Shown one piece after another: positions 1 through 64,000 of a stretch of 64,000 nucleotides of DNA. The stretch comes from Ensifer sp. WSM1721 (lineage in GTDB: Bacteria > Pseudomonadota > Alphaproteobacteria > Rhizobiales > Rhizobiaceae). The DNA lies in the NCBI RefSeq assembly GCF_000513895.2, contig NZ_CP165782.1, positions 2,356,001 through 2,420,000 on the forward strand, given 5' to 3'. Position 1 is the first letter of the stretch; each line of letters begins with the position of its first letter. Both the position numbers and the translations under genes were made by a program. The notes under the pieces are model-generated. The model saw only the letters and a program-made list of their open reading frames with translations. It had not been told where the DNA came from and made no database searches.

Positions 1-358
1 GCGACATGTTGCGCACCCGGTCGGTGCGCATGCGCTGCATCTTCTGCTTGGAGAAGAAGCCGACGAATTTCTCGTAGCCGGTATAGCTCTTCATGCTCTC
101 AAATTCGGCGCCGAAGACATTGGTCGCATCTTCCAGCCCGATGATCAGATCGGCGATGTTGGCTTCCATCACCTTCTGCTGCTGAATCACGTCCTGGATC
201 CGCGCATTCTCGATGTCGAAATTGACGTCACCGAGCTTGGTGTCTGCCTTGGCAAACTGGTCGAGCACGACACCGGACTGCTCGAGCTTGTCGCGCATCT
301 CCTTGACGACGCTCCTGGTCTTTTCGATTTCCGCGTCAAAATTCTGAAGCGTCGCCAT
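1..358 (-). CDS. Unknown protein, N-terminal part (gene runs off the window)
   Basis: The reading frame is open on the minus strand from an ATG at 358 to the window edge, giving 119 codons. The peptide begins MATLQNFDAEIEKTR and is rich in charged residues, Leu, Gln and Met, with a heptad-like pattern that suggests coiled coil. It contains no signal peptide or membrane segment. A later stretch (YTGYEKFVGFFSKQKMQRM) is more aromatic. I do not recognise the family. Its neighbour tdk lies about 220 bases upstream on the same strand, with no sign of coupling. The 3' end is missing, so length and function cannot be judged. Confidence 0.7.
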   Translation of the reverse strand, partial: MATLQNFDAEIEKTRSVVKEMRDKLEQSGVVLDQFAKADTKLGDVNFDIENARIQDVIQQQKVMEANIADLIIGLEDATNVFGAEFESMKSYTGYEKFVGFFSKQKMQRMRTDRVRNMS

Positions 359-580
359 ACCATTCTCCCTCTATCCGGCCACGCATATGCAGACCGAATT
401 ATTCAGCCCTCGATTGCAGTTATATAAAGGATGTTTGGGAGCTAACGGCAAGGGGACTACAGGCTTTTTCGCGCGGGCTGTTCCGCTCACGTGATAGGCG
501 CTTACGGGCCCGCAGAAAGATCGCTAGGACAAGGCAAGCCCACCCATTCGTGCCGTGGCGGACGCCCGATCGCCGCGGAC
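359..580. other. Intergenic, nothing recognised
   Basis: This gap separates tdk from the unknown gene to its left. It holds short overlapping frames on both strands with no family signature. I see no clear hairpin with a T-run and no tRNA. It presumably carries the promoter of the leftward gene. Confidence 0.4.
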
Positions 581-1168
581 TCAGCCCTCGCGCATCCGGT
601 CTTCCCAATGGCGCCGGCAATAGGACACGTATTTCTCGTTGCCGCCGACATCCACCTGCGCCCCTTCGCGCACGACCTTGCCGTCTCCGCCGAGGCGCAC
701 GACCATGGTCGCCTTTCGTCCGCAATGGCAAATCGTCCTGACTTCGCGTAACTCATCCGCAATCGCAAGCAGGGCCATGGAGCCGGGGAAGAGCTTGCCC
801 TGGAAATCCGTCCTCAGGCCATAGGCCATCACCGGTATGCCGAGGCGATCGGCAACGCGCGCGAGTTGCCACACCTGCGCTTCGCCGAGAAACTGCGCCT
901 CGTCGACGAAGACGCAGGCAATGTCCCCGGATCCATCGGCGTTCAGCCGCTCGATCAGGCCGTAGAGATCGTCGCCGTCGCGGAAGGGAATCGCATCCGA
1001 CTGCAGTCCGATGCGCGATGCGATGCGGCCCATGCCGGCGCGGTCATCGAAGGCGGCGATCAGCATCACGACGCGCATGCCGCGCTCCTGATAGTTGTAG
1101 GCAGCCTGCAGGAGCATCGTGCTCTTGCCCGCATTCATCGTCGCATAGCTGAAATAGAGTTTGGCCAT
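581..1168 (-). CDS. tdk: Thymidine kinase
   Basis: A 195-aa type II (tetrameric) thymidine kinase that phosphorylates thymidine with ATP in the nucleotide salvage pathway. The P-loop ATMNAGKST lies near residue 10. VDEAQFL supplies the Walker B/DEAQ motif, and paired cysteines in CHCGRKA with a later YCRRHW form the structural zinc lasso. The length matches the family. I chose the ATG at 1168 because the protein then begins MAKLYFSYATMNAGKS, as family members do; the upstream in-frame extension is unlike the family. It is a single-gene unit facing away from choX. Confidence 0.93.
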   Translation of the reverse strand: MAKLYFSYATMNAGKSTMLLQAAYNYQERGMRVVMLIAAFDDRAGMGRIASRIGLQSDAIPFRDGDDLYGLIERLNADGSGDIACVFVDEAQFLGEAQVWQLARVADRLGIPVMAYGLRTDFQGKLFPGSMALLAIADELREVRTICHCGRKATMVVRLGGDGKVVREGAQVDVGGNEKYVSYCRRHWEDRMREG

Positions 1169-1462
1169 GATCCCCGTCTCCGGCGTCGTATTCGCGCTAA
1201 ATGACCGGGGTTGCGTCCGTTGGCCAGAGTATGTCCGCGCGACCCACAGAATTTCGAAGGCGGAACAGGCATTCCGGCCCGCGCCGCCGGCAGCCGCGCG
1301 GCGCTTTGAGGACAGCATTTCATGGGCTTTGCGACATTCGGCGTCGCTTTGTGCACCCCCTTGGCCGATTGAGGCAATACACTTCCCCTCGATGCCAAGG
1401 CCTTGAATTCGGGGCGCATTGGTGTTTGGCTAAAAAAAGAACACAGGCAGGGGAACGCAACG
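1169..1462. promoter_or_regulatory. tdk/choX divergent intergenic region
   Basis: These 294 bases separate two divergent genes and must hold both promoters. A GGGGA stretch about 8 bases before the choX ATG can serve as its ribosome binding site. I could not identify a convincing -35/-10 pair or a named operator. Confidence 0.4.
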
Positions 1463-2416
1463 ATGATAAGGACCTTCTCAATCAAATTCATGCTGGCGGG
1501 CGCCGTCTGTATGGCCCTGGCCGCGGGTGGTGCGCTCGCAGCCGAACCGGAAAGCTGCGGCACCGTTCGCTTCTCCGACGTCGGCTGGACGGACATCACC
1601 GCGACGACAGCGACGGCAACGACGATCCTCAAGGCATTGGGCTATCAGACGGACGTCAAGGTGCTGTCCGTTCCCGTCACCTACACGTCGTTGAAAAACA
1701 AGGACATCGACGTCTTCCTCGGCAACTGGATGCCGACGATGGAAGCCGACATTGCGCCCTATCGCGAGGACAAGTCCGTCGAGACCGTGCGCGAGAACCT
1801 CGAGGGCGCGAAGTACACTCTCGCGACCAATGCCAAGGGCGCAGAGCTCGGCATCAAGGACTTCAAGGATATCGCCGCCCACAAGGACGAGCTCGAGGGC
1901 AAGATCTACGGGATCGAGCCCGGCAATGACGGCAACCGGCTGATCATTGACATGGTCGAAAAAGGCACCTTCGGCCTCGAAGGCTTCGAAGTCGTCGAAT
2001 CCTCCGAACAGGGCATGCTGGCGCAGGTCGCCCGTGCCGAGAAGGACGGCGAACCCATCGTCTTTCTCGGCTGGGAGCCGCATCCGATGAACGCGAACTT
2101 CAAGCTGACCTATCTCTCCGGCGGCGATGACATCTTCGGCCCGAACTACGGCGGCGCCACGGTGCACACCAACGTGCGCGCCGGTTACACGACCGAATGC
2201 CCCAACGTCGGCAAGCTGCTCCAGAATCTGAAGTTCTCGCTGCAGATGGAGAACGAGATCATGGGCAAGATCCTGAACGACGGCGAAGATCCGGAGAAGG
2301 CGGCGGCCGCATGGCTCAAGGCCAATCCGACTGCGCTCGAGCCTTGGCTCGCCGGGGTCACGACCAAGGATGGCGGAGACGGAATGGCTGCGGTCAAGAC
2401 CGCTCTCGGTCTCTGA
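1463..2416 (+). CDS. choX: Choline ABC transporter, periplasmic binding protein
   Basis: A 317-aa periplasmic solute-binding protein of the OpuAC/ProX class that captures choline for import. A signal peptide spans residues 1 to about 27, with cleavage likely after ALAA. The aromatic cage known from the S. meliloti ChoX structure (W43, W90, Y119, W205) is present here as W42, W89, Y118 and W204, a uniform offset of one. D44 and N155 fit the remaining ligand positions. This makes choline, rather than only glycine betaine, the likely ligand. It heads the operon with choW and choV; an intrinsic terminator after it probably sets the excess of binding protein over permease. Confidence 0.95.
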   Translation: MIRTFSIKFMLAGAVCMALAAGGALAAEPESCGTVRFSDVGWTDITATTATATTILKALGYQTDVKVLSVPVTYTSLKNKDIDVFLGNWMPTMEADIAPYREDKSVETVRENLEGAKYTLATNAKGAELGIKDFKDIAAHKDELEGKIYGIEPGNDGNRLIIDMVEKGTFGLEGFEVVESSEQGMLAQVARAEKDGEPIVFLGWEPHPMNANFKLTYLSGGDDIFGPNYGGATVHTNVRAGYTTECPNVGKLLQNLKFSLQMENEIMGKILNDGEDPEKAAAAWLKANPTALEPWLAGVTTKDGGDGMAAVKTALGL

Positions 2417-2421
2417 TCGGC

Positions 2422-2524
2422 TGCACCGCCATGCGTCTGGCACGGACGCGCAAATGTCGCTGTAGCACTTTGAATTGCTGCATGTTTCGCCTTTGCGTCG
2501 ACTCCGGTTCAAGGAACATGCAGC
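2422..2524 (+). repeat. Diverged copy of the ~100-bp double-hairpin intergenic element
   Basis: This stretch shares the linker (agcactttgaat) and the outer stem (tgctgcatgtt / aacatgcagca) with the elements at 12612, 30819, 36168 and 42175. The first hairpin has decayed and the inner part of the second is replaced by unrelated sequence. It lies directly in front of the choX terminator. Confidence 0.7.
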
Positions 2525-2551
2525 AAGGCGGGGAAGCACCCCGCCTTTTTT
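2525..2551 (+). terminator. Intrinsic terminator/attenuator between choX and choW
   Basis: A perfect 9-bp stem, aaggcgggg (2525-2533) with ccccgcctt (2539-2547), surrounds a 5-base loop and runs into a T-tract ending at 2551. It sits inside the cho operon, so partial termination here would favour choX over choWV. Confidence 0.85.
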
Positions 2552-2604
2552 CCACCGCTGCGTGCGATCCAGTGTTTGACCCCTGACAAGAGGGATTCAA
2601 TTCC

Positions 2605-3450
2605 GTGGAATTTCTGACTGAAAACCGAATCCCGATCGGCGGCTGGGCCAAGGCGTTCGTCGACTGGCTGACGACGAATTTCGAGCTGTTTTTCGACCAG
2701 CTCGCAAATCTGCTTTCGGCGATCATTTCCGTTCTGCTCTACATCCTGCAAACGCCACATCCGCTCATCGTCGTCGCTGTGGTGACCGCATCGGCGTGGT
2801 GGTTCCGCCGCTCCATCGGAATTGCGGTATTCACCTGTCTTGGGCTGCTCTTGATCGTCAACCAGGGCTACTGGAAGGAGACCACCGAGACGCTGGCGCT
2901 TGTGCTCGCAGCGACCTTCGTCAGCATGGCGGTCGGCGTCCCGCTCGGCATCGTCGCTGCGCGTCGCGCCTGGATCTACTCGATCATGCGCCCGATCCTG
3001 GATCTGATGCAGACCATCCCGACCTTCGTCTATCTCATTCCGGCCCTGATCCTTTTCGGTCTCGGCATGGTGCCTGGACTGATTGCGACCGTCATTTTCG
3101 CCATTCCCGCCCCCATTCGCCTGACGCGTCTCGGCATCATTTCGACGCCGCCGTCGCTGGTGGAGGCGGCCGAGTCCTTTGGGGCAACACCGTGGCAGGT
3201 GCTGCGCAAGGTGGAATTGCCCTTCGCGATGCCGCAGATCATGGCGGGCCTCACCCAGACGATCATGCTGTCGCTCTCGATGGTGGTGATCGCCGCTCTC
3301 GTCGGTGCCGACGGCCTCGGCGTTCCGGTCCTCAGGGCGTTGAACACGGTCAATATTGCCAGGGGTTTCGAATCCGGCCTCTGCATCGTCATCCTCGCCA
3401 TCGTTCTCGACCGCCTGTTCCGCTCGTCCGATGAAGGAGAAGGCGCATGA
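2605..3450 (+). CDS. choW: Choline ABC transporter, permease
   Basis: A 281-aa inner-membrane permease of the ProW/OpuAB type. The protein is strongly hydrophobic with about six membrane segments. The cytoplasmic EAA loop (VEAAESFGATPWQVL...) near residues 185-205 contacts the ATPase. The ATG at 2605 has no strong Shine-Dalgarno but lies shortly after the terminator; the translated N-terminus (MEFLTENRIPIGGWAKAF) resembles ProW-type proteins. Its stop overlaps the choV start as ATGA, so the two are translationally coupled. Together with ChoX it imports choline for betaine synthesis and osmoprotection or catabolism. Confidence 0.93.
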   Translation: MEFLTENRIPIGGWAKAFVDWLTTNFELFFDQLANLLSAIISVLLYILQTPHPLIVVAVVTASAWWFRRSIGIAVFTCLGLLLIVNQGYWKETTETLALVLAATFVSMAVGVPLGIVAARRAWIYSIMRPILDLMQTIPTFVYLIPALILFGLGMVPGLIATVIFAIPAPIRLTRLGIISTPPSLVEAAESFGATPWQVLRKVELPFAMPQIMAGLTQTIMLSLSMVVIAALVGADGLGVPVLRALNTVNIARGFESGLCIVILAIVLDRLFRSSDEGEGA

Positions 3451-4493
3451 CCGACGCCGTCGTTTTCAAGAATGTCGACATCATCTTCGGTAAGAATCCG
3501 CAAACCGCCCTGCAGATGGTCGACCAAGGCAAGACGCGCGACGAGATCGGCGCAGCAACGGGCCTGGTGCTCGGCGTCGCCGGCGCCTCGCTCGCCATCA
3601 ACGAGGGCGAGATCCTGGTGCTGATGGGGCTTTCCGGCTCGGGCAAGTCGACGCTGCTGAGGGCGGTCAATGGCCTTGCGCCGGTGGTACGCGGCGAAGT
3701 CGAGGTGAAGACCTCGAACGGATCGCTAAACCCTTATCGCTGCAACGCGAAATCCCTGCGCGATTTCCGCATGCACACCGTCTCGATGGTGTTTCAGCAG
3801 TTCGCGCTCCTGCCGTGGCGCACGGTGGCGGACAATGTCGGCTTCGGACTTGAGCTGGCCGGTGTTCCGGAAGCGGAAAAGAAGAAGCGTGTCGGCGAGC
3901 AACTCGAACTCGTCAACCTGACGAAATGGGCGGACCGCAAGGTAAACGAACTCTCGGGCGGCATGCAGCAGCGCGTAGGCCTTGCCCGGGCGTTTGCCAC
4001 CGGCGCGCCGATCCTGCTGATGGACGAACCATTCTCGGCTCTCGATCCGCTGATCCGCACGCGTCTGCAGGACGAACTGCTCGAATTCCAGCGGCGGCTG
4101 AAGAAGACGATCATCTTCGTCAGCCACGACCTCGACGAGGCCTTCCGCATCGGCAATCGCATCGCGATCATGGAAGGCGGGCGGATCATCCAATGCGGAA
4201 CGCCGCAGGAAATCGTGAAGAGCCCAGCGAACCAGTATGTCGCCGATTTCGTCCAGCACATGAACCCGATCACCATGCTGACGGCGAAGGACGTGATGCG
4301 GATCGGCGTGGAGCGGGCCGCTGGCGCCGGTGTCACGGCGACCGCCAAACCGACGACGCCGCTCGTGGAGATCCTCGACGCCATGTCCCGCCAGCCCGGC
4401 AGCATCGGCGTCGTCGACAACGGCTCGGTGGTCGGCACGATCGACGCGCAGAACATCGTCGAAGGGCTGACGCGCCATCGCAGCAAAGGTTGA
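3447..4493 (+). CDS. choV: Choline ABC transporter, ATP-binding protein
   Basis: A 348-aa ATPase that energises choline import. Walker A (GLSGSGKST) lies near residue 60, the signature LSGGMQQRVGLARA near 168, and Walker B with ILLMDEPFSALDP near 188, followed by the switch His in FVSHDLDEA. The C-terminal 70 residues form a short CBS-like extension (GSIGVVDNGSVVGTID), as in osmoregulated ProV/OpuAA proteins. The start overlaps choW by four bases. The operon ends at a terminator about 25 bases downstream. Confidence 0.94.
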   Translation: MTDAVVFKNVDIIFGKNPQTALQMVDQGKTRDEIGAATGLVLGVAGASLAINEGEILVLMGLSGSGKSTLLRAVNGLAPVVRGEVEVKTSNGSLNPYRCNAKSLRDFRMHTVSMVFQQFALLPWRTVADNVGFGLELAGVPEAEKKKRVGEQLELVNLTKWADRKVNELSGGMQQRVGLARAFATGAPILLMDEPFSALDPLIRTRLQDELLEFQRRLKKTIIFVSHDLDEAFRIGNRIAIMEGGRIIQCGTPQEIVKSPANQYVADFVQHMNPITMLTAKDVMRIGVERAAGAGVTATAKPTTPLVEILDAMSRQPGSIGVVDNGSVVGTIDAQNIVEGLTRHRSKG

Positions 4494-4516
4494 CGCCGCA
4501 CGCCAAGCGGCCAATA

Positions 4517-4548
4517 AAGCCTGGAGCTACCGCTCCGGGCTTTTATTT
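4517..4548 (+). terminator. cho operon terminator
   Basis: The stem aagcc-tggagc pairs with gctccg-ggctt around a short loop and is followed by ttttatttt. It lies 24 bases after the choV stop, the expected place for the end of the operon. Confidence 0.8.
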
Positions 4549-4581
4549 TGATCCGGCGGCGGCGCCGCAGGAGGCGACACA

Positions 4582-5325
4582 ATGAGCGAGAAACCCAACG
4601 TATTGCGCGAGACCGACAACGAGGCGCGCAAGCTCGCGAGGACGCTGCTTCGTTCGGCAAGAAGCGGCGCGCTTGCCGCGATCGAGCCCGACAGCGGCGG
4701 CTCTCCCTTCGTCAGCCGCGTGCTGATCGGACTCGACATCGACGGCGCGCCGGTGATTCTCGTCTCACGGCTTTCGACACACACGCAGGCGCTCACTGCC
4801 GACAGGCGCGCCTCGCTCCTGACCGGTGAGCCCGGCAAGGGCGACCCCCTCGCCCATCCGCGCCTTACCCTTCAATGCGAAGCCGAAGCCGTTTCGCGCG
4901 ATTCCGCCCTCCATGCCCGCATTCGCGAACGTTTCCTGAGGCGGCATCCGAAGTCCTCGCTGTACATCGACTTCCCCGATTTCGGCTTTTTCCGCCTCAA
5001 TCCGCTGCGTGCGAGCCTCAACGGCGGCTTCGGGCGCGCCTATGTTTTGACGGCCGAGGATCTCGTCATCGCCTCGCCTGCCATGGCCGCGCTCGCCGAG
5101 ATGGAAGCGAGTGCGATTGAGCACATGAACACCGATCATGCCGACGCGGTGAAGTATTATGCGACGACTCACTGCCGGGCGCCTGAGGGGGACTGGAAGA
5201 TAGTCGCCATCGACGCGGCCGGACTCGATCTTTCCGACGGCGAGCGGCTCCAGCGGCTCGAATTCGAAACGCCGGTCCGGGATGTGACGGAATTACGGCC
5301 ACTTCTAAAAAAACTTTACCGTTAA
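4582..5325 (+). CDS. HugZ-like haem-utilisation / pyridoxamine oxidase-fold protein
   Basis: A 247-aa protein with an N-terminal PNPOx-like split barrel (residues about 10-150) and a C-terminal DUF2470 domain (IEHMNTDHADAVKYYA at about 180). This domain pair is typical of the HugZ family, which binds haem and in some bacteria degrades it to release iron. Rhizobial members are also annotated simply as pyridoxamine 5'-phosphate oxidase-related. There is no signal peptide, so it is cytoplasmic. No haem-uptake genes are adjacent, so the haem role is family-based inference. Confidence 0.8.
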   Translation: MSEKPNVLRETDNEARKLARTLLRSARSGALAAIEPDSGGSPFVSRVLIGLDIDGAPVILVSRLSTHTQALTADRRASLLTGEPGKGDPLAHPRLTLQCEAEAVSRDSALHARIRERFLRRHPKSSLYIDFPDFGFFRLNPLRASLNGGFGRAYVLTAEDLVIASPAMAALAEMEASAIEHMNTDHADAVKYYATTHCRAPEGDWKIVAIDAAGLDLSDGERLQRLEFETPVRDVTELRPLLKKLYR

Positions 5326-5372
5326 TCGGCGCTTAGCTACCCCCATTTCTTGCAGTGGGTGGTTGCCCTTTT

Positions 5373-5388
5373 ATGCATCACGGCTAAT
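5373..5388 (-). promoter_or_regulatory. NolR operator upstream of nolR
   Basis: Read on the minus strand the site is ATTAG-N9-AT, a full match to the NolR consensus (A/T)TTAG-N9-A(T/A) known from Sinorhizobium nod promoters. It lies 29-44 bases before the nolR ATG, where bound NolR could repress its own gene. The match is seen directly; the autoregulation is inferred. Confidence 0.75.
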
Positions 5389-5416
5389 TATCGTGCTTCG
5401 TCAAACATAACTACGT

Positions 5417-5788
5417 GTGATGAATTTTCGCATGGAGCACGCGATGCAGCCTCTCTCGCCTGAAAGACACGAGGAAGCCGAGATAGCAGCCGGTTTCCTT
5501 TCGGCCATGGCAAATCCGAAACGCTTGCTCATCCTCGACTCCCTGGTCAAGGAGGAGATGGCGGTCGGAGCATTGGCCAATAAAGTCGGGCTGAGCCAGT
5601 CGGCTCTTTCCCAGCACCTTTCGAAGCTGCGTGCGCAGAATCTGGTCAGCACCCGTCGTGACGCACAGACGATCTACTATTCGAGCTCTTCTGACGCGGT
5701 CATGAAGATTTTGGGCGCGCTCTCTGAGATCTATGGCGAAGTCACAAGCGCCGTGGAAGAAAAACCCCTCGTCCGCAAGTCGGCGTAA
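5417..5788 (+). CDS. nolR: NolR, ArsR-family repressor of nodulation genes
   Basis: A 123-aa winged-helix repressor that, in Sinorhizobium, lowers expression of nodD and the core nod genes and acts as a wider regulator. The helix-turn-helix is at about residues 50-75 (VGALANKVGLSQSALSQHLSKLR), and the start MNFRMEH is the known NolR start. The frame is full-length and uninterrupted, unlike the frameshifted allele carried by S. meliloti 1021. It lacks the metal-binding cysteines of ArsR-type sensors. A consensus NolR site lies upstream and an intrinsic terminator follows. Confidence 0.93.
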   Translation: MMNFRMEHAMQPLSPERHEEAEIAAGFLSAMANPKRLLILDSLVKEEMAVGALANKVGLSQSALSQHLSKLRAQNLVSTRRDAQTIYYSSSSDAVMKILGALSEIYGEVTSAVEEKPLVRKSA

Positions 5789-5824
5789 CCTCCCAAGACG
5801 CCAGGCCGGACAGACCAGCCTCAC

Positions 5825-5864
5825 AAGCCCCGGCGACCCAGTCGCGCGGGGCTTATGTTTTTTA
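5825..5864 (+). terminator. nolR terminator
   Basis: aagcccc (5825-5831) pairs with ggggctt (5848-5854), with further pairing inside, and is followed by a T-rich tract (atgttttttatt). It lies 37 bases after the nolR stop. Confidence 0.75.
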
Positions 5865-5891
5865 TTGCGCGGCTGCATGCTATTGATCGCT

Positions 5892-6428
5892 ATGGATCAT
5901 GCGGGCGAAATTCTCATACTCACCGGGCCGGCCGGTTCTGGAAAAACCACGACAGCGCAGAAGCTTGCCGGAGAGCCTGGATCGTCGAAGGTCCATCTGC
6001 ATTGCGACGACTTCTGGCACTTCATCAAGAACGGAGCGAGCCCGCCCTATCTGCCTGAAGCGCGTGAGCAAAACATCCTTGTGGTCGATGTTTTGACGAA
6101 GGTGGCCGCGGCGTACGCCGATGGTGGTTATTTTGTCGTGGTAGACGGCATTGTCGGACCTTGGTTCTTGGAACCATTCAAGAAGATCTCAGCGCCGCTG
6201 CACTACGTCGTTCTACGTCCACCGCTCGATGTCGCGATCCGGCGTTGCCAGGAGCGTGGCGGGGACACCTTGACCGACCCCGGGCCTATCACGGAGCTGT
6301 ACCGACAGCTCTCATGGCTGGGGCCGCTTGAGCGGCATGTTCTGTCAACCAACGGACACAGTCGGGACGACACCCTGAGGGCGGTGATCGAGGCCGTGAA
6401 AAGCGGGTCGTTTCGCCTGCCGACATAA
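5892..6428 (+). CDS. Small P-loop kinase/ATPase of unknown substrate
   Basis: A 178-aa cytoplasmic protein with a Walker A motif (GPAGSGKTTTAQKL) near residue 15. HLHCDDFWHF follows near residue 40, a pattern seen in zeta-toxin-like, shikimate-kinase-like and chloramphenicol phosphotransferase-like kinases. A conserved VVDGIVGPWF lies mid-protein, and a lid-like basic region (RRCQERGG) is near 120. No antitoxin-like partner is adjacent, so a toxin role is not supported. I chose the ATG at 5892; an in-frame ATG at 5877 is the alternative. The gene follows the nolR terminator and is probably transcribed alone. Confidence 0.75.
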   Translation: MDHAGEILILTGPAGSGKTTTAQKLAGEPGSSKVHLHCDDFWHFIKNGASPPYLPEAREQNILVVDVLTKVAAAYADGGYFVVVDGIVGPWFLEPFKKISAPLHYVVLRPPLDVAIRRCQERGGDTLTDPGPITELYRQLSWLGPLERHVLSTNGHSRDDTLRAVIEAVKSGSFRLPT

Positions 6429-6578
6429 CAAATAGGCGAGCTCCCACGAACCAGCTTCGCAAGCACCGCGGTCATCATGCATGCCCTGCAACACGGCAGC
6501 TTCGAGCATGTGTGCAGCCGAGCATGGTGCTACCCGAATTGCGACAGTTCATGGTGTGGGACGCGATCGACCGCAGGC

Positions 6579-6606
6579 TTGACGCTTATCGGCGCGCTGA
6601 TAGTTT
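6579..6606 (+). promoter_or_regulatory. Possible promoter with TATC-N8-GATA palindrome
   Basis: TTGACG (6579-6584) and TAGTTT (6601-6606) are spaced 16 bases apart. The inverted repeat TATC-N8-GATA (6587-6602) lies across the spacer and -10. This would suit a repressed promoter for the aminotransferase gene. Apart from this, the gap 6429-6674 shows nothing further. Confidence 0.35.
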
Positions 6607-6674
6607 GACCAACAGGTAAAAGAATCCGGCTTAAGCCATCGCAGCATGGGCAGAATCCACCGAGGAGAACCGAC

Positions 6675-8003
6675 ATGTCGAACCGCCTGAACACCACGCC
6701 GAACGATCTGCGCGCCTTCTGGATGCCGTTCACCGCCAACCGGCAATTCAAGAAGGAACCGCGCCTCTTCGTCGGCGCCAAGGACATGTACTACACGACG
6801 CATGACGGCAGGACGGTGCTCGATGGAACGGCCGGCCTCTGGTGCGTCAATGCCGGCCATTGTCGGCCGAAGATTACCGAGGCAATCCGCGAGCAGGCGG
6901 GAGAACTCGACTATGCGCCAGCGTTCCAGCTCGGTCACCCGAAGGCATTCGAGCTCGCCAATCGGCTCGTCGACATCGCGCCCGAAGGCCTGAACCACGT
7001 TCTCTACACCAATTCCGGCTCGGAATCGGTCGATACGGCCCTCAAGGTGGCGCTTGCCTATCACCGTGCCAAGGGCAACGGCTCGCGCTTTCGCCTCATC
7101 GGCCGCGAGCGCGGCTATCACGGCGTCAACTTCGGCGGCATCTCGGTCGGCGGCATCGTTGCCAACCGCAAGATGTTCGGCACGCTTCTGACCGGCGTCG
7201 ACCATCTGTCGCACACGCACCTGCCGGGCAAGAACGCGTTTACCCGCGGCGAGCCGGAGCACGGCGCCGATCTCGCCGACGAATTGGAACGGATTGTCAC
7301 GCTGCACGACGCCTCGACCGTCGCGGCCGTCATCGTCGAACCGGTGGCGGGCTCGACCGGCGTGCTCATCCCGCCGAAGGGCTATCTTCAGAGGCTGCGT
7401 GACATCTGCACCAAGCACGGCATCCTGTTGATCTTCGACGAGGTTATCACCGGTTATGGGCGCCTCGGCACGCCCTTTGCCGCCCAATATTTCGACGTGA
7501 AACCGGACATCATCACCACCGCCAAGGGGCTCACCAACGGGGTGATCCCGATGGGCGCGGTCTTCGTCACTTCCGAAATCCACGATGCCTTCATGACCGG
7601 ACCGGAGCACCTGATCGAGTTCTTCCACGGCTACACCTATTCCGGCAACCCGATCGCATCCGCAGCCGCGCTCGGAACGCTCGACACCTACAAGGAAGAA
7701 GGGCTTTTGACGCGCGCCGCCGATCTCGCCTCCTATTGGGAAGAAGCGCTGCATTCGCTCAAGGACTGCCCGCATGTGATCGACATCCGCAATATCGGCC
7801 TGATCGGCGCGATCGAGCTCCAGCCGATCGCCGGCGAGCCGACGAAGCGCGCCTTCTCCGCCTTCCTGAAAGCCTACGAGAAGGGCCTGTTGATCCGGAC
7901 GACCGGCGACATCATCGCGCTGTCGCCGCCGCTGATCATCGAAAAGCGCCAGATCGACGAGCTCTTCGATAAACTGCGCGACGTTCTGAAGAACAACATC
8001 TGA
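6675..8003 (+). CDS. Class III aminotransferase, probable omega-amino acid:pyruvate type
   Basis: A 442-aa PLP enzyme of aminotransferase fold type I. The PLP-lysine segment is [15 protein letters not shown] near residue 285, preceded by the conserved [14 protein letters not shown]. The N-terminal [19 protein letters not shown] and the [13 protein letters not shown] motif are characteristic of beta-alanine (omega-amino acid) pyruvate aminotransferases, which move an omega amino group to pyruvate. A GGAG ribosome binding site precedes the ATG. An adenine deaminase gene follows about 90 bases downstream on the same strand. The exact amino donor cannot be read from sequence. Confidence 0.85.
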
Positions 8004-8026
8004 GATTGGCCGCTCAAATCTCCCGG

Positions 8027-8054
8027 CCCTTTCCCCGCATGCGGGGAGAGGGTT
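8027..8054. repeat. RIME1-type hairpin fragment
   Basis: The segment ccctttccccgc-at-gcggggagaggg is a GC-rich palindrome identical in type to the central hairpin of the RIME1-like elements at 28313 and 52202. It lies between the aminotransferase and adenine deaminase genes and could act as a transcript-stabilising or terminating stem. Confidence 0.7.
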
Positions 8055-8092
8055 ATTGTCATGAACAAACGTCGAAGAGCGGGGTGCAGGGG

Positions 8093-9790
8093 ATGTCTGA
8101 AGCGCTGGAACGATTCATCGATCAGGGCGTTGGCCGCGAGCCGGCGGACATCGTGCTCAAGGGCGGGCGGTTCTTCGATCTCGTCACGGGCGAACTCGTC
8201 GCTTCCGACATCGCCATCTCCGGCGACCGGATCGTCGGCACCTGCGGCGGTTATCAGGGGCGCGAGGAGATCGACATCTCCGGCCTGACCGTCGTTCCCG
8301 GCTTCATCGATACGCACTTGCACATCGAATCCTCGCTCGTCACTCCCCACGAGTTCGACCGCTGCGTCCTGCCGCTCGGGATCACCACCGCCATCTGCGA
8401 TCCTCATGAGATCGCCAATGTTCTCGGCACCGAGGGCATCCAGTTCTTCCTGGATTCGGCGATGGAAACGATCATGGACATCCGAGTCCAGCTTTCCTCC
8501 TGCGTGCCGGCGACGCATCTCGAAACATCCGGCGCCGACCTGCCGGTCGAGCGGCTCGTGCCCTTCCGCCACCACCCGAAAGTGATCGGCCTCGCCGAGT
8601 TTATGAATTTCCCCGGCGTCGTCCACAAGGATCCGGTGTGTCTGGCGAAGCTCGATGCCTTCCAGAACGGCCACATCGACGGCCATGCGCCGCTCCTGCG
8701 CGGCAAGGAGCTGAACGGCTACCTCGCGACCGGCATCCGAACCGACCACGAATGCACGAGTGCGGAGGAGGCGCTCGAAAAGATCCGCAAGGGCATGCAC
8801 ATCCTCGTGCGCGAAGGCTCCGTCTCGAAGGACTTGCATGCGCTGATGCCGATCATCACCGAGCGGCTGTCGCCTTATCTCGCGCTCTGCACCGACGACC
8901 GGAATCCGCTCGACATCGCCGAACAGGGCCATCTCGACCACATGATCCGCACGGCGATCGCGGCCGGCGTGGAGCCGCTCGCCATCTATCGCGCCGCCTC
9001 CATCTCGGCCGCGCGCGCCTTCGGCCTCCGCGACCGCGGCCTTGTGGCGCCCGGCTGGCGCGCCGACCTCGTCGTCGTCGACAGCCTGGAAAACTGCAAG
9101 GCTCAGATGGTCTTTTCCGCCGGCAGACGGGTGAGTGATGCACTCTTCGCCGGGCGAAAGCCGGTCGAGCCGGTGGGGCTCGACAGCGTCAGGGCGCGCG
9201 AGGTGAAGGCCGCCGACTTCGCCATTCCCTACACCGAAGGCGAGACCTCCGTAATCGGCGTGCTGCGCGGCAAGATCATCACCGAGCACCGCCGTTACCG
9301 CCTGCCCGCAGAGGGCAACCAGACCGGCGTCGATCTCGGCCGCGATATCATCAAGGTCGCGGTTATCGAACGCCACGGCATCAATGGCAATCACGCGAAC
9401 GGCTTCGTCCAGGGTTTCGGCCTGAAGAAGGGCGCGATCGCCTCCACCGTCGGGCACGACAGCCACAACATCTGCGTCGTCGGCGTCAGCGACGAAGATA
9501 TGGCGCTCGCCGCCAATCGGCTCAGCGAGATCAAGGGTGGCTTCGTCGTCGTCGAAGACGGCAGGGTCACGGGGGAGATCGCGCTTCCGGTCGCCGGGCT
9601 GATGAGCCTCGAACCCCATGAACGAGTGCGCGACACCCTGCATCACCTGCGTCAGGCAGCCTTCGCGCTCGGCGCAACGCTTGAGGAGCCCTTCCTGCAG
9701 CTCGCCTTCCTGCCGCTGCCGGTCATTCCGCACCTGAAGATTTCCGATCGTGGGCTCGTAGATGTGGATAAATTCGCCTTGATCGGCTGA
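8093..9790 (+). CDS. ade: Adenine deaminase
   Basis: A 565-aa amidohydrolase that converts adenine to hypoxanthine and ammonia in purine salvage or catabolism. The metal site motif [16 protein letters not shown] lies near residue 70, followed by [11 protein letters not shown], and the C-terminal domain carries [10 protein letters not shown]. The length fits bacterial Ade proteins. I chose the ATG at 8093 ([12 protein letters not shown]) because a GCAGGGG ribosome binding site precedes it and the extra upstream codons derive from the repeat. Its product feeds xanthine dehydrogenase; xdhAB are encoded some 17 kb away in this window. Confidence 0.93.
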
Positions 9791-9866
9791 GGCTGCCCTC
9801 TCGATCAACCCCTCCGGGCCGTCGCTGCTGTCCGGCGCTCGTACCCGGAGAAAGCTAGCCTCTCCC

Positions 9867-11513
9867 TCACCGCAGCCTTCCGCAGAAGACGTCGAGCTCG
9901 CCGAGCGTGATCGTGTTGTTCGCAAAGAGGGGGGCAAAGCCGGGCATCGGCAGCGGCTGGGTGACCCGCATGTTGACCGAAAGTTGAACCGTCTGCGGTT
10001 CCCGCGTCAGGTTGAAGACGAACAGCAGCCGCTCGCCGCCGCCTTCTCTGGTGAAAGCCAGGACATCCTGGTTGAACACAAGGAAGGCCATATCCCCATC
10101 GATCAGCGGCGCGTGCAGGCGACGAAAGGCGAGCGTGCGACGATAGTGCTCCAGCACCGACTCCGAAACGCCTTCCTGCGCATTGACCGCCAGCATTCGC
10201 TGTTCATCGCGCACCGGCAGCCACGGGATGCCGGTGGAGAAGCCGGCATTCGTCAGTTCCTTCTCCCACACCATCGGTGTGCGGCATCCGTCGCGACCGG
10301 CGAAGGCGGGCCAGAAGCGGATGCCATAGGGATCCCGTAGTTCCTCGAAGGCAAGTTCCGCTTCCGGCAGCCCCAGTTCCTCGCCCTGATAAAGGCATAT
10401 CGAGCCGCGGAGCGTGGCCAGCAGCGAGATAGCAAGCTTCGCCACCCGGCTCCGATCGGCTTCGCGAAGCGCAAAACGGCTGACGTGGCGCATCACGTCG
10501 TGATTGGAAAAGGCCCAGCAGATCCAACCGTCCTTGACGGTTACTACGGAATTTTCGACGCAACGGCGAATGTGCCGCGCCGTGAATTCCGGCCCGAGAA
10601 GGTCGAAGGTATAGCACATATTGAGCTTGTCACCGCCGCTCGTATAGGCGGCGACGGTCTGCAGCGAGCGGGCGCCGTCGCCGACCTCGCCCACTGTCGC
10701 GCGGCCGCCATATTCATCGAGCAGCGCCCGCAACCGGCGCAGGAAGACGATGTTTTCCGGCTGGGTCTTGTCGTAAATGTGGTCTTGCATCCCGTAGGGA
10801 TTGACGTCGGGCGCATCTCGGCTTGTAGCTTCGGGATCCGGTACGAGCGGCGGATTGTCCCTGAGAAGCCGGTCATGGAAATAGAAATTCGCCGTATCGA
10901 GCCGGAACCCGTCGACGCCGCGGTCGAGCCAGAAGCGGACCGTCGAGAGGACCGCTTCCTGAACCTCGGGATTGTGGAAATTGAGGTCAGGCTGCGACGA
11001 CAGGAAATTGTGCAGGTAGTATTGCCTGCGCACGCCGTCCCATTCCCAGGCCGGGCCGCCGAAGATCGAGAGCCAGTTGTTCGGCGCCGTACCGTCCGGT
11101 TTGGGGTCGGCCCAGACGTACCAATCCGCCTTGGCATCGGTCCCGCTCGAGCGGCTCTCCACGAACCACGGGTGACGGTCGGACGTGTGCGAGATCACCT
11201 GGTCGATGATCACCTTCAGCCCAAGCCGGTGCGCCTCCGCAAGCATGTCGTCGAAATCCGCGAGCGTGCCGAACATCGGATCGACGTCGCAATAATCCGA
11301 GACGTCGTAGCCCATGTCCGCCTGCGGCGACGTGAAGAAAGGCGACAGCCAGATGGCATCGACGCCGAGCGAAGCGATATGGGAAAGGCGCCGGGTTATT
11401 CCGCGCAGGTCGCCGATGCCGTCCCCATCCGTGTCCTGGAACGACCGCGGATAGACCTGATAGATCACCGCGCCGCGCCACCAATCGTCGCCTGCCCTCG
11501 ATGCAATCGCCAT
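9867..11513 (-). CDS. GH13 alpha-glucosidase
   Basis: A 548-aa glycoside hydrolase of family 13 acting on alpha-linked glucose disaccharides or oligosaccharides. It is cytoplasmic (no signal peptide). The catalytic nucleophile is in DGFRLDTANF (about residue 205), the acid/base in TVGEVGD (about 270) and the transition-state stabiliser in FSNHDVMRH (about 335). The N-terminus WWRGAVIYQVYPRSFQDTDGDG is the usual start of oligo-1,6-glucosidase/alpha-glucosidase proteins. No sugar transporter is adjacent, unlike the agl operon described in S. meliloti, so this may be a second, stand-alone enzyme. It converges on adenine deaminase. Confidence 0.88.
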   Translation of the reverse strand: MAIASRAGDDWWRGAVIYQVYPRSFQDTDGDGIGDLRGITRRLSHIASLGVDAIWLSPFFTSPQADMGYDVSDYCDVDPMFGTLADFDDMLAEAHRLGLKVIIDQVISHTSDRHPWFVESRSSGTDAKADWYVWADPKPDGTAPNNWLSIFGGPAWEWDGVRRQYYLHNFLSSQPDLNFHNPEVQEAVLSTVRFWLDRGVDGFRLDTANFYFHDRLLRDNPPLVPDPEATSRDAPDVNPYGMQDHIYDKTQPENIVFLRRLRALLDEYGGRATVGEVGDGARSLQTVAAYTSGGDKLNMCYTFDLLGPEFTARHIRRCVENSVVTVKDGWICWAFSNHDVMRHVSRFALREADRSRVAKLAISLLATLRGSICLYQGEELGLPEAELAFEELRDPYGIRFWPAFAGRDGCRTPMVWEKELTNAGFSTGIPWLPVRDEQRMLAVNAQEGVSESVLEHYRRTLAFRRLHAPLIDGDMAFLVFNQDVLAFTREGGGERLLFVFNLTREPQTVQLSVNMRVTQPLPMPGFAPLFANNTITLGELDVFCGRLR

Positions 11514-11656
11514 CGCTATCCCTCTGTTCGGCTATTCCAGAAACAGATGTATCTTCCAGCATCGCCTGCGTAAACGCCACTTGCAACATTCGCTTGCCGG
11601 AACGACGGCACACCGCTAACGCATTGTGCATTGCGCGACGGAAAAGGAGGAGCAAA

Positions 11657-12583
11657 ATGGCAGGCAGCATGCTTTCGATCGGCGAATGCATGGTCGAACT
11701 GATGCAGGCGGAGGGCGGATTGCTGCGCAAGGGCTATGCGGGCGACACATTCAACACCGCCTATTACGCGCGCCTTTTCCTGCCGAGCGATTGGGCGGTC
11801 GAATATCTGACCGCGGTCGGCACCGATCTGGTGTCGAGCGAAATGCTCGCCTTCATCGAGAGCACCGGCGTCGGCACGGCGCATATCCCGAGGATCGAAG
11901 GCCGCATGCCGGGCCTCTACATGATCCACCTCAAGGATGGCGAACGCAGCTTCTCCTATTGGCGCTCGACCTCCGCCGCCAAGCTGCTCGCCGACGATCC
12001 GGAACGATTGAGAGCGGCGATCGCGACATCGGACGTCGTCTTCTTCTCCGGCATCACCCTGGCGATCCTTTCGCCGAACGCCGTCGAGACGCTGCTGTCG
12101 GAACTGCGGCGGGCAAAGGCTGGCGGCAAGCGGATCGTCTTCGATCCGAACATCCGGCCGCGCCTTTGGGACGATGCGACGAGGATGCGCGCCACGATTG
12201 AGGCCGGTGCCCGGGCAGCGACAATGATCCTGCCGAGCTATGACGACGAGGCGACGCATTTCGGCGACGCCTCGATCGACGCGACGATCGAGCGCTACCG
12301 GGCGCTCGGCGCCGAGAACGTCGCGGTCAAGGATGGCGCCAATGGCGTCACGCTGCAATTTGGCAGAGAGGAGCGCCGGCATATCCCGGCCGCGTCCGTT
12401 TCCCGCATCGTCGACACCACCAGCGCCGGCGACAGTTTCAACGGTTCGTTCCTCGCCCGCTTGGTGGCCGGCGACAGCCCGGCCGAGGCAGCCGCCTTCG
12501 CCGCACGCGTGGCCGCCGCCGTCATCGGTCATCATGGGGCGCTGGTGGCGCGGGAGAAGCTGATGGTGGACCAGATCGATTGA
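11657..12583 (+). CDS. kdgK: 2-dehydro-3-deoxygluconokinase (PfkB family)
   Basis: A 308-aa sugar kinase of the PfkB/ribokinase family, most like KdgK, which phosphorylates 2-keto-3-deoxygluconate for cleavage in the Entner-Doudoroff route. The second PfkB signature, DTTSAGDSFNGSFLARL, near residue 255 holds the catalytic Asp. Substrate-binding residues follow the KdgK pattern near GDTFNTAYYARLF at about 30. A strong AAGGAGGA precedes the ATG at 11657. Divergent from the alpha-glucosidase gene, with about 140 bases between. Family membership is firm; the exact substrate is inferred. Confidence 0.85.
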   Translation: MAGSMLSIGECMVELMQAEGGLLRKGYAGDTFNTAYYARLFLPSDWAVEYLTAVGTDLVSSEMLAFIESTGVGTAHIPRIEGRMPGLYMIHLKDGERSFSYWRSTSAAKLLADDPERLRAAIATSDVVFFSGITLAILSPNAVETLLSELRRAKAGGKRIVFDPNIRPRLWDDATRMRATIEAGARAATMILPSYDDEATHFGDASIDATIERYRALGAENVAVKDGANGVTLQFGREERRHIPAASVSRIVDTTSAGDSFNGSFLARLVAGDSPAEAAAFAARVAAAVIGHHGALVAREKLMVDQID

Positions 12584-12611
12584 GGGCTACAGTCGGTTCT
12601 CCCCTCACCCT

Positions 12612-12715
12612 ACAGCGCCGTGCGTCTTTTCAGACGCACAAAGGACGCTGTAGCACTTTGAATGGCTGCATGTTTTTGTCCTTAAATCGGGTACGATTTA
12701 AGGAAACATGCAGTA
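12612..12715 (+). repeat. ~100-bp double-hairpin intergenic element
   Basis: Hairpin 1 pairs acagcg (12612-12617) with cgctgt (12646-12651) and contains the inner stem gtgcgtc/gacgcac. Hairpin 2 pairs ctgcatgttt (12666-12675) with aaacatgcag (12704-12713) around the inner stem tccttaaatcg/cgatttaagga. The two are joined by agcactttgaatgg. It is flanked by RIME1-like sequence on both sides (cccctcaccct on the left, a right end at 12716-12762), suggesting insertion into a RIME1. Confidence 0.85.
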
Positions 12716-12762
12716 GCCCTCCGCACGGGCGAAGGTGGCCGGCAGGCTGGATGAGCGGCGAA
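12716..12762 (+). repeat. Degenerate RIME1 right end
   Basis: The segment gggcgaaggtggccggcagg and the following ctggatgagcgg match the right end of the RIME1-like element at 28313-28442. It directly abuts the double-hairpin element. Confidence 0.6.
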
Positions 12763-12769
12763 CTTTCCC

Positions 12770-14203
12770 TCAACGCTTCTTGCGCGCCTTCGACTCGTAC
12801 GGATTGTCCGACGCACGGAGATGGATGCGGATCGGCACGCCCGGCAGGTCGAAATCGGTGCGCAGGCCGTTGGTGAGGTAACGGATATAAGATTCCGGCA
12901 CCGCTTCGGGCCGCGTGCAGGAGATCATGAAGCCGGGCGGGCGGGCCTTCACCTGCGTCATGTATTTGAGCTTCAGGCGGCGACCGGAGACAGCCGGCGG
13001 CGGGTGCTGCACCTGCTGCGATTCCAGCCAGCGATTGAGGCGCGCCGTCGAGATGCGGCGGTTCCAGACCCTGTCGGTGTCGATGATCGCTTGCATCAGC
13101 CGGTCGAGGCCGTAGCCGGTGTGCCCGGATATCGGCACCGCCTTGATGCCGCGCGCCTGCGGCAGCAGCCGTTCGGTCTTTTCGCGCAGATCCGCAAGCA
13201 CCGCCTGCCAATTCTCGACGAGATCCCATTTGTTGAAGGCGAGCACGGCTGCGCGTCCTTCGCGCAGCACCAGATCGACGATCTGCAGGTCCTGCTTCTC
13301 GAAGGGAATGGTGGCGTCGAAGACGATGACGACGGTCTCGGCGAAGCGGATGGCGCGTAGCGCATCGGCGACGGAAAGCTTCTCCAGCTTCTCCTGCACC
13401 TTCGCCTTGCGGCGCATGCCGGCCGTGTCGAACATCTTGATCGTGCGCCCGTGCCACTGCCATTCGACGGAGATGGAATCGCGGGTGATACCGGCCTCCG
13501 GACCGGTCAGAAGCCGGTCCTCGCCGAGGAAGCGGTTGATCAGCGTCGACTTGCCGGCGTTCGGCCGGCCGACGATCGCGACGCGCAGGGGTTTCGTTTC
13601 GTCGTAGACCGGTTCGGCCTCTTCGTCCTCCGCCCCGACACCGCCGCTCTCCGGACGAATGTCGACATCCGTTTCGGCCACATCCTCGGCCGGCGGAAAC
13701 GCCCTCTCCTCCCCGAGCGCGGCAATGATCGCATCGCGCAGATCGGGCATGCCCTGGCCATGCTCCGCCGAGATCGGGCACGGCTCGCCGAGGCCGAGCG
13801 TGAAGGCATCGTAGAAGCCGCCCTCGGAGCCGCGCGCCTCGGCCTTGTTGGCGACCACCACCACCGGCTTGCCCCGCCGACGCAGCATCTCGGCCAGCGT
13901 CTCGTCGGCCGGCGTCAGACCAGCCTTGGCGTCGATTACGAAAAGCGAAAGATCGGCCTCGTCGATCGCCGCCTCGGTCTGCGCCCACATCCGGCCCTGC
14001 AGACTATCGGGCGCCGACTGTTCGAGACCGGCTGTGTCGATAATGCGGAACTTGAGATCGACGAGCTTGGCGTCGCCCGGACGCCGATCACGGGTGACCC
14101 CCGGTGTGTCGTCGACGAGCGCCAGCTTCTTGCCAACCAGACGGTTAAACAAGGTGGATTTGCCGACATTTGGGCGACCCACGATGGCGACGGTGAAGCT
14201 CAT
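12770..14203 (-). CDS. der: GTPase Der (EngA), ribosome assembly
   Basis: A 477-aa tandem GTPase needed for 50S subunit maturation, essential in most bacteria. The first G domain has [14 protein letters not shown] near residue 10 with DTPGVTRD and NKAE. The second has [14 protein letters not shown] near 210 with [11 protein letters not shown] and NKWDLV. A KH-like C-terminal domain follows and ends in a basic KARKKR tail. The two domains are separated by an acidic linker at about 165-200, as is usual. It lies downstream of the YfgM-like gene on the same strand. In S. meliloti 1021 I recall engA on pSymB; here it sits with chromosomal genes. Confidence 0.96.
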
Positions 14204-14224
14204 CTCGAAATCCGTTCTTGCGCT

Positions 14225-14275
14225 GGAGCGGGAAGAAGAAAAGTGTGAAGCGGTCTTCCGCCCGCATCCCGCTCC
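14225..14275. repeat. ~50-bp palindromic repeat (copy 1)
   Basis: The ends ggagcggga (14225-14233) and tcccgctcc (14267-14275) are perfect inverted repeats around a variable centre containing the cttccgcccgcatcc core. Related copies lie at 39625, 44536 and 54174. Confidence 0.7.
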
Positions 14276-14333
14276 GGCTCTTTAGAGTCGATCATGATGA
14301 TTTCAGGTTCATGCGACCCGAAATCGTCGTGAC

Positions 14334-15002
14334 TTAGGCTTTGCCGCTCGCGGCAATCACGTCAAGCAGCATCTGCGCCCGGCTCATGATGCCGCGCGGG
14401 CTCTCGGCGTCTTCGGTGATCTGCTGGAACCAGCCTTTCGCCTTCACGTAATCGCCCGCCTTGTAGGCCGCAAGGCCGAGTGCCTCGCGAGCCGAATGGC
14501 GCATGGCGTTCTGCGGAACGGCCAATTGCTCGACCTCGGCAGAGACCTGGTCGTACGTCCCCGCATCGATCAGCAGGTAGGCTGCGCGGAGCCGCGCCGC
14601 GTCGCGCAGCGCCGGCGGAATGCGTGTATCCTTGCCGATCTCCGAAAACGCCGTGATCGCCGCCTCGGTTTCGCCCTTTTGCGCTTGAAGTGTCGCCGTA
14701 CGCAGCCGCGCGAGAACCGGATAGGAGCCGTAGCCTTCCTTCTCCAGTTGCGTCAGCGCCGTGAGTGCCTCGTCTGTCTTGTTTGCCTTTGCGAGGTCGA
14801 GCGCCGCGAGGAACGCATCGCCCGACTGCGAGGAGGATGTCTCCTGCCAATAATCGTAGCCGACCTTGCCGACAGTTCCGAGCACGATCAGGACGGCAAG
14901 CCCGATGATGAGACCGCCGAAGCGCGTCCAGATGGCTTTCATCTGGTCGGAGCGGAGTTCTTCATTGACCTCGCGGATAAAGCTGTCGTCCTGGTTTACC
15001 AT
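14334..15002 (-). CDS. YfgM-like membrane-anchored TPR protein
   Basis: A 222-aa protein with a cytoplasmic N-terminal stretch (MVNQDDSFIREVNEELRSDQ), one membrane segment near residues 25-45 (FGGLIIGLAVLIVLGTVGKV) and a periplasmic TPR-like alpha-helical domain. This is the architecture of YfgM, an ancillary partner of the SecYEG/PpiD translocon. It precedes der, as yfgM does (with bamB) in gammaproteobacteria; bamB is missing here. The start is at 15002 because the conserved N-terminus begins there. Confidence 0.8.
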   Translation of the reverse strand: MVNQDDSFIREVNEELRSDQMKAIWTRFGGLIIGLAVLIVLGTVGKVGYDYWQETSSSQSGDAFLAALDLAKANKTDEALTALTQLEKEGYGSYPVLARLRTATLQAQKGETEAAITAFSEIGKDTRIPPALRDAARLRAAYLLIDAGTYDQVSAEVEQLAVPQNAMRHSAREALGLAAYKAGDYVKAKGWFQQITEDAESPRGIMSRAQMLLDVIAASGKA

Positions 15003-15087
15003 GTCCTGTCCCGGCTGCCCGGCCTTCATGCAAAGAGTTGGCGCCTTCTACCCGATTTTGCGCCGCTTGTAAGGGGGCCGACGTCAT

Positions 15088-15675
15088 TTACCCCATAACG
15101 ATGGGAGGGACGCCGATCAGCCAATCGTGCAGTTTCCAGACGAAGAGCACATAGGCAGCGAGGCCGATGACGATCGCCAGCACGTCATTGCGCGCCGACT
15201 TGAACACCCGCAGCACGGTTTCGCCCGCGCGCTCGCGTCGTTTCAATGAGATGCGCAGGATCACCGCCCAGGCGAGAAAGGAACCGAAGAGCAGCACCGA
15301 AGACGTCTCGCCATTCGCAAGCAGGTGCGCCAGTGCCCAGATTTTGATCGAGAGTATCTGCGGATGCTTGACCGCGACGGCGATGCGCCCCGCCGGCAGG
15401 GAGCCTGCGGCGAGCAAGACAAAGGCAAAGAGCATCAGCAGAAGGGCGATGTGGCGCAGGAACACGGGCGGATCGTAGAGTATGCCCGTTTCGCCGCGCG
15501 CCTGCCCGAATCCGTAGATGATCAGACAGAGGCCGACGAAGCTGACGAGCGTATAGAGCCCCATCCATGTGCCCTTACCGCGACTCTCGATGATGCCAGC
15601 GCGAAAACCGGGTGCAACCACCCGGACGAGGTGCATGCCGAGGAAGATTACGATACCCAAAAGCAGAAGCGCCAT
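15088..15675 (-). CDS. NnrU-family membrane protein
   Basis: A 195-aa integral membrane protein with five or six hydrophobic segments. HLVRVVAPGFRAG near the N-terminus and the central KHPQ...AHLLANGE stretch are typical of the NnrU family, a group linked to nitrite/nitric-oxide metabolism in some rhizobia and related to isoprenylcysteine methyltransferase-like and carotenoid-isomerase-associated proteins. No denitrification genes are nearby, so that role is not supported by context. I chose the ATG at 15675 (MALLLLGIVIFLGMHL); the longer frame adds 27 atypical residues. Confidence 0.78.
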   Translation of the reverse strand: MALLLLGIVIFLGMHLVRVVAPGFRAGIIESRGKGTWMGLYTLVSFVGLCLIIYGFGQARGETGILYDPPVFLRHIALLLMLFAFVLLAAGSLPAGRIAVAVKHPQILSIKIWALAHLLANGETSSVLLFGSFLAWAVILRISLKRRERAGETVLRVFKSARNDVLAIVIGLAAYVLFVWKLHDWLIGVPPIVMG

Positions 15676-15877
15676 ATCACACCCGATCTCGAAACGTTGC
15701 CCGTCTAAAGCGAGCGCAAGAGCTGCTCGCTCGTCCCGCTTTAATAGTTTGTTCACCGTCGAATAGCGCTATCCCCCGCGAATTTCCAGCGAGATCAAAG
15801 GATTGCCGCATTGTTGAAGAAGGGACGGCACGAAGTAAATCGTCGCAGTTGCCGATTCTCCCCAAGAAGCCTCCCGA

Positions 15878-16879
15878 ATGTTCCACAAGATCATCGCGCT
15901 CTCTTTCTGTCTTTTTCCCGCCCTTGCCATGGCCGACCCGCCACGCGCACCGGACGCCGCGAGGAGCAAGCAGCTTGTCATCGTCTCTTTCGACGGCGCG
16001 CATGACAATGCGTTATGGGAAAAGAGCCTTGCCATGGCGAAGCGCACGGGCGCGCATTTCACCTATTTCCTCTCCTGTACCTTCTTGATGACGAAGGCGG
16101 ACGGCAAACAGAGCTACAAGGCACCGGGCCAGAAGCCGGGCCGTTCAAATGTCGGTTTTGCGCAGAGCCGCGAAGAGATCGCGATCCGCGCCGGCCATAT
16201 CTGGCAAGCGCATCTCGAAGGCCACGACATCGGCAGCCATGCCTGCGGCCATTTCGACGGCAAAGGCTGGAGCAGGGCCGACTGGGAAAGCGAATTCGCT
16301 TCCTTTCGCACGGCACTCCTCGAGGCCTGGAAGAAGGCCGGTAAGCCGGAGACCGAACCGGCAGGCTGGGCGGACTTCGCGCAAAAGGGCATCAAGGGCT
16401 TCCGCGCGCCCTATCTTTCGCTGAGTGACGGCCTCCTGCCCGCGCTGAAGCACTTCCACTTCACCTATGATGCAAGCCTCGTCACCAAAGGCCCCGGCTG
16501 GCCCGCAGAGGGCGGCTTGCCGCGCTTCGGCCTGCCGCTGATCGCGGAAGGTCCATCGCACCGGCCGGTGATCGGCATGGACTACAATCTCTTCATCCGC
16601 CATTCGATGGGCGTCGAGAATAAAAAGGACAGCGTCCGCTTCGAAGAAAGGACGCTCGCGGCCTATCGCGACGCTTTCCGCAACGAATATGAGGGCGAGC
16701 GCATCCCGCTTCAGCTCGGCTTCCATTTCGTCGAGATGAACGGCGGCGCCTATTGGCGTGCGCTCGATCGCTTCCTGACGGAGGCCTGCAGCAAGCCGGA
16801 CGTCGCCTGCGTCAGCTATGCGGAGGCCTTGCCGCTGATCGAGGATGCAAGAAAGAAGGCGGATCGCTCCGCCTTCTGA
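15878..16879 (+). CDS. Secreted polysaccharide deacetylase-like protein
   Basis: A 333-aa exported protein with a signal peptide (residues 1-19, cleavage after ALAMA) and a NodB-homology fold. Motif 1 appears as VSFDGAHDN, motif 2 as HDIGSHACGHFDG with the H-x3-H metal pair, and motif 3 as GFRAPYLS. The first motif reads FDGAHD rather than the usual TFDDG, so the substrate class may differ from chitin or peptidoglycan deacetylases. It likely acts on an envelope polysaccharide. Only four bases separate its stop from the convergent bacA stop. Confidence 0.8.
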   Translation: MFHKIIALSFCLFPALAMADPPRAPDAARSKQLVIVSFDGAHDNALWEKSLAMAKRTGAHFTYFLSCTFLMTKADGKQSYKAPGQKPGRSNVGFAQSREEIAIRAGHIWQAHLEGHDIGSHACGHFDGKGWSRADWESEFASFRTALLEAWKKAGKPETEPAGWADFAQKGIKGFRAPYLSLSDGLLPALKHFHFTYDASLVTKGPGWPAEGGLPRFGLPLIAEGPSHRPVIGMDYNLFIRHSMGVENKKDSVRFEERTLAAYRDAFRNEYEGERIPLQLGFHFVEMNGGAYWRALDRFLTEACSKPDVACVSYAEALPLIEDARKKADRSAF

Positions 16880-16883
16880 TCGG

Positions 16884-18146
16884 TTACAGAGCGAGTTCTT
16901 CCTTGCCGCCGGCCTCGATGAACTGCTGGTCGATCTCCGGTAGTGGCTCTTCATAGAGGACCGCTTCGAAGGCCCGCAGGCGCTTATGGATGGACAACAA
17001 TTCTATTATCGTCGTCCACGAGTTAACGAGATACTGGAACGAATTACTTACCTGCCCGAACGCTGTCAAGATTTGCTGCAATATACCCATAGTGATCGCT
17101 CCAGCGACGAACGTAGGGACAAGAAAGAAGTACACAAATACGCTATCAGCTTGTGAATATACCGACCTGACAGCATTGAAATAAAGATAATGGAAGTACA
17201 TTCTGAAATAATTCCTGCGGACATTACCGAAAAGCTCGGTAACAGTAGGAGGAGCGGCACGCGAGGCATCGTCTTCGCCGTATACTAGCTCTTTGCGATA
17301 TGCCGCTTCCACGCGCTGGTTTCTGAACACGATTCCAGGCAGTTTGATGCCCACAAACCCAAGCAGGGCAGTACCAAAAATGGACCATGCCAAAGCAAGC
17401 CAGAACAGCGAATATGGAATCTCACCCAAAAAGGGCAGCGCGGGAACGTGCTTCGAGAGCGAAAGAAGGAGGGGCAAAAACGCGACGAGCGTCATTACCG
17501 CGTCAATTAGATTCACCCCCAAACCCTCAGAGATGTCGGCAAAGCGCATTGTGTCTTCCTGAACACGCTGAGCAGCGCCCTCAATGTGGCGAAGTCTGCT
17601 CCATTGCGACATGTAGAATTCATTCATCGCAGTCCGCCAGCGGAACACATAATGGCTGATAAAGAATCGTGTAATAATAAAAACGAAGACTGCAATCGCT
17701 CCAATTTCTGAGAACTTTATCAGCAGAATGTAGAAATCAGCGGCGGTGATCCCCGGCTTTCGCTCCAGAGCCGCCTGCAGCAGATCAAAGAAGGGACGCC
17801 GCCAGTTATTTACCGCCAAGGAGACTAACACCCCAAAATAGGTAGAGAATATTATAAATATGCTTCCCCATATTGACCAATTTAGCCAACGATGCTCTCG
17901 ATCGTATATTCTCCACAGAGTACCGAATATCCCGCCGCACAGGAGAAAATAGAAATAAAAATACAACTTGTCCGGTGTGAGAAAGTAAGCGGCGCCGATC
18001 GGTTCGGTTCCTTCCGCCAATGGGCCGGCACCGAAAGTTACCCCGAGATTCGCTCCTATTGTGTACCAAAAAGCGATCGTGGCGATCGTCCAAATGATCG
18101 CGGAGGCAAAGAAGGGCTTAGGTTGCGGAAAGAATGATTGGAACAA
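16884..18146 (-). CDS. bacA: BacA/SbmA peptide transporter
   Basis: A 420-aa inner-membrane protein of the SbmA/BacA family, the proton-driven importers of proline-rich and nodule cysteine-rich peptides. It is required by many rhizobia for bacteroid survival. It starts MFQSFFPQPK as family members do, has seven or eight membrane segments, and has no ATPase domain, so it is not BclA. The start codon is TTG with no clear Shine-Dalgarno; an in-frame stop lies about 35 bases upstream with no ATG or GTG between. Codons from about 16985 to 18050 are strikingly AT-rich (42% GC over 17041-17220), whereas the last 35 codons match the GC-rich flanks. This suggests a mosaic or acquired allele. Confidence 0.93.
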   Translation of the reverse strand: MFQSFFPQPKPFFASAIIWTIATIAFWYTIGANLGVTFGAGPLAEGTEPIGAAYFLTPDKLYFYFYFLLCGGIFGTLWRIYDREHRWLNWSIWGSIFIIFSTYFGVLVSLAVNNWRRPFFDLLQAALERKPGITAADFYILLIKFSEIGAIAVFVFIITRFFISHYVFRWRTAMNEFYMSQWSRLRHIEGAAQRVQEDTMRFADISEGLGVNLIDAVMTLVAFLPLLLSLSKHVPALPFLGEIPYSLFWLALAWSIFGTALLGFVGIKLPGIVFRNQRVEAAYRKELVYGEDDASRAAPPTVTELFGNVRRNYFRMYFHYLYFNAVRSVYSQADSVFVYFFLVPTFVAGAITMGILQQILTAFGQVSNSFQYLVNSWTTIIELLSIHKRLRAFEAVLYEEPLPEIDQQFIEAGGKEELAL

Positions 18147-18308
18147 GGGACGGCACTCTCGTTTTCTGGGAGATCAACGCTTGCCTCCCGATGCGCCGAA
18201 ACTAGGGCAATTTGCGTGCGGCAACAATTATGCAATCTGAATGTTACTGTTATTTCATGAAGCTCCGCGCGGAAACGCCGTCGTCGGGCACCTGAAAATC
18301 GCTAGGCC

Positions 18309-19622
18309 TCATCGACGCAGCGCCATCCTGATCTCGCGCAGTTCCAAAGCCACCACCCCACCGCAGCAGAAGAGGACAACAGCGGCCACCAGCGTCGGCA
18401 GCGCGAAACTGCCGGTCCGCTCCGCAAGCCACCCGGCCACCAGCGGCCCGACGATCTGGCCGACGCCGAAGGCCGCGGTCATGAAGGCGAGCGCTCGGCG
18501 CGGGCTTTCGGGCGCCAGTTGCCGGCCGATCTGCAGACCATAGGCGGTGATCATCATGAAGGTGGCGCCGAGCATCAGCCCGCCGGCGAGCGGCGCGAGG
18601 GGCAAGGGCAGACTGACCGTCAGCACGAGTCCGGCCGCCTCGACCAGCAGGCCGGCGGCATAGACACCGGCCAGGCCGAAGCGCGGCACGGCATATCGCC
18701 AGAGATGCACCGAAAGCGCGGCGCTGATGCCCGTCAGCAGCCAGGCGAGGAACTCGACGCTATGGCCGCCGCTCGCATCCCGCGCCATGGCGACGAGGAA
18801 GGTGGCGGTGATCACGTAGCCGAAACCGAAGAAGCCATAGGTGAGCGTCATTACCTTCAGCGGCCGCGTCCAGACGAGCGGCGCCTCCGGCCGGCCGCCA
18901 TTGGCAGCTTGATGAGTACCTGGCAGCAGCGCGGCCACCAGGATTGTGCCAGCGAGCGCAACAAACGCGCCGGTGAACCAATCGGCCTGCGGCACCGAGA
19001 AGCCCGCGACACCCGCAAGCGGCGCCGCCCAGACGGCAATCGAGGAAAGCGCGATGCCGAAGCCGACACCGCCGAAATGCACCGACGGTACATGCTCCGA
19101 TCTGGCGGCGAGCCCCTGCCCCAGCACGATTCCCGAAACGAAGATCATCGCGAACGCGCTCGCGAGTCCCGCCAGGAAACGGATGATGCAAAAGGCCAGC
19201 ACGGACGAGGTAAGCCCCATGGCTGCAAGCAACAGGGTCGTTGCCGCGAGCGCGGCAAGGCCGATCAAGCGTTCGCGGCCATGCGCCCATCCGTAGGCGG
19301 CGAGCACCGCGCCTGCGAGATAGCCGATGAAATTCGCCGAGGCGATCAGCCCGGCACCGCCCGGCGAAAGCCCCGCATCGGCCATCATCGCCGGCAGAAT
19401 CGGAGTATAGGAGAAGCGCCCGAAGCCCATGGCTACCGCCATGGCAACTGCACCGGCCACCGCGGTTGCGGCAAGATTGACGCTTCTGGAGGGACCGGCA
19501 GGCGCGGCCGCCGATCCGCTCCCCGCATGCTGTCCTGCCTGATGAGGATCGGTGCCGGCAACGGTTTCGGATCGATTCGATCCGGTTCCTTCGCGGTCTT
19601 GCAGTCGCTGGGGCGTGCTCAT
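18309..19622 (-). CDS. MFS transporter, YbfB/YjiJ type
   Basis: A major-facilitator carrier of about 437 aa with twelve hydrophobic segments. The first conserved block is AMGFGRFSYTPILPAMMADAG, typical of the YbfB/YjiJ group of uncharacterised exporters. The first 55 residues are hydrophilic, rich in Gly, Ser and Gln, and unlike the family, so the true start may be further in. The ATG at 19622 has its AAGGA only one base upstream; the alternative TTG at 19646 is no better. It is monocistronic between bacA and map. Substrate unknown. Confidence 0.78.
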   Translation of the reverse strand: MSTPQRLQDREGTGSNRSETVAGTDPHQAGQHAGSGSAAAPAGPSRSVNLAATAVAGAVAMAVAMGFGRFSYTPILPAMMADAGLSPGGAGLIASANFIGYLAGAVLAAYGWAHGRERLIGLAALAATTLLLAAMGLTSSVLAFCIIRFLAGLASAFAMIFVSGIVLGQGLAARSEHVPSVHFGGVGFGIALSSIAVWAAPLAGVAGFSVPQADWFTGAFVALAGTILVAALLPGTHQAANGGRPEAPLVWTRPLKVMTLTYGFFGFGYVITATFLVAMARDASGGHSVEFLAWLLTGISAALSVHLWRYAVPRFGLAGVYAAGLLVEAAGLVLTVSLPLPLAPLAGGLMLGATFMMITAYGLQIGRQLAPESPRRALAFMTAAFGVGQIVGPLVAGWLAERTGSFALPTLVAAVVLFCCGGVVALELREIRMALRR

Positions 19623-19738
19623 GTCCTTCTTATTGCATCGCAACAACAGGGCGACAAATCATTATAATTGAACGAACTATCGACGGAATCGAACGATCCG
19701 CCCCGGCAACGAGGTCGCAAGCTCACCCGGAGCCCGCG

Positions 19739-20488
19739 TCAGCCCGGGAGCGTGACGACAAGTGGGCCGCCACGCGTCACGACGACCGTGTGCTCGTATT
19801 GCACGGTCGGGGCGCGCGGCTCACTGTAGAGCGTCCACTCGTCGTCGCCGCTCTCGGCCCAATGCGCACCCATCGACAGGAACGGCTCGACGGTGAAAAC
19901 CATGCCCTCGGCCATGCGCCGCCGCTCCGACGGGTCAGGCCAGGTGGCGATCTCGCCCGGCTCCTCGTGCAGCGAGCGGCCGATACCGTGGCTCGCCAGA
20001 TTGGTGACGAGAGAATAGCGGTTCTTGCGGGCGAACTCGCCGATGGCATTGCCGATCGCGGCTAGCGATTGACTCGCCCGGACCTGCTTCAGGCCCACCC
20101 ACATGGCGCGCTTGCCGTCGCGGCAGAGCCGGTCGATCTCGGTCGTCACCGGCGGCACCGGAAAGGACGCGCCGGTATCGGCGAAGATGCCGTCCTTTTC
20201 GGCCGAAACGTCGATATTGACGAGATCGCCGGGCTGAATGACCCGGCTGCCCGGAATGCCGTGCGCGATTTCCTCGTTGACGCTGATGCAGGTCGCCCCG
20301 GGGAACTTGTAGCAGAGCTCAGGTGCCGAGCGCGCGCCGGCGTCTTCCAGCACCTTGCGGCCGATTTTGTCGAGCTCCGCCGTGGTCATGCCGGGCTCGA
20401 GGGCTTCGCCCATCGCTTGCAGCGCATTGGCGCAGATGCGACCGATTTCCTTGAGCCGCTCGAGGTCTTCGTCGTTGTTGAGGGTCAT
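19739..20488 (-). CDS. map: Methionine aminopeptidase, type I
   Basis: A 249-aa metalloprotease that removes the initiator methionine from new proteins. The metal ligands are visible as the two aspartates in NIDVSAEKDGIFADTG, the His in ASHGIGRSLHEEP, and the glutamates in VFTVEPF and QYEHTV. The sequence NIDVSAEKDGIFAD departs from the NIDVT...GYHGDTS of housekeeping MetAPs, so this may be the second Map paralogue seen in rhizobia. I start at 20488 (MTLNNDEDLERLKEIG), leaving out eight arginine-rich residues. It is a single-gene unit. Confidence 0.9.
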   Translation of the reverse strand: MTLNNDEDLERLKEIGRICANALQAMGEALEPGMTTAELDKIGRKVLEDAGARSAPELCYKFPGATCISVNEEIAHGIPGSRVIQPGDLVNIDVSAEKDGIFADTGASFPVPPVTTEIDRLCRDGKRAMWVGLKQVRASQSLAAIGNAIGEFARKNRYSLVTNLASHGIGRSLHEEPGEIATWPDPSERRRMAEGMVFTVEPFLSMGAHWAESGDDEWTLYSEPRAPTVQYEHTVVVTRGGPLVVTLPG

Positions 20489-20554
20489 GGTGTCTCGCTT
20501 TCGCGGCCTCATGTAGCGTGCCAGCGCGCGAGATACCAGTGTGACCGGCGACCG

Positions 20555-21613
20555 TCAGATGCCGGATGCCTGCGGCTGGCCCTCTTCCGCCAGCATCTCG
20601 CGGACCAACGGCGCCACCTTGGTGCCGTAAAGCTCGATGCCCCGCATGATTTGGTCATGCGGCATCAGGCCAATCGCCATCTGCAGGAGGAAGCGGTCAT
20701 TGCGGAACAGCCGTTGGTGCGCCACGATCTTTTGTGCGACCGTTTCCGGATCGCCGATGAAGAGATTTCCAGTCGGGCTGCGTGCCTGGTCATAGTGGGC
20801 GCGGTTCGTCGGTCCCCAATCGCGTTCGCGGCCGATGCGATTCATCACCTCCGCCTGCGGTCCGTAGAACTGGTCGGCCGCCTTTTCCGTCGTGTCGGCG
20901 ATGAATCCGTGCACGTTGATGCTCGTCTTGAGCTTGGCTGGATCTTGCCCCGCACGCCGTGCCGCCTCGCGGTAAAGATCAAACAACGGAGCAAATCGGC
21001 GCGGTTCCCCGCCGATGATCGCGAGCGCCATCGGCAAACCGAGCGCACCGGCCCGCGCAACCGATTGCGGCGTGCCGCCGACGGCAATCCAGAGCGGCAA
21101 TGGGTTCTGCAGCGGCCGCGGATAGACGCCGCGGTCGTTGATCGGCGGACGCAGCTCGCCCGACCAGGTGATCTTCTCGCTGTCGCGCAGCGCCAGCAGG
21201 AGCTCCAGCTTCTCGGCAAAAAGCTGGTCGTAGTCGTCGAGCGACTGGCCGAAGAGCGGGAAGGATTCGATGAAAGAGCCACGCCCGGCCATGATCTCGG
21301 CACGGCCGCTGGAGATGAGATCGAGCGTCGCGAACTGCTGGAAAACGCGAACCGGATCGTCGGAGCTCAGCACGGTCACCGCGCTTGTCAGCCGAATCCG
21401 GTTCGTGCGCGCCGCGGCCGCCGCGAGGATCACCGCCGGCGCCGAGGCCGCGTAGTCCGGCCGATGGTGCTCGCCAAGGCCGAAAACATCGAGACCGACC
21501 TGATCGGCAAGCTCGATCTCCTCGAGGAGATCGGCCAGACGCCGGCGGCCCTCCGCTCCCCTGTCGACCGCATTCGGATCGACGTCGGCGAATGTATAGA
21601 GTCCGAGTTCCAT
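20555..21613 (-). CDS. LLM-class flavin-dependent oxidoreductase
   Basis: A 352-aa luciferase-like TIM-barrel monooxygenase of the group with one alpha/beta chain. It begins [15 protein letters not shown] and carries [14 protein letters not shown] (near residue 45), [15 protein letters not shown] and [12 protein letters not shown], motifs typical of the family. Such enzymes use reduced FMN/F420-type cofactors on varied substrates; no flavin reductase is adjacent, so the reaction cannot be assigned. It is transcribed towards map with a gap of 66 bases. The start ATG at 21613 suits the conserved N-terminus. Confidence 0.85.
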
Positions 21614-21715
21614 GATTGGCTTCCTGCTATCGTTCCGCCAGAGATAATCGGCGCACGATCGGGCCGCAAATGCGCTTTTGGGAAACACACCGTTTCCAAC
21701 GGTTCACGAAGCTCC

Positions 21716-22156
21716 TCAAGAGCTCTTCGGTCTCTTCTGAGAGCGGGCGGCTCGCGCCGACGTGTTCAGTGCCACGGCGGCGCGGATGAGCGCCTTCAAC
21801 GCCTCTTCGTCGATCTTGTCGCCCTCATGGATATCGATGGCACGCCTGGTGTTGCCCTCGAGGCTGGAGTTGAAGAGGCCTGAAGGGTCTTCCAACGAGG
21901 CGCCCTTGGCGAAGGTCATCTTCACGACATTCTTGTAGGTCTCACCCGTGCAGATGATTCCGGCATGCGACCACACCGGAACTCCTCTCCACTTCCACTC
22001 CTCGACCACCTCAGGGTCGGCCTGCTTGATGAGAGCTCGGATGTGGGCGAGCGTCTCGCCGCGCCAATCGCCGAGCTCGTTGATTCTCGCGTCTATCAGC
22101 CGAGAGGGAGAACCCTCTTCCATCGAGCCGCTCTTCGACGTCGCCGCTTCCTTCAT
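21716..22156 (-). CDS. DUF1801 (YdhG-like) protein, first copy
   Basis: A 146-aa protein with a DUF1801 domain, marked by RALIKQADPEVVEEWKWRGVP, GIICTGETYKNVVKMTF and the C-terminal AIDIHEGDKIDEEALKALI. The C-terminus is basic (ARSQKRPKSS). The family is small, cytoplasmic, related to iron-chaperone-like/frataxin-fold proteins, and of uncertain function. It is separate from a second DUF1801 gene 135 bases upstream on the same strand. I take the ATG at 22156; a TTG/ATG further up would add 13 residues. Confidence 0.75.
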   Translation of the reverse strand: MKEAATSKSGSMEEGSPSRLIDARINELGDWRGETLAHIRALIKQADPEVVEEWKWRGVPVWSHAGIICTGETYKNVVKMTFAKGASLEDPSGLFNSSLEGNTRRAIDIHEGDKIDEEALKALIRAAVALNTSARAARSQKRPKSS

Positions 22157-22290
22157 GGTCGTTGTCTCTCCCTTCACTCGAGTATCGTCAGTCACCGTTT
22201 GGCGTCACAGTACAGTATTCGACGCGCTGGGTTGGGACTTCACGGCTGGCGCGCGCGCTCACGCGGCGCACGCACCTCGCCGCTTCCCAC

Positions 22291-22758
22291 TCACAATTTT
22301 TCGCCGGGCAATTGGCTGGCCTGCTTCACCCAGTCGGCGAACTGAGCTTCGTCGAGTTGGCCCTCATGGATGTCGAGGTAACGTACTTCCGGGTGCTTGG
22401 ACGTCCCGGGTGGGACAGGACGCAGCGACGTGCCGCGGAAGAAAGTCACTTTGACGTACTTGGTGAAGCAATGAAAGCTGAGGAACCAGGCTTGGTCCTC
22501 GACGCCATAAAAGGGCGAGTTCCATTTGACTGCCTTGCGCACGCCGGGGACGGTGCGCACGATGATTTCGTCGAGGCGGCGGCCGAGGTCGCTCTTCCAG
22601 CCAGGCATGGCCGCGATGTAAGCCTGCACCGGAGCGTCGCCATAGCCCTTCGCGATCTGAGGATTGCCACCCGAGAGGAGGACAGGCTCCGCGGTGACCT
22701 GGTTGGGAGCGGCCTTCGTTGCAACCTTCCCTGGCTTCTTTGGTGCTTTGCCGGTCAT
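22291..22758 (-). CDS. DUF1801 protein, second copy
   Basis: A 155-aa protein with a basic, Lys/Ala-rich N-terminus (residues 1-30) followed by a DUF1801 domain: VQAYIAAMPGWKSDLGRRLDEII, VRKAVKWNSPFYG, FHCFTKYVKVTFFRG, and a closing YLDIHEGQLDEAQFADWV. Its ATG overlaps the stop of the small membrane-protein gene as ATGA, so it is the last gene of the ArsR-SRPBCC-membrane protein operon. The second such protein within 600 bases differs enough to suggest an old duplication. Confidence 0.78.
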   Translation of the reverse strand: MTGKAPKKPGKVATKAAPNQVTAEPVLLSGGNPQIAKGYGDAPVQAYIAAMPGWKSDLGRRLDEIIVRTVPGVRKAVKWNSPFYGVEDQAWFLSFHCFTKYVKVTFFRGTSLRPVPPGTSKHPEVRYLDIHEGQLDEAQFADWVKQASQLPGEKL

Positions 22759-22991
22759 CGCCTTCCCTCCATTGAACCGGCGGGTCGCCCGCTGCGCCAC
22801 CTAATAGCATACGGCAAGACGAACATGTACAGGCCGGTGAACAGCAGAAGGAAGAGCGGGAGCAGTGGCGAATAGACCACCCAGGCGGGAGGCTCGCCCA
22901 GTCCCATGGCGACGAAGTTGGCGATCACGGTCATCGTGAAAAGGATAGATAACCAGCGGTGGAATTGTCGCACCCACATGTTCCAATTCAT
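22755..22991 (-). CDS. Small two-helix membrane protein
   Basis: A 78-aa protein with two hydrophobic segments (about residues 13-31 and 38-62) joined by a short loop (GLGEPPAWVVYSP) and a positively charged C-terminus, so both ends are probably cytoplasmic. I do not recognise a named family. It overlaps the following DUF1801 gene by four bases and lies 73 bases after the SRPBCC gene, so it belongs to that operon. The conserved FHRWLSILFT opening resembles PepSY-like or cytochrome-b-like short membrane proteins, but no haem ligands stand out. Confidence 0.7.
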   Translation of the reverse strand: MNWNMWVRQFHRWLSILFTMTVIANFVAMGLGEPPAWVVYSPLLPLFLLLFTGLYMFVLPYAIRWRSGRPAGSMEGRR

Positions 22992-23064
22992 GAGGATCTC
23001 CTAACGGATATATCGAAGCGGATCGGGCGACCTTTATTGGCCCATTGGACAACGCCGGCAGACG

Positions 23065-23496
23065 TCAGTCCATCCGCGCCAAGACCTGCTCCAGCTTTTC
23101 AAGGAATTGCTGCCATCCCGCCTTGGCACCGCCGTAGGCCTGCCGCTGATCCGGCCGGAAGCCCGACTGCTCGATGCGCAGCTGCGTCCCGGTGCTTGTC
23201 GGGGTGAGCGTAAAAGTCACCACACTCTTCAGGTCGAAGGCCGCATCCTCGTGGGCGAAATTCCAAGTGTAGGTCAGCTTTTTGTTCGGCTCTATGGCGA
23301 GGACCTCGCAGTCCAATACTCCACCCCAATCTCCGCGAAGATTGAAACGGTGCCCTACGACAGGCTTGAAATCGCTTTTCATCAGCCACTCCTCGATCAG
23401 GTGTGGTTGGGTGAGCGCGCGCCAGATCTTCTCCGGCGGATAAGGGATTTCACGCTCGACGACGACAGAGCGCGTTTCGGTCGGCGTATCGTTCAT
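23065..23496 (-). CDS. SRPBCC (AHSA1-type) domain protein
   Basis: A 143-aa START/SRPBCC-fold protein of the AHSA1 (activator of Hsp90 ATPase homologue) group. VEREIPYPPEKIWRALTQPHLIEEWL is the typical first strand and helix, and a closing GGAKAGWQQFLEKLEQVL forms the long C-terminal helix that caps the ligand cavity. It overlaps the upstream ArsR gene by four bases (ATGA). ArsR-SRPBCC pairs are widespread; the regulator usually controls the ligand-binding partner. The ligand is unknown. Confidence 0.85.
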   Translation of the reverse strand: MNDTPTETRSVVVEREIPYPPEKIWRALTQPHLIEEWLMKSDFKPVVGHRFNLRGDWGGVLDCEVLAIEPNKKLTYTWNFAHEDAAFDLKSVVTFTLTPTSTGTQLRIEQSGFRPDQRQAYGGAKAGWQQFLEKLEQVLARMD

Positions 23497-23816
23497 TGGT
23501 CCATCCTTTTCAGTAGGTCTTCGAGATCGTCGAAACGGCTCTGCCAGAACCCGGCCATCTGGCTCGTCCAATCGAGCAAAGGGGCAAGAGCGCCGAGTTG
23601 CGCGCTATAATATGTATGGCGACCTTCGTGGCGATCGCGCACCAATCCGGCCTCCTTTAAGAGCCCGAGATGTTTCGAGACGACCGGTTGCGAGACCCCG
23701 GCCCGAGCCGTCAGAGCTCCAACCGTCCTCTCTCCTTCGCGGCACAGTCGCTCAAAGAGAGCCCGCCGAGTGGGATCGGCAAGCGTCCTGAAGAGCATAT
23801 CATGAGCATTCGACAT
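23493..23816 (-). CDS. ArsR-family transcriptional regulator
   Basis: A 107-aa winged-helix repressor: MLFRTLADPTRRALFERL opens the fold and VGALTARAGVSQPVVSKHLGLLKEAGLV is the helix-turn-helix (residues about 35-62). There are no cysteines in the classic metal-sensing positions. It is the first gene of an operon with the SRPBCC, membrane and DUF1801 genes. I use the ATG at 23816 (MSNAHDML). Likely autoregulates the operon. Distinct from nolR elsewhere in the window. Confidence 0.88.
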   Translation of the reverse strand: MSNAHDMLFRTLADPTRRALFERLCREGERTVGALTARAGVSQPVVSKHLGLLKEAGLVRDRHEGRHTYYSAQLGALAPLLDWTSQMAGFWQSRFDDLEDLLKRMDQ

Positions 23817-23825
23817 CGGGATCAA

Positions 23826-24158
23826 TACCCTGTTGGCTATTGATAGACCTATAGCTTCTGAGCTATACGTGAGTCAAGAGAGCCCGATCCTTATTTGATC
23901 CTCTTTACAGGAACCAATGTTAGCGGCGAGAGATCCGTTGTATGTCTGATTGCGCGCCACAATTCGGGCGCCAGAGTGAACGCAATGCTCACGCCCGTGA
24001 GCGCCGGCACTCGTGAAGACGTCCAAGCCGACCATAGCCAAAAGGCTATGCATTGTGATTGCTGTCGTGATGTAGTGGTGACACGCGTGCCGTATGTCGA
24101 CGCGCGACGTCTGCCTGGCTCCAGATCAGCGGGTAGGACGCAAAGGAAACCGCAACAC
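23826..24158. other. Intergenic, nothing recognised
   Basis: About 330 bases between the ArsR operon and glpK. The left part (23826-23880) is AT-richer and must hold the ArsR promoter, including a short imperfect dyad atagcttctgagctat (23852-23867). A weak rightward frame at 23895 lacks a ribosome binding site and family signature. No tRNA or transposase remnant seen. Confidence 0.5.
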
Positions 24159-25652
<1,494 letters not shown>

Positions 25653-26006
25653 ATGCCCCTCCTCGGCACGCTACTCCAAAAGGGCCGGAACGGCATGCGA
25701 GCGGAAGACCGCGCCGCGCTTTCCTCACTCCACCCCTTTCGCCCTTCCTCAAGGGCGACATTCGGAAGACTTGAATACGATGGAAAAACGAATGTCAAAC
25801 GAAAACAAAACGCAACTCTCTCCAGGCGCTCCCGCGAGGGCCGACTCTGCGTCGCTGGCCCGAAAAACACAATTGTCACCGCCGCGCTTTTGCGCGTAGG
25901 CTGAGGCTGTTGCGTCGCAAAACGAGGCGAACGGGATGAAGAATGCGGGCCGCTTTCGCCCGCCTCCCGCTTCGGCGGATGCGGTCGGCGCGGAGGGAGA
26001 GCGAGA
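25653..26006. other. glpK/bdhA divergent intergenic region
   Basis: This 354-base region separates divergent glpK and bdhA and should hold both promoters. At 25690-25737 a degenerate relative of the ~50-bp palindromic repeat can be made out (gcatgcgagcggaagaccgc...ctttcctcactcc). A GGAGAGCGAGA stretch supplies the bdhA ribosome binding site. No named operator recognised. Confidence 0.5.
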
Positions 26007-26783
26007 ATGACGAAAACTGCAGTGATAACGGGTTCGACGAGCGGCATCGGGCTGGCGATCGCCAGAGCCTTTGCCGGTACCGGCGCCAATATCGTGCTCA
26101 ACGGCTTCGGAACGGCGGACGAGATCAGGACGGTGACGGACGAGGTCGCGGGTCTCGGCAACGGCACCGTGCTCTACCACCCCGCCGATATGGCCAAGCC
26201 GAACGAGGTCGCCGACCTGATGGCGACGGCCGCTTCGCGCTTCGGCGGCGCAGATATCCTCGTCAACAATGCCGGCGTGCAGTTCGTCGAAAAGATCGAG
26301 GATTTCCCTGTCGAGCAGTGGGACCGGATCATCGCCATCAATCTCTCCTCCTCCTTCCACACGATTCGCGCCGCCATTCCGACGATGAAGAAGAAAGGCT
26401 GGGGGCGCATCATCAATATCGCCTCCGCGCACGGGCTCGTCGCCTCGCCTTTCAAGTCCGCCTATGTCGCGGCCAAGCATGGTATCATGGGCTTGACGAA
26501 GACCGTGGCGCTGGAGGTGGCTGAAAACGGCATCACCGTAAACTCGATCTGCCCGGGCTACGTCCTGACGCCGCTCGTCGAAAAGCAGATACCGGACCAG
26601 GCGAGAACGCGCGGCATCACCGAGGAGCAGGTGATCAATGAGGTGATGCTCAAGGGCCAGCCGACGAAGAAGTTCATAACGGTCGAGCAGGTCGCGTCGC
26701 TGGCGCTCTATCTTGCAAGTGACGACGCCGCCCAGATCACCGGCACACATGTCTCCATGGATGGCGGCTGGACTGCGCAATAA
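26007..26783 (+). CDS. bdhA: D-3-hydroxybutyrate dehydrogenase
   Basis: A 258-aa short-chain dehydrogenase that oxidises D-3-hydroxybutyrate to acetoacetate with NAD, the first step in using polyhydroxybutyrate monomers. TGSTSGIGLAIA is the nucleotide-binding loop, NNAGVQ follows, and the catalytic Ser-Tyr-Lys triad lies in NIASAHGL and YVAAKHG near residues 140-160. It closely follows the S. meliloti BdhA pattern. It heads an operon with xdhA and xdhB, as reported for S. meliloti, with only 22 bases before xdhA. Confidence 0.95.
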   Translation: MTKTAVITGSTSGIGLAIARAFAGTGANIVLNGFGTADEIRTVTDEVAGLGNGTVLYHPADMAKPNEVADLMATAASRFGGADILVNNAGVQFVEKIEDFPVEQWDRIIAINLSSSFHTIRAAIPTMKKKGWGRIINIASAHGLVASPFKSAYVAAKHGIMGLTKTVALEVAENGITVNSICPGYVLTPLVEKQIPDQARTRGITEEQVINEVMLKGQPTKKFITVEQVASLALYLASDDAAQITGTHVSMDGGWTAQ

Positions 26784-26805
26784 TTGAAGGTTTGAAGGAA
26801 GGGGC

Positions 26806-28293
26806 ATGGCAAAGGAATCCGGCAGCATCCGCTTCATCCTGAACGATACGGAGGTCGCCCTTTCCGAAGTCGCGCCGACGGCCACATTACTCGATTATCT
26901 GAGGCTCGAGCGTCGCCTCACCGGCAGCAAGGAAGGCTGCGCCGAGGGCGACTGCGGCGCCTGCACCGTGCTGATCGGCCGGCTTGCGCGCGACGGCCGC
27001 GGGGAAGAGGGTCTCGTCTACGAAAGCGTCAATGCCTGCATCCGCTTCGTGGGCTCGCTGAACGCCACGCATGTCGTGACCGTCGAGCACCTGGCCGCCA
27101 AGGACGGCACGCTCCATCCGGTGCAGCAGGCGATGGTGGATTTCCATGGATCGCAATGCGGCTTCTGCACGCCGGGCATCGTCATGTCGCTCTACGGCCT
27201 GTGGCTCACCGACGACAATCCGAGCCGCGCGGCGATCGAGAAGGCGCTGCAGGGCAATCTCTGTCGCTGCACCGGTTATGAGCCGATCATCCGCGCGGCC
27301 GAAGCGGCCACCAGGGAACGGCCTTCGGCGCTCTTCGATCCGATCACGCGAACGCGCGAGGCGGTCACTGCCCGGCTGGGGGCCCTGCGGCAGACAGAAA
27401 CGATCGTCATCCGCAAAGGCGAGGACTGCCTGATCCTACCGGTCGACACTACCGACCTCGCCCGCGTGCTTGCTGAATATCCAAATGCGACGATTGTCGC
27501 CGGTTCGACCGATGTCGGGCTTTGGGTGACAAAGCAGATGCGATCGCTCAACCCCGTGATCTTCATCGGCGGCATTGCGGAACTGCAGCGGATCGAGAGC
27601 TCTGAGGCGGGCCTGACGATCGGCGCCGGGGTGAGCTATACGGCTGCACGTGAGGCGCTTTCGGCCGCCTACCCCACGCTTGGCTGTCTGATCGACCGCA
27701 TTGGCGGCGACCAGATCCGCAACATGGGCACGATCGGCGGCAATATCGCCAACGGCTCTCCGATCGGCGACAGCCCACCGCCGCTGATCGCCCTCGGCGC
27801 GACGGTAACCCTGCGTTCGAAAGACGGCACGCGCTCGCTGCCGCTCGAGGACTTCTTCATCGCCTATGGCAGACAGGACCGCAAACCGGGCGAGTTCGTC
27901 GAGAGCGTTTTCGTTCCGGCGCTGCCCCCAGGCGAGCATTTCGCCGCCTACAAGATCACGAAGCGCCGCGACGAGGATATCTCTGCCCTGCTCGGCGCCT
28001 TCCGGATTTCCCTCGACGGAGACCGGGTGAAGACCGCCCGCATCGCCTTCGGCGGCATGGCGGCGACGCCGAAGCGAGCGAAGGCCGTAGAGGCGGCGCT
28101 GATCGGCCAGCCCTGGACCGAGGATACAATACGCGAAGCGCAAGCCGCCTTCGAGGCCGATTACCAGCCGATCACTGACTGGCGCGCCACGGCCGCCTAT
28201 CGCCTGCTCGCGGCGAAGAACCTGCTGATGCGTTTCTTCCTGGAAAGCACCGGAGAGATAGTACAATTGCAGCGGTTCGAGGAGGTCGCATGA
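26806..28293 (+). CDS. xdhA: Xanthine dehydrogenase, iron-sulfur/FAD subunit
   Basis: A 495-aa small subunit. Residues 1-90 bind the first [2Fe-2S] cluster (GCAEGDCGACTV), and the next domain binds the second through QCGFCTPG and CRCTGY. The FAD domain follows with IVAGSTDVGLW and MGTIGGNIANGSPIGDSPP, then the CO-dehydrogenase-flavoprotein C-terminal domain. With XdhB it oxidises hypoxanthine and xanthine to urate. It is second in the bdhA operon, and a RIME1-like element separates it from xdhB. The companion xdhC (cofactor insertion) is absent from this operon. Confidence 0.95.
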   Translation: MAKESGSIRFILNDTEVALSEVAPTATLLDYLRLERRLTGSKEGCAEGDCGACTVLIGRLARDGRGEEGLVYESVNACIRFVGSLNATHVVTVEHLAAKDGTLHPVQQAMVDFHGSQCGFCTPGIVMSLYGLWLTDDNPSRAAIEKALQGNLCRCTGYEPIIRAAEAATRERPSALFDPITRTREAVTARLGALRQTETIVIRKGEDCLILPVDTTDLARVLAEYPNATIVAGSTDVGLWVTKQMRSLNPVIFIGGIAELQRIESSEAGLTIGAGVSYTAAREALSAAYPTLGCLIDRIGGDQIRNMGTIGGNIANGSPIGDSPPPLIALGATVTLRSKDGTRSLPLEDFFIAYGRQDRKPGEFVESVFVPALPPGEHFAAYKITKRRDEDISALLGAFRISLDGDRVKTARIAFGGMAATPKRAKAVEAALIGQPWTEDTIREAQAAFEADYQPITDWRATAAYRLLAAKNLLMRFFLESTGEIVQLQRFEEVA

Positions 28294-28312
28294 GCGTGCA
28301 TCGCTTGAGTTT

Positions 28313-28442
28313 GCCCCTCTCCTCGGGTTTAACCCGAGGACTAGCCCTCTCCCCGCAGGCGGGGAGAGGGAACGAAGGCGGCGCCGCGAGTCCCTTCGCC
28401 CCGCTTGCGGGGAGAAGGTGGCCGGCAGGCCGGATGAGGGGC
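28313..28442 (+). repeat. RIME1-like element between xdhA and xdhB
   Basis: A 130-bp mosaic with three hairpins: ctcgggtt/aacccgag, ccctctccccgc/gcggggagaggg, and ccttcgccccgc/gcggggagaagg, flanked by gcccctct and gaggggc. It fills the xdhA-xdhB gap. A copy in reverse orientation and highly similar across its length lies at 52202-52332. Confidence 0.88.
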
Positions 28443-28467
28443 ACTTCCTTCGAAAGGAGGCCCCCAC

Positions 28468-30804
28468 ATGGATAAGTCCGCCTTCGAAGACCACGCGACC
28501 ATCACCGGCCCGATGCACGCGCCGTTAAAACACGACAGCGCGCACAAGCATGTGGCCGGAACCGCCGACTATATCGACGACATGCCGGAACCCGCCGGCA
28601 CCTTGCACGGCGCGCTCGGCCTCACCGATCGGGCGCATGCCGAGATACTGGAAATGGACCTTTCCGCCGTGTCGGCTGTTCCCGGCGTCGTCTGCGTACT
28701 CACCGCCAGGGACATGCCGCATTCCAACGACATCAGCCCAACCCATTTGCACGACGAGCCGGTGCTCGCGGACGGCCGGGTGCAGTTCCACGGGCAACCG
28801 GCCTTTGCGGTGATTGCCGAGACGCGCGACATCGCCCGCCGCGCCGCACGGCTTGCCAAGATTACTTATCGCGACTTGCCTCCCGTGATCGATGTCGTCG
28901 ATGCCATCGCGACCGGCGGCGAGTTCGTGACCCCACCCCTGACGCTCCAACGCGGCGACGCGGAAGGCGAGCTGGAGCGCTCCCCGCGCCGGCTGAAGGG
29001 GAAGATGCGGATCGGCGGTCAGGAGCACTTCTATCTCGAAGGACACATCGCGCTCGCGATCCCCGGCGAGGACGATGAGATGACGGTCTGGGTCTCGACA
29101 CAGCATCCAAGCGAGATCCAACGTATGGTGGCGCAGGTGCTCGGCACGCCCGTGAATGCCGTCACGGTGAATGTTCGCAGAATGGGCGGCGGCTTCGGCG
29201 GCAAGGAAACACAGGGCAACCAGTTCGCGGCACTCGCCGCCGTCGCCGCGCGCAAGCTCCGTCGTGCCGTGAAGTTCCGCCCGGATCGCGACGACGACAT
29301 GATCGCCACCGGCAAGCGCCATGATTTTCTCGTCGACTACGACGTCGGCTTCGATGAAGACGGGCACATTCTGGCGGTCCATGCGAACTATGCCGCGCGC
29401 TGCGGCTTTTCCGCCGATCTCTCGGGCCCGGTCACCGACCGCGCCCTCTTCCATGCGGACAATGCCTATTTCTATCCGAATGTGAAGCTGACCTCCGAGC
29501 CGCTGAAGACGAACACGGTATCGAACACCGCCTTCCGCGGCTTCGGCGGGCCGCAGGGCATGGTGGGCGGCGAGCGGATCATCGAGGAGATCGCCTATGC
29601 GGTCGGCAAGGACCCGCTCGACATCCGCAAGCTGAACTTTTACGGCGACGGGGATTCGGGCCGGGACGTCACGCCCTATCACCAGAAGGTCGAGGACAAC
29701 ATCATCCGCCGCATCGTCGACGAACTGGAGGCGAGCGCCGACTATCAGGCCCGCCGGGCGGCAATCATCGAGTTCAACAGATCGAGCCGGGTGATTCGCA
29801 AGGGTATAGCGCTGACGCCAGTAAAATTCGGCATCTCCTTCACGCTTACCCACCTAAACCAGGCCGGCGCCCTCGTCCACATCTACACGGACGGCTCGAT
29901 CCATCTCAATCACGGCGGTACCGAGATGGGCCAGGGCGTGTACACCAAGGTGGCGCAGGTCCTCGCCGACAGTTTCCAGATCGATATCGATCGGGTGAAG
30001 ATTACCGCGACGACGACCGGAAAAGTGCCGAACACCTCGGCGACCGCCGCCTCGTCGGGCTCCGACCTCAACGGCATGGCCGCCTTCGATGCCGCCCGGC
30101 AGATCAAGGAACGGCTCGTCGCCTTTGCCGCGGAGCGCTGGCAGACGACGGTAGAGAACGTCTCTTTCGTGCCCAACCACGTCAAGATCGGCGAAGAGCT
30201 CGTGCCCTTCGCGGAACTCATCCGCCAGGCCTATGCGGCGCGCGTACAGCTTTCCGCCGCCGGCTTTTACGCGACGCCGAAAATCCACTGGGACCGCGCA
30301 ACCGGCCGCGGCACGCCCTTCTATTATTTCGCCTATGGTGCGGCCGTTTCCGAAGTCTCGATCGATACGTTGACAGGAGAATATCTGGTCGACTGCGTTG
30401 ACGTGCTGCACGACGTCGGCCGCTCCCTCAATCCGGCGATCGACCTCGGCCAGATCGAAGGCGGTTTCGTGCAGGGTATGGGCTGGCTGACGACGGAGGA
30501 GCTCTGGTGGGATGAGAAGGGGCGCTTGAGGACGCATGCCCCCTCCACCTACAAGATCCCTCTTGCCTCGGATCGGCCTAAGATCTTCAACGTGCGCCTC
30601 GCCGAGTGGTCACAAAACGTCGAAAAGACGATCGGCCGGTCGAAGGCGGTGGGAGAGCCGCCGCTCATGCTGCCGATCTCGGTTCTCGAGGCTCTGTCGA
30701 TGGCTGTCGCCAGCGTCGCCGATTATCGCGAATGCCCCCGCCTCGATACGCCGGCGACGCCGGAACGGATCTTGATGGCGGTGGAACGGTTGAGACAGAT
30801 TTGA
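28468..30804 (+). CDS. xdhB: Xanthine dehydrogenase, molybdopterin subunit
   Basis: A 778-aa large subunit that binds the molybdenum cofactor and the purine. Typical motifs are GGGFGGKET near residue 230, NTAFRGFGGPQG near 350, LNHGGTEMGQG near 480, and the catalytic Glu in the late VGEPPLML near 730. A strong AAAGGAGG precedes the ATG at 28468, so translation restarts efficiently after the RIME1 element. It completes the bdhA-xdhA-xdhB operon and supplies urate for PuuD and the downstream genes. Confidence 0.95.
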   Translation: MDKSAFEDHATITGPMHAPLKHDSAHKHVAGTADYIDDMPEPAGTLHGALGLTDRAHAEILEMDLSAVSAVPGVVCVLTARDMPHSNDISPTHLHDEPVLADGRVQFHGQPAFAVIAETRDIARRAARLAKITYRDLPPVIDVVDAIATGGEFVTPPLTLQRGDAEGELERSPRRLKGKMRIGGQEHFYLEGHIALAIPGEDDEMTVWVSTQHPSEIQRMVAQVLGTPVNAVTVNVRRMGGGFGGKETQGNQFAALAAVAARKLRRAVKFRPDRDDDMIATGKRHDFLVDYDVGFDEDGHILAVHANYAARCGFSADLSGPVTDRALFHADNAYFYPNVKLTSEPLKTNTVSNTAFRGFGGPQGMVGGERIIEEIAYAVGKDPLDIRKLNFYGDGDSGRDVTPYHQKVEDNIIRRIVDELEASADYQARRAAIIEFNRSSRVIRKGIALTPVKFGISFTLTHLNQAGALVHIYTDGSIHLNHGGTEMGQGVYTKVAQVLADSFQIDIDRVKITATTTGKVPNTSATAASSGSDLNGMAAFDAARQIKERLVAFAAERWQTTVENVSFVPNHVKIGEELVPFAELIRQAYAARVQLSAAGFYATPKIHWDRATGRGTPFYYFAYGAAVSEVSIDTLTGEYLVDCVDVLHDVGRSLNPAIDLGQIEGGFVQGMGWLTTEELWWDEKGRLRTHAPSTYKIPLASDRPKIFNVRLAEWSQNVEKTIGRSKAVGEPPLMLPISVLEALSMAVASVADYRECPRLDTPATPERILMAVERLRQI

Positions 30805-30818
30805 GCTTGCCGGCCCTT

Positions 30819-30898
30819 ATAGCGCCGTGCGTCTTTTCAGACGCACAAAGGACGCTGTAGGTCCTTAAATCGGGTATGATTTAAGGAAACATGCAGTA
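30819..30898 (+). repeat. Shortened double-hairpin element
   Basis: This copy matches the element at 12612 except for a loss of 24 bases between the first hairpin and the inner stem of the second, so the outer left arm (ctgcatgttt) is gone while its partner aaacatgcag remains. It directly abuts a RIME1 right end. Confidence 0.85.
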
Positions 30899-30938
30899 GC
30901 CCCGCTTGCGGGGAGAAAGTACCGGCAGGCGGATGGGG
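30899..30938 (+). repeat. RIME1 right end
   Basis: The segment ccccgcttgcggggagaaag followed by taccggcaggcggatggggg matches the third hairpin and right border of the RIME1-like element at 28313-28442. Confidence 0.7.
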
Positions 30939-30970
30939 GCGGCGGACGCGAAACGTAGCCACGCACAGCC

Positions 30971-31174
30971 CTATTGAAACATCTCATCCTCGTGCCGCGG
31001 CTCGCCCCAATCCATGAAACCCAAGTCTCTTTTCATGTAATCAGAGAGAGCGTCGACATCCAGCCGCGAGTGTCTCGAGCGCATGAGCGCGCGTGCGGCG
31101 GAAACGAGCCAGGAAACTGGCTCGAACGCGGAAAGAGGTTTTCTTTCAGTATCTTCCAATATATCGCAGGCCAT
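30971..31174 (-). CDS. DUF1127 small protein
   Basis: A 67-aa protein with a DUF1127-like C-terminal half: LMRSRHSRLDVDALSDYMKRDLGFMDW carries the typical Arg-rich helix and RDLGF/RDIGL end. Such proteins are small, basic to amphipathic, and in rhizobia and Brucella are often controlled by LysR regulators; some bind RNA or affect phosphate and carbon use. It is divergent from a LysR gene with 102 bases between. I use the ATG at 31174 (MACDILED); it is followed by a plain coding stretch. Confidence 0.7.
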   Translation of the reverse strand: MACDILEDTERKPLSAFEPVSWLVSAARALMRSRHSRLDVDALSDYMKRDLGFMDWGEPRHEDEMFQ

Positions 31175-31276
31175 CTGAGTACCCTTTGTAAGCGGTGAAC
31201 TTGGCTTGCAGGATGCCGAGAAAGATGCTCGAATTCCAATCGAACATCCGTCTGCATGCATCAAGAGAACTTATCC

Positions 31277-32185
31277 ATGAAGATGTCGAAGCAGTTTCCG
31301 CTGAATGCGCTCAGGGTCTTCGAGGCGGCCGCCCGGCTCGGCAGTTTCACCAAGGCGGGCGACGAGCTCGGCATGACCCAGACGGCGGTCAGCTATCAGA
31401 TCAAGCTCATCGAGGAGAATATCGGCGAGCCGCTGTTCCTGAGGCGTCCGCGGCAGGTCGCGCTGACGGAGATTGGCAAGCACTTGGCACCGAAGGTGAC
31501 GGAAGCCTTCGAGATGCTGCAGGAAGCGGTCGCCTCGGCGCGCGGGGATACTGAAGCGGCGCTGCTCATCAACTCGACGGCAACCTTCGCGTCGCAATGG
31601 CTCGCTCGAGAAATCGGCACGTTCCAACTCGCGCATCCAAATATCGCCGTTCGTCTGGTGGCGAACGATGCGATCATCGATTTCAACAAGGAGGCGGTCG
31701 ACGTCGCGATCCGTTCCGGCAAGGGCGACTGGCCGGGCCTCATCAGCCATCGCCTGATGCGGGTGGAGTTCACCCCAATGCTCAGCCCAGCCCTTGCGGA
31801 AACGATCGGGGGCGTGCGCAGGCCGCGAGACCTTCTGAAGCTCCGCATCATCGGCCCTCGGGATCCCTGGTGGGCCTTGTGGTTTCGCGCCGCCGGCGTG
31901 GAGGATCCCGATCTGGCGGGTCGTCCGGCGAGCCGTCTCGGCGCCCAGGCCTTCGAGGCTCGGGCGGCGGTGGCCGGCCAGGGCGTCGCTATCCTGATGC
32001 CTGAATTCTATAGTGACGACGTGGCGCTCGGCAGGCTTTACCAGCCATTCGATCTGCGTTGCAACGACGGCCACGATTACTGGCTCGTCTACCCGCACGC
32101 TCGCCGCAACACCTCGAAGATCCGTGCCTTCCGCGACTGGATTCTTGGCAAGCTCAATCCAGAGGCCCCTGAAGGCCCGCACTGA
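31277..32185 (+). CDS. LysR-family regulator (GcvA-like)
   Basis: A 302-aa LysR-type activator. The N-terminal helix-turn-helix (LNALRVFEAAARLGSFTKAGDELGMTQ... with TAVSYQIKLIEENIG) is of the GcvA type, followed by a substrate-binding domain (GVAILMPEFYSDDVA near 245). It is divergent from the DUF1127 gene and lies 150 bases upstream of puuD, so either may be its target. The closing VYPHARRNTSKIRAFRDWIL is typical. I chose the ATG at 31277; an upstream in-frame ATG at 31256 is possible. Confidence 0.87.
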   Translation: MKMSKQFPLNALRVFEAAARLGSFTKAGDELGMTQTAVSYQIKLIEENIGEPLFLRRPRQVALTEIGKHLAPKVTEAFEMLQEAVASARGDTEAALLINSTATFASQWLAREIGTFQLAHPNIAVRLVANDAIIDFNKEAVDVAIRSGKGDWPGLISHRLMRVEFTPMLSPALAETIGGVRRPRDLLKLRIIGPRDPWWALWFRAAGVEDPDLAGRPASRLGAQAFEARAAVAGQGVAILMPEFYSDDVALGRLYQPFDLRCNDGHDYWLVYPHARRNTSKIRAFRDWILGKLNPEAPEGPH

Positions 32186-32335
32186 AAATCGACTTTGGAG
32201 GGTGTCGCTCTAGCCTTGGACAAGATCGGCTCGCCGGCAGAGCCGGCCCCGAATGGAGCGAGCGATGAAATCGCCCCTTCCCCGTTCCCGTTTTTTTTCG
32301 CAAGGTTGCGGCAACGGAGAAAAAAGGGGCCCTGA
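32186..32335. other. puuD leader region
   Basis: This 150-base gap holds the small hairpin ggctcgccggcagagcc (32229-32245) without a T-run, then a T8 tract in cgttttttttcgc (32288-32300), and an A-rich, G-rich stretch (gagaaaaaaggggccctg) that forms the puuD ribosome binding site. The ccccttccccg upstream could pair with this aaggggcc and hide the site. Confidence 0.4.
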
Positions 32336-33568
32336 ATGTACGAATTCGCCATTGCCTGGGAGTGGCTGGCCTTTGCCGTCCGCTGGCTGCATGTCGTCAC
32401 CGCCATCGCCTGGATCGGCTCGTCCTTCTATTTCATCGCTCTCGACCTCGGCCTCGTGAAGCGCGACCACCTGCCGGCCGGCGCCTATGGCGAGGAATGG
32501 CAGGTGCATGGCGGCGGCTTCTATCACATCCAGAAATATCTGGTGGCGCCGGCCACCATGCCGGAGCACCTCACCTGGTTTAAATGGGAGTCCTATTCCA
32601 CCTGGCTGTCGGGCTTCGCGATGCTCTGCATCGTCTATTATGGCGGCGCCGATCTCTTCCTGATCGATCGCCACGTGCTGGACATTTCGGCAACGACCGC
32701 GATCCTGATCTCGCTCGCCTCGCTCGGCCTCGGCTGGGTTCTTTACGATCTGCTCTGCAAGTCGCCGATCGGCAAGAACACCTGGGGGCTGATGGCGCTG
32801 CTCTACATCGTGCTCGTCGCCATGGCCTGGGGCTATACGCAGGTCTTCACCGGCCGCGCTGCTTTCCTGCATCTTGGCGCCTTCACCGCGACGATTATGT
32901 CGGCCAACGTCTTCTTCATCATCATTCCCAACCAGAAGATCGTCGTCGCCGACCTGATCGCCGGGCGCACGCCGGACCCGAAGCTCGGCGCCCAGGCCAA
33001 GCAGCGTTCGCTGCACAACAACTACCTGACGCTGCCCGTCATCTTCTTCATGCTGTCGAACCACTATCCGCTCGCCTTTGCGACGGCCTTCAACTGGATC
33101 ATTGCCGCACTCGTCTTCCTGATGGGGGTCACCATCCGGCACTGGTTCAACACCACGCATGCACGCAAGGGCAAGCCCACCTGGACCTGGGCTGTCACCG
33201 CGATCCTCTTCATCCTGATCATGTGGCTTTCGACGGCACCGAAGGTCCTGACGGGCGAAGCACAGGCCGAGGCGGCACCCGTCTTCAGACGCTTTGCCGA
33301 GAACGCCCATTTCCCGGCAGTGCGAGATACGATTTCGACCCGCTGCAGCATGTGCCACGCGGCCGAACCCGCTTATGAAGGCATCGCGCGGCCGCCGAAC
33401 GGCGTCGTACTGGAAAGCGACGCCGAGATTGCCGCCCGGGCGCGCGAAATCTATATCCAGGCCGGGCGCAGCCATGCCATGCCGCCCGGCAACATAACCG
33501 ATATGACGGCGGAAGAACGCAGGCTCGTGACGGCCTGGTACGAAAGCGCCGTCGGGGAGACACGATGA
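32336..33568 (+). CDS. puuD: Urate hydroxylase PuuD (membrane, cytochrome c type)
   Basis: A 410-aa inner-membrane enzyme that oxidises urate to 5-hydroxyisourate without making hydrogen peroxide, replacing soluble uricase. Eight to nine hydrophobic helices fill residues 1-320, with LHVVTAIAWIGSSFYFI at the start. The C-terminal cytochrome c domain carries the haem site CSMCH near residue 336 and a later Met (MPPGNITDM). It overlaps guaD by four bases (ATGA). It receives urate from XdhAB. Confidence 0.93.
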   Translation: MYEFAIAWEWLAFAVRWLHVVTAIAWIGSSFYFIALDLGLVKRDHLPAGAYGEEWQVHGGGFYHIQKYLVAPATMPEHLTWFKWESYSTWLSGFAMLCIVYYGGADLFLIDRHVLDISATTAILISLASLGLGWVLYDLLCKSPIGKNTWGLMALLYIVLVAMAWGYTQVFTGRAAFLHLGAFTATIMSANVFFIIIPNQKIVVADLIAGRTPDPKLGAQAKQRSLHNNYLTLPVIFFMLSNHYPLAFATAFNWIIAALVFLMGVTIRHWFNTTHARKGKPTWTWAVTAILFILIMWLSTAPKVLTGEAQAEAAPVFRRFAENAHFPAVRDTISTRCSMCHAAEPAYEGIARPPNGVVLESDAEIAARAREIYIQAGRSHAMPPGNITDMTAEERRLVTAWYESAVGETR

Positions 33569-34881
33569 CATCCACCCTTATCCGCGGCCGCCTCTTGAGC
33601 TTCCATCGGGAGCCCCGGAGCATCGATGACCATGCCGCCTACGCCTACGAGGCCGATGGCGCCCTTCTGATCGAAGGCGGCGTGATCAGGGCCGCCGGCC
33701 CCTACGCAACGGTGAAGACGGCAGCGCCTGAGGATGTCTCGGAAATCGACCACCGCCCGCATCTCATCACGCCTGGATTCATCGATACGCATCTGCATTT
33801 TCCGCAGATGCAGGTGATGGCCTCCTATGCGGCCGATCTGCTCGAATGGCTGAACACCTACACCTTTCCCGAGGAATGCCGCTTCGTCGAAACGGCGCAT
33901 GCCGAGCGGATCGCCGTCCGCTTCTTCGATGAGATGGTCCGCCACGGCACGACGACGGCGACCGCCTACTGCTCCGTTCACAAGACCTCCGCCGACGCCT
34001 TCTTCGCCGAGAGCCTGAGGCGCGGCATGTGCATGGTCGCGGGCAAGGTGATGATGGACCGCAATGCACCGCAGGGGCTGCTTGACACGCCCGAGATGAG
34101 TTATGACGAGACCCGCGCTGTCATCGCGGACTGGCACGGCAAGGGCCGCAACCACGTGGCGATCACCCCGCGTTTCGCCATCACCTCGACGCCGGAGCAG
34201 ATGGAGGTCGCGAAATCACTTGTCCGCGAGTTCCCCGACCTGCATGTGCAAACTCATCTCTCCGAGAACCGCGATGAGATCAGCTACACTTGCGATCTCT
34301 ATCCGGAAGCGAAGGACTATACCGACGTCTATGCCCGCTACGGTCTGCTCGGGCCGAAAAGCCTTTTTGGCCATTGCATCCACCTCTCCGAGCGGGAGGC
34401 GGACGCCATGAGCGAGACCGGCTCCGTCGCCGTCTTCTGCCCGACATCCAATCTCTTCCTCGGTTCCGGTCTGTTTCCGCTGCGCGCGCTGACGCGGCGG
34501 GAGAAACCCGTGCGCGTCTCCGTCGCCTCCGACATCGGCGGTGGTACGAGCTATTCGATGCTGAAGACGCTCGATGAGGCCTACAAGATCCTGCAGTTGC
34601 AGGGCGAGCGCCTGAACCCGTTCGACAGCTTCTATCTGATGACCCGCGGCAATGCCGAAGCGCTCGCGCTCGTCGACCGCATCGGCACGCTGCAGCCGGG
34701 CAGCGATGCCGACCTCGTGGTGCTCGACATGGCGGCGACCCCGGCTATGGCGCTTCGCGCCGAAGTGGTCAATTCACTGGCCGACGAGCTGTTCCTCCTT
34801 CAGACGATGGGCGATGACCGTGCGGTCGTCGAGACCTATGTGGCCGGCAGGCCCTCGAAATCCGCCCTCCGCGCCGGCTGA
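33565..34881 (+). CDS. guaD: Guanine deaminase
   Basis: A 438-aa amidohydrolase that deaminates guanine to xanthine. Metal ligands lie in FIDTHLHFPQMQVMASY near residue 75, QTHLSEN near 230, FGHCIHLSE near 265 and SDIGGGTSYSML near 320. The start overlaps the puuD stop, so PuuD and GuaD are co-translated: one enzyme makes xanthine, the other consumes urate. The amidohydrolase metal motifs and length agree with GuaD. Confidence 0.94.
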   Translation: MTSTLIRGRLLSFHREPRSIDDHAAYAYEADGALLIEGGVIRAAGPYATVKTAAPEDVSEIDHRPHLITPGFIDTHLHFPQMQVMASYAADLLEWLNTYTFPEECRFVETAHAERIAVRFFDEMVRHGTTTATAYCSVHKTSADAFFAESLRRGMCMVAGKVMMDRNAPQGLLDTPEMSYDETRAVIADWHGKGRNHVAITPRFAITSTPEQMEVAKSLVREFPDLHVQTHLSENRDEISYTCDLYPEAKDYTDVYARYGLLGPKSLFGHCIHLSEREADAMSETGSVAVFCPTSNLFLGSGLFPLRALTRREKPVRVSVASDIGGGTSYSMLKTLDEAYKILQLQGERLNPFDSFYLMTRGNAEALALVDRIGTLQPGSDADLVVLDMAATPAMALRAEVVNSLADELFLLQTMGDDRAVVETYVAGRPSKSALRAG

Positions 34882-34890
34882 GCACGAAAA

Positions 34891-34921
34891 AAGAAGAGGT
34901 CAATTTTTTTGACCTCTTCTT
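34891..34921 (-). terminator. Perfect 13-bp hairpin after guaD
   Basis: aagaagaggtcaa (34891-34903) pairs perfectly with ttgacctcttctt (34909-34921). On the plus strand it is preceded by A6 and followed by cccgc, so a T-run follows the stem only on the minus strand. It could end guaD transcripts weakly and block leftward ones. Confidence 0.7.
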
Positions 34922-34992
34922 CCCGCAGCTATTACAAGGCTTTTGAAAACATGATATTGGCTCGGCAGTCGTTCACTTGATGGGGCCGATCC

Positions 34993-36138
34993 ATGACGCA
35001 GATCCTCGAAATCCGCGACCTCAAGGCGCTTGCCAAACGGCGTGTCCCGAAGCTCTTCTTCGACTATGCCGATAGCGGCGCCTGGACGGAGGGAACCTAC
35101 CGGGCCAACGAGGAGGATTTTTCGAAGATCAAGCTGCGCCAGCGCGTTCTGGTCGATATGACCAATCGCTCGCTCGAGACGACGATGATCGGCCAGGAGG
35201 TGTCGATGCCTGTCGCCCTCGCCCCGACCGGCCTGACCGGCATGCAGCACGCTGACGGCGAGATGCTGGCGGCGCAGGCGGCGGAAGCCTACGGCGTTCC
35301 CTTTACGCTCTCCACCATGAGCATCTGCTCGATCGAGGACGTCGCCTCAGTCACCACCAAGCCCTTCTGGTTTCAGCTCTATGTGATGCGCGAGCGCGGC
35401 TTTGTGCTCGACCTCATCGACCGGGCGAAGGCCGCGAAATGCTCCGCACTGGTGCTCACGCTGGATCTCCAAATTCTCGGCCAGCGCCACAAGGATCTCC
35501 GCAACGGGTTGTCGGCGCCCCCGCGCCTGACGCCCAAGCATCTGTGGATGATGGCGACACGGCCTCGCTGGTGCATGAAGATGCTTGGCACCAAGCGGCG
35601 CACTTTCCGCAACATCGTTGGCCACGCAAAGGGCGTCACCGAGCTTTCCTCGCTCCCTTCCTGGACTGCCGAGCAGTTCGATCCGCAGCTCTCCTGGAAG
35701 GATGTCGAGTGGATCAAGGAGCGCTGGGGTGGTCCGCTGATCCTCAAGGGCATTCTCGATCCGGAGGACGCGAAGATGGCGGCGAAGACCGGCGCTGATG
35801 CGATCGTGGTTTCGAATCATGGCGGCCGTCAGCTCGACGGCGCCCCCTCCTCGATCAGCATGCTGCCGCGCATCGTCGACGCGGTCGGCGACCAGATCGA
35901 GGTCCACCTCGACGGCGGCATCCGCTCCGGCCAGGATGTCTTGAAGGCGGTAGCGCTTGGCGCCAAGGGCACCTTCATCGGCCGTCCCTTCCTTTACGGC
36001 CTGGGCGCCATGGGCAAGGAAGGCGTGACACTGGCGCTCGACATCATCCGTAAGGAGATGGACATCACCATGGCGCTCTGCGGCAAGCGCCGCATCGCCG
36101 ATGTCAGCCGTGACATCATTGCCGACTACGCAATGTGA
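34993..36138 (+). CDS. lldD: L-lactate dehydrogenase (FMN, quinone-dependent)
   Basis: A 381-aa FMN alpha-hydroxy-acid dehydrogenase that oxidises L-lactate to pyruvate at the membrane. VPKLFFDYADSGAWTEGTYR opens the family, VSNHGGRQLDGAPSS near residue 275 holds the catalytic His and Arg, and DGGIRSGQDVLKAVALGAKG near 305 binds the FMN phosphate. It stands between the purine genes guaD and uraH but has no clear purine role. It converges on uraH with a double-hairpin element in the gap. Confidence 0.92.
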   Translation: MTQILEIRDLKALAKRRVPKLFFDYADSGAWTEGTYRANEEDFSKIKLRQRVLVDMTNRSLETTMIGQEVSMPVALAPTGLTGMQHADGEMLAAQAAEAYGVPFTLSTMSICSIEDVASVTTKPFWFQLYVMRERGFVLDLIDRAKAAKCSALVLTLDLQILGQRHKDLRNGLSAPPRLTPKHLWMMATRPRWCMKMLGTKRRTFRNIVGHAKGVTELSSLPSWTAEQFDPQLSWKDVEWIKERWGGPLILKGILDPEDAKMAAKTGADAIVVSNHGGRQLDGAPSSISMLPRIVDAVGDQIEVHLDGGIRSGQDVLKAVALGAKGTFIGRPFLYGLGAMGKEGVTLALDIIRKEMDITMALCGKRRIADVSRDIIADYAM

Positions 36139-36167
36139 TTTGGCAGCAACGGGCGCGACGCGTCTAT

Positions 36168-36268
36168 TGCATGTTTCCTTAAATCGTAGCCGATTTAAGG
36201 ACAAAAACCTGCAGCAATTCAAAGTGCTGCAGCGTCCTTTGTGCGTCTGAAAAGACGCACGGCGCTGT
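36168..36268 (-). repeat. ~100-bp double-hairpin element, reverse orientation
   Basis: The reverse complement matches the element at 12612 over its length, including both hairpins and the agcactttgaat linker, with a few changes (for example gctgcagcg in place of gctacagcg). It sits between the convergent lldD and uraH genes. Confidence 0.88.
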
Positions 36269-36272
36269 AGTC

Positions 36273-36635
36273 TCAACTGCCGCGGTAGGTGGAGTAGCCG
36301 TAGGGCGAGAGCAGCAGCGGCACGTGATAATGGCTGCAGGGATCGGCGATGCCGAAACGCAAGGGGATGAGGTCGAGGAAGGCGGGGTCCGGAAGCGCGA
36401 TCCCCTTTGCCCTGAGATAGTCGCCGGCATGGAAAAGCAATTCATAATTGCCGGCCATGAAACCGGCACCATCGACCAGCGGCCCGTCGACGCGCCCATC
36501 GCTGTTGGTGTGGACCGTGCGGATCAGTCGCCGCTCTTCGCCCTCCAGCCAAAAGAGATCGATCCTCAAGTCCTCGGCCGGCTTGCCGAGCGCGGTGTCG
36601 AGGACGTGGGTCGTCAGACGGCCGGTCTTGCTCAT
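36273..36635 (-). CDS. uraH: 5-Hydroxyisourate hydrolase (transthyretin-like)
   Basis: A 120-aa enzyme that hydrolyses 5-hydroxyisourate, the PuuD product, to OHCU. The N-terminal [11 protein letters not shown] holds the first catalytic His; the late [20 protein letters not shown] ends in the family's YRGS tetrapeptide. There is no signal peptide. It is the last gene of the leftward puuE-uraD-allA-uraH operon, five bases after allA. The length is standard. Confidence 0.95.
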
Positions 36636-36640
36636 GGCAT

Positions 36641-37144
36641 CTACTCCTTCAGCGGATCGGGAATGACGAAGGGCACTTCGTAAAAGAACTCTTCGAGATT
36701 GTCGCCCGGCCCCTCACGGTCGATGACGAGGAACTCGCTGACGGCGCCGATCGACATCAGCGGATGGTGCCAGACGTTGCGGCCATAGTTGACCCCCTGC
36801 CGGCCCGCTGCCAGGAAGACCCGGGGCCGTCCGGGCTGCCCGCCTTCGTCGGCGGCGACCACCACTAGCCAGGGCCGGTCCGCGAGCGGCGAAAAGCTCT
36901 GGCTGCCGAGCGGATGGCGCTCCATCATGGTCACGGCATAGGGAAAGGCCCGCGGCTGGCCACGGAAGATGTTGATGATGACCGCGGCCTCCTCGCCCGC
37001 CACATCGACCCGGGCAAGCCCATGATATCGCTCCGTATTGCCGCCGTTGATGAAGCGCATCGAAGTAGGATCGGTTTCGATGACGCTGCCGAAAGGAGCG
37101 AACGCCTCCTTCGTCAGAGGCTCGATCGAAAGCATGCGCGACAT
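36641..37144 (-). CDS. allA: Ureidoglycolate lyase
   Basis: A 167-aa cupin-fold enzyme that splits ureidoglycolate into glyoxylate and urea. [19 protein letters not shown] opens the family; [14 protein letters not shown] and [16 protein letters not shown] near residue 120 form the active-site region. The ATG at 37144 overlaps the stop of a 30-codon frame (TGATG) and has only a weak Shine-Dalgarno, so its translation probably depends on that upstream frame. It completes allantoin breakdown, though allantoate amidohydrolase is not in this window. Confidence 0.93.
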
Positions 37145-37236
37145 CAGGCCGAAATTCCGGTTTTCTGCCTTCCGGCGCCAAGATTGGCGGGCGTGACCGC
37201 CGTGTGGATAGGGCGGTCAGGAACGGTGTCAGGCAT
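37144..37236 (-). CDS. 30-aa ORF coupling uraD and allA
   Basis: A 30-codon frame that starts inside the end of uraD (8-base overlap) and whose TGA overlaps the allA ATG. It has its own GGGAGA ribosome binding site seven to eight bases before the ATG. The peptide begins [16 protein letters not shown] and has no membrane segment or known motif. Its position suggests it carries ribosomes from uraD to allA; whether the peptide itself does anything is unknown. Confidence 0.5.
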
Positions 37237-37732
37237 TGTCTTCTCCCGGAAGCATCGAACTGAGCCGCAGGCGGGCGATCTTCTCCACCTCGGCACAGGC
37301 GGTTTCAAATTCCTCTTCCGGAGAATTGTCAATGCGCCGCTCGAAGGCGGCGAGGATATCTTCCTTCGTCAAGCCCTTTACTGCGATGATGAACGGGAAG
37401 CCGAATTTCTTCCTGTAGCCCGCATTCAGACTGGTGAACCGCGCATGCTCTTCCGGAGACAGCCTATCGAGGCCGGCCGACGCCTGCTCGGTGCGCGAAT
37501 CGGCGGTGAGCTTGCCGGCGACCGCCAGCCTGCCGGCAAGATCCGGATGGGCTCTGAGAACCGCGATACGCTCGGCGGGCGAGGCCGCGCGAAACGCGTT
37601 GCAGAGCGCCGAATGCACGTTCCCGGCAGTCAACCCGACCGAGGCCGCACGATCGAAGGCTCGTTCCGCCACCCAGGCCGAATGCTCGAAGACGCCGCCA
37701 AAGCGACGGACGAAATCGTCGCGCTCGGACAT
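37229..37732 (-). CDS. uraD: OHCU decarboxylase
   Basis: A 167-aa enzyme that decarboxylates 2-oxo-4-hydroxy-4-carboxy-5-ureidoimidazoline to S-allantoin. The catalytic His is in VLRAHPDLAGRLA near residue 60; KKFGFPFIIAVKGLTKEDIL near 110 is the other family block. The ATG overlaps the stop of puuE (TGATG), showing tight coupling. It takes the UraH product. Confidence 0.94.
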   Translation of the reverse strand: MSERDDFVRRFGGVFEHSAWVAERAFDRAASVGLTAGNVHSALCNAFRAASPAERIAVLRAHPDLAGRLAVAGKLTADSRTEQASAGLDRLSPEEHARFTSLNAGYRKKFGFPFIIAVKGLTKEDILAAFERRIDNSPEEEFETACAEVEKIARLRLSSMLPGEDNA

Positions 37733-38661
37733 CAGCGCATCCCTTCGGCCTTGTGATGCTCGTACCAGTGGCGCGCGATGTCGATGCGGCGCGGCACCCA
37801 GACCTTCTCGTGCGATTTGACGTAATCAAGGAATCGGGCGAGTGCCGCCGCGCGGCCGGGCCGGCCGACGAGCCGGCAATGCAGGCCGACATTCATCATC
37901 TTCGGGCTGCCTTCCTTGCCCTCCGCATAGAGCACGTCGAACGTATCCTTGAGATAGGTGAAGAACTGGTCGCCCGAGTTGAAGCCCTGATTGGTGGCAA
38001 ACCGCATGTCGTTGGCGTCGAGCGTGTAGGGGATGATGAGATGCGGCTTGTCGGGCGCAAGCCCCGGTACCCAGTAGGGAAGCTCATCCGCGTAAGAGTC
38101 GCAGGAATAAAGAAAACCGCCCTCCTCCAGGACAAGCTTCAGCGTATTGGCGGAGGGCTTGCCCTGATAAATGCCGAGCGGCCGCTCGCCCGTGAGTTCC
38201 GTGTGCAGCCGCACGACCTCGCGGATATGCTGCCGCTCTACCTCTTCCGGAAAGTCCTTGTATTCGAGCCAGCGCAGGCCGTGGCTAGCGATCTCCCAGC
38301 CCGCCTCCTTCATGGCGGCAACGGCCTCCGGGTTGCGCGCCATGGCGAGCGTCACGCCATAGACCGTTAGCGTCACGCCGCGGCTCGTGAACATGCGCCA
38401 CAATCGCCAGAAGCCGGCGCGCGCGCCATATTCGTAGATCGACTCCATATTGAGGTTGCGCTGTCCTGCCCAGGGCTGAGCGCCGACGATCTCGGACAGC
38501 AGGCACTCCGATGCGGGATCCCCGTCGAGAATGCAGCTCTCCCCGCCTTCTTCGTAATTCAGCACGAACTGTACGGCTATGTGCGCATCGCCCGGCCAGC
38601 GAACCTTCGGCGGCGTGCGACCGTAGCCGACGAGATCGCGGGGATAGGAATTCTCGGTCAT
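37732..38661 (-). CDS. puuE: Allantoinase PuuE (polysaccharide deacetylase family)
   Basis: A 309-aa cofactor-independent allantoinase of the NodB-homology family that opens S-allantoin to allantoate. DLVGYGRTPPKVRWPGDAHIAVQF is the typical N-terminus; NYEEGGE, GARAGFWRLWRMF, GWEIASHGLRW and LGIYQGKPS follow. It lacks the full metal-binding motif of true deacetylases, as PuuE proteins do. I start at 38661 (MTENSYPRDLVGYG), 80 codons inside the open frame. It is the first gene of the operon puuE-uraD-ORF-allA-uraH. Confidence 0.94.
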   Translation of the reverse strand: MTENSYPRDLVGYGRTPPKVRWPGDAHIAVQFVLNYEEGGESCILDGDPASECLLSEIVGAQPWAGQRNLNMESIYEYGARAGFWRLWRMFTSRGVTLTVYGVTLAMARNPEAVAAMKEAGWEIASHGLRWLEYKDFPEEVERQHIREVVRLHTELTGERPLGIYQGKPSANTLKLVLEEGGFLYSCDSYADELPYWVPGLAPDKPHLIIPYTLDANDMRFATNQGFNSGDQFFTYLKDTFDVLYAEGKEGSPKMMNVGLHCRLVGRPGRAAALARFLDYVKSHEKVWVPRRIDIARHWYEHHKAEGMR

Positions 38662-38800
38662 CAACTCACCCTTCGATTCTTCCGGAACGGTAGCACCGCG
38701 CACCGGATTGTCGAGATGAAAATGACGACGGGAAAGGCACTTGGATACGGTGATCTTGCCTCGAATCGGCCCAGGTACGGCGACGCTTTCCTGCCCCGCT

Positions 38801-39601
38801 CTAGCGTCCGGCCTGCAGGGAGGCGGCGGCCAGCGGCGAGGGTCTGACGGCGTCGCCCTGAATCGGGCGACTGTCGGTGAATTGTCTCGCCTTGTCGCCA
38901 CGCGGGCGGGCGGAAATCTTGCCGAGCGGATGCTGCGAATGCACGCGCATCGGTGCCCCCGTCTCCGGCTCGATGAAGAGAGCGAGGCTTTCGATCCTGA
39001 GCGGGCCGCTCAGAAGCGGTTCGAAAAGACCCCGCAGTGCAGGCTCCAGCCGCCGGCCGACGTCGGCATTCAGAGGACCGGTGAGCTTCATGTGAAAACG
39101 ATATTCGTCCATCACGTAAGGGTCGCCCCACCGATGCAGGTTGGTGAACTGCGGTGCCGTCAATCGGTCGGGGTCAGCGCGCTCGATCTCGTCCTCGCCA
39201 AGCGGCGCGCGAAACCTGTCGAACGCCTGCACCACACGGGCGGCAAGCAGATGCATCGCTTGGCTCGGCACTGCCGGCACCAGCCCGAAGCACTGGCTGA
39301 GGCGCGCCACCTCCATCCGCTCGATCTCAAACGGCGCCTCCGCGCTCGTAAAGAGCATTAGCGCCTTGAGGAGCTGAGCTTCATCCATGTCCGGGGCGAG
39401 GCGGAAGGGCGCCATGATCATTGCATGAAAGCCGAAGCGGCGCGGCACGGCCGTGTGAAACGCAACGTCCGAGACCGCAAGGCCGGCCAAAGCCGGCAAC
39501 TCCACCGGCTCGCCGGAATAGACGCTACGGCCAAGCCAGCTGGCGGCTGCAGCCGACAGCGGGTCTCCCATCGGCGGCGTAAAACAGATTGCGTACCGCA
39601 T
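38801..39601 (-). CDS. DUF1045 protein, 2H-phosphoesterase-like with altered motifs
   Basis: A 266-aa protein of DUF1045, a family often found beside phosphonate genes and related to 2H phosphoesterases. It opens MRYAICFTPP and keeps the expected layout: a first motif FGFHAMI near residue 57 and a second YRFHMKLTG near 175. In the family as I remember it these are FHAT and FHMT (HxT); here the threonines are Met and Lys. Both histidines stay. No phosphonate genes are nearby. The C-terminal 40 residues are disordered-looking. Start at 39601. Confidence 0.72.
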   Translation of the reverse strand: MRYAICFTPPMGDPLSAAAASWLGRSVYSGEPVELPALAGLAVSDVAFHTAVPRRFGFHAMIMAPFRLAPDMDEAQLLKALMLFTSAEAPFEIERMEVARLSQCFGLVPAVPSQAMHLLAARVVQAFDRFRAPLGEDEIERADPDRLTAPQFTNLHRWGDPYVMDEYRFHMKLTGPLNADVGRRLEPALRGLFEPLLSGPLRIESLALFIEPETGAPMRVHSQHPLGKISARPRGDKARQFTDSRPIQGDAVRPSPLAAASLQAGR

Positions 39602-39624
39602 GGCGCATGCTCCGGGTCCGACTT

Positions 39625-39673
39625 GAGCGGGATCATGGGAGAATGTGCGTGGCGTTCCGCCCGCATCCCGCTC
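39625..39673. repeat. ~50-bp palindromic repeat (copy 2)
   Basis: gagcgggat (39625-39633) and atcccgctc (39665-39673) are perfect inverted repeats; the centre is variable with a ttccgcccgc core. It lies just upstream of the DUF1045 gene. Confidence 0.7.
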
Positions 39674-39779
39674 GAAGTCATCGTGATCTACGGGGCGCGT
39701 GTTAAGTGATTTGCGTGACAGATTGACGAAGTTCACTACCCATAAGGGGCGTGAACTGGCCGGTGGCCCGCCCTTCGAC

Positions 39780-40910
39780 CTACCGCAGGGCCGCGATATG
39801 GTGCGCGCACCGGAACGTTTCCGGCAAAGCGGCCGTCGCTCGGCCGGCGATCTCGTCGATGACGGCACGCGCCAAAACATGCGCCATCGCGAAGCTTACC
39901 TTGAAGCCGCCCGTCAGCACGAAAAGTTTTTCCTGGTCGGGATGGCGGCCGACCATGGGTTCCCTACCGGTGGCCTTCGGCCGCAGGCCTGCCCAGCGCT
40001 CGATCACCGGGGCGCCGCGCAGGGCCGGCGCCAGGGCGGCCGCCCGTTCGATCAGCGCATCCAGTTGCGCGTCGGTGGACAGCGGCTCGACGAAGTGGTT
40101 CTCGCTGGTGCTGCCGACGGCAACGTGACCGTCTTCATGAGCGACGATGTAGAGCCCATCGGTGAAGATGATCGGCGATGCCGGATCGACTGCGGCTCTG
40201 AGCAGGGCAGCCTGCCCTTTGACGGCGCCGCCGCTCGGCGCGCTGCGCCGCTCCGTCAGCCGGTCGACCAAGGTGAAGCTCTCGACGCCGGCTGCGATGA
40301 TGCAGCTACCGAATGTCAACGCCCGCCCGTCCGTGAGTAGAAGCCGTCCGCGCGCCGGATCGACCGCCGTGACCTCCGCCTCCTCCTCGATCCGGACATG
40401 GGGAAATTGGCCGAGCGCCGCTCGGAGCGCCTTAAGCAGGCTGCGCGGCGCCACCCGCGCCGCGAGCGTATCGTGAACGATGCCGAAGGGCGCCGCGTCG
40501 GCGGCCGGCCAGTCCCTGGCCCCGGCTTCGCGGACGTGCCAGTGGAACCGCCGCTCGCCGGCAGTCCAATGTCGCGCCGCGTCCTGCTCGTGGCCGAGCG
40601 CAATGTCGCGCAGGTGCGGCTTGCCGAGCGGCATGATCCGACCGCAGCGGCGATAGCCGGCCGAAAGACCCGTCGCCGCTTCCAGCGCGGCGATCTCGCC
40701 CTCGAGCGAGACGAGAGCGTCGAACTGGAACTGCTTCTTGGCATTCCAGCGATCGGGCATGTGCGGCATCAGCGCGCCGAGGAGCCCGCCGCTCGCGCCA
40801 GCGCCGATCTGGCGGCGCTCGAACAGGCGCGCTTCGATACCGGCTCGCCCGGCCATCATGGCGGCCCACAGACCCATGATGCCGCCGCCTACGATCAAAA
40901 CTTCGCTCAT
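39780..40910 (-). CDS. FAD-dependent oxidoreductase, possible MnmC2 half
   Basis: A 376-aa DAO-family oxidase. VLIVGGGIMGLWAAMMAGRAG is the FAD dinucleotide fold, GASGGLLGALMPHMP near residue 40 resembles the GASGN...G motif of MnmC2, and a late GLRPKATGREPMVGR with VLTGGFKVSFAMAH binds FAD. It is divergent from an MnmD gene 39 bases away. In enterobacteria the two activities are fused in MnmC, which finishes mnm5s2U at the tRNA wobble position. A role on tRNA is therefore a fair guess; a plain glycine/D-amino-acid oxidase is the alternative. Confidence 0.72.
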   Translation of the reverse strand: MSEVLIVGGGIMGLWAAMMAGRAGIEARLFERRQIGAGASGGLLGALMPHMPDRWNAKKQFQFDALVSLEGEIAALEAATGLSAGYRRCGRIMPLGKPHLRDIALGHEQDAARHWTAGERRFHWHVREAGARDWPAADAAPFGIVHDTLAARVAPRSLLKALRAALGQFPHVRIEEEAEVTAVDPARGRLLLTDGRALTFGSCIIAAGVESFTLVDRLTERRSAPSGGAVKGQAALLRAAVDPASPIIFTDGLYIVAHEDGHVAVGSTSENHFVEPLSTDAQLDALIERAAALAPALRGAPVIERWAGLRPKATGREPMVGRHPDQEKLFVLTGGFKVSFAMAHVLARAVIDEIAGRATAALPETFRCAHHIAALR

Positions 40911-40949
40911 CGATTGACCTTCTCGGGTCGGAGGACTATCGGCATTGCC

Positions 40950-41669
40950 ATGACAGGCAGCGATCTCCGACAGAGCCATCCGCCATCGCGGCAAAGCCTC
41001 GAATGGCATGACGGCGATATGCCCTACTCAAAGGAATTTGGCGACCACTTTTATTGCCGCACCGACGGGCGGCTCGAGTGCGGCCATGTCTTTCTTGCCG
41101 GCAACGGACTGCCGGAGCGCTGGCGGGCCGGCGGCGCCTTCACCGTCGGCGAACTCGGCTTCGGCACCGGTCTCAATTTTTGTGAGACCTGGCGGCAGTG
41201 GAATGGGATAGGCTCCAACGGTGGCCACCTGCACTTCGTTTCCTTCGAACGCTTTCCGATGCAGGCGGCCGAAATAGACCGGGCGCTTTCCCATTGGCCT
41301 GAGATCGAGCGTGAGCGGCGGGCCCTTGTCGCGAACTGGCCGGAAACGCCGAAAGAGCGTGTCGAAATCGATTTTTCCGACGAGGTGCGGCTGACCGTGG
41401 TCTGCGGGCCCGCGCTCGAGGGCGTCGCCGCCTCTCCCGAACGCTTCCATGCGTGGTATCTCGACGGCTTCGCGCCGTCGCGAAATCCGGACATGTGGTC
41501 GCCGGAATTGATGCAGCTCGTCTTCGACAAGACCGCGGCGGGCGGCACCTTCGCAACCTACGCCGCAGCCGGATTCGTGCGCCGCAATCTCGTGGGCGCG
41601 GGCTTCCTCGTCGAACGCCGACCAGGTTTTGCCGGCAAGCGCGAGATGCTGCGCGGCGACAAAGCTTGA
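40950..41669 (+). CDS. mnmD: tRNA mnm5s2U methyltransferase MnmD-like
   Basis: A 239-aa SAM-dependent methyltransferase equal to the MnmC1 half of MnmC. VGELGFGTGLNFCETW near residue 70 binds SAM, and WYLDGFAPSRNPDMWSPELM near 165 with GFAGKREML at the end are the family hallmarks. The N-terminus SLEWHDGDMPYSKEFGDHFY matches MnmC1. It methylates nm5s2U in tRNA. I chose the ATG at 40950; the FAD oxidoreductase is divergent just upstream. Confidence 0.87.
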   Translation: MTGSDLRQSHPPSRQSLEWHDGDMPYSKEFGDHFYCRTDGRLECGHVFLAGNGLPERWRAGGAFTVGELGFGTGLNFCETWRQWNGIGSNGGHLHFVSFERFPMQAAEIDRALSHWPEIERERRALVANWPETPKERVEIDFSDEVRLTVVCGPALEGVAASPERFHAWYLDGFAPSRNPDMWSPELMQLVFDKTAAGGTFATYAAAGFVRRNLVGAGFLVERRPGFAGKREMLRGDKA

Positions 41670-41676
41670 GGCTCGC

Positions 41677-42129
41677 CTATCCAGGGAAGACCACGGACTT
41701 CACGGTCGCGATCAATTGGTCGGTCGGCACCGCGACGCAATTGCGATCAATCTCGGCGAGAGTTCTTTCCTTGACCTGGTGCGAGAGCAGCTTTCTGAGA
41801 TCGCCCAACGTCCTCGGCGCAGCGCAGATCACGAGATTCTCGAAGGCATGCTCATGCGCATAGTGGTCGAGCTTCCCGGCAATCTCCATAGCAAAGCGAT
41901 GCTGCTCCTCGCGCACCGGATCGCTGCTGTATTCCATCGCCGAACGGCCGTGGCCGACCGACGAATGGCTGCGGCCCGGTTTGTCGGCCATGATGTCCTG
42001 GCGACGTTTAGTTTCTATCTGGAACATCTCCACTTCCGGCTGCTGGCGTCCGTCCTTCAGCAAGTTGACGTCCTTGACGATGCGCGCCGTGTTTCCATCG
42101 GCTGCCAGTATCCAAATCCGGTTCCGCAC
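41677..42129 (-). CDS. Host-attachment-like protein
   Basis: A 150-aa protein of the family annotated as 'protein required for attachment to host cells' (PF10116). It opens RNRIWILAADGNTARIVKDV, the typical IWVLVADGARARI pattern, and closes with ENLVICAAPRTLGDLRKLLSHQVKERTLAEIDRNC, also typical. It is cytoplasmic by sequence despite the family name, which comes from an Agrobacterium attachment phenotype. It converges on mnmD with only seven bases between, and a repeat element lies upstream. Confidence 0.8.
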   Translation of the reverse strand: MRNRIWILAADGNTARIVKDVNLLKDGRQQPEVEMFQIETKRRQDIMADKPGRSHSSVGHGRSAMEYSSDPVREEQHRFAMEIAGKLDHYAHEHAFENLVICAAPRTLGDLRKLLSHQVKERTLAEIDRNCVAVPTDQLIATVKSVVFPG

Positions 42130-42174
42130 TATTTTTCCCCTGTGTTTGCAGATTAGGTGGGCGACGGTTCACTC

Positions 42175-42275
42175 TGCATGTGTCCTTAAATCCTAGCCGA
42201 TTTAAGGACAAAAACATGCAGCAACTCAAAGTGCTACAGCGTCCTTTGTGCGTCTGAAAAGACGCACGGCGCTGT
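42175..42275 (-). repeat. ~100-bp double-hairpin element, reverse orientation
   Basis: The reverse complement matches the element at 12612 nearly throughout, including acagcg/cgctgt, gtgcgtc/gacgcac and the tccttaaatc/gatttaagga inner stem. It lies between two leftward genes. Confidence 0.88.
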
Positions 42276-42349
42276 AGTCACAACGACAAAGGCCGCGTGA
42301 GGTTCCTTCGCACTGCAAGTCTCTTGCGTCCGTTGTCAGCCGGCGCAGC

Positions 42350-43024
42350 CTAGATACGGGCAAGATAGGCGTCGAAACTGCGTTCCGGCGCCGGCTCGAA
42401 CCGCTCCCGCTCAACCTTGAGCGAAACGATCCTGTCGACTCGGAAATCGCGGAAGTCCTGGCGCAATTCGCACCAGGCCGTCAGCAGCCAATAGTGCCCG
42501 AAAATGCTGAGACCGAGCGGCCAAATTGTACGCTCGGACGTTTCTTCTGCAAGGCTTTCGTATGTGATGTGAAGCTTACGCCCATCGGCGATCGCCTCGC
42601 GGATATTGCCAAGCAGCGCTGGCGGTTCTGGCTGGAGCGCCGAGCGAAACGCGCGGAGCGGAGCGCTTCTCAATTTTTTCGCATGCTCGGGCGGCAGGCC
42701 CTGCCCGATCTTTTCCATTGCCTCGCGCGCCGCCTGCGCCAGCCGCCTGTCGCCGAGCATCTGCACAGCGCGCACACCAAAGGCCAGCGCCTCGAGTTGC
42801 TCGAAGGTGAAGGCGAGCGGTGGTGCATCGAAAGCCTCGCGCAGCAGATAGCCGACGCCGCGCTCGCCATCGATCGGCGCGCCCGAAGCGATCAGATGTT
42901 GCATGTCGCGGTAGATCGTGCGGGGCGCGACCTCCATCCTCTCGGCAATCTCGCGCGCCGTCATCGCGCGGCCTGTGGCACGCATGAGCTGGATGATGCG
43001 AAACAACCGGTCGGCGGGCCGCAT
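42350..43024 (-). CDS. YafY-type HTH/WYL regulator
   Basis: A 224-aa transcription regulator. The N-terminal DeoR-like helix-turn-helix is TAREIAERMEVAPRTIYRDMQHL (residues about 22-44), followed by a WYL domain (LHITYESLAEETSERTIWPLGL near 150) that usually binds a ligand or nucleotide. It is divergent from the ABM-domain gene, with a perfect 12-bp palindrome between, and most likely controls that gene and itself. I start at 43024 (MRPADRLFRIIQLM), which matches YafY proteins. Confidence 0.87.
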   Translation of the reverse strand: MRPADRLFRIIQLMRATGRAMTAREIAERMEVAPRTIYRDMQHLIASGAPIDGERGVGYLLREAFDAPPLAFTFEQLEALAFGVRAVQMLGDRRLAQAAREAMEKIGQGLPPEHAKKLRSAPLRAFRSALQPEPPALLGNIREAIADGRKLHITYESLAEETSERTIWPLGLSIFGHYWLLTAWCELRQDFRDFRVDRIVSLKVERERFEPAPERSFDAYLARI

Positions 43025-43044
43025 GGCTCTTTCCCTTCGCGAGA

Positions 43045-43056
43045 TTATGGCCATAA
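43045..43056. promoter_or_regulatory. Palindrome TTATGGCCATAA, candidate operator
   Basis: A perfect 12-bp dyad in the 85-base gap between the divergent WYL regulator and ABM-domain genes. Its position fits an operator for the regulator. Confidence 0.4.
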
Positions 43057-43109
43057 GGCTGGCAGCTGGATTGTGATTTAGTCAAGCGGTATTGAACAGG
43101 GAGACACCG

Positions 43110-43409
43110 ATGACGACTGAACATGTTCTCGAACTCGCCGTTTGCACCGTAGCGGACAAGGAGCAGGCGCTTGCGGCGCGCAGGCAGGCCATGCAGGCGG
43201 TCGCCCGCTATCCCGGCTTCGTCTCCTGGCGTGCGGTTACGGCTTGCGAAACGGCCGATATGCTCGCCGATCTCGTCGAATGGGAAAACCTAGACGCGGC
43301 GCAGGCGGCCGGCAACCGCGTCATGACCGATCCGGAGTTCGCCCCTTACATGGCGGCGATCAGCTCGGTTCAGCTCATGCAGCATTTCCGAACCGAGCAG
43401 CAGATTTGA
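43110..43409 (+). CDS. ABM-domain (antibiotic biosynthesis monooxygenase-like) protein
   Basis: A 99-aa dimeric alpha/beta-barrel protein. ELAVCTVADKEQALAARRQAM and YPGFVSWRAVTACETADMLADLVEW follow the ABM pattern, with the EW...A ending of the core. Such proteins may degrade or transform small aromatic or quinone-like compounds. A GGGAGA ribosome binding site precedes the ATG at 43110; the ATG at 43092 is possible but less likely. It is divergent from a WYL regulator and precedes the HEAT-repeat gene by 18 bases. Confidence 0.8.
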   Translation: MTTEHVLELAVCTVADKEQALAARRQAMQAVARYPGFVSWRAVTACETADMLADLVEWENLDAAQAAGNRVMTDPEFAPYMAAISSVQLMQHFRTEQQI

Positions 43410-43427
43410 GCCAAGCTGGAGCCTTTC

Positions 43428-44528
43428 ATGGCCGAACCCCTGAAGAACCTTCTGCATCCCGACGTCGTGCTCGATATCGCCGATCATCTTGCGCTGCATG
43501 CCTCGGCTTTCGATCGTGACCGTTTCGTCGCGGCAGCGGAGAACGGGCTTCAATCGCTGGAACTGATGCAGCGGTCCCTGCAAATCCGGGATGCGCTTGT
43601 TGAGACCCTGCCGGCAGACTTCGCGGCAGCGGCGGCCATACTTGGAAAGATCCTGCCGAACGGCAATGAGCCTGGCCTCACCGGCTGGGCGCTTTTGCCC
43701 GTGAGCCAGTTCATCGCGGTTCGCGGGCTCGATGACTTCGATCTTTCGCTGACGCTGCTCCACCGTCTGACGCCGCATTTCACCGGCGAGTTTGCAATCC
43801 GCCCCTTCATCCACCAGGACCAGGACCGCGCGCTCGCAACGATTTACGGCTGGGTCGAGGACAGCAACCATCACGTCCGCCGACTCGCCAGCGAGGGTAC
43901 GCGCCCGCGTCTGCCATGGGCGATGCGGCTGCCGAAGCTCGTCCGCGATCCGCGACCGATCCTTCCAATCATCACCGCGCTCCTCGACGACCCTGAGGAC
44001 TATGTGCGTCGCTCCGTCGCCAATAATCTCAACGACATCGCCAAGGATCATCCCGAGCTCGTGGCCGATTTCGTCGCCGAGAATATCGACGGGGCGACTC
44101 CGCAGCGGCTTCGGCTGCTGCGGCATGCCTCCCGCACGCTCCTGAAGCAAGGGCATCGCGCCGCGCTCGCCAATTTCGGCTTCCGGCCGCCCTCCGGCAT
44201 AAAGACCGGTCTTTCGCTTGCCACACCAATTGTCCGCTTCGGCGGCGATCTCGTCTTCGGTCTGACGCTGCGCAATGAAAATCGCGCAAAGCAGCAGGTC
44301 ATGATCGACTACGCCGTGCATCACCGAAAGGCAAACGGCAGCACGTCGCCGAAAGTGTTCAAATGGACGACGGCAACGCTCCAACCGGGCGCGGCACTCG
44401 AGTTCGAAAAACGCCATTCCATGCGGCCGATCACTACGCGGCGCTATTATGGCGGCACCCACCGGGTCGTTGTCCTCATCAACGGCGAGCCCGCCGCCGA
44501 CGCCGATTTCGAGCTTTCCATCGCCTGA
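43428..44528 (+). CDS. DNA alkylation repair protein, AlkD-like HEAT fold
   Basis: A 366-aa, HEAT-like repeat protein of the AlkD superfamily, which removes alkylated bases by an unusual non-flipping mechanism. HHVRRLASEGTRPRLPWAMRL near residue 150 is the family signature, followed by DDPEDYVRRSVANNLNDIAKDHPELV. The C-terminal 120 residues form an extra beta-rich domain (FGLTLRNENRAKQQVMIDYAVHH). It lies 18 bases after the ABM gene and is probably co-transcribed with it. DNA repair is inferred from family. Confidence 0.85.
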   Translation: MAEPLKNLLHPDVVLDIADHLALHASAFDRDRFVAAAENGLQSLELMQRSLQIRDALVETLPADFAAAAAILGKILPNGNEPGLTGWALLPVSQFIAVRGLDDFDLSLTLLHRLTPHFTGEFAIRPFIHQDQDRALATIYGWVEDSNHHVRRLASEGTRPRLPWAMRLPKLVRDPRPILPIITALLDDPEDYVRRSVANNLNDIAKDHPELVADFVAENIDGATPQRLRLLRHASRTLLKQGHRAALANFGFRPPSGIKTGLSLATPIVRFGGDLVFGLTLRNENRAKQQVMIDYAVHHRKANGSTSPKVFKWTTATLQPGAALEFEKRHSMRPITTRRYYGGTHRVVVLINGEPAADADFELSIA

Positions 44529-44535
44529 AAAATTA

Positions 44536-44583
44536 GCGCGGGATGCGGGCGGAAAACCGCGCACACTTTTCCTCATCCCGCGC
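44536..44583. repeat. ~50-bp palindromic repeat (copy 3)
   Basis: gcgcgggatg (44536-44545) and catcccgcgc (44574-44583) are perfect inverted repeats around a ggcggaaaaccgcgcac centre. It lies just after the AlkD-like gene and could end its transcript. Confidence 0.7.
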
Positions 44584-44884
44584 CAAGTCACGGACCGATT
44601 TCGCACCTGCGAAAGATGCAGCTTGACTTTCCGGACCAAAACAACGATCTAAAGCTCGCGTCACCTTCCGGCCGCCGCGTGAGCGCGCCCTCGGCAACCA
44701 CTTTCAAGCCGTGAAGAAGGAAAAGCGCGAGACATTCGCCGCGAGCTGCGGCAGCACAGGCGCCTGACGACTTCTCTTTAACCCACAAGTTCCCAATTCA
44801 CGCGGGGTTCTTGACGCCAGACGACACCGGAACAGCAAGATGCGGTTCCGGCGCGAGCGTTTGGCGCCCCGAAAGGTATACCCA
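44584..44884. other. rhlE leader region
   Basis: About 300 bases between the repeat and the helicase start. Short leftward frames here lack a ribosome binding site and family likeness. Long leaders are common before DEAD-box helicase genes, where cold-induced control acts on the mRNA. I see no clear RNA motif. Confidence 0.4.
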
Positions 44885-46387
44885 TTGTCCAGTTTTAAAG
44901 CGCTTGGCCTCTCTGAGCAGATCCTTGCGACCCTCTCCGTTAACGGTTTCGAAAAGCCGACGCCGATCCAGGCGCAGGCCATCCCGCTGGTCCTCAAGGG
45001 CCACGACCTCATCGGCCTTGCCCAGACGGGCACAGGCAAGACGGCAGCTTTCGGTCTGCCGATGATCGAGAAGCTCATCGCCGACGGCAAGCGCCCCGAT
45101 CCGCGCAACATCCGCGCCCTCGTGCTTGCGCCGACGCGAGAACTCGTCAACCAGATCGCGGCCAATCTCAGGCTCTTCGTACACAAGACCCCACTCAAGG
45201 TTGGCATCGTGGTCGGCGGCGTCTCGATCAACAAGCAGACCGAGCAGCTCGCCCGCGGCATCGACATCCTCGTCGCAACTCCCGGCCGCCTTCTCGATCT
45301 CGTCGCCCGCAAGGCCGTGACGCTGACCCAAGGGCGCTATCTCGTCCTCGATGAGGCCGACCAGATGCTCGACCTCGGCTTCATCCACGACTTGCGCAAG
45401 ATTTCGAAGCTCGTGCCGAAGAACCGTCAGACGCTGCTCTTCTCCGCAACGATGCCGAAGCTGATCGCCGAGCTCGCCGGCGAGTATCTCACTGATCCGG
45501 TCAAGGTCGAGGTCACGCCGCCCGGCAAGGCCGCCGACAAGGTCGAGCAATATGTCCACTTCGTCCCCGGCAAGGACCTGAAGACGACGATCCTCAAACA
45601 GTCTCTGACCGCTAACCCCGACGGCCTGTCGTTGGTCTTCAGCCGCACAAAGCACGGCGCCGAGAAGCTTATGAAGCATCTCGATCAGGTAGGTTTCAAG
45701 GCCGCGTCGATCCATGGCAACAAGAGCCAGGGCCAGCGCGAGCGCGCGCTGAAGGCCTTCCGCGACGGCGAGATCCGCGTGCTCGTGGCGACGGACGTCG
45801 CCGCCCGCGGCATCGACATTCCCGGCGTCACCCATGTCTACAACTACGATCTGCCGGAAGTTCCGGACGCTTATGTCCATCGCATCGGCCGCACGGCCCG
45901 CAACGGCCGTGACGGCATTGCGATCGCCTTCTGCGCGCCGGACGAGATCCGCCTGCTGCGCGACATCGAAAAGCTCATGGGCATAAAGATCGCGGTTGCA
46001 AGCGGTGATGCACCGGCTGACCAGGCTCGTCCATCCAAAGGCCGCGGCGGTCGCGGCAACGGCCAGCATCGCGGCAACGGCGGTCAGCGTCAGGACGGCG
46101 GCCACCGCGGCAAGCGGCCGGCGCGCGAATCGGCGGTGACCGGCGGCTTTGCCGGCGACGAGCTGCTACGCGATGATCGCCCGCACGAGCGCCGCGATCA
46201 CCGTCCGACCGGCCACGGCCACCACGACGGCCGGGCGGAAGGCAACCGCAATCACGAAAACCGTACGCATCACGGTCGTCCAGGAGCGAAGCATGGCGAC
46301 CCGCGCCGCAGCGCCGGTGAACCCGGAAATCGCAGGGAAGGCGGTCAGGGGATGCGCCGCACCGAAAAGCGCGGTCGCCAGGGCTGA
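44885..46387 (+). CDS. rhlE: DEAD-box RNA helicase, RhlE type
   Basis: A 500-aa RNA helicase. All core motifs are present: FEKPTPIQAQAIP (Q motif), AQTGTGKTAAF (I), PTRELV (Ia), TPGRLLDL (Ib), DEADQMLD (II), FSATMP (III), ATDVAARGID (V) and HRIGRTARNGRDG (VI). The tail after about residue 380 is rich in Gly, His, Arg and Asn, for RNA binding. I use the TTG at 44885 (product MSSFKALGLSEQIL) because homologues begin there and GAAAGG precedes it; the track ATG at 44840 adds 15 odd residues. Confidence 0.92.
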   Translation: MSSFKALGLSEQILATLSVNGFEKPTPIQAQAIPLVLKGHDLIGLAQTGTGKTAAFGLPMIEKLIADGKRPDPRNIRALVLAPTRELVNQIAANLRLFVHKTPLKVGIVVGGVSINKQTEQLARGIDILVATPGRLLDLVARKAVTLTQGRYLVLDEADQMLDLGFIHDLRKISKLVPKNRQTLLFSATMPKLIAELAGEYLTDPVKVEVTPPGKAADKVEQYVHFVPGKDLKTTILKQSLTANPDGLSLVFSRTKHGAEKLMKHLDQVGFKAASIHGNKSQGQRERALKAFRDGEIRVLVATDVAARGIDIPGVTHVYNYDLPEVPDAYVHRIGRTARNGRDGIAIAFCAPDEIRLLRDIEKLMGIKIAVASGDAPADQARPSKGRGGRGNGQHRGNGGQRQDGGHRGKRPARESAVTGGFAGDELLRDDRPHERRDHRPTGHGHHDGRAEGNRNHENRTHHGRPGAKHGDPRRSAGEPGNRREGGQGMRRTEKRGRQG

Positions 46388-46412
46388 CGCAAAACGGTTT
46401 GAGGAACATCGC

Positions 46413-46442
46413 CCCAAAAGCGTGCAGCGCTTTGGGGCGACA
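46413..46442. terminator. Hairpin after rhlE
   Basis: cgccccaaaagcg and cgctttggggcg form an almost perfect stem about 25 bases after the rhlE stop. A T-run is absent, so termination strength is uncertain. The rest of the gap to 46535 shows nothing further. Confidence 0.5.
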
Positions 46443-46535
46443 CGCTCGAACGAAGCGCTTCGCATGAATCCGTTGCAAACGTGGGGCGCATCCAGTCGCG
46501 GAGTTCTTCTGCGATCGGATCTGGTGGCGCCGCTG

Positions 46536-47093
46536 TCAGAACGTTATATCGGCAGCGGCCAGAACCTCCACTTTCGCCCTGCCCGCATCGAAACCGTCGA
46601 GCGTTTCATTGTGATGTGCGACGATCTCGGGAAACGTGAGGCTTCCCGAATCCGCCGTCAAATGGCCATCCGCGACGAGCGTCACGTCATATCCAAGCGA
46701 CACCGCCCGCCTCACGGTCGTGTCGACACAGAACTGCGACATGCAACCGCCGACGACCAGATGTGTTACGGATCGTTCATCGAGGCGCTCGGCAAGATCC
46801 GTTTCGAAGAAGGGGTCGCAGCTTTTCTTGTGCACGACGACGTCGTTCTCCAACGGTGCGATTTCGTCGCGAATGGCCCAGCCGTGGGTCCCGACAGCCA
46901 GACGGTGCTCCGGAGTGCCGTCATGCTGCACGAGCACCACCGGAACTCCGGCAAGCCGAGCCTCCTGTTGAAGGGCGCGCAAGCGCGCGACCGTCTCGTT
47001 CAGCGCCGCATCGATATGCGGTTGCCGCTCCGGCGTGCCTTTTCCCGAAAGAATCGCGTTTTGCACGTCGATTATCAGTAGTGCTTTGCTCAT
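46536..47093 (-). CDS. Isochorismatase-like cysteine hydrolase
   Basis: A 185-aa hydrolase of the isochorismatase superfamily. The catalytic triad is visible as Asp in LLIIDVQNAIL, Lys in VVHKKSCDPFFET, and Cys in VVGGCMSQFCVDTTVR near residue 118. HLTADSGSLTFPEIVAHHNETL at the end is typical of the YcaC/YrdC-like subgroup. The substrate is probably an amide such as a nicotinamide or urea derivative, but it cannot be read. It is followed by a DMT transporter gene upstream on the same strand, with 30 bases between them. Confidence 0.85.
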   Translation of the reverse strand: MSKALLIIDVQNAILSGKGTPERQPHIDAALNETVARLRALQQEARLAGVPVVLVQHDGTPEHRLAVGTHGWAIRDEIAPLENDVVVHKKSCDPFFETDLAERLDERSVTHLVVGGCMSQFCVDTTVRRAVSLGYDVTLVADGHLTADSGSLTFPEIVAHHNETLDGFDAGRAKVEVLAAADITF

Positions 47094-47123
47094 TCCGATT
47101 GAAGCTCCGAGAATGTACTTCTG

Positions 47124-48044
47124 TTAGCCCGCGGTTGCCTTGGCTGCGCGCTCGCCAGCCGCCGCCGGGTTGTCGGCCTTGCGGTTGGTAAGATAGACGC
47201 CCGCTACCGCGATAAACGTGCCGACGATCATGGGTAGGCTCAACGCTTCACCGAAGAAGAGCGCTGCCTGAACGGCCGCGAGCGGCGGCACCAGATAGAT
47301 GAGCGAAGCGGCGCGGGAGACCTGCCCCCGGCGGATGAGATAAAGCAGAAGCGCGATCGCCCCCATGGACAGGCCGAGCACCGACCAGGCAAGCGCCGCT
47401 ACGAGCTGAAGATTCCATGTCACGCGCAGGTCCTCCAGCATCAAAGCCAAGGGAATGGTGACGATCAGAGCTCCGACATATTGCAGCGTCGCGATCGCCC
47501 GGATGTCGCCATTCTGAAGATGCCGCTTCTGATAGAGTGTGCCATAGGTCACGGCCGCCATGCCGAGCACGTTGATCGCTACCGGCAGCAGATGGATTGG
47601 TGTCGCAGCCGCATCGATCGCCAGCATCTTCGGCAATACGGCGAGCGTTATGCCGAGAAAGCCGAGCACCAGCCCCAGTTTCTGGCGGCCGCTCAGATTT
47701 TCGCCGATCAAGAAAGGCGCAACCGCCGCCGTCATCAACGGTTGCAGCCCGGCGATGATGCCGGAGATCGCCGCGGGCACACCCTCTCCGATCGCCCACC
47801 ACACGGCGCCGAGATAGAGGCCGTGAAGGAAAATGCCGGACACGATCGCATGGCCGACGACGGTCAAGGAACGCGGCCAGCGCGCCCCGGTCGCCGCACA
47901 GAAGCCGATGAAGAGCAGGATGGCGAAACTGTAGCGCAGCGCCAGGAAAGTCAGCGGATCGGCGAAGAATGCCGCGTATTTCGCCACGACCCATCCCGTC
48001 GACCAGAGCAGGACGAAGATGGCGGGGGCCAGGCGGGCGAGCAT
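47124..48044 (-). CDS. DMT (EamA) transporter
   Basis: A 306-aa permease with ten membrane segments in two EamA repeats (starting LAPAIFVLLWSTGWVVAKYAAFFADP and ending LVPPLAAVQAALFFGEALSLP). Such proteins export metabolites or amino acids. The C-terminus is short, charged and alanine-rich. It lies upstream of the isochorismatase-like gene and could be co-transcribed with it, suggesting a shared substrate. Substrate unknown. Confidence 0.85.
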   Translation of the reverse strand: MLARLAPAIFVLLWSTGWVVAKYAAFFADPLTFLALRYSFAILLFIGFCAATGARWPRSLTVVGHAIVSGIFLHGLYLGAVWWAIGEGVPAAISGIIAGLQPLMTAAVAPFLIGENLSGRQKLGLVLGFLGITLAVLPKMLAIDAAATPIHLLPVAINVLGMAAVTYGTLYQKRHLQNGDIRAIATLQYVGALIVTIPLALMLEDLRVTWNLQLVAALAWSVLGLSMGAIALLLYLIRRGQVSRAASLIYLVPPLAAVQAALFFGEALSLPMIVGTFIAVAGVYLTNRKADNPAAAGERAAKATAG

Positions 48045-48148
48045 TGTCGGATGTTCCTAAAGAGACGGAGAGTGACCGCGCAGGATCGCTGATTGGGCGA
48101 TAGAGCGGGCGGTGCTCCCCGTCAAAGCAATTTTTCTGATGGCTGCGA

Positions 48149-48610
48149 TCAACGAATCGGAATCATAAGGCGAAGCGAGGAGGCGGACGGGGAGACGAAG
48201 CCGGCCTCGTATTCCTCACGATAGTGCAGATAGCTCGTGTCGACGATATGCCCTTCAGCCGCGACCCAATCGAACATCTTTCGGTACTGGACGAAGACAT
48301 CCCCGCCCTCCGGGTGGTGCATCGTCGTCACGAAGCGCATGGCTGGCAGATCCATATGGTCGGGCTCAGCGAAGGTTGCGCGATCTTCCCCGACATAGCC
48401 GACGAGATAGCTGAAGCCTTCCGAGCGCACGTTCCAGGAAAGACCGATAAGGGCGGAATGATCGTGTGGATGGCTGCGGCGGCGATGCTCCTGCGCCTCG
48501 GCTACCAGACGATGGATGGCGCCGTCCGCCGCTTCGACGAACGTGCCCTCCCACAAACGGCCGGTGACCCGTTGCGCCGGCCGTTCCACGATCTCGTAAA
48601 TTGCCTCCAT
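48149..48610 (-). CDS. GyrI-like small-molecule-binding domain protein
   Basis: A 153-aa single-domain protein of the GyrI/AraC effector-binding (SHS2) fold. YEIVERPAQRVTGRLWEGTF is the first strand, GLSWNVRSEGFSYLVGYVGED the middle, and VFVQYRKMFDWVAAEGHIVDTSYLHYREEY the end with the conserved Glu/Tyr pocket residues. It may bind drugs or hydrolyse toxic small molecules. Ends LMIPIR. It is a single gene between the DMT transporter and the ATP-grasp cluster. A much longer antisense frame across it is a shadow. Confidence 0.82.
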   Translation of the reverse strand: MEAIYEIVERPAQRVTGRLWEGTFVEAADGAIHRLVAEAQEHRRRSHPHDHSALIGLSWNVRSEGFSYLVGYVGEDRATFAEPDHMDLPAMRFVTTMHHPEGGDVFVQYRKMFDWVAAEGHIVDTSYLHYREEYEAGFVSPSASSLRLMIPIR

Positions 48611-48937
48611 TGCTTTTCCCCGACGTTGCAGGTGGTGCCTATTCTGCCCGATCGCGGCGATTATGCGCTTTTGCGAAGGGTCGGCAAAGCAGGGGAGCTT
48701 GGAAGCGCTCCGGCCGCACCGCTCAAATTTCAAGCATCTGCCCATTTTCTGGAAAGAGCCTCGGGTTCGTACCGAAACTAGGCATGAGTGGCAACGGATT
48801 CCGGCGCAGCGACACGCAGTGAAGGCGCCCCAAATCGTCTCAAGACAATTCGAAAATTCTTGAGCGGCGAACGTGCACGCTTCTTGCATTGCATCCGGCG
48901 TTGTACTCAAATGGTCAAAAATAAGGGGACCACGCCT
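48611..48937. promoter_or_regulatory. Divergent region before the ATP-grasp cluster
   Basis: About 330 bases hold the promoters of the GyrI-like gene (leftward) and the ATP-grasp operon (rightward). An AAGGGGA lies just before the TTG at 48938. A partial sigma-54 look-alike is discussed under rejected items. Nothing else is clear. Confidence 0.4.
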
Positions 48938-50347
48938 TTGGCATTTGACGAAATGATGAATGCGGACAGCAGTCCGCGCCAGCCATATTCGACCTATCAT
49001 CAATGGTATGCCAGTCAGGACCGAAACCGGCTCATAGCGAAATCGAAAGAAGCCGAGAACATCTTCCGCAAGACCGGTATCACCTTCGCAGTCTACGGAC
49101 ACGCAGACTCCTCCGAAAAGCTCATCCCCTTCGACCTGATCCCCCGCATCATTTCCGGCCGCGAATGGCGCCGCCTCGCTCAGGGCATCGAGCAGCGCGT
49201 GATCGCGCTCAACGCCTTCCTCGATGACATCTACCACAAGCAGGAGATCATCCGCGCCGGGCGCATCCCGCGCGAGTTGATCGAGAAGAACGACGCCTTC
49301 CTGCCGCAGATGATCGGCTTCCGGCCGCCGGGCGGCGTCTACACCCATATTGTCGGCACCGATATCGTGCGCACCGGCGAAGACCAGTTCTACGTGCTGG
49401 AAGACAATGCCCGCACGCCTTCCGGGGTCAGCTACATGCTGGAAAACCGGGAAACCATGATGCAGATGTTTCCGGAACTCTTCCATCAGAACCGGGTGCG
49501 GCCGGTCGAAAACTATCCCTATCTGCTCCGCCAGAGCTTGTCGTCGCTGGCACCTCCCGGTTGCGGCGGCAAGCCGCGTGTCGCCGTGCTCACCCCCGGC
49601 ATCTACAATTCCGCCTTCTACGAGCACGCTTTCCTCGCAGACATGATGGGCGTCGAACTGGTGGAAGGCTCGGATCTCCGCGTCATCGACGGCAAGGTGA
49701 AGATGCGCACGACGCGCGGCTACGAGGCGATCGACGTGCTTTATCGCCGCGTCGACGACGATTTCCTCGATCCTCTTACCTTCCGCCAGGATTCCGCCCT
49801 CGGCATTCCCGGCATCATGGATGTCTATCGCGCCGGCAACATCACCATCGCCAATGCGCCCGGCACCGGTATCTCGGACGACAAGGCGATCTACTCCTAC
49901 ATGCCGGAGATCGTCGAGTTCTATACCGGCCGCAAGCCGCTTCTCGAAAACGTTCCGACCTGGCGCTGCTCGGAACCGCAGAGCCTCAAATACGTGCTCG
50001 AACATCTGGAGGAACTCGTCGTCAAGGAAGTGCACGGCTCCGGCGGCTACGGCATGCTGGTCGGCCCGACCGCGAACAAGAAGGAGCGCGCCGTCTTTGC
50101 CGAAAAGCTCAAGGAGCGGCCCGGAAATTATATCGCCCAGCCGACATTGTCGCTCTCGACAGTGCCCATCCTGGTCAACAAGGGCATCGCGCCACGCCAC
50201 GTCGATTTGCGTCCCTATGTACTCGTCTCCGACAAGGTGCAGATCATTCCCGGCGGCCTGACCCGCGTCGCGCTCAAGGAAGGCTCCCTGGTAGTGAATT
50301 CCAGTCAGGGCGGCGGGACCAAGGATACCTGGGTACTGGAGGACTGA
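48938..50347 (+). CDS. Circularly permuted type 2 ATP-grasp protein
   Basis: A 469-aa enzyme of the circularly permuted ATP-grasp family, which presumably joins an amino or carboxyl group to a peptide using ATP. AFDEMMNADSSPRQPYSTYHQWY opens the family; GEDQFYVLEDNARTPSGVSYML, LTPGIYNSAFYEHAFLADMMG, VYRAGNITIANAPGTGISDDK and LEELVVKEVHGSGGYGMLVGP follow. I favour a TTG start at 48938 with a good AAGGGGA; the ATG at 48911 lacks one. It is first of a three-gene operon with alpha-E and transglutaminase genes. The substrate is unknown. Confidence 0.87.
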   Translation: MAFDEMMNADSSPRQPYSTYHQWYASQDRNRLIAKSKEAENIFRKTGITFAVYGHADSSEKLIPFDLIPRIISGREWRRLAQGIEQRVIALNAFLDDIYHKQEIIRAGRIPRELIEKNDAFLPQMIGFRPPGGVYTHIVGTDIVRTGEDQFYVLEDNARTPSGVSYMLENRETMMQMFPELFHQNRVRPVENYPYLLRQSLSSLAPPGCGGKPRVAVLTPGIYNSAFYEHAFLADMMGVELVEGSDLRVIDGKVKMRTTRGYEAIDVLYRRVDDDFLDPLTFRQDSALGIPGIMDVYRAGNITIANAPGTGISDDKAIYSYMPEIVEFYTGRKPLLENVPTWRCSEPQSLKYVLEHLEELVVKEVHGSGGYGMLVGPTANKKERAVFAEKLKERPGNYIAQPTLSLSTVPILVNKGIAPRHVDLRPYVLVSDKVQIIPGGLTRVALKEGSLVVNSSQGGGTKDTWVLED

Positions 50348-50351
50348 GGCC

Positions 50352-51293
50352 ATGTTGGGAAGAACTGCGAACGGCCTCTACTGGATGTTCCGCTACATCG
50401 AGCGCGCGGAAAACGGCGCCCGGCTGATCGACGCGGGCCTGCGCATGTCGCTGACCCGCAGCGAAGCGACCGAGGACGATTGGGACGGGGTGCTGCAGAG
50501 CGCCGGCGTGCGCGAACTTTACGATGAAGTGCACGACACGCTGACGAGCAGCGACGCCATCGACTTCCTCTTGCGCGACCACGCCAACCCGTCGAGCGTC
50601 ATGTCCTGCATCGAGGCGGGCCGCCACAATGCCCGCATGGTGCGCACCGCGCTGACCCGCGAGACCTGGGAAGCGACAAACGAATGCTGGATCGAGATGA
50701 AGGCGATGCTCGCCAGGAAGGTGCGGCCCGCCGACATGCCCGAGATCATCGACGCCATCAAGCGGCGGGCCGGCCTCATCCGAGGCGCCTTCCACGGAAC
50801 GATGCTCCGCAACGAAATCTTCAACTTCTCGCGCATCGGCACCTTCATCGAGAGGGCCGACAACACCGCACGCATCCTCGACGTCAAATATTACGTGCTT
50901 CTGCCTGCGGTCTCCGCCGTCGGATCGTCGATGGACAATGTGCAGTGGGAATCGATCCTGCGCTCGGTCTCGGCACACCGGGCCTATGGCTGGGTCTATG
51001 ATGCCGAACTCAAGCCGGCCAACATCGCTGACTTCCTGATCTCGAACGGCCGCATGCCGCGCTCGCTTGCCTATTGCTACGAGAAGATCGTCTCGAATCT
51101 CGGCTATCTCGCGCGCGAATACGGTGAAAGGCATGCCGCCCACGAGACGGCGGAAGAGACGCTCGCGTCGCTCCGCAACCGTTCGATCACCGACATCATG
51201 GATCAGGGCCTGCACGAGTACCTGGAGGAGTTCATCAGCCACAACAATCGTGTGGGGCAGGAGATCTCCGACGGCTACCGGTTCTACCACTGA
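50352..51293 (+). CDS. Alpha-E domain protein
   Basis: A 313-aa all-helical protein of the alpha-E family. GRTANGLYWMFRYIERAENGARLIDAGLRM is the typical start, with HNARMVRTALTRETWEATNECWI and RIGTFIERADNTARILDVKYY following; repeated Glu-Arg-Ala helices give the family its name. It lies four bases after the ATP-grasp gene and 16 before the transglutaminase gene. The family is always seen beside these partners and has no known activity of its own. Confidence 0.9.
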   Translation: MLGRTANGLYWMFRYIERAENGARLIDAGLRMSLTRSEATEDDWDGVLQSAGVRELYDEVHDTLTSSDAIDFLLRDHANPSSVMSCIEAGRHNARMVRTALTRETWEATNECWIEMKAMLARKVRPADMPEIIDAIKRRAGLIRGAFHGTMLRNEIFNFSRIGTFIERADNTARILDVKYYVLLPAVSAVGSSMDNVQWESILRSVSAHRAYGWVYDAELKPANIADFLISNGRMPRSLAYCYEKIVSNLGYLAREYGERHAAHETAEETLASLRNRSITDIMDQGLHEYLEEFISHNNRVGQEISDGYRFYH

Positions 51294-51309
51294 GGTTCAG
51301 GAGAAGAAA

Positions 51310-52164
51310 ATGCACCTGAAAATCAGCCACGCGACCGAATACCGTTACGATGAGCCGGTACAATACGGGCTGCAGCGCCTGCGCCTGACGCCGACGAACC
51401 AGCCCGGCCAGACGGTCTTGAACTGGAGAACACTCGTCGAAGGCGCCGTCATCGAGGTCAGCTATGACGACCACTTCGGCAACCGCACGCATCTCGTCAG
51501 CATCGACGGGGATCGGGAGAGCTTTCGCATAGAGGCGAGCGGTGAGGTGGAAACGGAGGACCGCGCCGGCGTCCTCGGTCCGCACCAGTCCCACGTGCCG
51601 CTATGGCTCTACGCGCGCGAAACGCCGCTCAGCAAAGCCGGCAAGCTGATCCGCGAGCTCGCGAAATCGGCCGAAGGCGGGACCGACCTCGAACGCATGC
51701 ACTCGCTGATGGCGATCATTCACGAAACCGTCAAATACGAGCCGGGCGAGACACAGGTCCAGACTACCGCCGAGGAGGCGCTGGAGCGCGCCAAGGGCGT
51801 ATGCCAGGACCATGCCCACATCCTGATTTCCGCCGCGCGCACGCTCGGCCTGCCGGCCCGCTATGTCTCGGGCTATCTGATGACCGAAGGCCACCCGGAG
51901 CAGACCGCAAGTCACGCCTGGGCCGACGTGCACATCCCCAGCCTCGGCTGGGTCGGCTTCGATCCCGCCAACAAGATCTGCCCGGACGACCGCTATGTCC
52001 GGATCGCCCACGGCCTCTGCTACCGCGATGCCGCGCCGGTATCAGGGCTCGTCCACGGGATTGCCAGCGAGACGTTGAAGGTGGCGGTGACGGTCGAGCG
52101 GCAGGGACAGCAGCAGGCACAAAGCCAGAGCCAGGGCGAGCAGAGTCAGACGCAGAGCCGGTGA
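51310..52164 (+). CDS. Transglutaminase-like cysteine protease
   Basis: A 284-aa protein with an N-terminal beta domain (ISHATEYRYDEPVQYGLQRLRL) and a transglutaminase-like core. The catalytic Cys is in AKGVCQDHAHILISAARTLG near residue 160, the His in ASHAWADVHIP near 203, and the Asp in GWVGFDPANK. The last 20 residues are a Gln/Ser-rich low-complexity tail. It is the third gene of the ATP-grasp/alpha-E operon and could cut or cross-link the peptide product of the ligase. The ATG at 51310 follows GGAGAAGA. Confidence 0.9.
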   Translation: MHLKISHATEYRYDEPVQYGLQRLRLTPTNQPGQTVLNWRTLVEGAVIEVSYDDHFGNRTHLVSIDGDRESFRIEASGEVETEDRAGVLGPHQSHVPLWLYARETPLSKAGKLIRELAKSAEGGTDLERMHSLMAIIHETVKYEPGETQVQTTAEEALERAKGVCQDHAHILISAARTLGLPARYVSGYLMTEGHPEQTASHAWADVHIPSLGWVGFDPANKICPDDRYVRIAHGLCYRDAAPVSGLVHGIASETLKVAVTVERQGQQQAQSQSQGEQSQTQSR

Positions 52165-52201
52165 GCGTCGGTCAGCAAATGGGCGGTCCCCGCCAGTATT
52201 T

Positions 52202-52332
52202 GCCCCGCATCCGGCCTGCCGACCACCTTCTCCCCGCAAGCGGGGCGAAGGGGATACGCGGCCCACGCTTAGTCTCCTCTCCCCGCCTGCGGGGAGAGGG
52301 TTAGTCCTCGGGTTAAACCCGAGGAGAGGGGC
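52202..52332 (-). repeat. RIME1-like element, reverse orientation
   Basis: The reverse complement is nearly the same as the element at 28313-28442, including all three hairpins and the cctcgggtttaacccgagg arm. It sits between the ends of the convergent transglutaminase and dehydratase genes. Confidence 0.88.
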
Positions 52333-52378
52333 TAATTTGGAGGCTTAGAGTTGAAAGCAGTCGCCCCTCGGTCACCCA

Positions 52379-54124
52379 TCAATGGCTGTCCCGGTCCATC
52401 GGGATGCGATCGCCGCGCGTCCCGACGAGGAAGTCGAGGTCGGCGCCGGTGTCGGCCTGCAAGACGGTCTTGATGTAAAGGCCGCCGTAACCGCCGGTGA
52501 GCGGCTTGACCGGCGAGACCCAGGCCGCGCGGCGACGGGCGAGTTCCTCGTCCGACACATGCAGGTGCAGCTTGCGGTTCGGGATATCGACTTCGATCAG
52601 GTCGCCGTTCTCAACGAGCGCCAGCGGTCCGCCCTCGGCAGCTTCCGGTGCCGTGTGGAGGATGACGGTGCCGTAGGCGGTGCCCGACATGCGCGCATCC
52701 GAAATGCGGATCATGTCGGTAATGCCCTTCTTCAAGACCTTCGGCGGCAGGCCCATGTTGCCGACCTCGGCCATGCCCGGATATCCCTTGGGGCCGCAAT
52801 ATTTCAGCACCATGATGCAATTCTCGTCGATATCGAGATCTTCGCGGTTGATGCGGGCGTGGTAGTCCTCGATGCTCTCGAAGACGACCGCGCGTCCTTT
52901 ATGCTGCATCAGGCGGGGCGACGCTGCGGAAGGCTTCAGAACGGCGCCCCGCGGAGCGAGGTTGCCGCGCAGCACGGCAATGCCGCCCGACTGCGTCAGC
53001 GCCTTTTCGCGCGGCAGGATCACGTCTTCATTGTAGTTAACGACGCCTTTGACGTCGTTCCAGATGGTGTCGCCGCTGACCGTGATCGCGTCGTTGTGCA
53101 GGAGTCCCATCTCGGCAACGGCCTTGATCACCACCGGCAGGCCGCCCGCATAATAGAACTCCTCCATCAGATATTTGCCGGAGGGCTGCAGGTTGACGAT
53201 CGTCGGCACGTCGCGACCGAGTCTGTCCCAATCGTCGAGCGTCAGATCGACGCCGACGCGGCCTGCGAGCGCCAGCAGATGCAGCACCGCGTTGGTCGAG
53301 CCGCCGACCGCACCATTGACGCGGATCGCATTTTCAAAAGCCTGCTTGGTCAGGATGTCGGAAGGCTTCAGGTCTTCCTTGACCATCTCGACGATGCGGC
53401 GGCCGGTGAGCTGCGAAATCACCCGGCGACGGGCGTCGACTGCAGGGATCGCCGCGTTGCCGGAGAGTGTCATGCCCAGCGCTTCGGCCATCGACGCCAT
53501 GGTGGAGGCCGTGCCCATGGTCATACAGCTTCCCGCCGAGCGGGCCATGCCCTGCTCCGCATCCATGAACTCGTCCAGCGTCATCTCGCCGGATTTCACC
53601 ATTTCGGAGAACTGCCAGATCGCGGTGCCGGACCCGACGTCCTTGCCGCGCCATTTGCCGTTGAGCATCGGGCCGCCCGAGACGACGATCGCCGGAATGT
53701 CTACGCTCGCTGCCCCCATCAGGAGGCTGGGCGTGGTCTTATCGCAGCCGCCGAGCAGCACGACGCCATCGACCGGATTGCCGCGGATCGCCTCTTCGAC
53801 ATCCATGGCCGCGAGGTTACGGAACATCATCGCCGTCGGACGCAGCGTGCTCTCGCCGGTCGAGAAGACCGGGAATTCCACCGGGAAGCCGCCGGCTTCG
53901 TAAACGCCGCGCTTCACCCGCTCCGCGAGATCGCGCAGATGCGCGTTGCAGGGGGTGAGCTCCGACCAGGTGTTGCAGATGCCGATGATCGGCCGCCCGT
54001 CGAAGGTGTCGGCGGGAAGCCCCTGGTTCTTCATCCAGGAACGGTGCATGATGGCATTCTTGCCAGTTCCGCCGAACCATTCCTGCGAACGGAGCTTGCG
54101 CGGCCACTCAGCTTTCTTCTTCAT
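52379..54124 (-). CDS. Sugar-acid dehydratase (IlvD/Edd family), probable L-arabonate dehydratase
   Basis: A 581-aa [Fe-S] dehydratase most like L-arabonate dehydratase. KLRSQEWFGGTGKNAIMHRSWMKNQG is the typical N-terminus of the sugar-acid subgroup. The cluster cysteines are visible in LLGGCDKTTPSLLMGA near residue 125 and SAGSCMTMGTAST near 200. It turns arabonate into 2-keto-3-deoxyarabonate. It is the last gene of the leftward chvE operon, about 95 bases after the aldehyde dehydrogenase. Galactonate or fuconate activity is possible. Confidence 0.86.
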   Translation of the reverse strand: MKKKAEWPRKLRSQEWFGGTGKNAIMHRSWMKNQGLPADTFDGRPIIGICNTWSELTPCNAHLRDLAERVKRGVYEAGGFPVEFPVFSTGESTLRPTAMMFRNLAAMDVEEAIRGNPVDGVVLLGGCDKTTPSLLMGAASVDIPAIVVSGGPMLNGKWRGKDVGSGTAIWQFSEMVKSGEMTLDEFMDAEQGMARSAGSCMTMGTASTMASMAEALGMTLSGNAAIPAVDARRRVISQLTGRRIVEMVKEDLKPSDILTKQAFENAIRVNGAVGGSTNAVLHLLALAGRVGVDLTLDDWDRLGRDVPTIVNLQPSGKYLMEEFYYAGGLPVVIKAVAEMGLLHNDAITVSGDTIWNDVKGVVNYNEDVILPREKALTQSGGIAVLRGNLAPRGAVLKPSAASPRLMQHKGRAVVFESIEDYHARINREDLDIDENCIMVLKYCGPKGYPGMAEVGNMGLPPKVLKKGITDMIRISDARMSGTAYGTVILHTAPEAAEGGPLALVENGDLIEVDIPNRKLHLHVSDEELARRRAAWVSPVKPLTGGYGGLYIKTVLQADTGADLDFLVGTRGDRIPMDRDSH

Positions 54125-54173
54125 CTCTTCCTTCCTTCAGGCCCGCGGAACCGGGCGGGAGCACGTCGGCGTA

Positions 54174-54214
54174 AGAGCGGGATGAGTGCGCGGTTTTCCG
54201 CCGCATCCCGCTCT
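54174..54214. repeat. ~50-bp palindromic repeat (copy 4)
   Basis: agagcgggatg (54174-54184) and catcccgctct (54204-54214) are perfect 11-bp inverted repeats around gcgcggttttccgcc. It lies in the chvE operon between the dehydratase and the aldehyde dehydrogenase genes. Confidence 0.75.
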
Positions 54215-54221
54215 CAACTCT

Positions 54222-55655
54222 TCAAGCCAGCGTGTAGGCTGTCTTGACGATTGTGTAGAACTCGGCAGCGTATTTACCCTGTTCGCGCGGACCGTAGGAG
54301 GAGCCCTTGCGGCCGCCGAACGGCACGTGGAAATCGACGCCGGCCGTCGGCAGGTTGACCATCACCATGCCGGCCTCGGCATTGCGCTTGAAATGCGTCG
54401 CATGCTTCAAACTGGTGGTGGCGATGCCGGAGGAAAGCCCGAAGGGCGTATCGTTGGCGACCGCCAGTGCTTCCTCATAGTCCTTCACCCGGATCACCGC
54501 CGCGACCGGACCGAAGATCTCTTCACGAGAAATCCGCATCCGATTGGTCGCCTCGGTGAACAGCGCCGGCTCAAGATAGAAGCCGGGCGTGTCGCGCGAG
54601 ATCAGTTCGCCGCCGAAGGCGAGCTTGGCGCCTTCCTTTTTGCCGATGGCGATATAGTCCGTGTCTTGATTGAGCTGGCCCTGATCGACCACCGGGCCGA
54701 TATGGGTGCCGGGCTTCAGCGCGTCGTCGACGACGAGCCCCTTCATGCGCTCGCCCATCGCCGCAACGAACCTGTCGTGGATGCCTTCGGTGACGATGAT
54801 GCGCGACGAAGCGGTGCAGCGCTGGCCGGTCGAGAAGAAGGCCGAATTGACCGCCGCTTCGACGGCGACCGAGAGATCGGCGTCATCGAGCACGACGAAC
54901 GGGTTCTTGCCGCCCATCTCGAGCTGGAACTTGCGACTGTGCTCGACAGAGGCGGCGGCGACCCGTTTGCCGGTGCCGACCGAGCCGGTGAAGGTGATCG
55001 CCTGGACGTCCGGGCTGTCGAGCATCGCCTGGCCGACGACAGAGCCCTTGCCCATGACGAGGTTCAAGACGCCCTTCGGGAGGCCGGCGCGATGCAGGAT
55101 GTCGACGATCGCCCACGAGCAGCCAGGTACCAGCTCGGCCGGCTTGAAGACGACGGTGTTGCCGTAGCAAAGCGCCGGCGCGATCTTCCAGGCGGGGATG
55201 GCGATCGGGAAGTTCCACGGCGTGATGATGCCTACGACGCCGACCGGCTCGCGGGTGATCTCGACGCCGATATTCGGCCTGACCGACGGGATGACCTCGC
55301 CAGCCAGGCGCAGGCACTCGCCGGCGAAGAACTCAAAGATCTGGCCGGCGCGCACCGTCTCGCCGATGCCCTCCGCGAGCGTCTTGCCTTCCTCGCGCGA
55401 CAGCAGCCGTCCGAGTTCGTCCTTGCGGGCGAGGATCTCGTCGGCGGTCTTCTTCAGGATCGCGTGGCGCTCGAGGATGCCGGAGCGCGACCAGGCCGGA
55501 AAGGCGGCCTTGGCCGCCGCGATCGCGGCTTTCGCGTCGTCGGCGGTGGCGCGGGCATATTCTCCGACGATGTCAGTGGTGTTCGACGGATTGATGTTGG
55601 CGACACCGTCGCCGCCGACCCATTCGCCGGCAATCAGGTTCTGGTGAAGTGTCAT
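54222..55655 (-). CDS. Aldehyde dehydrogenase, probable alpha-ketoglutarate semialdehyde dehydrogenase
   Basis: A 477-aa NAD(P)-dependent aldehyde dehydrogenase. Key motifs are ITPWNFPIAIPAWKIAPAL, FTGSVGTGKRVA, LEMGGKNPFVVLDDADL with the catalytic Glu, and FFSTGQRCTASSRIIV with the catalytic Cys near residue 285. In an operon with arabonate dehydratase and gguC it should turn 2-oxoglutarate semialdehyde into 2-oxoglutarate, the last step of the non-phosphorylative pentose route. The ATG at 55655 (MTLHQNLIAGEW) has a GGAGG ribosome binding site. Confidence 0.87.
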   Translation of the reverse strand: MTLHQNLIAGEWVGGDGVANINPSNTTDIVGEYARATADDAKAAIAAAKAAFPAWSRSGILERHAILKKTADEILARKDELGRLLSREEGKTLAEGIGETVRAGQIFEFFAGECLRLAGEVIPSVRPNIGVEITREPVGVVGIITPWNFPIAIPAWKIAPALCYGNTVVFKPAELVPGCSWAIVDILHRAGLPKGVLNLVMGKGSVVGQAMLDSPDVQAITFTGSVGTGKRVAAASVEHSRKFQLEMGGKNPFVVLDDADLSVAVEAAVNSAFFSTGQRCTASSRIIVTEGIHDRFVAAMGERMKGLVVDDALKPGTHIGPVVDQGQLNQDTDYIAIGKKEGAKLAFGGELISRDTPGFYLEPALFTEATNRMRISREEIFGPVAAVIRVKDYEEALAVANDTPFGLSSGIATTSLKHATHFKRNAEAGMVMVNLPTAGVDFHVPFGGRKGSSYGPREQGKYAAEFYTIVKTAYTLA

Positions 55656-55727
55656 GGGCCTTAAGCCTCCTTGTCTTCCTGTCGCATTCGGCCGCCCGTC
55701 GCGACCGCGTCTGCTGTTACAGATATA

Positions 55728-56723
55728 TCAGAGCTGATGTATGGCGATCTCTTCCTCCGCGGCGATGGCCAGCGGGTTGCGCAGCGGCAGGCCGAATTCA
55801 TTGGCCTCGATCTCGAATACGTCGCCCTCTTCCGTCCGGACGCCGTCGCCAAAGGAGAGCGTCGCCGTGCCGAACATGTGCACATGCACATCGCCGGGCA
55901 TGCGGAAGAGGACATATTTGAAATGGTGATATTCGAGATTGGCGAAGCTGTGCGACATGTTCGCCTCGCCGGAAAGGAAGGGCTTCTCCCACAGAACCTT
56001 TCCGCCCCGCAGGATGCGCGACGTGCCGCGGATGTCGTCGGGAGCGGTCCCGATGCGGATTTCCGGCCCGAAGCTTGCCTGCCTGAGCTTCGAATGTGCC
56101 AGCCAGAGATAATTGACCCGCTCGGTCTTGTGATCGGAGAACTCGTTGGCGACGGCAAAGCCGATGCGATAGGGCACTCCCTTGTCGGAGATGACATAGA
56201 TGCCCGCCATTTCCGGCTCCTCGCCGCCGTCCTCCGCGAAGGAGGGCGACGTCAGCGGCTCACCCGGAGCGACTGCAGCCGTGCCATTGCCCTTGTAGAA
56301 CCATTCCGGTTGGACGCCCTTTTCGCCCGGCTTCGGCTTGCCGCCCTCGAGGCCCATCCGGAACATCTTCATCGAATCGGTCAGCGTTTCTTCCGCCGCC
56401 TCGGCCGTCTTCTTGTGCATCGCGTCGCGCGTCGCCGCGGAGCCGAGATGCGTCAAGCCCGTCCCGGTGAGGTGCAGGTGGGCGGGGTCGGGATGGGTGA
56501 TCGGCGGGAGCAGCCGCCCTTCAGTGTAGGCCTGATCGAGATCAATCGCTTCGCCGAGGCCCTTGGCCTCGATCACTTCCTTGAGGCTCTTGCCGCCATT
56601 GGCAGCTTCCATCGCGAGCGCGTAGACGCTCTCCGCTCCCTTGACGGCACGCGCCGTTTCGCCCGGCGCCCGCACCGCGACTGCAACCGATCCGTCTTGC
56701 TTCCTGACCTGAGAAATCAGCAC
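55728..56723 (-). CDS. gguC: GguC/AraD1-family FAH-fold protein
   Basis: A 331-aa fumarylacetoacetate hydrolase-fold protein called GguC in Agrobacterium, and in some bacteria an L-2-keto-3-deoxyarabonate dehydratase. PAHLHLTGTGLTHLGSAATRD and FNLEYHHFKYVLFRMPGDVHVHMFGTATLSF are typical. That activity would link the arabonate dehydratase and the aldehyde dehydrogenase in the same operon. I chose the GTG at 56723 (product MLISQVRKQDG) because family members begin there; AAGGACAGGAA precedes it. Confidence 0.87.
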   Translation of the reverse strand: MLISQVRKQDGSVAVAVRAPGETARAVKGAESVYALAMEAANGGKSLKEVIEAKGLGEAIDLDQAYTEGRLLPPITHPDPAHLHLTGTGLTHLGSAATRDAMHKKTAEAAEETLTDSMKMFRMGLEGGKPKPGEKGVQPEWFYKGNGTAAVAPGEPLTSPSFAEDGGEEPEMAGIYVISDKGVPYRIGFAVANEFSDHKTERVNYLWLAHSKLRQASFGPEIRIGTAPDDIRGTSRILRGGKVLWEKPFLSGEANMSHSFANLEYHHFKYVLFRMPGDVHVHMFGTATLSFGDGVRTEEGDVFEIEANEFGLPLRNPLAIAAEEEIAIHQL

Positions 56724-56877
56724 GTTCCTGTCCTTCCTGATCGCGTTAGCTCCGGCCACGCCCTCCCCTGAGGAAAGGCAATGCGCCGCCCTAAGGGTGG
56801 CACGCGCCACCCAGTTCCGGCGGCCGCCTCGGCCGCCCGTTCATGTCGCGGTCGTTGTGAGCTGACCGGAGATCCGA
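56724..56877. other. gguB-gguC spacer
   Basis: About 150 bases inside the operon. It contains GC-rich inverted repeats (gccgccctaagggtggc and ggcggccgcctcggccgcc) that would form stems in the mRNA. No gene seen. Confidence 0.4.
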
Positions 56878-58092
56878 TCAGCCCTTGCCCTTGTTCTTGT
56901 TGTAGACGTCGAAGAAGACGGCTGCGAGGAGCACGAGACCCTTGATGAGCTGCTGGTAATCGATGCCGATGCCCATGATCGACATGCCGTTGTTCATCAC
57001 GCCCATGATGAAGGCGCCGATGACCGCACCGGTGATCTTGCCGACGCCGCCCGAGGCGGAGGCCCCGCCGATGAAGCAGGCCGCGATGACGTCGAGCTCG
57101 AAACCGACGCCGGCCTTCGGGGTTGCCGAATTCAGGCGCGCGGTGATGATCATGCCGGCAAGTGCAGCGAGCACGCCCATATTGACGAAGGCGTAAAAGG
57201 TCAGCCGCTCGGTATTGATGCCGGAGAGCTTGGTGGCCTTCTCGTTGCCGCCCATGGCGTAAATCCGGCGGCCGATCGTCGAGCGCGTCGTGATGAAGGT
57301 GTAGAGGGCGATCAGCACGCCCATCACGATGAGCACGTTCGGCAGCCCGCGATAGGTCGAAAGCTGGAAGCCGATGAACAGGGCGACAAGGCCGATGACC
57401 GCCATCTGGACCGCGAAGAACACGAATGGCTCGTTCTCGGTGCCGTGCTGCTCGTTGATACGGCGGTTGCGAAGCCCTGCAAAGATCGCGTAGCCGACCA
57501 GCGCCAGCACCGCCACGAGCGCCACCATGTTCTTGATGACCTCGGGGCTCGGGCTGAGGAAGTACAGAAAATCAGGAACGAAGCCGGTCGAAAGGATTTG
57601 GAAGTCCTTCGGGAACGGCCCGATCGGGCGGCCGCCGAGGACGACGTAAGTCATTCCGCGGAACACCAACATACCGGCGAGCGTGACGATGAAGGACGGG
57701 ATCTTCTGATAGGCCACCCAGTAGCCCTGCGCTGCCCCCATGATGCCGCCGACCACCAGACAGGCGGGAACGACGACGAAGGCCGGCAGACCCCATTTGA
57801 CGAGCATGATCGCCGAAATCGCTCCGACAAAGGCGACGATCGAGCCGACCGACAGATCGATATGACCTGCCACGATGATCAGCAGCATGCCCAGCGCCAT
57901 GATGACGATGAAGGAGTTCTGCAGCACCAGGTTGGTGATGTTGACCGGCCTGAAGAGCACGCCGTTGGTGACGAACTGGAAGAACAGCATGATGATCACG
58001 AGCGCGACCAGCAGGCCGTATTCGCGAACGTTGTTCCTGAGGTAGTCCCCGATCGAGGGTTTGGTGGTGTGAGTGCTCGTATCGACGACCAT
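56878..58092 (-). CDS. gguB: Sugar ABC transporter permease GguB
   Basis: A 404-aa inner-membrane permease of the ribose/xylose type with ten or so hydrophobic segments. MALGMLLIIVAGHIDLSVGSIVAFVG near residue 75 and the closing FIGGASASGGVGKITGAVIGAFIMGVMNNGMSIMG are the family hallmarks. With GguA and ChvE it should import galactose, arabinose and related sugars. Its ATG overlaps the gguA stop by one base (TAATG). Confidence 0.93.
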   Translation of the reverse strand: MVVDTSTHTTKPSIGDYLRNNVREYGLLVALVIIMLFFQFVTNGVLFRPVNITNLVLQNSFIVIMALGMLLIIVAGHIDLSVGSIVAFVGAISAIMLVKWGLPAFVVVPACLVVGGIMGAAQGYWVAYQKIPSFIVTLAGMLVFRGMTYVVLGGRPIGPFPKDFQILSTGFVPDFLYFLSPSPEVIKNMVALVAVLALVGYAIFAGLRNRRINEQHGTENEPFVFFAVQMAVIGLVALFIGFQLSTYRGLPNVLIVMGVLIALYTFITTRSTIGRRIYAMGGNEKATKLSGINTERLTFYAFVNMGVLAALAGMIITARLNSATPKAGVGFELDVIAACFIGGASASGGVGKITGAVIGAFIMGVMNNGMSIMGIGIDYQQLIKGLVLLAAVFFDVYNKNKGKG

Positions 58093-59627
58093 TAGTGTTT
58101 CTCCCCTGAACGCATGATGGCACGCATGATCGATTCCTGGCTTGCTTCCTCCTTGGAAAGCTCCGCCACGATGCGTCCCTCGTTCATGACATAGATGCGA
58201 TCGCAGGTTCCGAGCAGCTCCGGCATCTCCGACGAGATCATCAGGATGCCTTTGCCCTCGGCCGCGAGTTGGTTGATGATGGTGTAGATTTCATACTTCG
58301 CGCCGATGTCGATGCCGCGCGTCGGCTCGTCGAGTATGAGGACTTCGGGACTGGTGAACAGCCACTTGGAGAGCACGACTTTCTGCTGATTGCCGCCGGA
58401 AAGGTTCACCGTCTCCTGGTAGATCGAATGCGAGCGGATCCTGAGCTTCGAGCGGTAGTCGGAGGCGATCTTCCGCTCCTTGCGCTCGTCGATGACGCCG
58501 TTCGATGCGACCGAATGCAGGTTGGCGAGCGTCGTGTTCTGCATGATGTTGTTGATCAGGACGAGGCCCAGTTGCTTCCGGTCCTCGGTGACGTATGCAA
58601 GCCCGGCCTTGATCGCCTTCGGGATGGTGCTCACGTCCACTGGCTGGCCGCGCATCGTCACCTCACCGGTGATCTTGTGGCCCCACGACTTGCCGAAAAT
58701 GCTCATTGCCGTTTCGGTGCGGCCGGCGCCCATGAGCCCGGCAATGCCGACGACCTCGCCGGCGCGAACCTTGAAGCTGACATCGTGCAGGAACTGCCTA
58801 TCGCGGTGATGTTGATGAAAGACGTTCCAGTTCTTCACCTCGAGCAGCGTATCGCCGATCTTCGGTTCGCGCGGCGGATAACGGTCTTCCATCGCGCGCC
58901 CAACCATGCCCTTGATGATCCGGTCTTCGCTGATGTCTTCCTTGTGACAGTCGAGCGTTTCGACGGTACCGCCGTCGCGCAGTATGGTGATCTGGTCGGC
59001 GACCTTTTTGATCTCGTTCAGCTTGTGCGAGATGATGATCGACGTCATGCCCTGGGTGCGGAATTCCATGAGGAGCCGCAGCAGCGCGTCGGAATCATTC
59101 TCGTTCAGCGACGCGGTCGGCTCGTCGAGGATCAAGAGCCGCACCCTCTTGGAAAGAGCCTTGGCGATCTCGACAAGCTGCTGCTTGCCGACGCCGATGT
59201 CGGTGATCAGCGTCGATGGAGACTCGCTGAGGCCCACCTTCTTCAAGAGCTCTTGCGTGCGAGAGAAGGTCTGCGGCCAGTGGATGACGCCGTTGCTGGC
59301 GATTTCATTGCCAAGAAAGATGTTCTCGGCAATGGACAGCAGCGGAACGAGCGCCAGTTCCTGATGGATGATGATGATGCCGAGATGTTCGCTGTCGGCG
59401 ATCGTGCTGAAGCGGCGGGCCTCGCCGTCATAATAGATCTCGCCCTCGTAGGTCCCGGCGGGATAGACGCCGCTCAGCACCTTCATCAAGGTCGACTTGC
59501 CGGCGCCATTTTCCCCGACGAGGGCATGGATTTCGCCTTCGCGGACCTTGAACGAAACGTTGTCCAGCGCCTTGACGCCCGGAAACGTCTTCGTAATGCC
59601 CCGCATTTCCAGAATGATGTTGTCCAT
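58092..59627 (-). CDS. gguA: Sugar ABC transporter ATPase GguA
   Basis: A 511-aa ATPase with two ABC domains in tandem, as in sugar transporters. The first has [16 protein letters not shown] near residue 38 and [15 protein letters not shown] near 165; the second has [16 protein letters not shown] near 295, [15 protein letters not shown] near 405 and [19 protein letters not shown]. It energises uptake through GguB. About 190 bases with a hairpin separate it from chvE. Confidence 0.94.
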
Positions 59628-59773
59628 AATCAGCTATTCCAGCGGCAGTCTGCGAGAGACTAGACTCTCTTCCCCGCTGCATGATTCCCCGGATCGTTGC
59701 CGATCCAGGGAACGATGAGCAGTTCAACTATTACAGCGACATGGGTGCGCCTGCAAACGCGCGTCGCATCGAG

Positions 59774-59806
59774 CAAAGGGGCTCGCGGGGCAACCGCGAA
59801 CCCCTC
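59774..59806 (-). terminator. Hairpin between chvE and gguA
   Basis: On the minus strand ggggttcgcgg pairs with ccgcgagcccc (one mismatch), followed by tttgctc. It lies just after the chvE stop and probably lowers read-through or protects the chvE message, giving more binding protein than transporter. Confidence 0.65.
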
Positions 59807-59815
59807 GGAACCGGA

Positions 59816-60883
59816 TCAGTTGTTGATCTGATCTTCCGTGTAGTAGCCGGAGCCGACGAGAATTTCCTTGGCGTTCGTCTTGTCGACCGAAACGGGCTTC
59901 AGCAGGTAGGACGGAACGACCTTGACGCCGTTTTCATAGGTCTTGGTGTCGTTCACTTCCGGCTCCTTGCCGTCCATGATGGCGTTGACCATGTTGACGG
60001 TGACCTTGGCGAGTTCGCGGGTGTCCTTGAAGACCGTCGAGTACTGTTCGCCGGCGAGGATCGACTTGACCGAGGGAAGTTCCGCGTCCTGGCCGGTGAC
60101 GATCGGCATCGGCATGTCGCCGGAGCCGTAGCCGACGCCCTTCAGAGCGGAAATGATGCCGATCGACAGGCCGTCATAGGGCGACAGAACGCCATCGACC
60201 TTGGCATCGGTGTAGGTGGACGACAGCAGGTTTTCCATGCGGGCCTGGGCAACCGCACCGTCCCAGCGCAGCGTGCCGACCTGGTCCATGCCCATCTGGC
60301 CGGACTTGACGACGATCTTGCCGCTGTCGATCAGCGGCTGCAGGACCGACATGGCGCCGTCGTAGAAGAAGAAGGCGTTGTTGTCGTCCGGCGAACCGCC
60401 GAAAAGTTCGATGTTCTTCGGCTCCTTGGCTTCGTCGAGCTTCAGGCCTTCGACGAGCGAGGTCGCCTGCAGGACGCCGACCTGGAAGTTGTCGAAGGTC
60501 GCATAGTAATCGACATTGCCCGAGTCGCGGATCAGGCGGTCGTAAGCGATGACCTTGACGCCGGCATCGGCCGCCTTCTGCAGGATGTCGGAGAGGGTCG
60601 TGCCGTCGATGGCGGCGATGACGAGAACCTTCGCGCCCTTCGTCACCATGTTCTCGATCTGCGCGAGCTGGTTCGGAATGTCGTCGTCGGCGAACTGCAG
60701 ATCCGGCGTGTAGCCGGCTTCCTTGAACAGCTTCTCCATGGTCTCGCCATCGGAGATCCAGCGGGTCGACGTCTTCGTCGGCATCGAAATGCCGACGGTG
60801 CCCTTGTCCTGGGCGAATGCCGGCGCAGCGAAGGACGCGACGGTCATCGCCGCGGCTGCGAGAAGCGAAGTAAACAATTTCAT
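59816..60883 (-). CDS. chvE: ChvE-type periplasmic sugar-binding protein
   Basis: A 355-aa binding protein with a signal peptide (residues 1-24, cleavage after PAFA). [42 protein letters not shown] and [19 protein letters not shown] are typical of ChvE, which binds arabinose, galactose and glucose; in Agrobacterium it also signals to VirA. It starts the operon chvE-gguABC-dehydrogenase-dehydratase. The regulator gbpR is divergent upstream. A GGGAGAGA ribosome binding site precedes the ATG. Confidence 0.94.
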
Positions 60884-61156
60884 CAGATCTCTCCCTGAGT
60901 GTTGAAGCCGGCGAGCCGAGGCCGCCGTCCGATGCGCAGCGATCCACCGTCGCGGAGAATGACCCCCGGTGGTGGCTCAAGATAAAGGAAGTCCTCCCCG
61001 TCTTACATACTTCCGCATGCGCTGGCGCATAGGCTCGGAAACTGGAATCAATTGCCATAACTGTCAAATACAATAATGCATTTCATACATACCAAATTTG
61101 ATATACGACTCTTAAAGAGTGTGATTTATGAATCCCTTGAAGACAGGACCGCGAAA
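60884..61156. promoter_or_regulatory. chvE/gbpR divergent regulatory region
   Basis: A 270-base AT-rich stretch between chvE and the LysR gene. It holds short dyads such as tggaatcaattgcca (61040-61054) and accaaatttgata (61088-61100) that could bind GbpR. No single one stands out as the activator site. Confidence 0.45.
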
Positions 61157-62140
61157 TTGAACCTCGAAACCAAGCCGAGCACCGCCATCCCGGCGGGCGA
61201 ACCGTTCGACAGCGGCCTCTTCCGGTCGGGATTGAAGATAAACCACCTCAGGCTCATCCTGGCAATCGACGACCACCGCCGGATCAGCGCCGCCGCCGAT
61301 TCGCTCGGCATTTCGCAGCCGGCCGCCTCGCGCATGCTCGCCGAGATCGAGGCGATTGTGAAGGCGCCGATCTGCGCGCGCGTTGCGCGCGGCGTCGAGC
61401 TCACGCCCTACGGCGAAGCGCTGGCCAGGCGGGCGCGCACGATTTTTCTGGAGCTGCGCGAAGCCGCGCGCGAGATCAACGAGCTGAAGACGGGCAGCGG
61501 CGGTTCGGTGTCGCTCGGCTCCGTCACCGGCCCCGCTCTCAACCTCGCGGTGCCTGCAATCCGCCAGGTCTCCACCGCCTATCCCGGCATTGAGATCAAT
61601 GTGCAGATCGACAACAGCAATGTGCTGACGCGGGAACTCCTGGCGGCGCGCCACGATTTCGTCGTCGGCCGCATCCCCGACGATCTCAATCCCCGGCTCT
61701 TCAATCTGGTCGAGATCGGTTTCGAGGAGGTCTGCCTGATCGTTCGCGAGGGCCATCCCCTGCTCGACAAGGCGTCCGCCAGCGCCGACGACCTGCCTGG
61801 CTACGACTGGGTCTTCCAGCCGCCCGGCACGCTTCTACGCCGCGCGGTCGAGGACAGTTTCGTTTCCGCCGGCGTCCGGCTCCCCGCCACGGTCATCAAC
61901 ACCTCCTCGATCATCCTGACGCTCTCGATCGTCCGCAACACCAACGCAATCGCCCCCGTCGCCCTCGATGTCGCCAAGCTCGTGGCGGGGAACGGCACGC
62001 AGGCCGGCGAGATCCGCATTCTGCCGACCGAGTTTCCGATCCGCATCAAACCCTATGGGCTGATCACCGCCGAGGGCCGAGCGCTTCCCCCGAGTGCGAA
62101 GCTGCTCTACGACCTGATCCTGAAGCAAAGCCGGACATGA
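61157..62140 (+). CDS. gbpR: LysR-family regulator GbpR
   Basis: A 327-aa LysR-type regulator. LKINHLRLILAIDDHRRISAAADSLGISQPAASRMLAEIEA is the helix-turn-helix (about 30-70), with the rarer GbpR/GalR-like order. By analogy with Agrobacterium GbpR it activates chvE in response to galactose or arabinose. It is divergent from chvE. I chose the TTG at 61157 (product MNLETKPSTAIP) because AGGA lies nine bases before it; an ATG at 61076 would add 27 odd residues and has no ribosome binding site. Confidence 0.85.
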   Translation: MNLETKPSTAIPAGEPFDSGLFRSGLKINHLRLILAIDDHRRISAAADSLGISQPAASRMLAEIEAIVKAPICARVARGVELTPYGEALARRARTIFLELREAAREINELKTGSGGSVSLGSVTGPALNLAVPAIRQVSTAYPGIEINVQIDNSNVLTRELLAARHDFVVGRIPDDLNPRLFNLVEIGFEEVCLIVREGHPLLDKASASADDLPGYDWVFQPPGTLLRRAVEDSFVSAGVRLPATVINTSSIILTLSIVRNTNAIAPVALDVAKLVAGNGTQAGEIRILPTEFPIRIKPYGLITAEGRALPPSAKLLYDLILKQSRT

Positions 62141-62198
62141 TCAGGCCCGCATAATGTTGAGCGGCCAAGATCGGCTGAATTCAGCTTGGAGAGGCTCG

Positions 62199-62651
62199 AT
62201 GTTCGGCAAGTCAGTGTTTCAATCGGTGCTCGAGCGCCTGAGAGCCGATGAGGACGAGGACGTGCCGGACGAAAGCGCCGTAGACGGGTCGTGGCGCGCC
62301 CCGATCGAGCCCTCTGCCGTTATCATCGAGACACCGGCACGAACGACGACGCCTCTCCGCACCGTTGAATGCGCCTATCGCGAACTGGCACCGGTCGATG
62401 AAGTCGAGCCGCCCGTCATGCCCGAACATCTGAAGCGCACGAGCCTCGCCGAGGTTGCCGCCGAGCTTGCGCTCGATGGAAAGGATACCGCTCTGACGCT
62501 CGCCGCCAAGCGCCGGCGCTTCGCGGCGGCGAATCATCCGGATCGCCTGCCTGCGGAGTTCCGGCCCAACGCCACACTTCGCATGAAACTCGCCAACATG
62601 CTTATCGACGAGGCATCGCGACGGCTGGAATGGACCGGTACGGCGAAATAG
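62199..62651 (+). CDS. Small J-domain-like protein
   Basis: A 150-aa protein whose C-terminal half looks like a J domain: LAEVAAELALDGKDTALTLAAKRRRFAAANHPDRLP has the HPD tripeptide near residue 127 that in DnaJ proteins triggers DnaK ATPase. The N-terminal half is acidic and unstructured-looking (RADEDEDVPDESAVDG). There is no Gly/Phe or zinc domain. It may direct DnaK to a special client. A GGAGAGG ribosome binding site precedes the ATG at 62199. It is a single gene after gbpR. Confidence 0.72.
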   Translation: MFGKSVFQSVLERLRADEDEDVPDESAVDGSWRAPIEPSAVIIETPARTTTPLRTVECAYRELAPVDEVEPPVMPEHLKRTSLAEVAAELALDGKDTALTLAAKRRRFAAANHPDRLPAEFRPNATLRMKLANMLIDEASRRLEWTGTAK

Positions 62652-62654
62652 CCG

Positions 62655-62882
62655 TCACTTCATCTCGTCGCTCGTCCCGGCCTTTTCTTCCGGTTGCTTC
62701 GGCTTATAAAATATGAGGAGAGTAGCGCCGGCATAGGCGGTGACGATCAGGAAGATCGTCCCCCACATCGTCTGCCCGCCATAAAATTCCACCGCCGTCC
62801 ACACCGCACAGAAGCCAACGATCAGCAGCCGGATCCAGAAAGGCCTGTAGAATGGGTGATCCGGGTCGATGAACTTGATCAT
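62655..62882 (-). CDS. Small membrane protein, function unknown
   Basis: A 75-aa protein with two hydrophobic segments (about residues 17-34 and 38-58) and a charged C-terminus (KPKQPEEKAGTSDEMK). FIDPDHPFYRPFWIRLLI is a recognisable start of a small family I know from rhizobia as hypothetical. It converges on the J-domain-like gene with three bases between. No partner seen. Confidence 0.65.
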   Translation of the reverse strand: MIKFIDPDHPFYRPFWIRLLIVGFCAVWTAVEFYGGQTMWGTIFLIVTAYAGATLLIFYKPKQPEEKAGTSDEMK

Positions 62883-62935
62883 TCCAATGCCTCCGACAAA
62901 CCTGCGCGGCAGGCTGGAACCTCATCTAATCCCAT

Positions 62936-62980
62936 AATTCCTTAAATCGAAACCGATCCAAGCATAAAATCATGCGGGCG
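62936..62980 (-). repeat. Fragment of the double-hairpin element
   Basis: attccttaaatcgaaaccga followed by tccaagcataaaatcatg resembles the reverse complement of hairpin 2 of the ~100-bp element, with a decayed inner stem. The rest is missing. Confidence 0.5.
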
Positions 62981-63046
62981 CCGGCGAACACTGCTCTTGC
63001 ATGGCAAAGAGGCACGATCGGGATGCTTGACGGCGTCCCAGCAAAT

Positions 63047-63060
63047 GGAATAAAAATTCC
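63047..63060. promoter_or_regulatory. IolR operator upstream of idhA
   Basis: GGAATAAAAATTCC is a full match to GGAA-N6-TTCC, the motif reported for IolR in S. meliloti. A degenerate second site, GGCT-N6-TTCC, lies at 63076-63089. Both are about 170-215 bases before the idhA ATG. Apart from these and the repeat fragment, the gap 62883-63260 shows no gene. Confidence 0.75.
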
Positions 63061-63260
63061 GTAATTATAAAAATTGGCTATTTCATTCCGATGCAAGGTC
63101 GGGTGAATGGCACGGGAGGGAGGCGCCGCAACGGCGCGGGAGGAAGAGCACCACAGTCCTCTCATCTTCCCGCGGACATTCCCTCCGCGACGCCTTTGCG
63201 CGATGAGCGTCATCATCGCGCGTCAACCCGGTCGCAAACCGGAATTAAAGGACGATAGAG

Positions 63261-64000
63261 ATGACAGTGAAATTTGGTCTTCTGGGCGCCGGGCGGATCG
63301 GCAAGGTGCACGCGAAAGCCGTCACCGGCAATCCCAACGCGCGCCTCGTCGCCGTTGCCGACGCCTTTCCAGCCGCGGCGGAAGCGATCGCCAACGCCTA
63401 TGGTTGCGAGGTCCGCACGATCGACGAGATCGAGGCGGCGGGCGATATCGATGCCGTGGTGATCTGCACGCCGACGGACACCCATGCAGATCTGATCGAA
63501 CGCTTCGCCCGCGCCGGCAAGGCGATCTTCTGCGAAAAGCCGATCGACCTCGACGTCGATCGCGTCAAGGCCTGCCTGAAGGTGGTTTCCGAAACCAAGG
63601 CGAAGCTGATGGTCGGCTTCAACCGCCGCTTCGACCCGCATTTCATGGCCGTACGCAAGGCGATCGACGATGGCCGGATCGGCGAGGTCGAAATGGTGAC
63701 GATCACCTCGCGCGATCCCGGCGCGCCTCCGGTCGATTACATCAAGCGGTCCGGCGGCATCTTCCGCGACATGACGATCCATGATTTCGACATGGCGCGT
63801 TTCCTGCTCGGCGAAGAGCCGGTTTCCGTCACCGCCACCGCTGCCGTGCTCGTCGACAAGGCGATCGGCGAAGCGGGCGACTACGACAGCGTCTCCGCCA
63901 TCCTGCAGACGGCGTCCGGCAAGCAGGCGATCATCTCGAACTCGCGCCGCGCCACCTATGGCTACGACCAGCGCATCGAGGTGCACGGCTCCAAGGGCGC
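63261..64000 (+). CDS. idhA: myo-Inositol 2-dehydrogenase, N-terminal part (gene runs off the window)
   Basis: The first 246 codons of an NAD-dependent dehydrogenase that oxidises myo-inositol to scyllo-inosose, the entry step of inositol use in rhizobia. FGLLGAGRIGKVHAKAVTGNP is the Rossmann fold, AIFCEKPIDLD near residue 95 has the catalytic Lys, and MTIHDFDMARFLLGEEP near 172 has the catalytic Asp and His pair. The ATG at 63261 begins MTVKFGLLGAG. A perfect IolR site lies upstream. The 3' end is beyond the window. Confidence 0.9.
   Translation, partial: MTVKFGLLGAGRIGKVHAKAVTGNPNARLVAVADAFPAAAEAIANAYGCEVRTIDEIEAAGDIDAVVICTPTDTHADLIERFARAGKAIFCEKPIDLDVDRVKACLKVVSETKAKLMVGFNRRFDPHFMAVRKAIDDGRIGEVEMVTITSRDPGAPPVDYIKRSGGIFRDMTIHDFDMARFLLGEEPVSVTATAAVLVDKAIGEAGDYDSVSAILQTASGKQAIISNSRRATYGYDQRIEVHGSKG

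Follow-up and report, generated by a model that had tools for sequence, protein, structure and literature searches.

A Sinorhizobium chromosome retaining the ETR block in a position that is very probably ancestral, with a bacA gene that was probably replaced repeatedly

The window (the whole stretch of 64,000 nucleotides that was analysed) comprises, with a probability that we put at about 97%, 51 kb from the left side of the ETR block and the chromosomal flank adjoining it on the left, at the ancestral chromosomal site from which the block moved to the chromid in the S. meliloti group. The genome is that of a very near relative of Ensifer/Sinorhizobium aridi within Sinorhizobium; a 16S search returned no match in it (control detection 9/14), so that rRNA is uninformative for this genome. 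Within the block, bacA is probably a locus at which one whole reading frame has been exchanged for another many times. The chromosomal location of the block is already known as ancestral for related bacteria, and the additions made here are a count of replicon changes on a tree and the target site on the chromid. The features are as follows.

584..12583: left chromosomal anchor, collinear with CP090106.1 2675430-2687795; tdk (- strand), choX, choW, choV (choW and choV from NCBIfam equivalogs), a hugZ-like gene, an ArsR-family gene, ATP-binding protein, aminotransferase, ade, alpha-glucosidase (- strand) and kdgK (ends 12583)
about 5444-5788, + strand: the ArsR-family gene, taken as nolR
12584..12769: kdgK-der spacer, left edge of the ETR and breakpoint; chromosome alignment ends at 12562, pSymB alignment starts at 12769
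12610..12716: intergenic repeat of about 105 bp in that spacer, presumably akin to RIME-type elements; more copies at 36161-36271, at 42174-42278 and on pSymB
12770..64000: ETR block within the window, collinear with S. meliloti pSymB CP140934.1 485351 down to 406752
12770..14203, - strand: der/engA, GTPase gene described as essential, at one end of the block; 93.7% identity with the pSymB copy
16884..18146, - strand: bacA, predicted SbmA/BacA-family peptide importer, probably a replacement confined to the reading frame when set against the sister genome and S. meliloti
24159..25652, - strand: glpK, 93% to pSymB glpK
26007..30804, + strand: bdhA-xdhA-xdhB, 92, 85 and 92% to the pSymB genes
36139..36272: lldD-uraH spacer, site of extra DNA on S. 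meliloti pSymB
52379..60883, - strand: arabinose/multiple-sugar cluster araD, aldehyde dehydrogenase, araD1, mmsB, mmsA, chvE, 90-97% to the pSymB genes
63261 to about 64253, + strand: idhA/iolG, truncated where the window stops; 94% to its pSymB counterpart

DNA alignment placed window positions 1-12562 in collinear order with the S. meliloti chromosome and positions 12769-64000, continuing to 81888 on the same scale, with pSymB; S. meliloti chromosomal genes restart at 81925. The preliminary description had proposed that genes split between these two replicons in S. meliloti lie together here, and the protein searches agree: all 11 of the Ak57 chromosomal proteins tested have orthologues in order at 584-12562, and 42 pSymB proteins from der (match at 12785-14203) to idhA (63261-64250, beyond the window end) have them in order at 58% identity or more, so that the orthologues are divided between two S. 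meliloti replicons and not collinear with one. Sixteen further pSymB queries found no match, and a few matched distant paralogues only, at below 45%. In S. meliloti Ak57, kdgK is chromosomal and is followed directly by dpp ABC-transporter genes; the break therefore lies in the kdgK-der spacer and not between kdgK and nolR, as had been suggested.

The block here occupies 12770-81901 (69,132 bp). Its rmlC gene ends at 81901 and the chromosomal dppF2 begins at 81913, and the right end thus falls beyond the window, as does a tRNA-Arg gene with anticodon CCG at window-scale 69342-69418 (5342-5418 of locus L013), which is also present in the pSymB locus L016. diCenzo et al. in 2013 reportedly described the ETR (engA-tRNAArg-rmlC) of S. 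fredii NGR234 and S. meliloti pSymB, with kdgK and dppF2 as its chromosomal neighbours. The present block shares with it the engA/der and rmlC ends, the tRNA-Arg for CGG codons, bacA inside and the size of 69 kb. It is likewise chromosomal between kdgK and dppF2, and S. meliloti and S. medicae have a pSymB-type counterpart along with adjacent chromosomal kdgK and dppF2. What differs from the earlier case is the inclusion of a further species and, perhaps, the locating of an empty target site on the chromid. The functions encoded in the block are ordinary ones: a ribosome GTPase, peptide import, and the metabolism of sugars, purines and glycerol. Both der and the tRNA gene are described as essential in parts of PMC5940162 and PMC4207669.

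Across the genus, der is found beside chromosomal anchors in 28 of 33 genomes; it adjoins kdgK in 20, and in the eight that have no kdgK orthologue there it is within about 10 kb of choW. In 22 of these 28 non-derived genomes der and dppF2 share a contig, 61.5-144 kb apart. The remaining five form one clade, with a bootstrap of 100 in both the chromosomal-flank tree and the tree of the ETR piece. All five have an empty donor site, where the kdgK and dppF2 matches are 47-330 bp apart, and have der on another contig beside chromid flank genes, the replicon being read from neighbouring genes in the three whose der is on a draft contig. The S. meliloti chromosomes of Ak57 and M103 show kdgK and dppF2 adjacent, and der was found in 63 Sinorhizobium plasmid-collection records. 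On the tree, the replicon of der changes once; the placement of the window's species as nearest outgroup is weak, with support of 54-96 at the nodes concerned. There was no sign that the block evolved faster once moved: the ratio of derived-to-outgroup to near-relative-to-outgroup distance came to 1.131 in the chromosomal flank against 1.137 in the ETR piece.

The chromid of the window genome (contig C2) has the target site unoccupied, with 93 bp between the genes that flank the ETR on pSymB. As a further marker we considered SfnB, which is 1.6-2.0 kb from the permease gene in nine of the 14 non-derived genomes having it and otherwise about 12 kb away (three genomes), about 200 kb away (one) or on another contig (one); an SfnB match at threshold was lacking in 14 of the 28 non-derived genomes, so that the target site is not recognised in every one of them.

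The 28 to 5 split is by itself mute on direction, and the block might have been on the chromid first and passed to the chromosome in other lineages. We consider this reverse course highly improbable, as kdgK and der are neighbours in the outgroup Shinella sp. PSBB067 (on a 4.6-Mb record), choV/hugZ-type genes are within 10 kb of der at nine loci outside Sinorhizobium, and the seven non-derived genomes that aligned on both sides have an uninterrupted spacer at the chromid site. That the contig should be a megaplasmid, an objection foreseen in the preliminary description, or a chimera, so that genes of two replicons only seem to adjoin, is scarcely credible, given that we found no evidence in its favour, that a gene search of the contigs identifies it as the dnaA-bearing chromosome (C1; 3,685,908 bp, 3.69 Mb) with repC only on the other three (C2-C4), and that kdgK and der meet at the same junction in Shinella and in another 19 genomes from the genus.

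The chromosome-to-chromid move, which the preliminary description had also proposed, is thus borne out, and it is the one published for the ETR block (described in parts of PMC5940162 and PMC12239276). As to the event itself, we infer that in the ancestor of the group formed by S. meliloti, S. medicae, S. kummerowiae and S. prairiense the chromid would have received a linear segment, its ends lying in the 3' spacers of der and rmlC, at a site flanked by genes for an iron-ABC ATPase and an Rrf2-type regulator. The block has the same two ends on either replicon, and so would not have come in as a circle that was cut somewhere inside it. The block may later have grown on pSymB by insertions. S. 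meliloti pSymB carries about 26.6 kb in the lldD-uraH spacer (ml28 435466-462108) that is absent here, and the S. kummerowiae and S. medicae chromids match the window's 30-55 kb over 24.9 and 22.7 kb, respectively. Repeats (of the 105-bp or other palindromic kinds) are seen in the kdgK-der, rmlC-dppF2 and kdgK-dppF2 spacers, but the window has others of these kinds in different places, and excision through them was dropped and stays an idea.

Compared with E. aridi, 58 of 59 window genes were found, at a median identity of 97.6%; bacA is 61% identical, the next lowest gene is 90%, and the divergence ends near the ends of the bacA reading frame. The window BacA is a full-length PF05992 match (residues 84-397, profile 1-314 of 315, 473 bits), in the family of SbmA of E. 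coli and BacA of S. meliloti, and its closest solved relatives are SbmA chains; it scores 488 bits against SbmA, versus 567 for S. meliloti BacA, to which it is 58% identical. From this family membership its product would be a peptide importer. Proton-driven import of antimicrobial peptides has been demonstrated for S. meliloti BacA, according to part of PMC10128002.

Mapped on a neighbour-gene tree of 100 Rhizobiaceae loci, bacA sorted into two types requires at least 17 changes. Three neighbours outside the tree gene set require one each with two clusters, two of these controls, pdase and MFS, being lopsided (98/1 and 90/1). With ten clusters, for which nine changes is the least possible, the counts are 33-34 for bacA, 9 for pdase, 9 for MFS and 14-15 for nnrU, which is not a clean control, falling below 75% in 18 of 173 close pairs versus 47 of 173 for bacA. 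The TPR gene changes 2, 2, 4 and 9 times at 2, 3, 5 and 10 clusters, although it is a tree gene and hence no independent control.

A published review, in the part of PMC9037385 that cites diCenzo 2017, holds that S. meliloti BacA "has rapidly diverged", and the differences could in principle reflect fast amino-acid change of one inherited gene, without replacement. We think this improbable. Synonymous change at identical residues is 51-57% in bacA against 5-39% in neighbours in four pairs: 57% versus 5-13% in six neighbours for the window genome and G004, 55% versus 14-28% for G006/G007, 51% versus 22-30% for G011/G022, and 53% versus 23-39% for L059/L082. The Shinella pair L052/L063, at 33% in both bacA and the MFS neighbour, is what fast change would give, but the BacA proteins of S. 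kostiense, S. sojae and S. alkalisoli share 87-88% identity with that of S. meliloti, and with BacA data a single Sinorhizobium clade is rejected (p-AU 1.4e-7), one that the neighbouring genes support at 100. Old paralogues once side by side and differentially lost seem to us just as poor an explanation. Several deep BacA types do exist, but in all 33 genomes a strong SbmA/BacA match occurs just once, in every case close to der; 28 of them also give a weaker second hit (79-89 bits), whose frames of 609-697 aa encode a different protein, and at least 17 changes would require many parallel losses.

The reading that we favour, and hold to be probable, is that of a swap locus: a single-copy gene, fixed beside der, in which almost the whole frame was replaced on at least 17 occasions among the 100 loci while its neighbours stayed untouched. 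S. meliloti itself carries two bacA alleles limited to the reading frame and common to sister species. It would follow that its "rapidly diverged" BacA is an allele type common to S. kostiense, S. sojae, S. alkalisoli and scattered Agrobacterium, Shinella and Rhizobium. An apparent third allele, the 82.8% BacA of S. meliloti CP130047.1, was rejected; its DNA matches ml28 at 99-100% and the gene is unannotated, and we take the protein to be a frameshifted reading. Replacement of single-gene alleles by homologous recombination at selected loci is a general process in other bacteria, and bacA resembles it in that one gene is sharply different in close genomes, at the same position and with limits near the gene ends. 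It is unlike the general case in concerning a single-copy gene, for a peptide importer that the symbiosis with Medicago requires, and in spanning several Rhizobiaceae genera. The likely driver is opposing selection, between host NCR peptides and peptide antibiotics imported by BacA, such as phazolicin.

The ETR move is a textbook case of essential genes shifting to a second replicon, and one genome with an occupied chromosomal site and an unoccupied chromid site represents the "before" state, both sites being placed to about 100-200 bp. For bacA, parts of PMC9037385 and PMC9219011 state that this gene determines whether S. meliloti survives inside Medicago nodules, where BacA versions are not interchangeable. 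If species trade complete BacA versions, a single step may alter host and antibiotic specificity, and the natural pairs of S. meliloti bacA alleles with nearly identical flanks make such a change directly testable.

The genome of Ensifer sp. WSM1721 (G000) consists of four contigs with a total of 6,326,810 bp, of which C1, at 3,685,908 bp, holds the window (C1:2356001-2420000). Because a search of these contigs placed DnaA at C1:22-1434 and found RepC matches on C2 (two), C3 (one) and C4 (one) with none on C1, it is the main chromosome that carries the window. A 16S search of the genome gave no match and carries no information.

By DNA alignment, the chromosome of S. meliloti Ak57 (CP090106.1) is collinear with positions 1-12562 of the window. 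From 12769 the match is to pSymB, the S. meliloti chromid, in strain ml28, running in a single orientation (485351 down to 365484) as far as 81888 on the window's scale, and the Ak57 chromosome match resumes at 81925. With S. meliloti protein queries, all 11 left-flank chromosomal proteins were found in order, and 42 pSymB proteins lie in order inside the window at identities of at least 58%; 16 pSymB queries had no match in the window, including Rrf2 and SfnB, whose genes flank the pSymB block. Genes divided between chromosome and pSymB in S. meliloti are thus together here, as the preliminary description held, but the boundary that it placed between kdgK and nolR must be moved: the replicon switch falls in the spacer between kdgK and der (engA), and kdgK is therefore chromosomal. 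The block is the engA-tRNAArg-rmlC (ETR) region:

12770-81901 (window's scale), 69,132 bp: ETR block in G000
69342-69418 (window's scale): tRNA-Arg(CCG), inside the ETR block

The kdgK and dppF2 genes were reportedly already given as ETR neighbours in a 2013 abstract by diCenzo, and the chromosomal arrangement, although correctly recognized, was already known. The suggested move from chromosome to pSymB in the S. meliloti lineage is likewise the published one, a 69-kb stretch translocated in an S. meliloti ancestor (PMC5940162), with sizes of 69 kb in S. fredii and 129 kb in S. meliloti (PMC12239276). A spacer repeat of about 105 bp occurs at 12610-12716, 36161-36271 and 42174-42278, one copy lying exactly in the kdgK-der spacer at the block end. 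Several plasmid-collection records are chromosome-like, namely CP090106.1 (3.7 Mb; 3.72), titled "plasmid pSymB", NZ_CP104127.1 (3.5 Mb), titled "plasmid pM103a", and NZ_CP069303.1 (4.6 Mb).

We searched for Der, KdgK, DppF2 and ChoW in 33 genomes of the genus. The der gene adjoins kdgK in 20 of the 33, and in eight others it shares a contig with choW, at a distance of up to about 10 kb:

G010, G018, G025-G028, G031, G032: genomes without a chromosomal kdgK orthologue beside der (best match 58-61%, located elsewhere)

dppF2 is on the contig of der, 61.5-144 kb away, in 22 of these 28 genomes, and on another draft contig in the other 6. In the five derived genomes (G003, G013, G014, G015 and G023), a gap of 47-330 bp separates the kdgK match from that of dppF2, and der has chromid genes as neighbours on a different contig. 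These five form one clade with a bootstrap of 100 in the trees of both the chromosomal choXWV region and the der side of the ETR, and the replicon of der needs a single change on the tree. Compared with ml28, G013 gives nearly the same profile as WSM419 and so behaves as S. medicae. A der of the ETR kind is present in 63 Sinorhizobium plasmid-collection records, among them S. kummerowiae and M103, a strain since named S. prairiense (PMC12574840). The nearest outgroup of the derived clade is not firmly resolved: flank distances are 0.168-0.171 for E. aridi, G000 and S. saheli versus 0.197-0.201 for eight others, but the ETR piece does not place these three nearest, and the nodes have support of 54-96. 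E. saheli has been placed nearest to E. aridi (PMC5237526). Eight Pseudoalteromonas plasmid-collection records also carry der (37-38% to the query; listed replicons 0.68-0.90 Mb, e.g. NZ_CP032091.1), possibly a parallel case in which this essential gene resides on a secondary replicon.

On the donor side, rmlC and dppF2 end 11 bp apart in G000. On the target side, pSymB carries an iron-ABC ATPase gene at one end of the ETR and, at the other, an Rrf2-type regulator gene and then SfnB; on the 1.70-Mb contig C2 of G000 these flank genes adjoin, with the left-side alignment ending at 3432 and the right-side one starting at 3526 of the fetched locus L200:

G000:C2:275432-275524 (L200 3433-3525), 93 bp: unoccupied ETR target site in the window genome's own chromid, from alignment to the pSymB flanks

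Both sides of the target site aligned in 7 of ten genomes, and the left side only in G007, G009 and G019. In the non-derived genomes the marker genes are spaced 1.6-2.0 kb apart in nine, about 12 kb in three and about 200 kb in one, and are on different contigs in one; an SfnB match at threshold was absent in 14. Since the same two genes terminate the block on both replicons, it was probably inserted as a linear piece, or by site-specific joining at its ends, rather than as a circle that opened at an internal point. The block grew later on pSymB: in ml28 about 26.6 kb separate lldD from uraH, and the chromids of S. kummerowiae and S. medicae match window positions 30-55 kb over 24.9 and 22.7 kb, respectively. 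Two Ku genes (L016:12236-13950, pSymB of ml28) belong to a segment of the pSymB block that lacks a counterpart in G000. No rate change after the move is visible, the distance ratios being 1.131 (flank) and 1.137 (ETR).

Within the block, close relatives differ by the replacement, almost ORF for ORF, of the gene for the SbmA/BacA-family peptide importer, while its neighbours are unchanged:

16884-18146 (window): bacA, the replaced gene

The window BacA is 58% identical to that of S. meliloti, with most neighbours at 75-97%, and in the closest genome, E. aridi (G004), Der is 99% identical and BacA 61%. Of 59 flank and ETR genes, 58 were found in G004 at a median of 97.6%, the lowest being bacA, followed by MFS (89.7) and kdgK (89.8). 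Identity over 300-bp bins is mostly 92-99% in the surroundings of bacA, with a dip to 84-88% in the MFS gene, and falls to 56-76% within bacA itself. In 50-bp bins the drop starts at the stop-codon end and recovers around the start codon (52, 52, 74, 98 for the genus genomes G007/G006), more gradually for G000/G004 (76-88%, with one 62% bin, to about 250 bp upstream of bacA). Synonymous change at identical residues between G000 and G004 is 57% in bacA versus 5-13% in six neighbours; three further discordant pairs agree on the excess, and one Shinella pair disagrees (33% in both bacA and MFS).

The comparison was extended across the Rhizobiaceae. Of 114 loci, 113 carry bacA within the fetched stretch, next to der and in roughly the same position; 100 loci were kept once repeats were removed. 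In 47 of the 173 pairs whose Der proteins share at least 96% identity, bacA falls below 75%; the corresponding counts for its neighbours are 0 for TPR and pdase, 2/171 for MFS, 0/171 for map and LLM, and 18 for nnrU. With a reference tree built from der, TPR, map and LLM, the division of BacA into two clusters (54/46) requires 17 changes, or still 17 without the one metagenome-assembly row, and the two-cluster controls nnrU (71/26), pdase (98/1) and MFS (90/1) need one each; with ten clusters the counts are 33 for bacA, 14 for nnrU and 9 each for pdase and MFS. The two-type count is 17-18 on other trees, and shuffled labels average about 33, so the distribution of BacA types over the tree is also non-random. 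Sinorhizobium as one clade has support of 100 in the flank tree and is rejected by the BacA data (p-AU 1.4e-7); the loci with the S. meliloti type group together in the BacA tree (support 99) and are rejected as one group on the flank tree (p-AU 7e-65). These trees come from quick searches with no mixture model. In 32 genus genomes, the four BacA types need 6 changes where 3 is the minimum possible, and every one of the 33 genomes shows a single strong BacA match, close to der.

According to a review (PMC9037385, citing diCenzo 2017), BacA of S. meliloti has undergone rapid divergence. Among the best 120 of 8000 candidates scored in a protein search, however, its nearest named relatives are S. 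kostiense (88%), S. sojae (87%) and S. alkalisoli (87%), and it matches E. coli SbmA at 567 bits versus 488 bits for the window BacA; gene replacement accounts for this more simply than fast change does. Within S. meliloti, the sequence around bacA is 95-100% identical between ml28 and FSM-MA, falling to 82-91% inside the gene; the sister genomes G014 and G015 share the dip (97-99%, then 82-88%), within which FSM-MA and G015 agree at 94-98%. Among the 60 listed of 64 plasmid-collection records with bacA, which are not independent strains, BacA identity to FSM-MA is 99.3-100% in 15 S. meliloti and 86.9-87.3% in 30, 96.1% in one S. meliloti-labelled record, 99.3% in 2 S. kummerowiae, 96.1-96.2% in 3 of the M103 group, and 85.4-85.5% in 9 S. 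medicae.

A literature search returned no title on bacA replacement, although we do not claim that it is unpublished; the portion of PMC12003926 covering BacA transfer between orders does not discuss replacement at the der-side locus. The swap may have proceeded by homologous recombination, with the flanks perhaps restored later through recombination within species. The peptides that BacA imports include NCR peptides as well as phazolicin, a compound toxic to S. meliloti (PMC12003926, PMC10128002), and on alfalfa neither the S. fredii nor the R. leguminosarum BacA can substitute for the S. meliloti protein (PMC9037385, PMC9219011). Opposed selection, on import of NCR peptides versus that of phazolicin, would favour the swapping of whole bacA versions.
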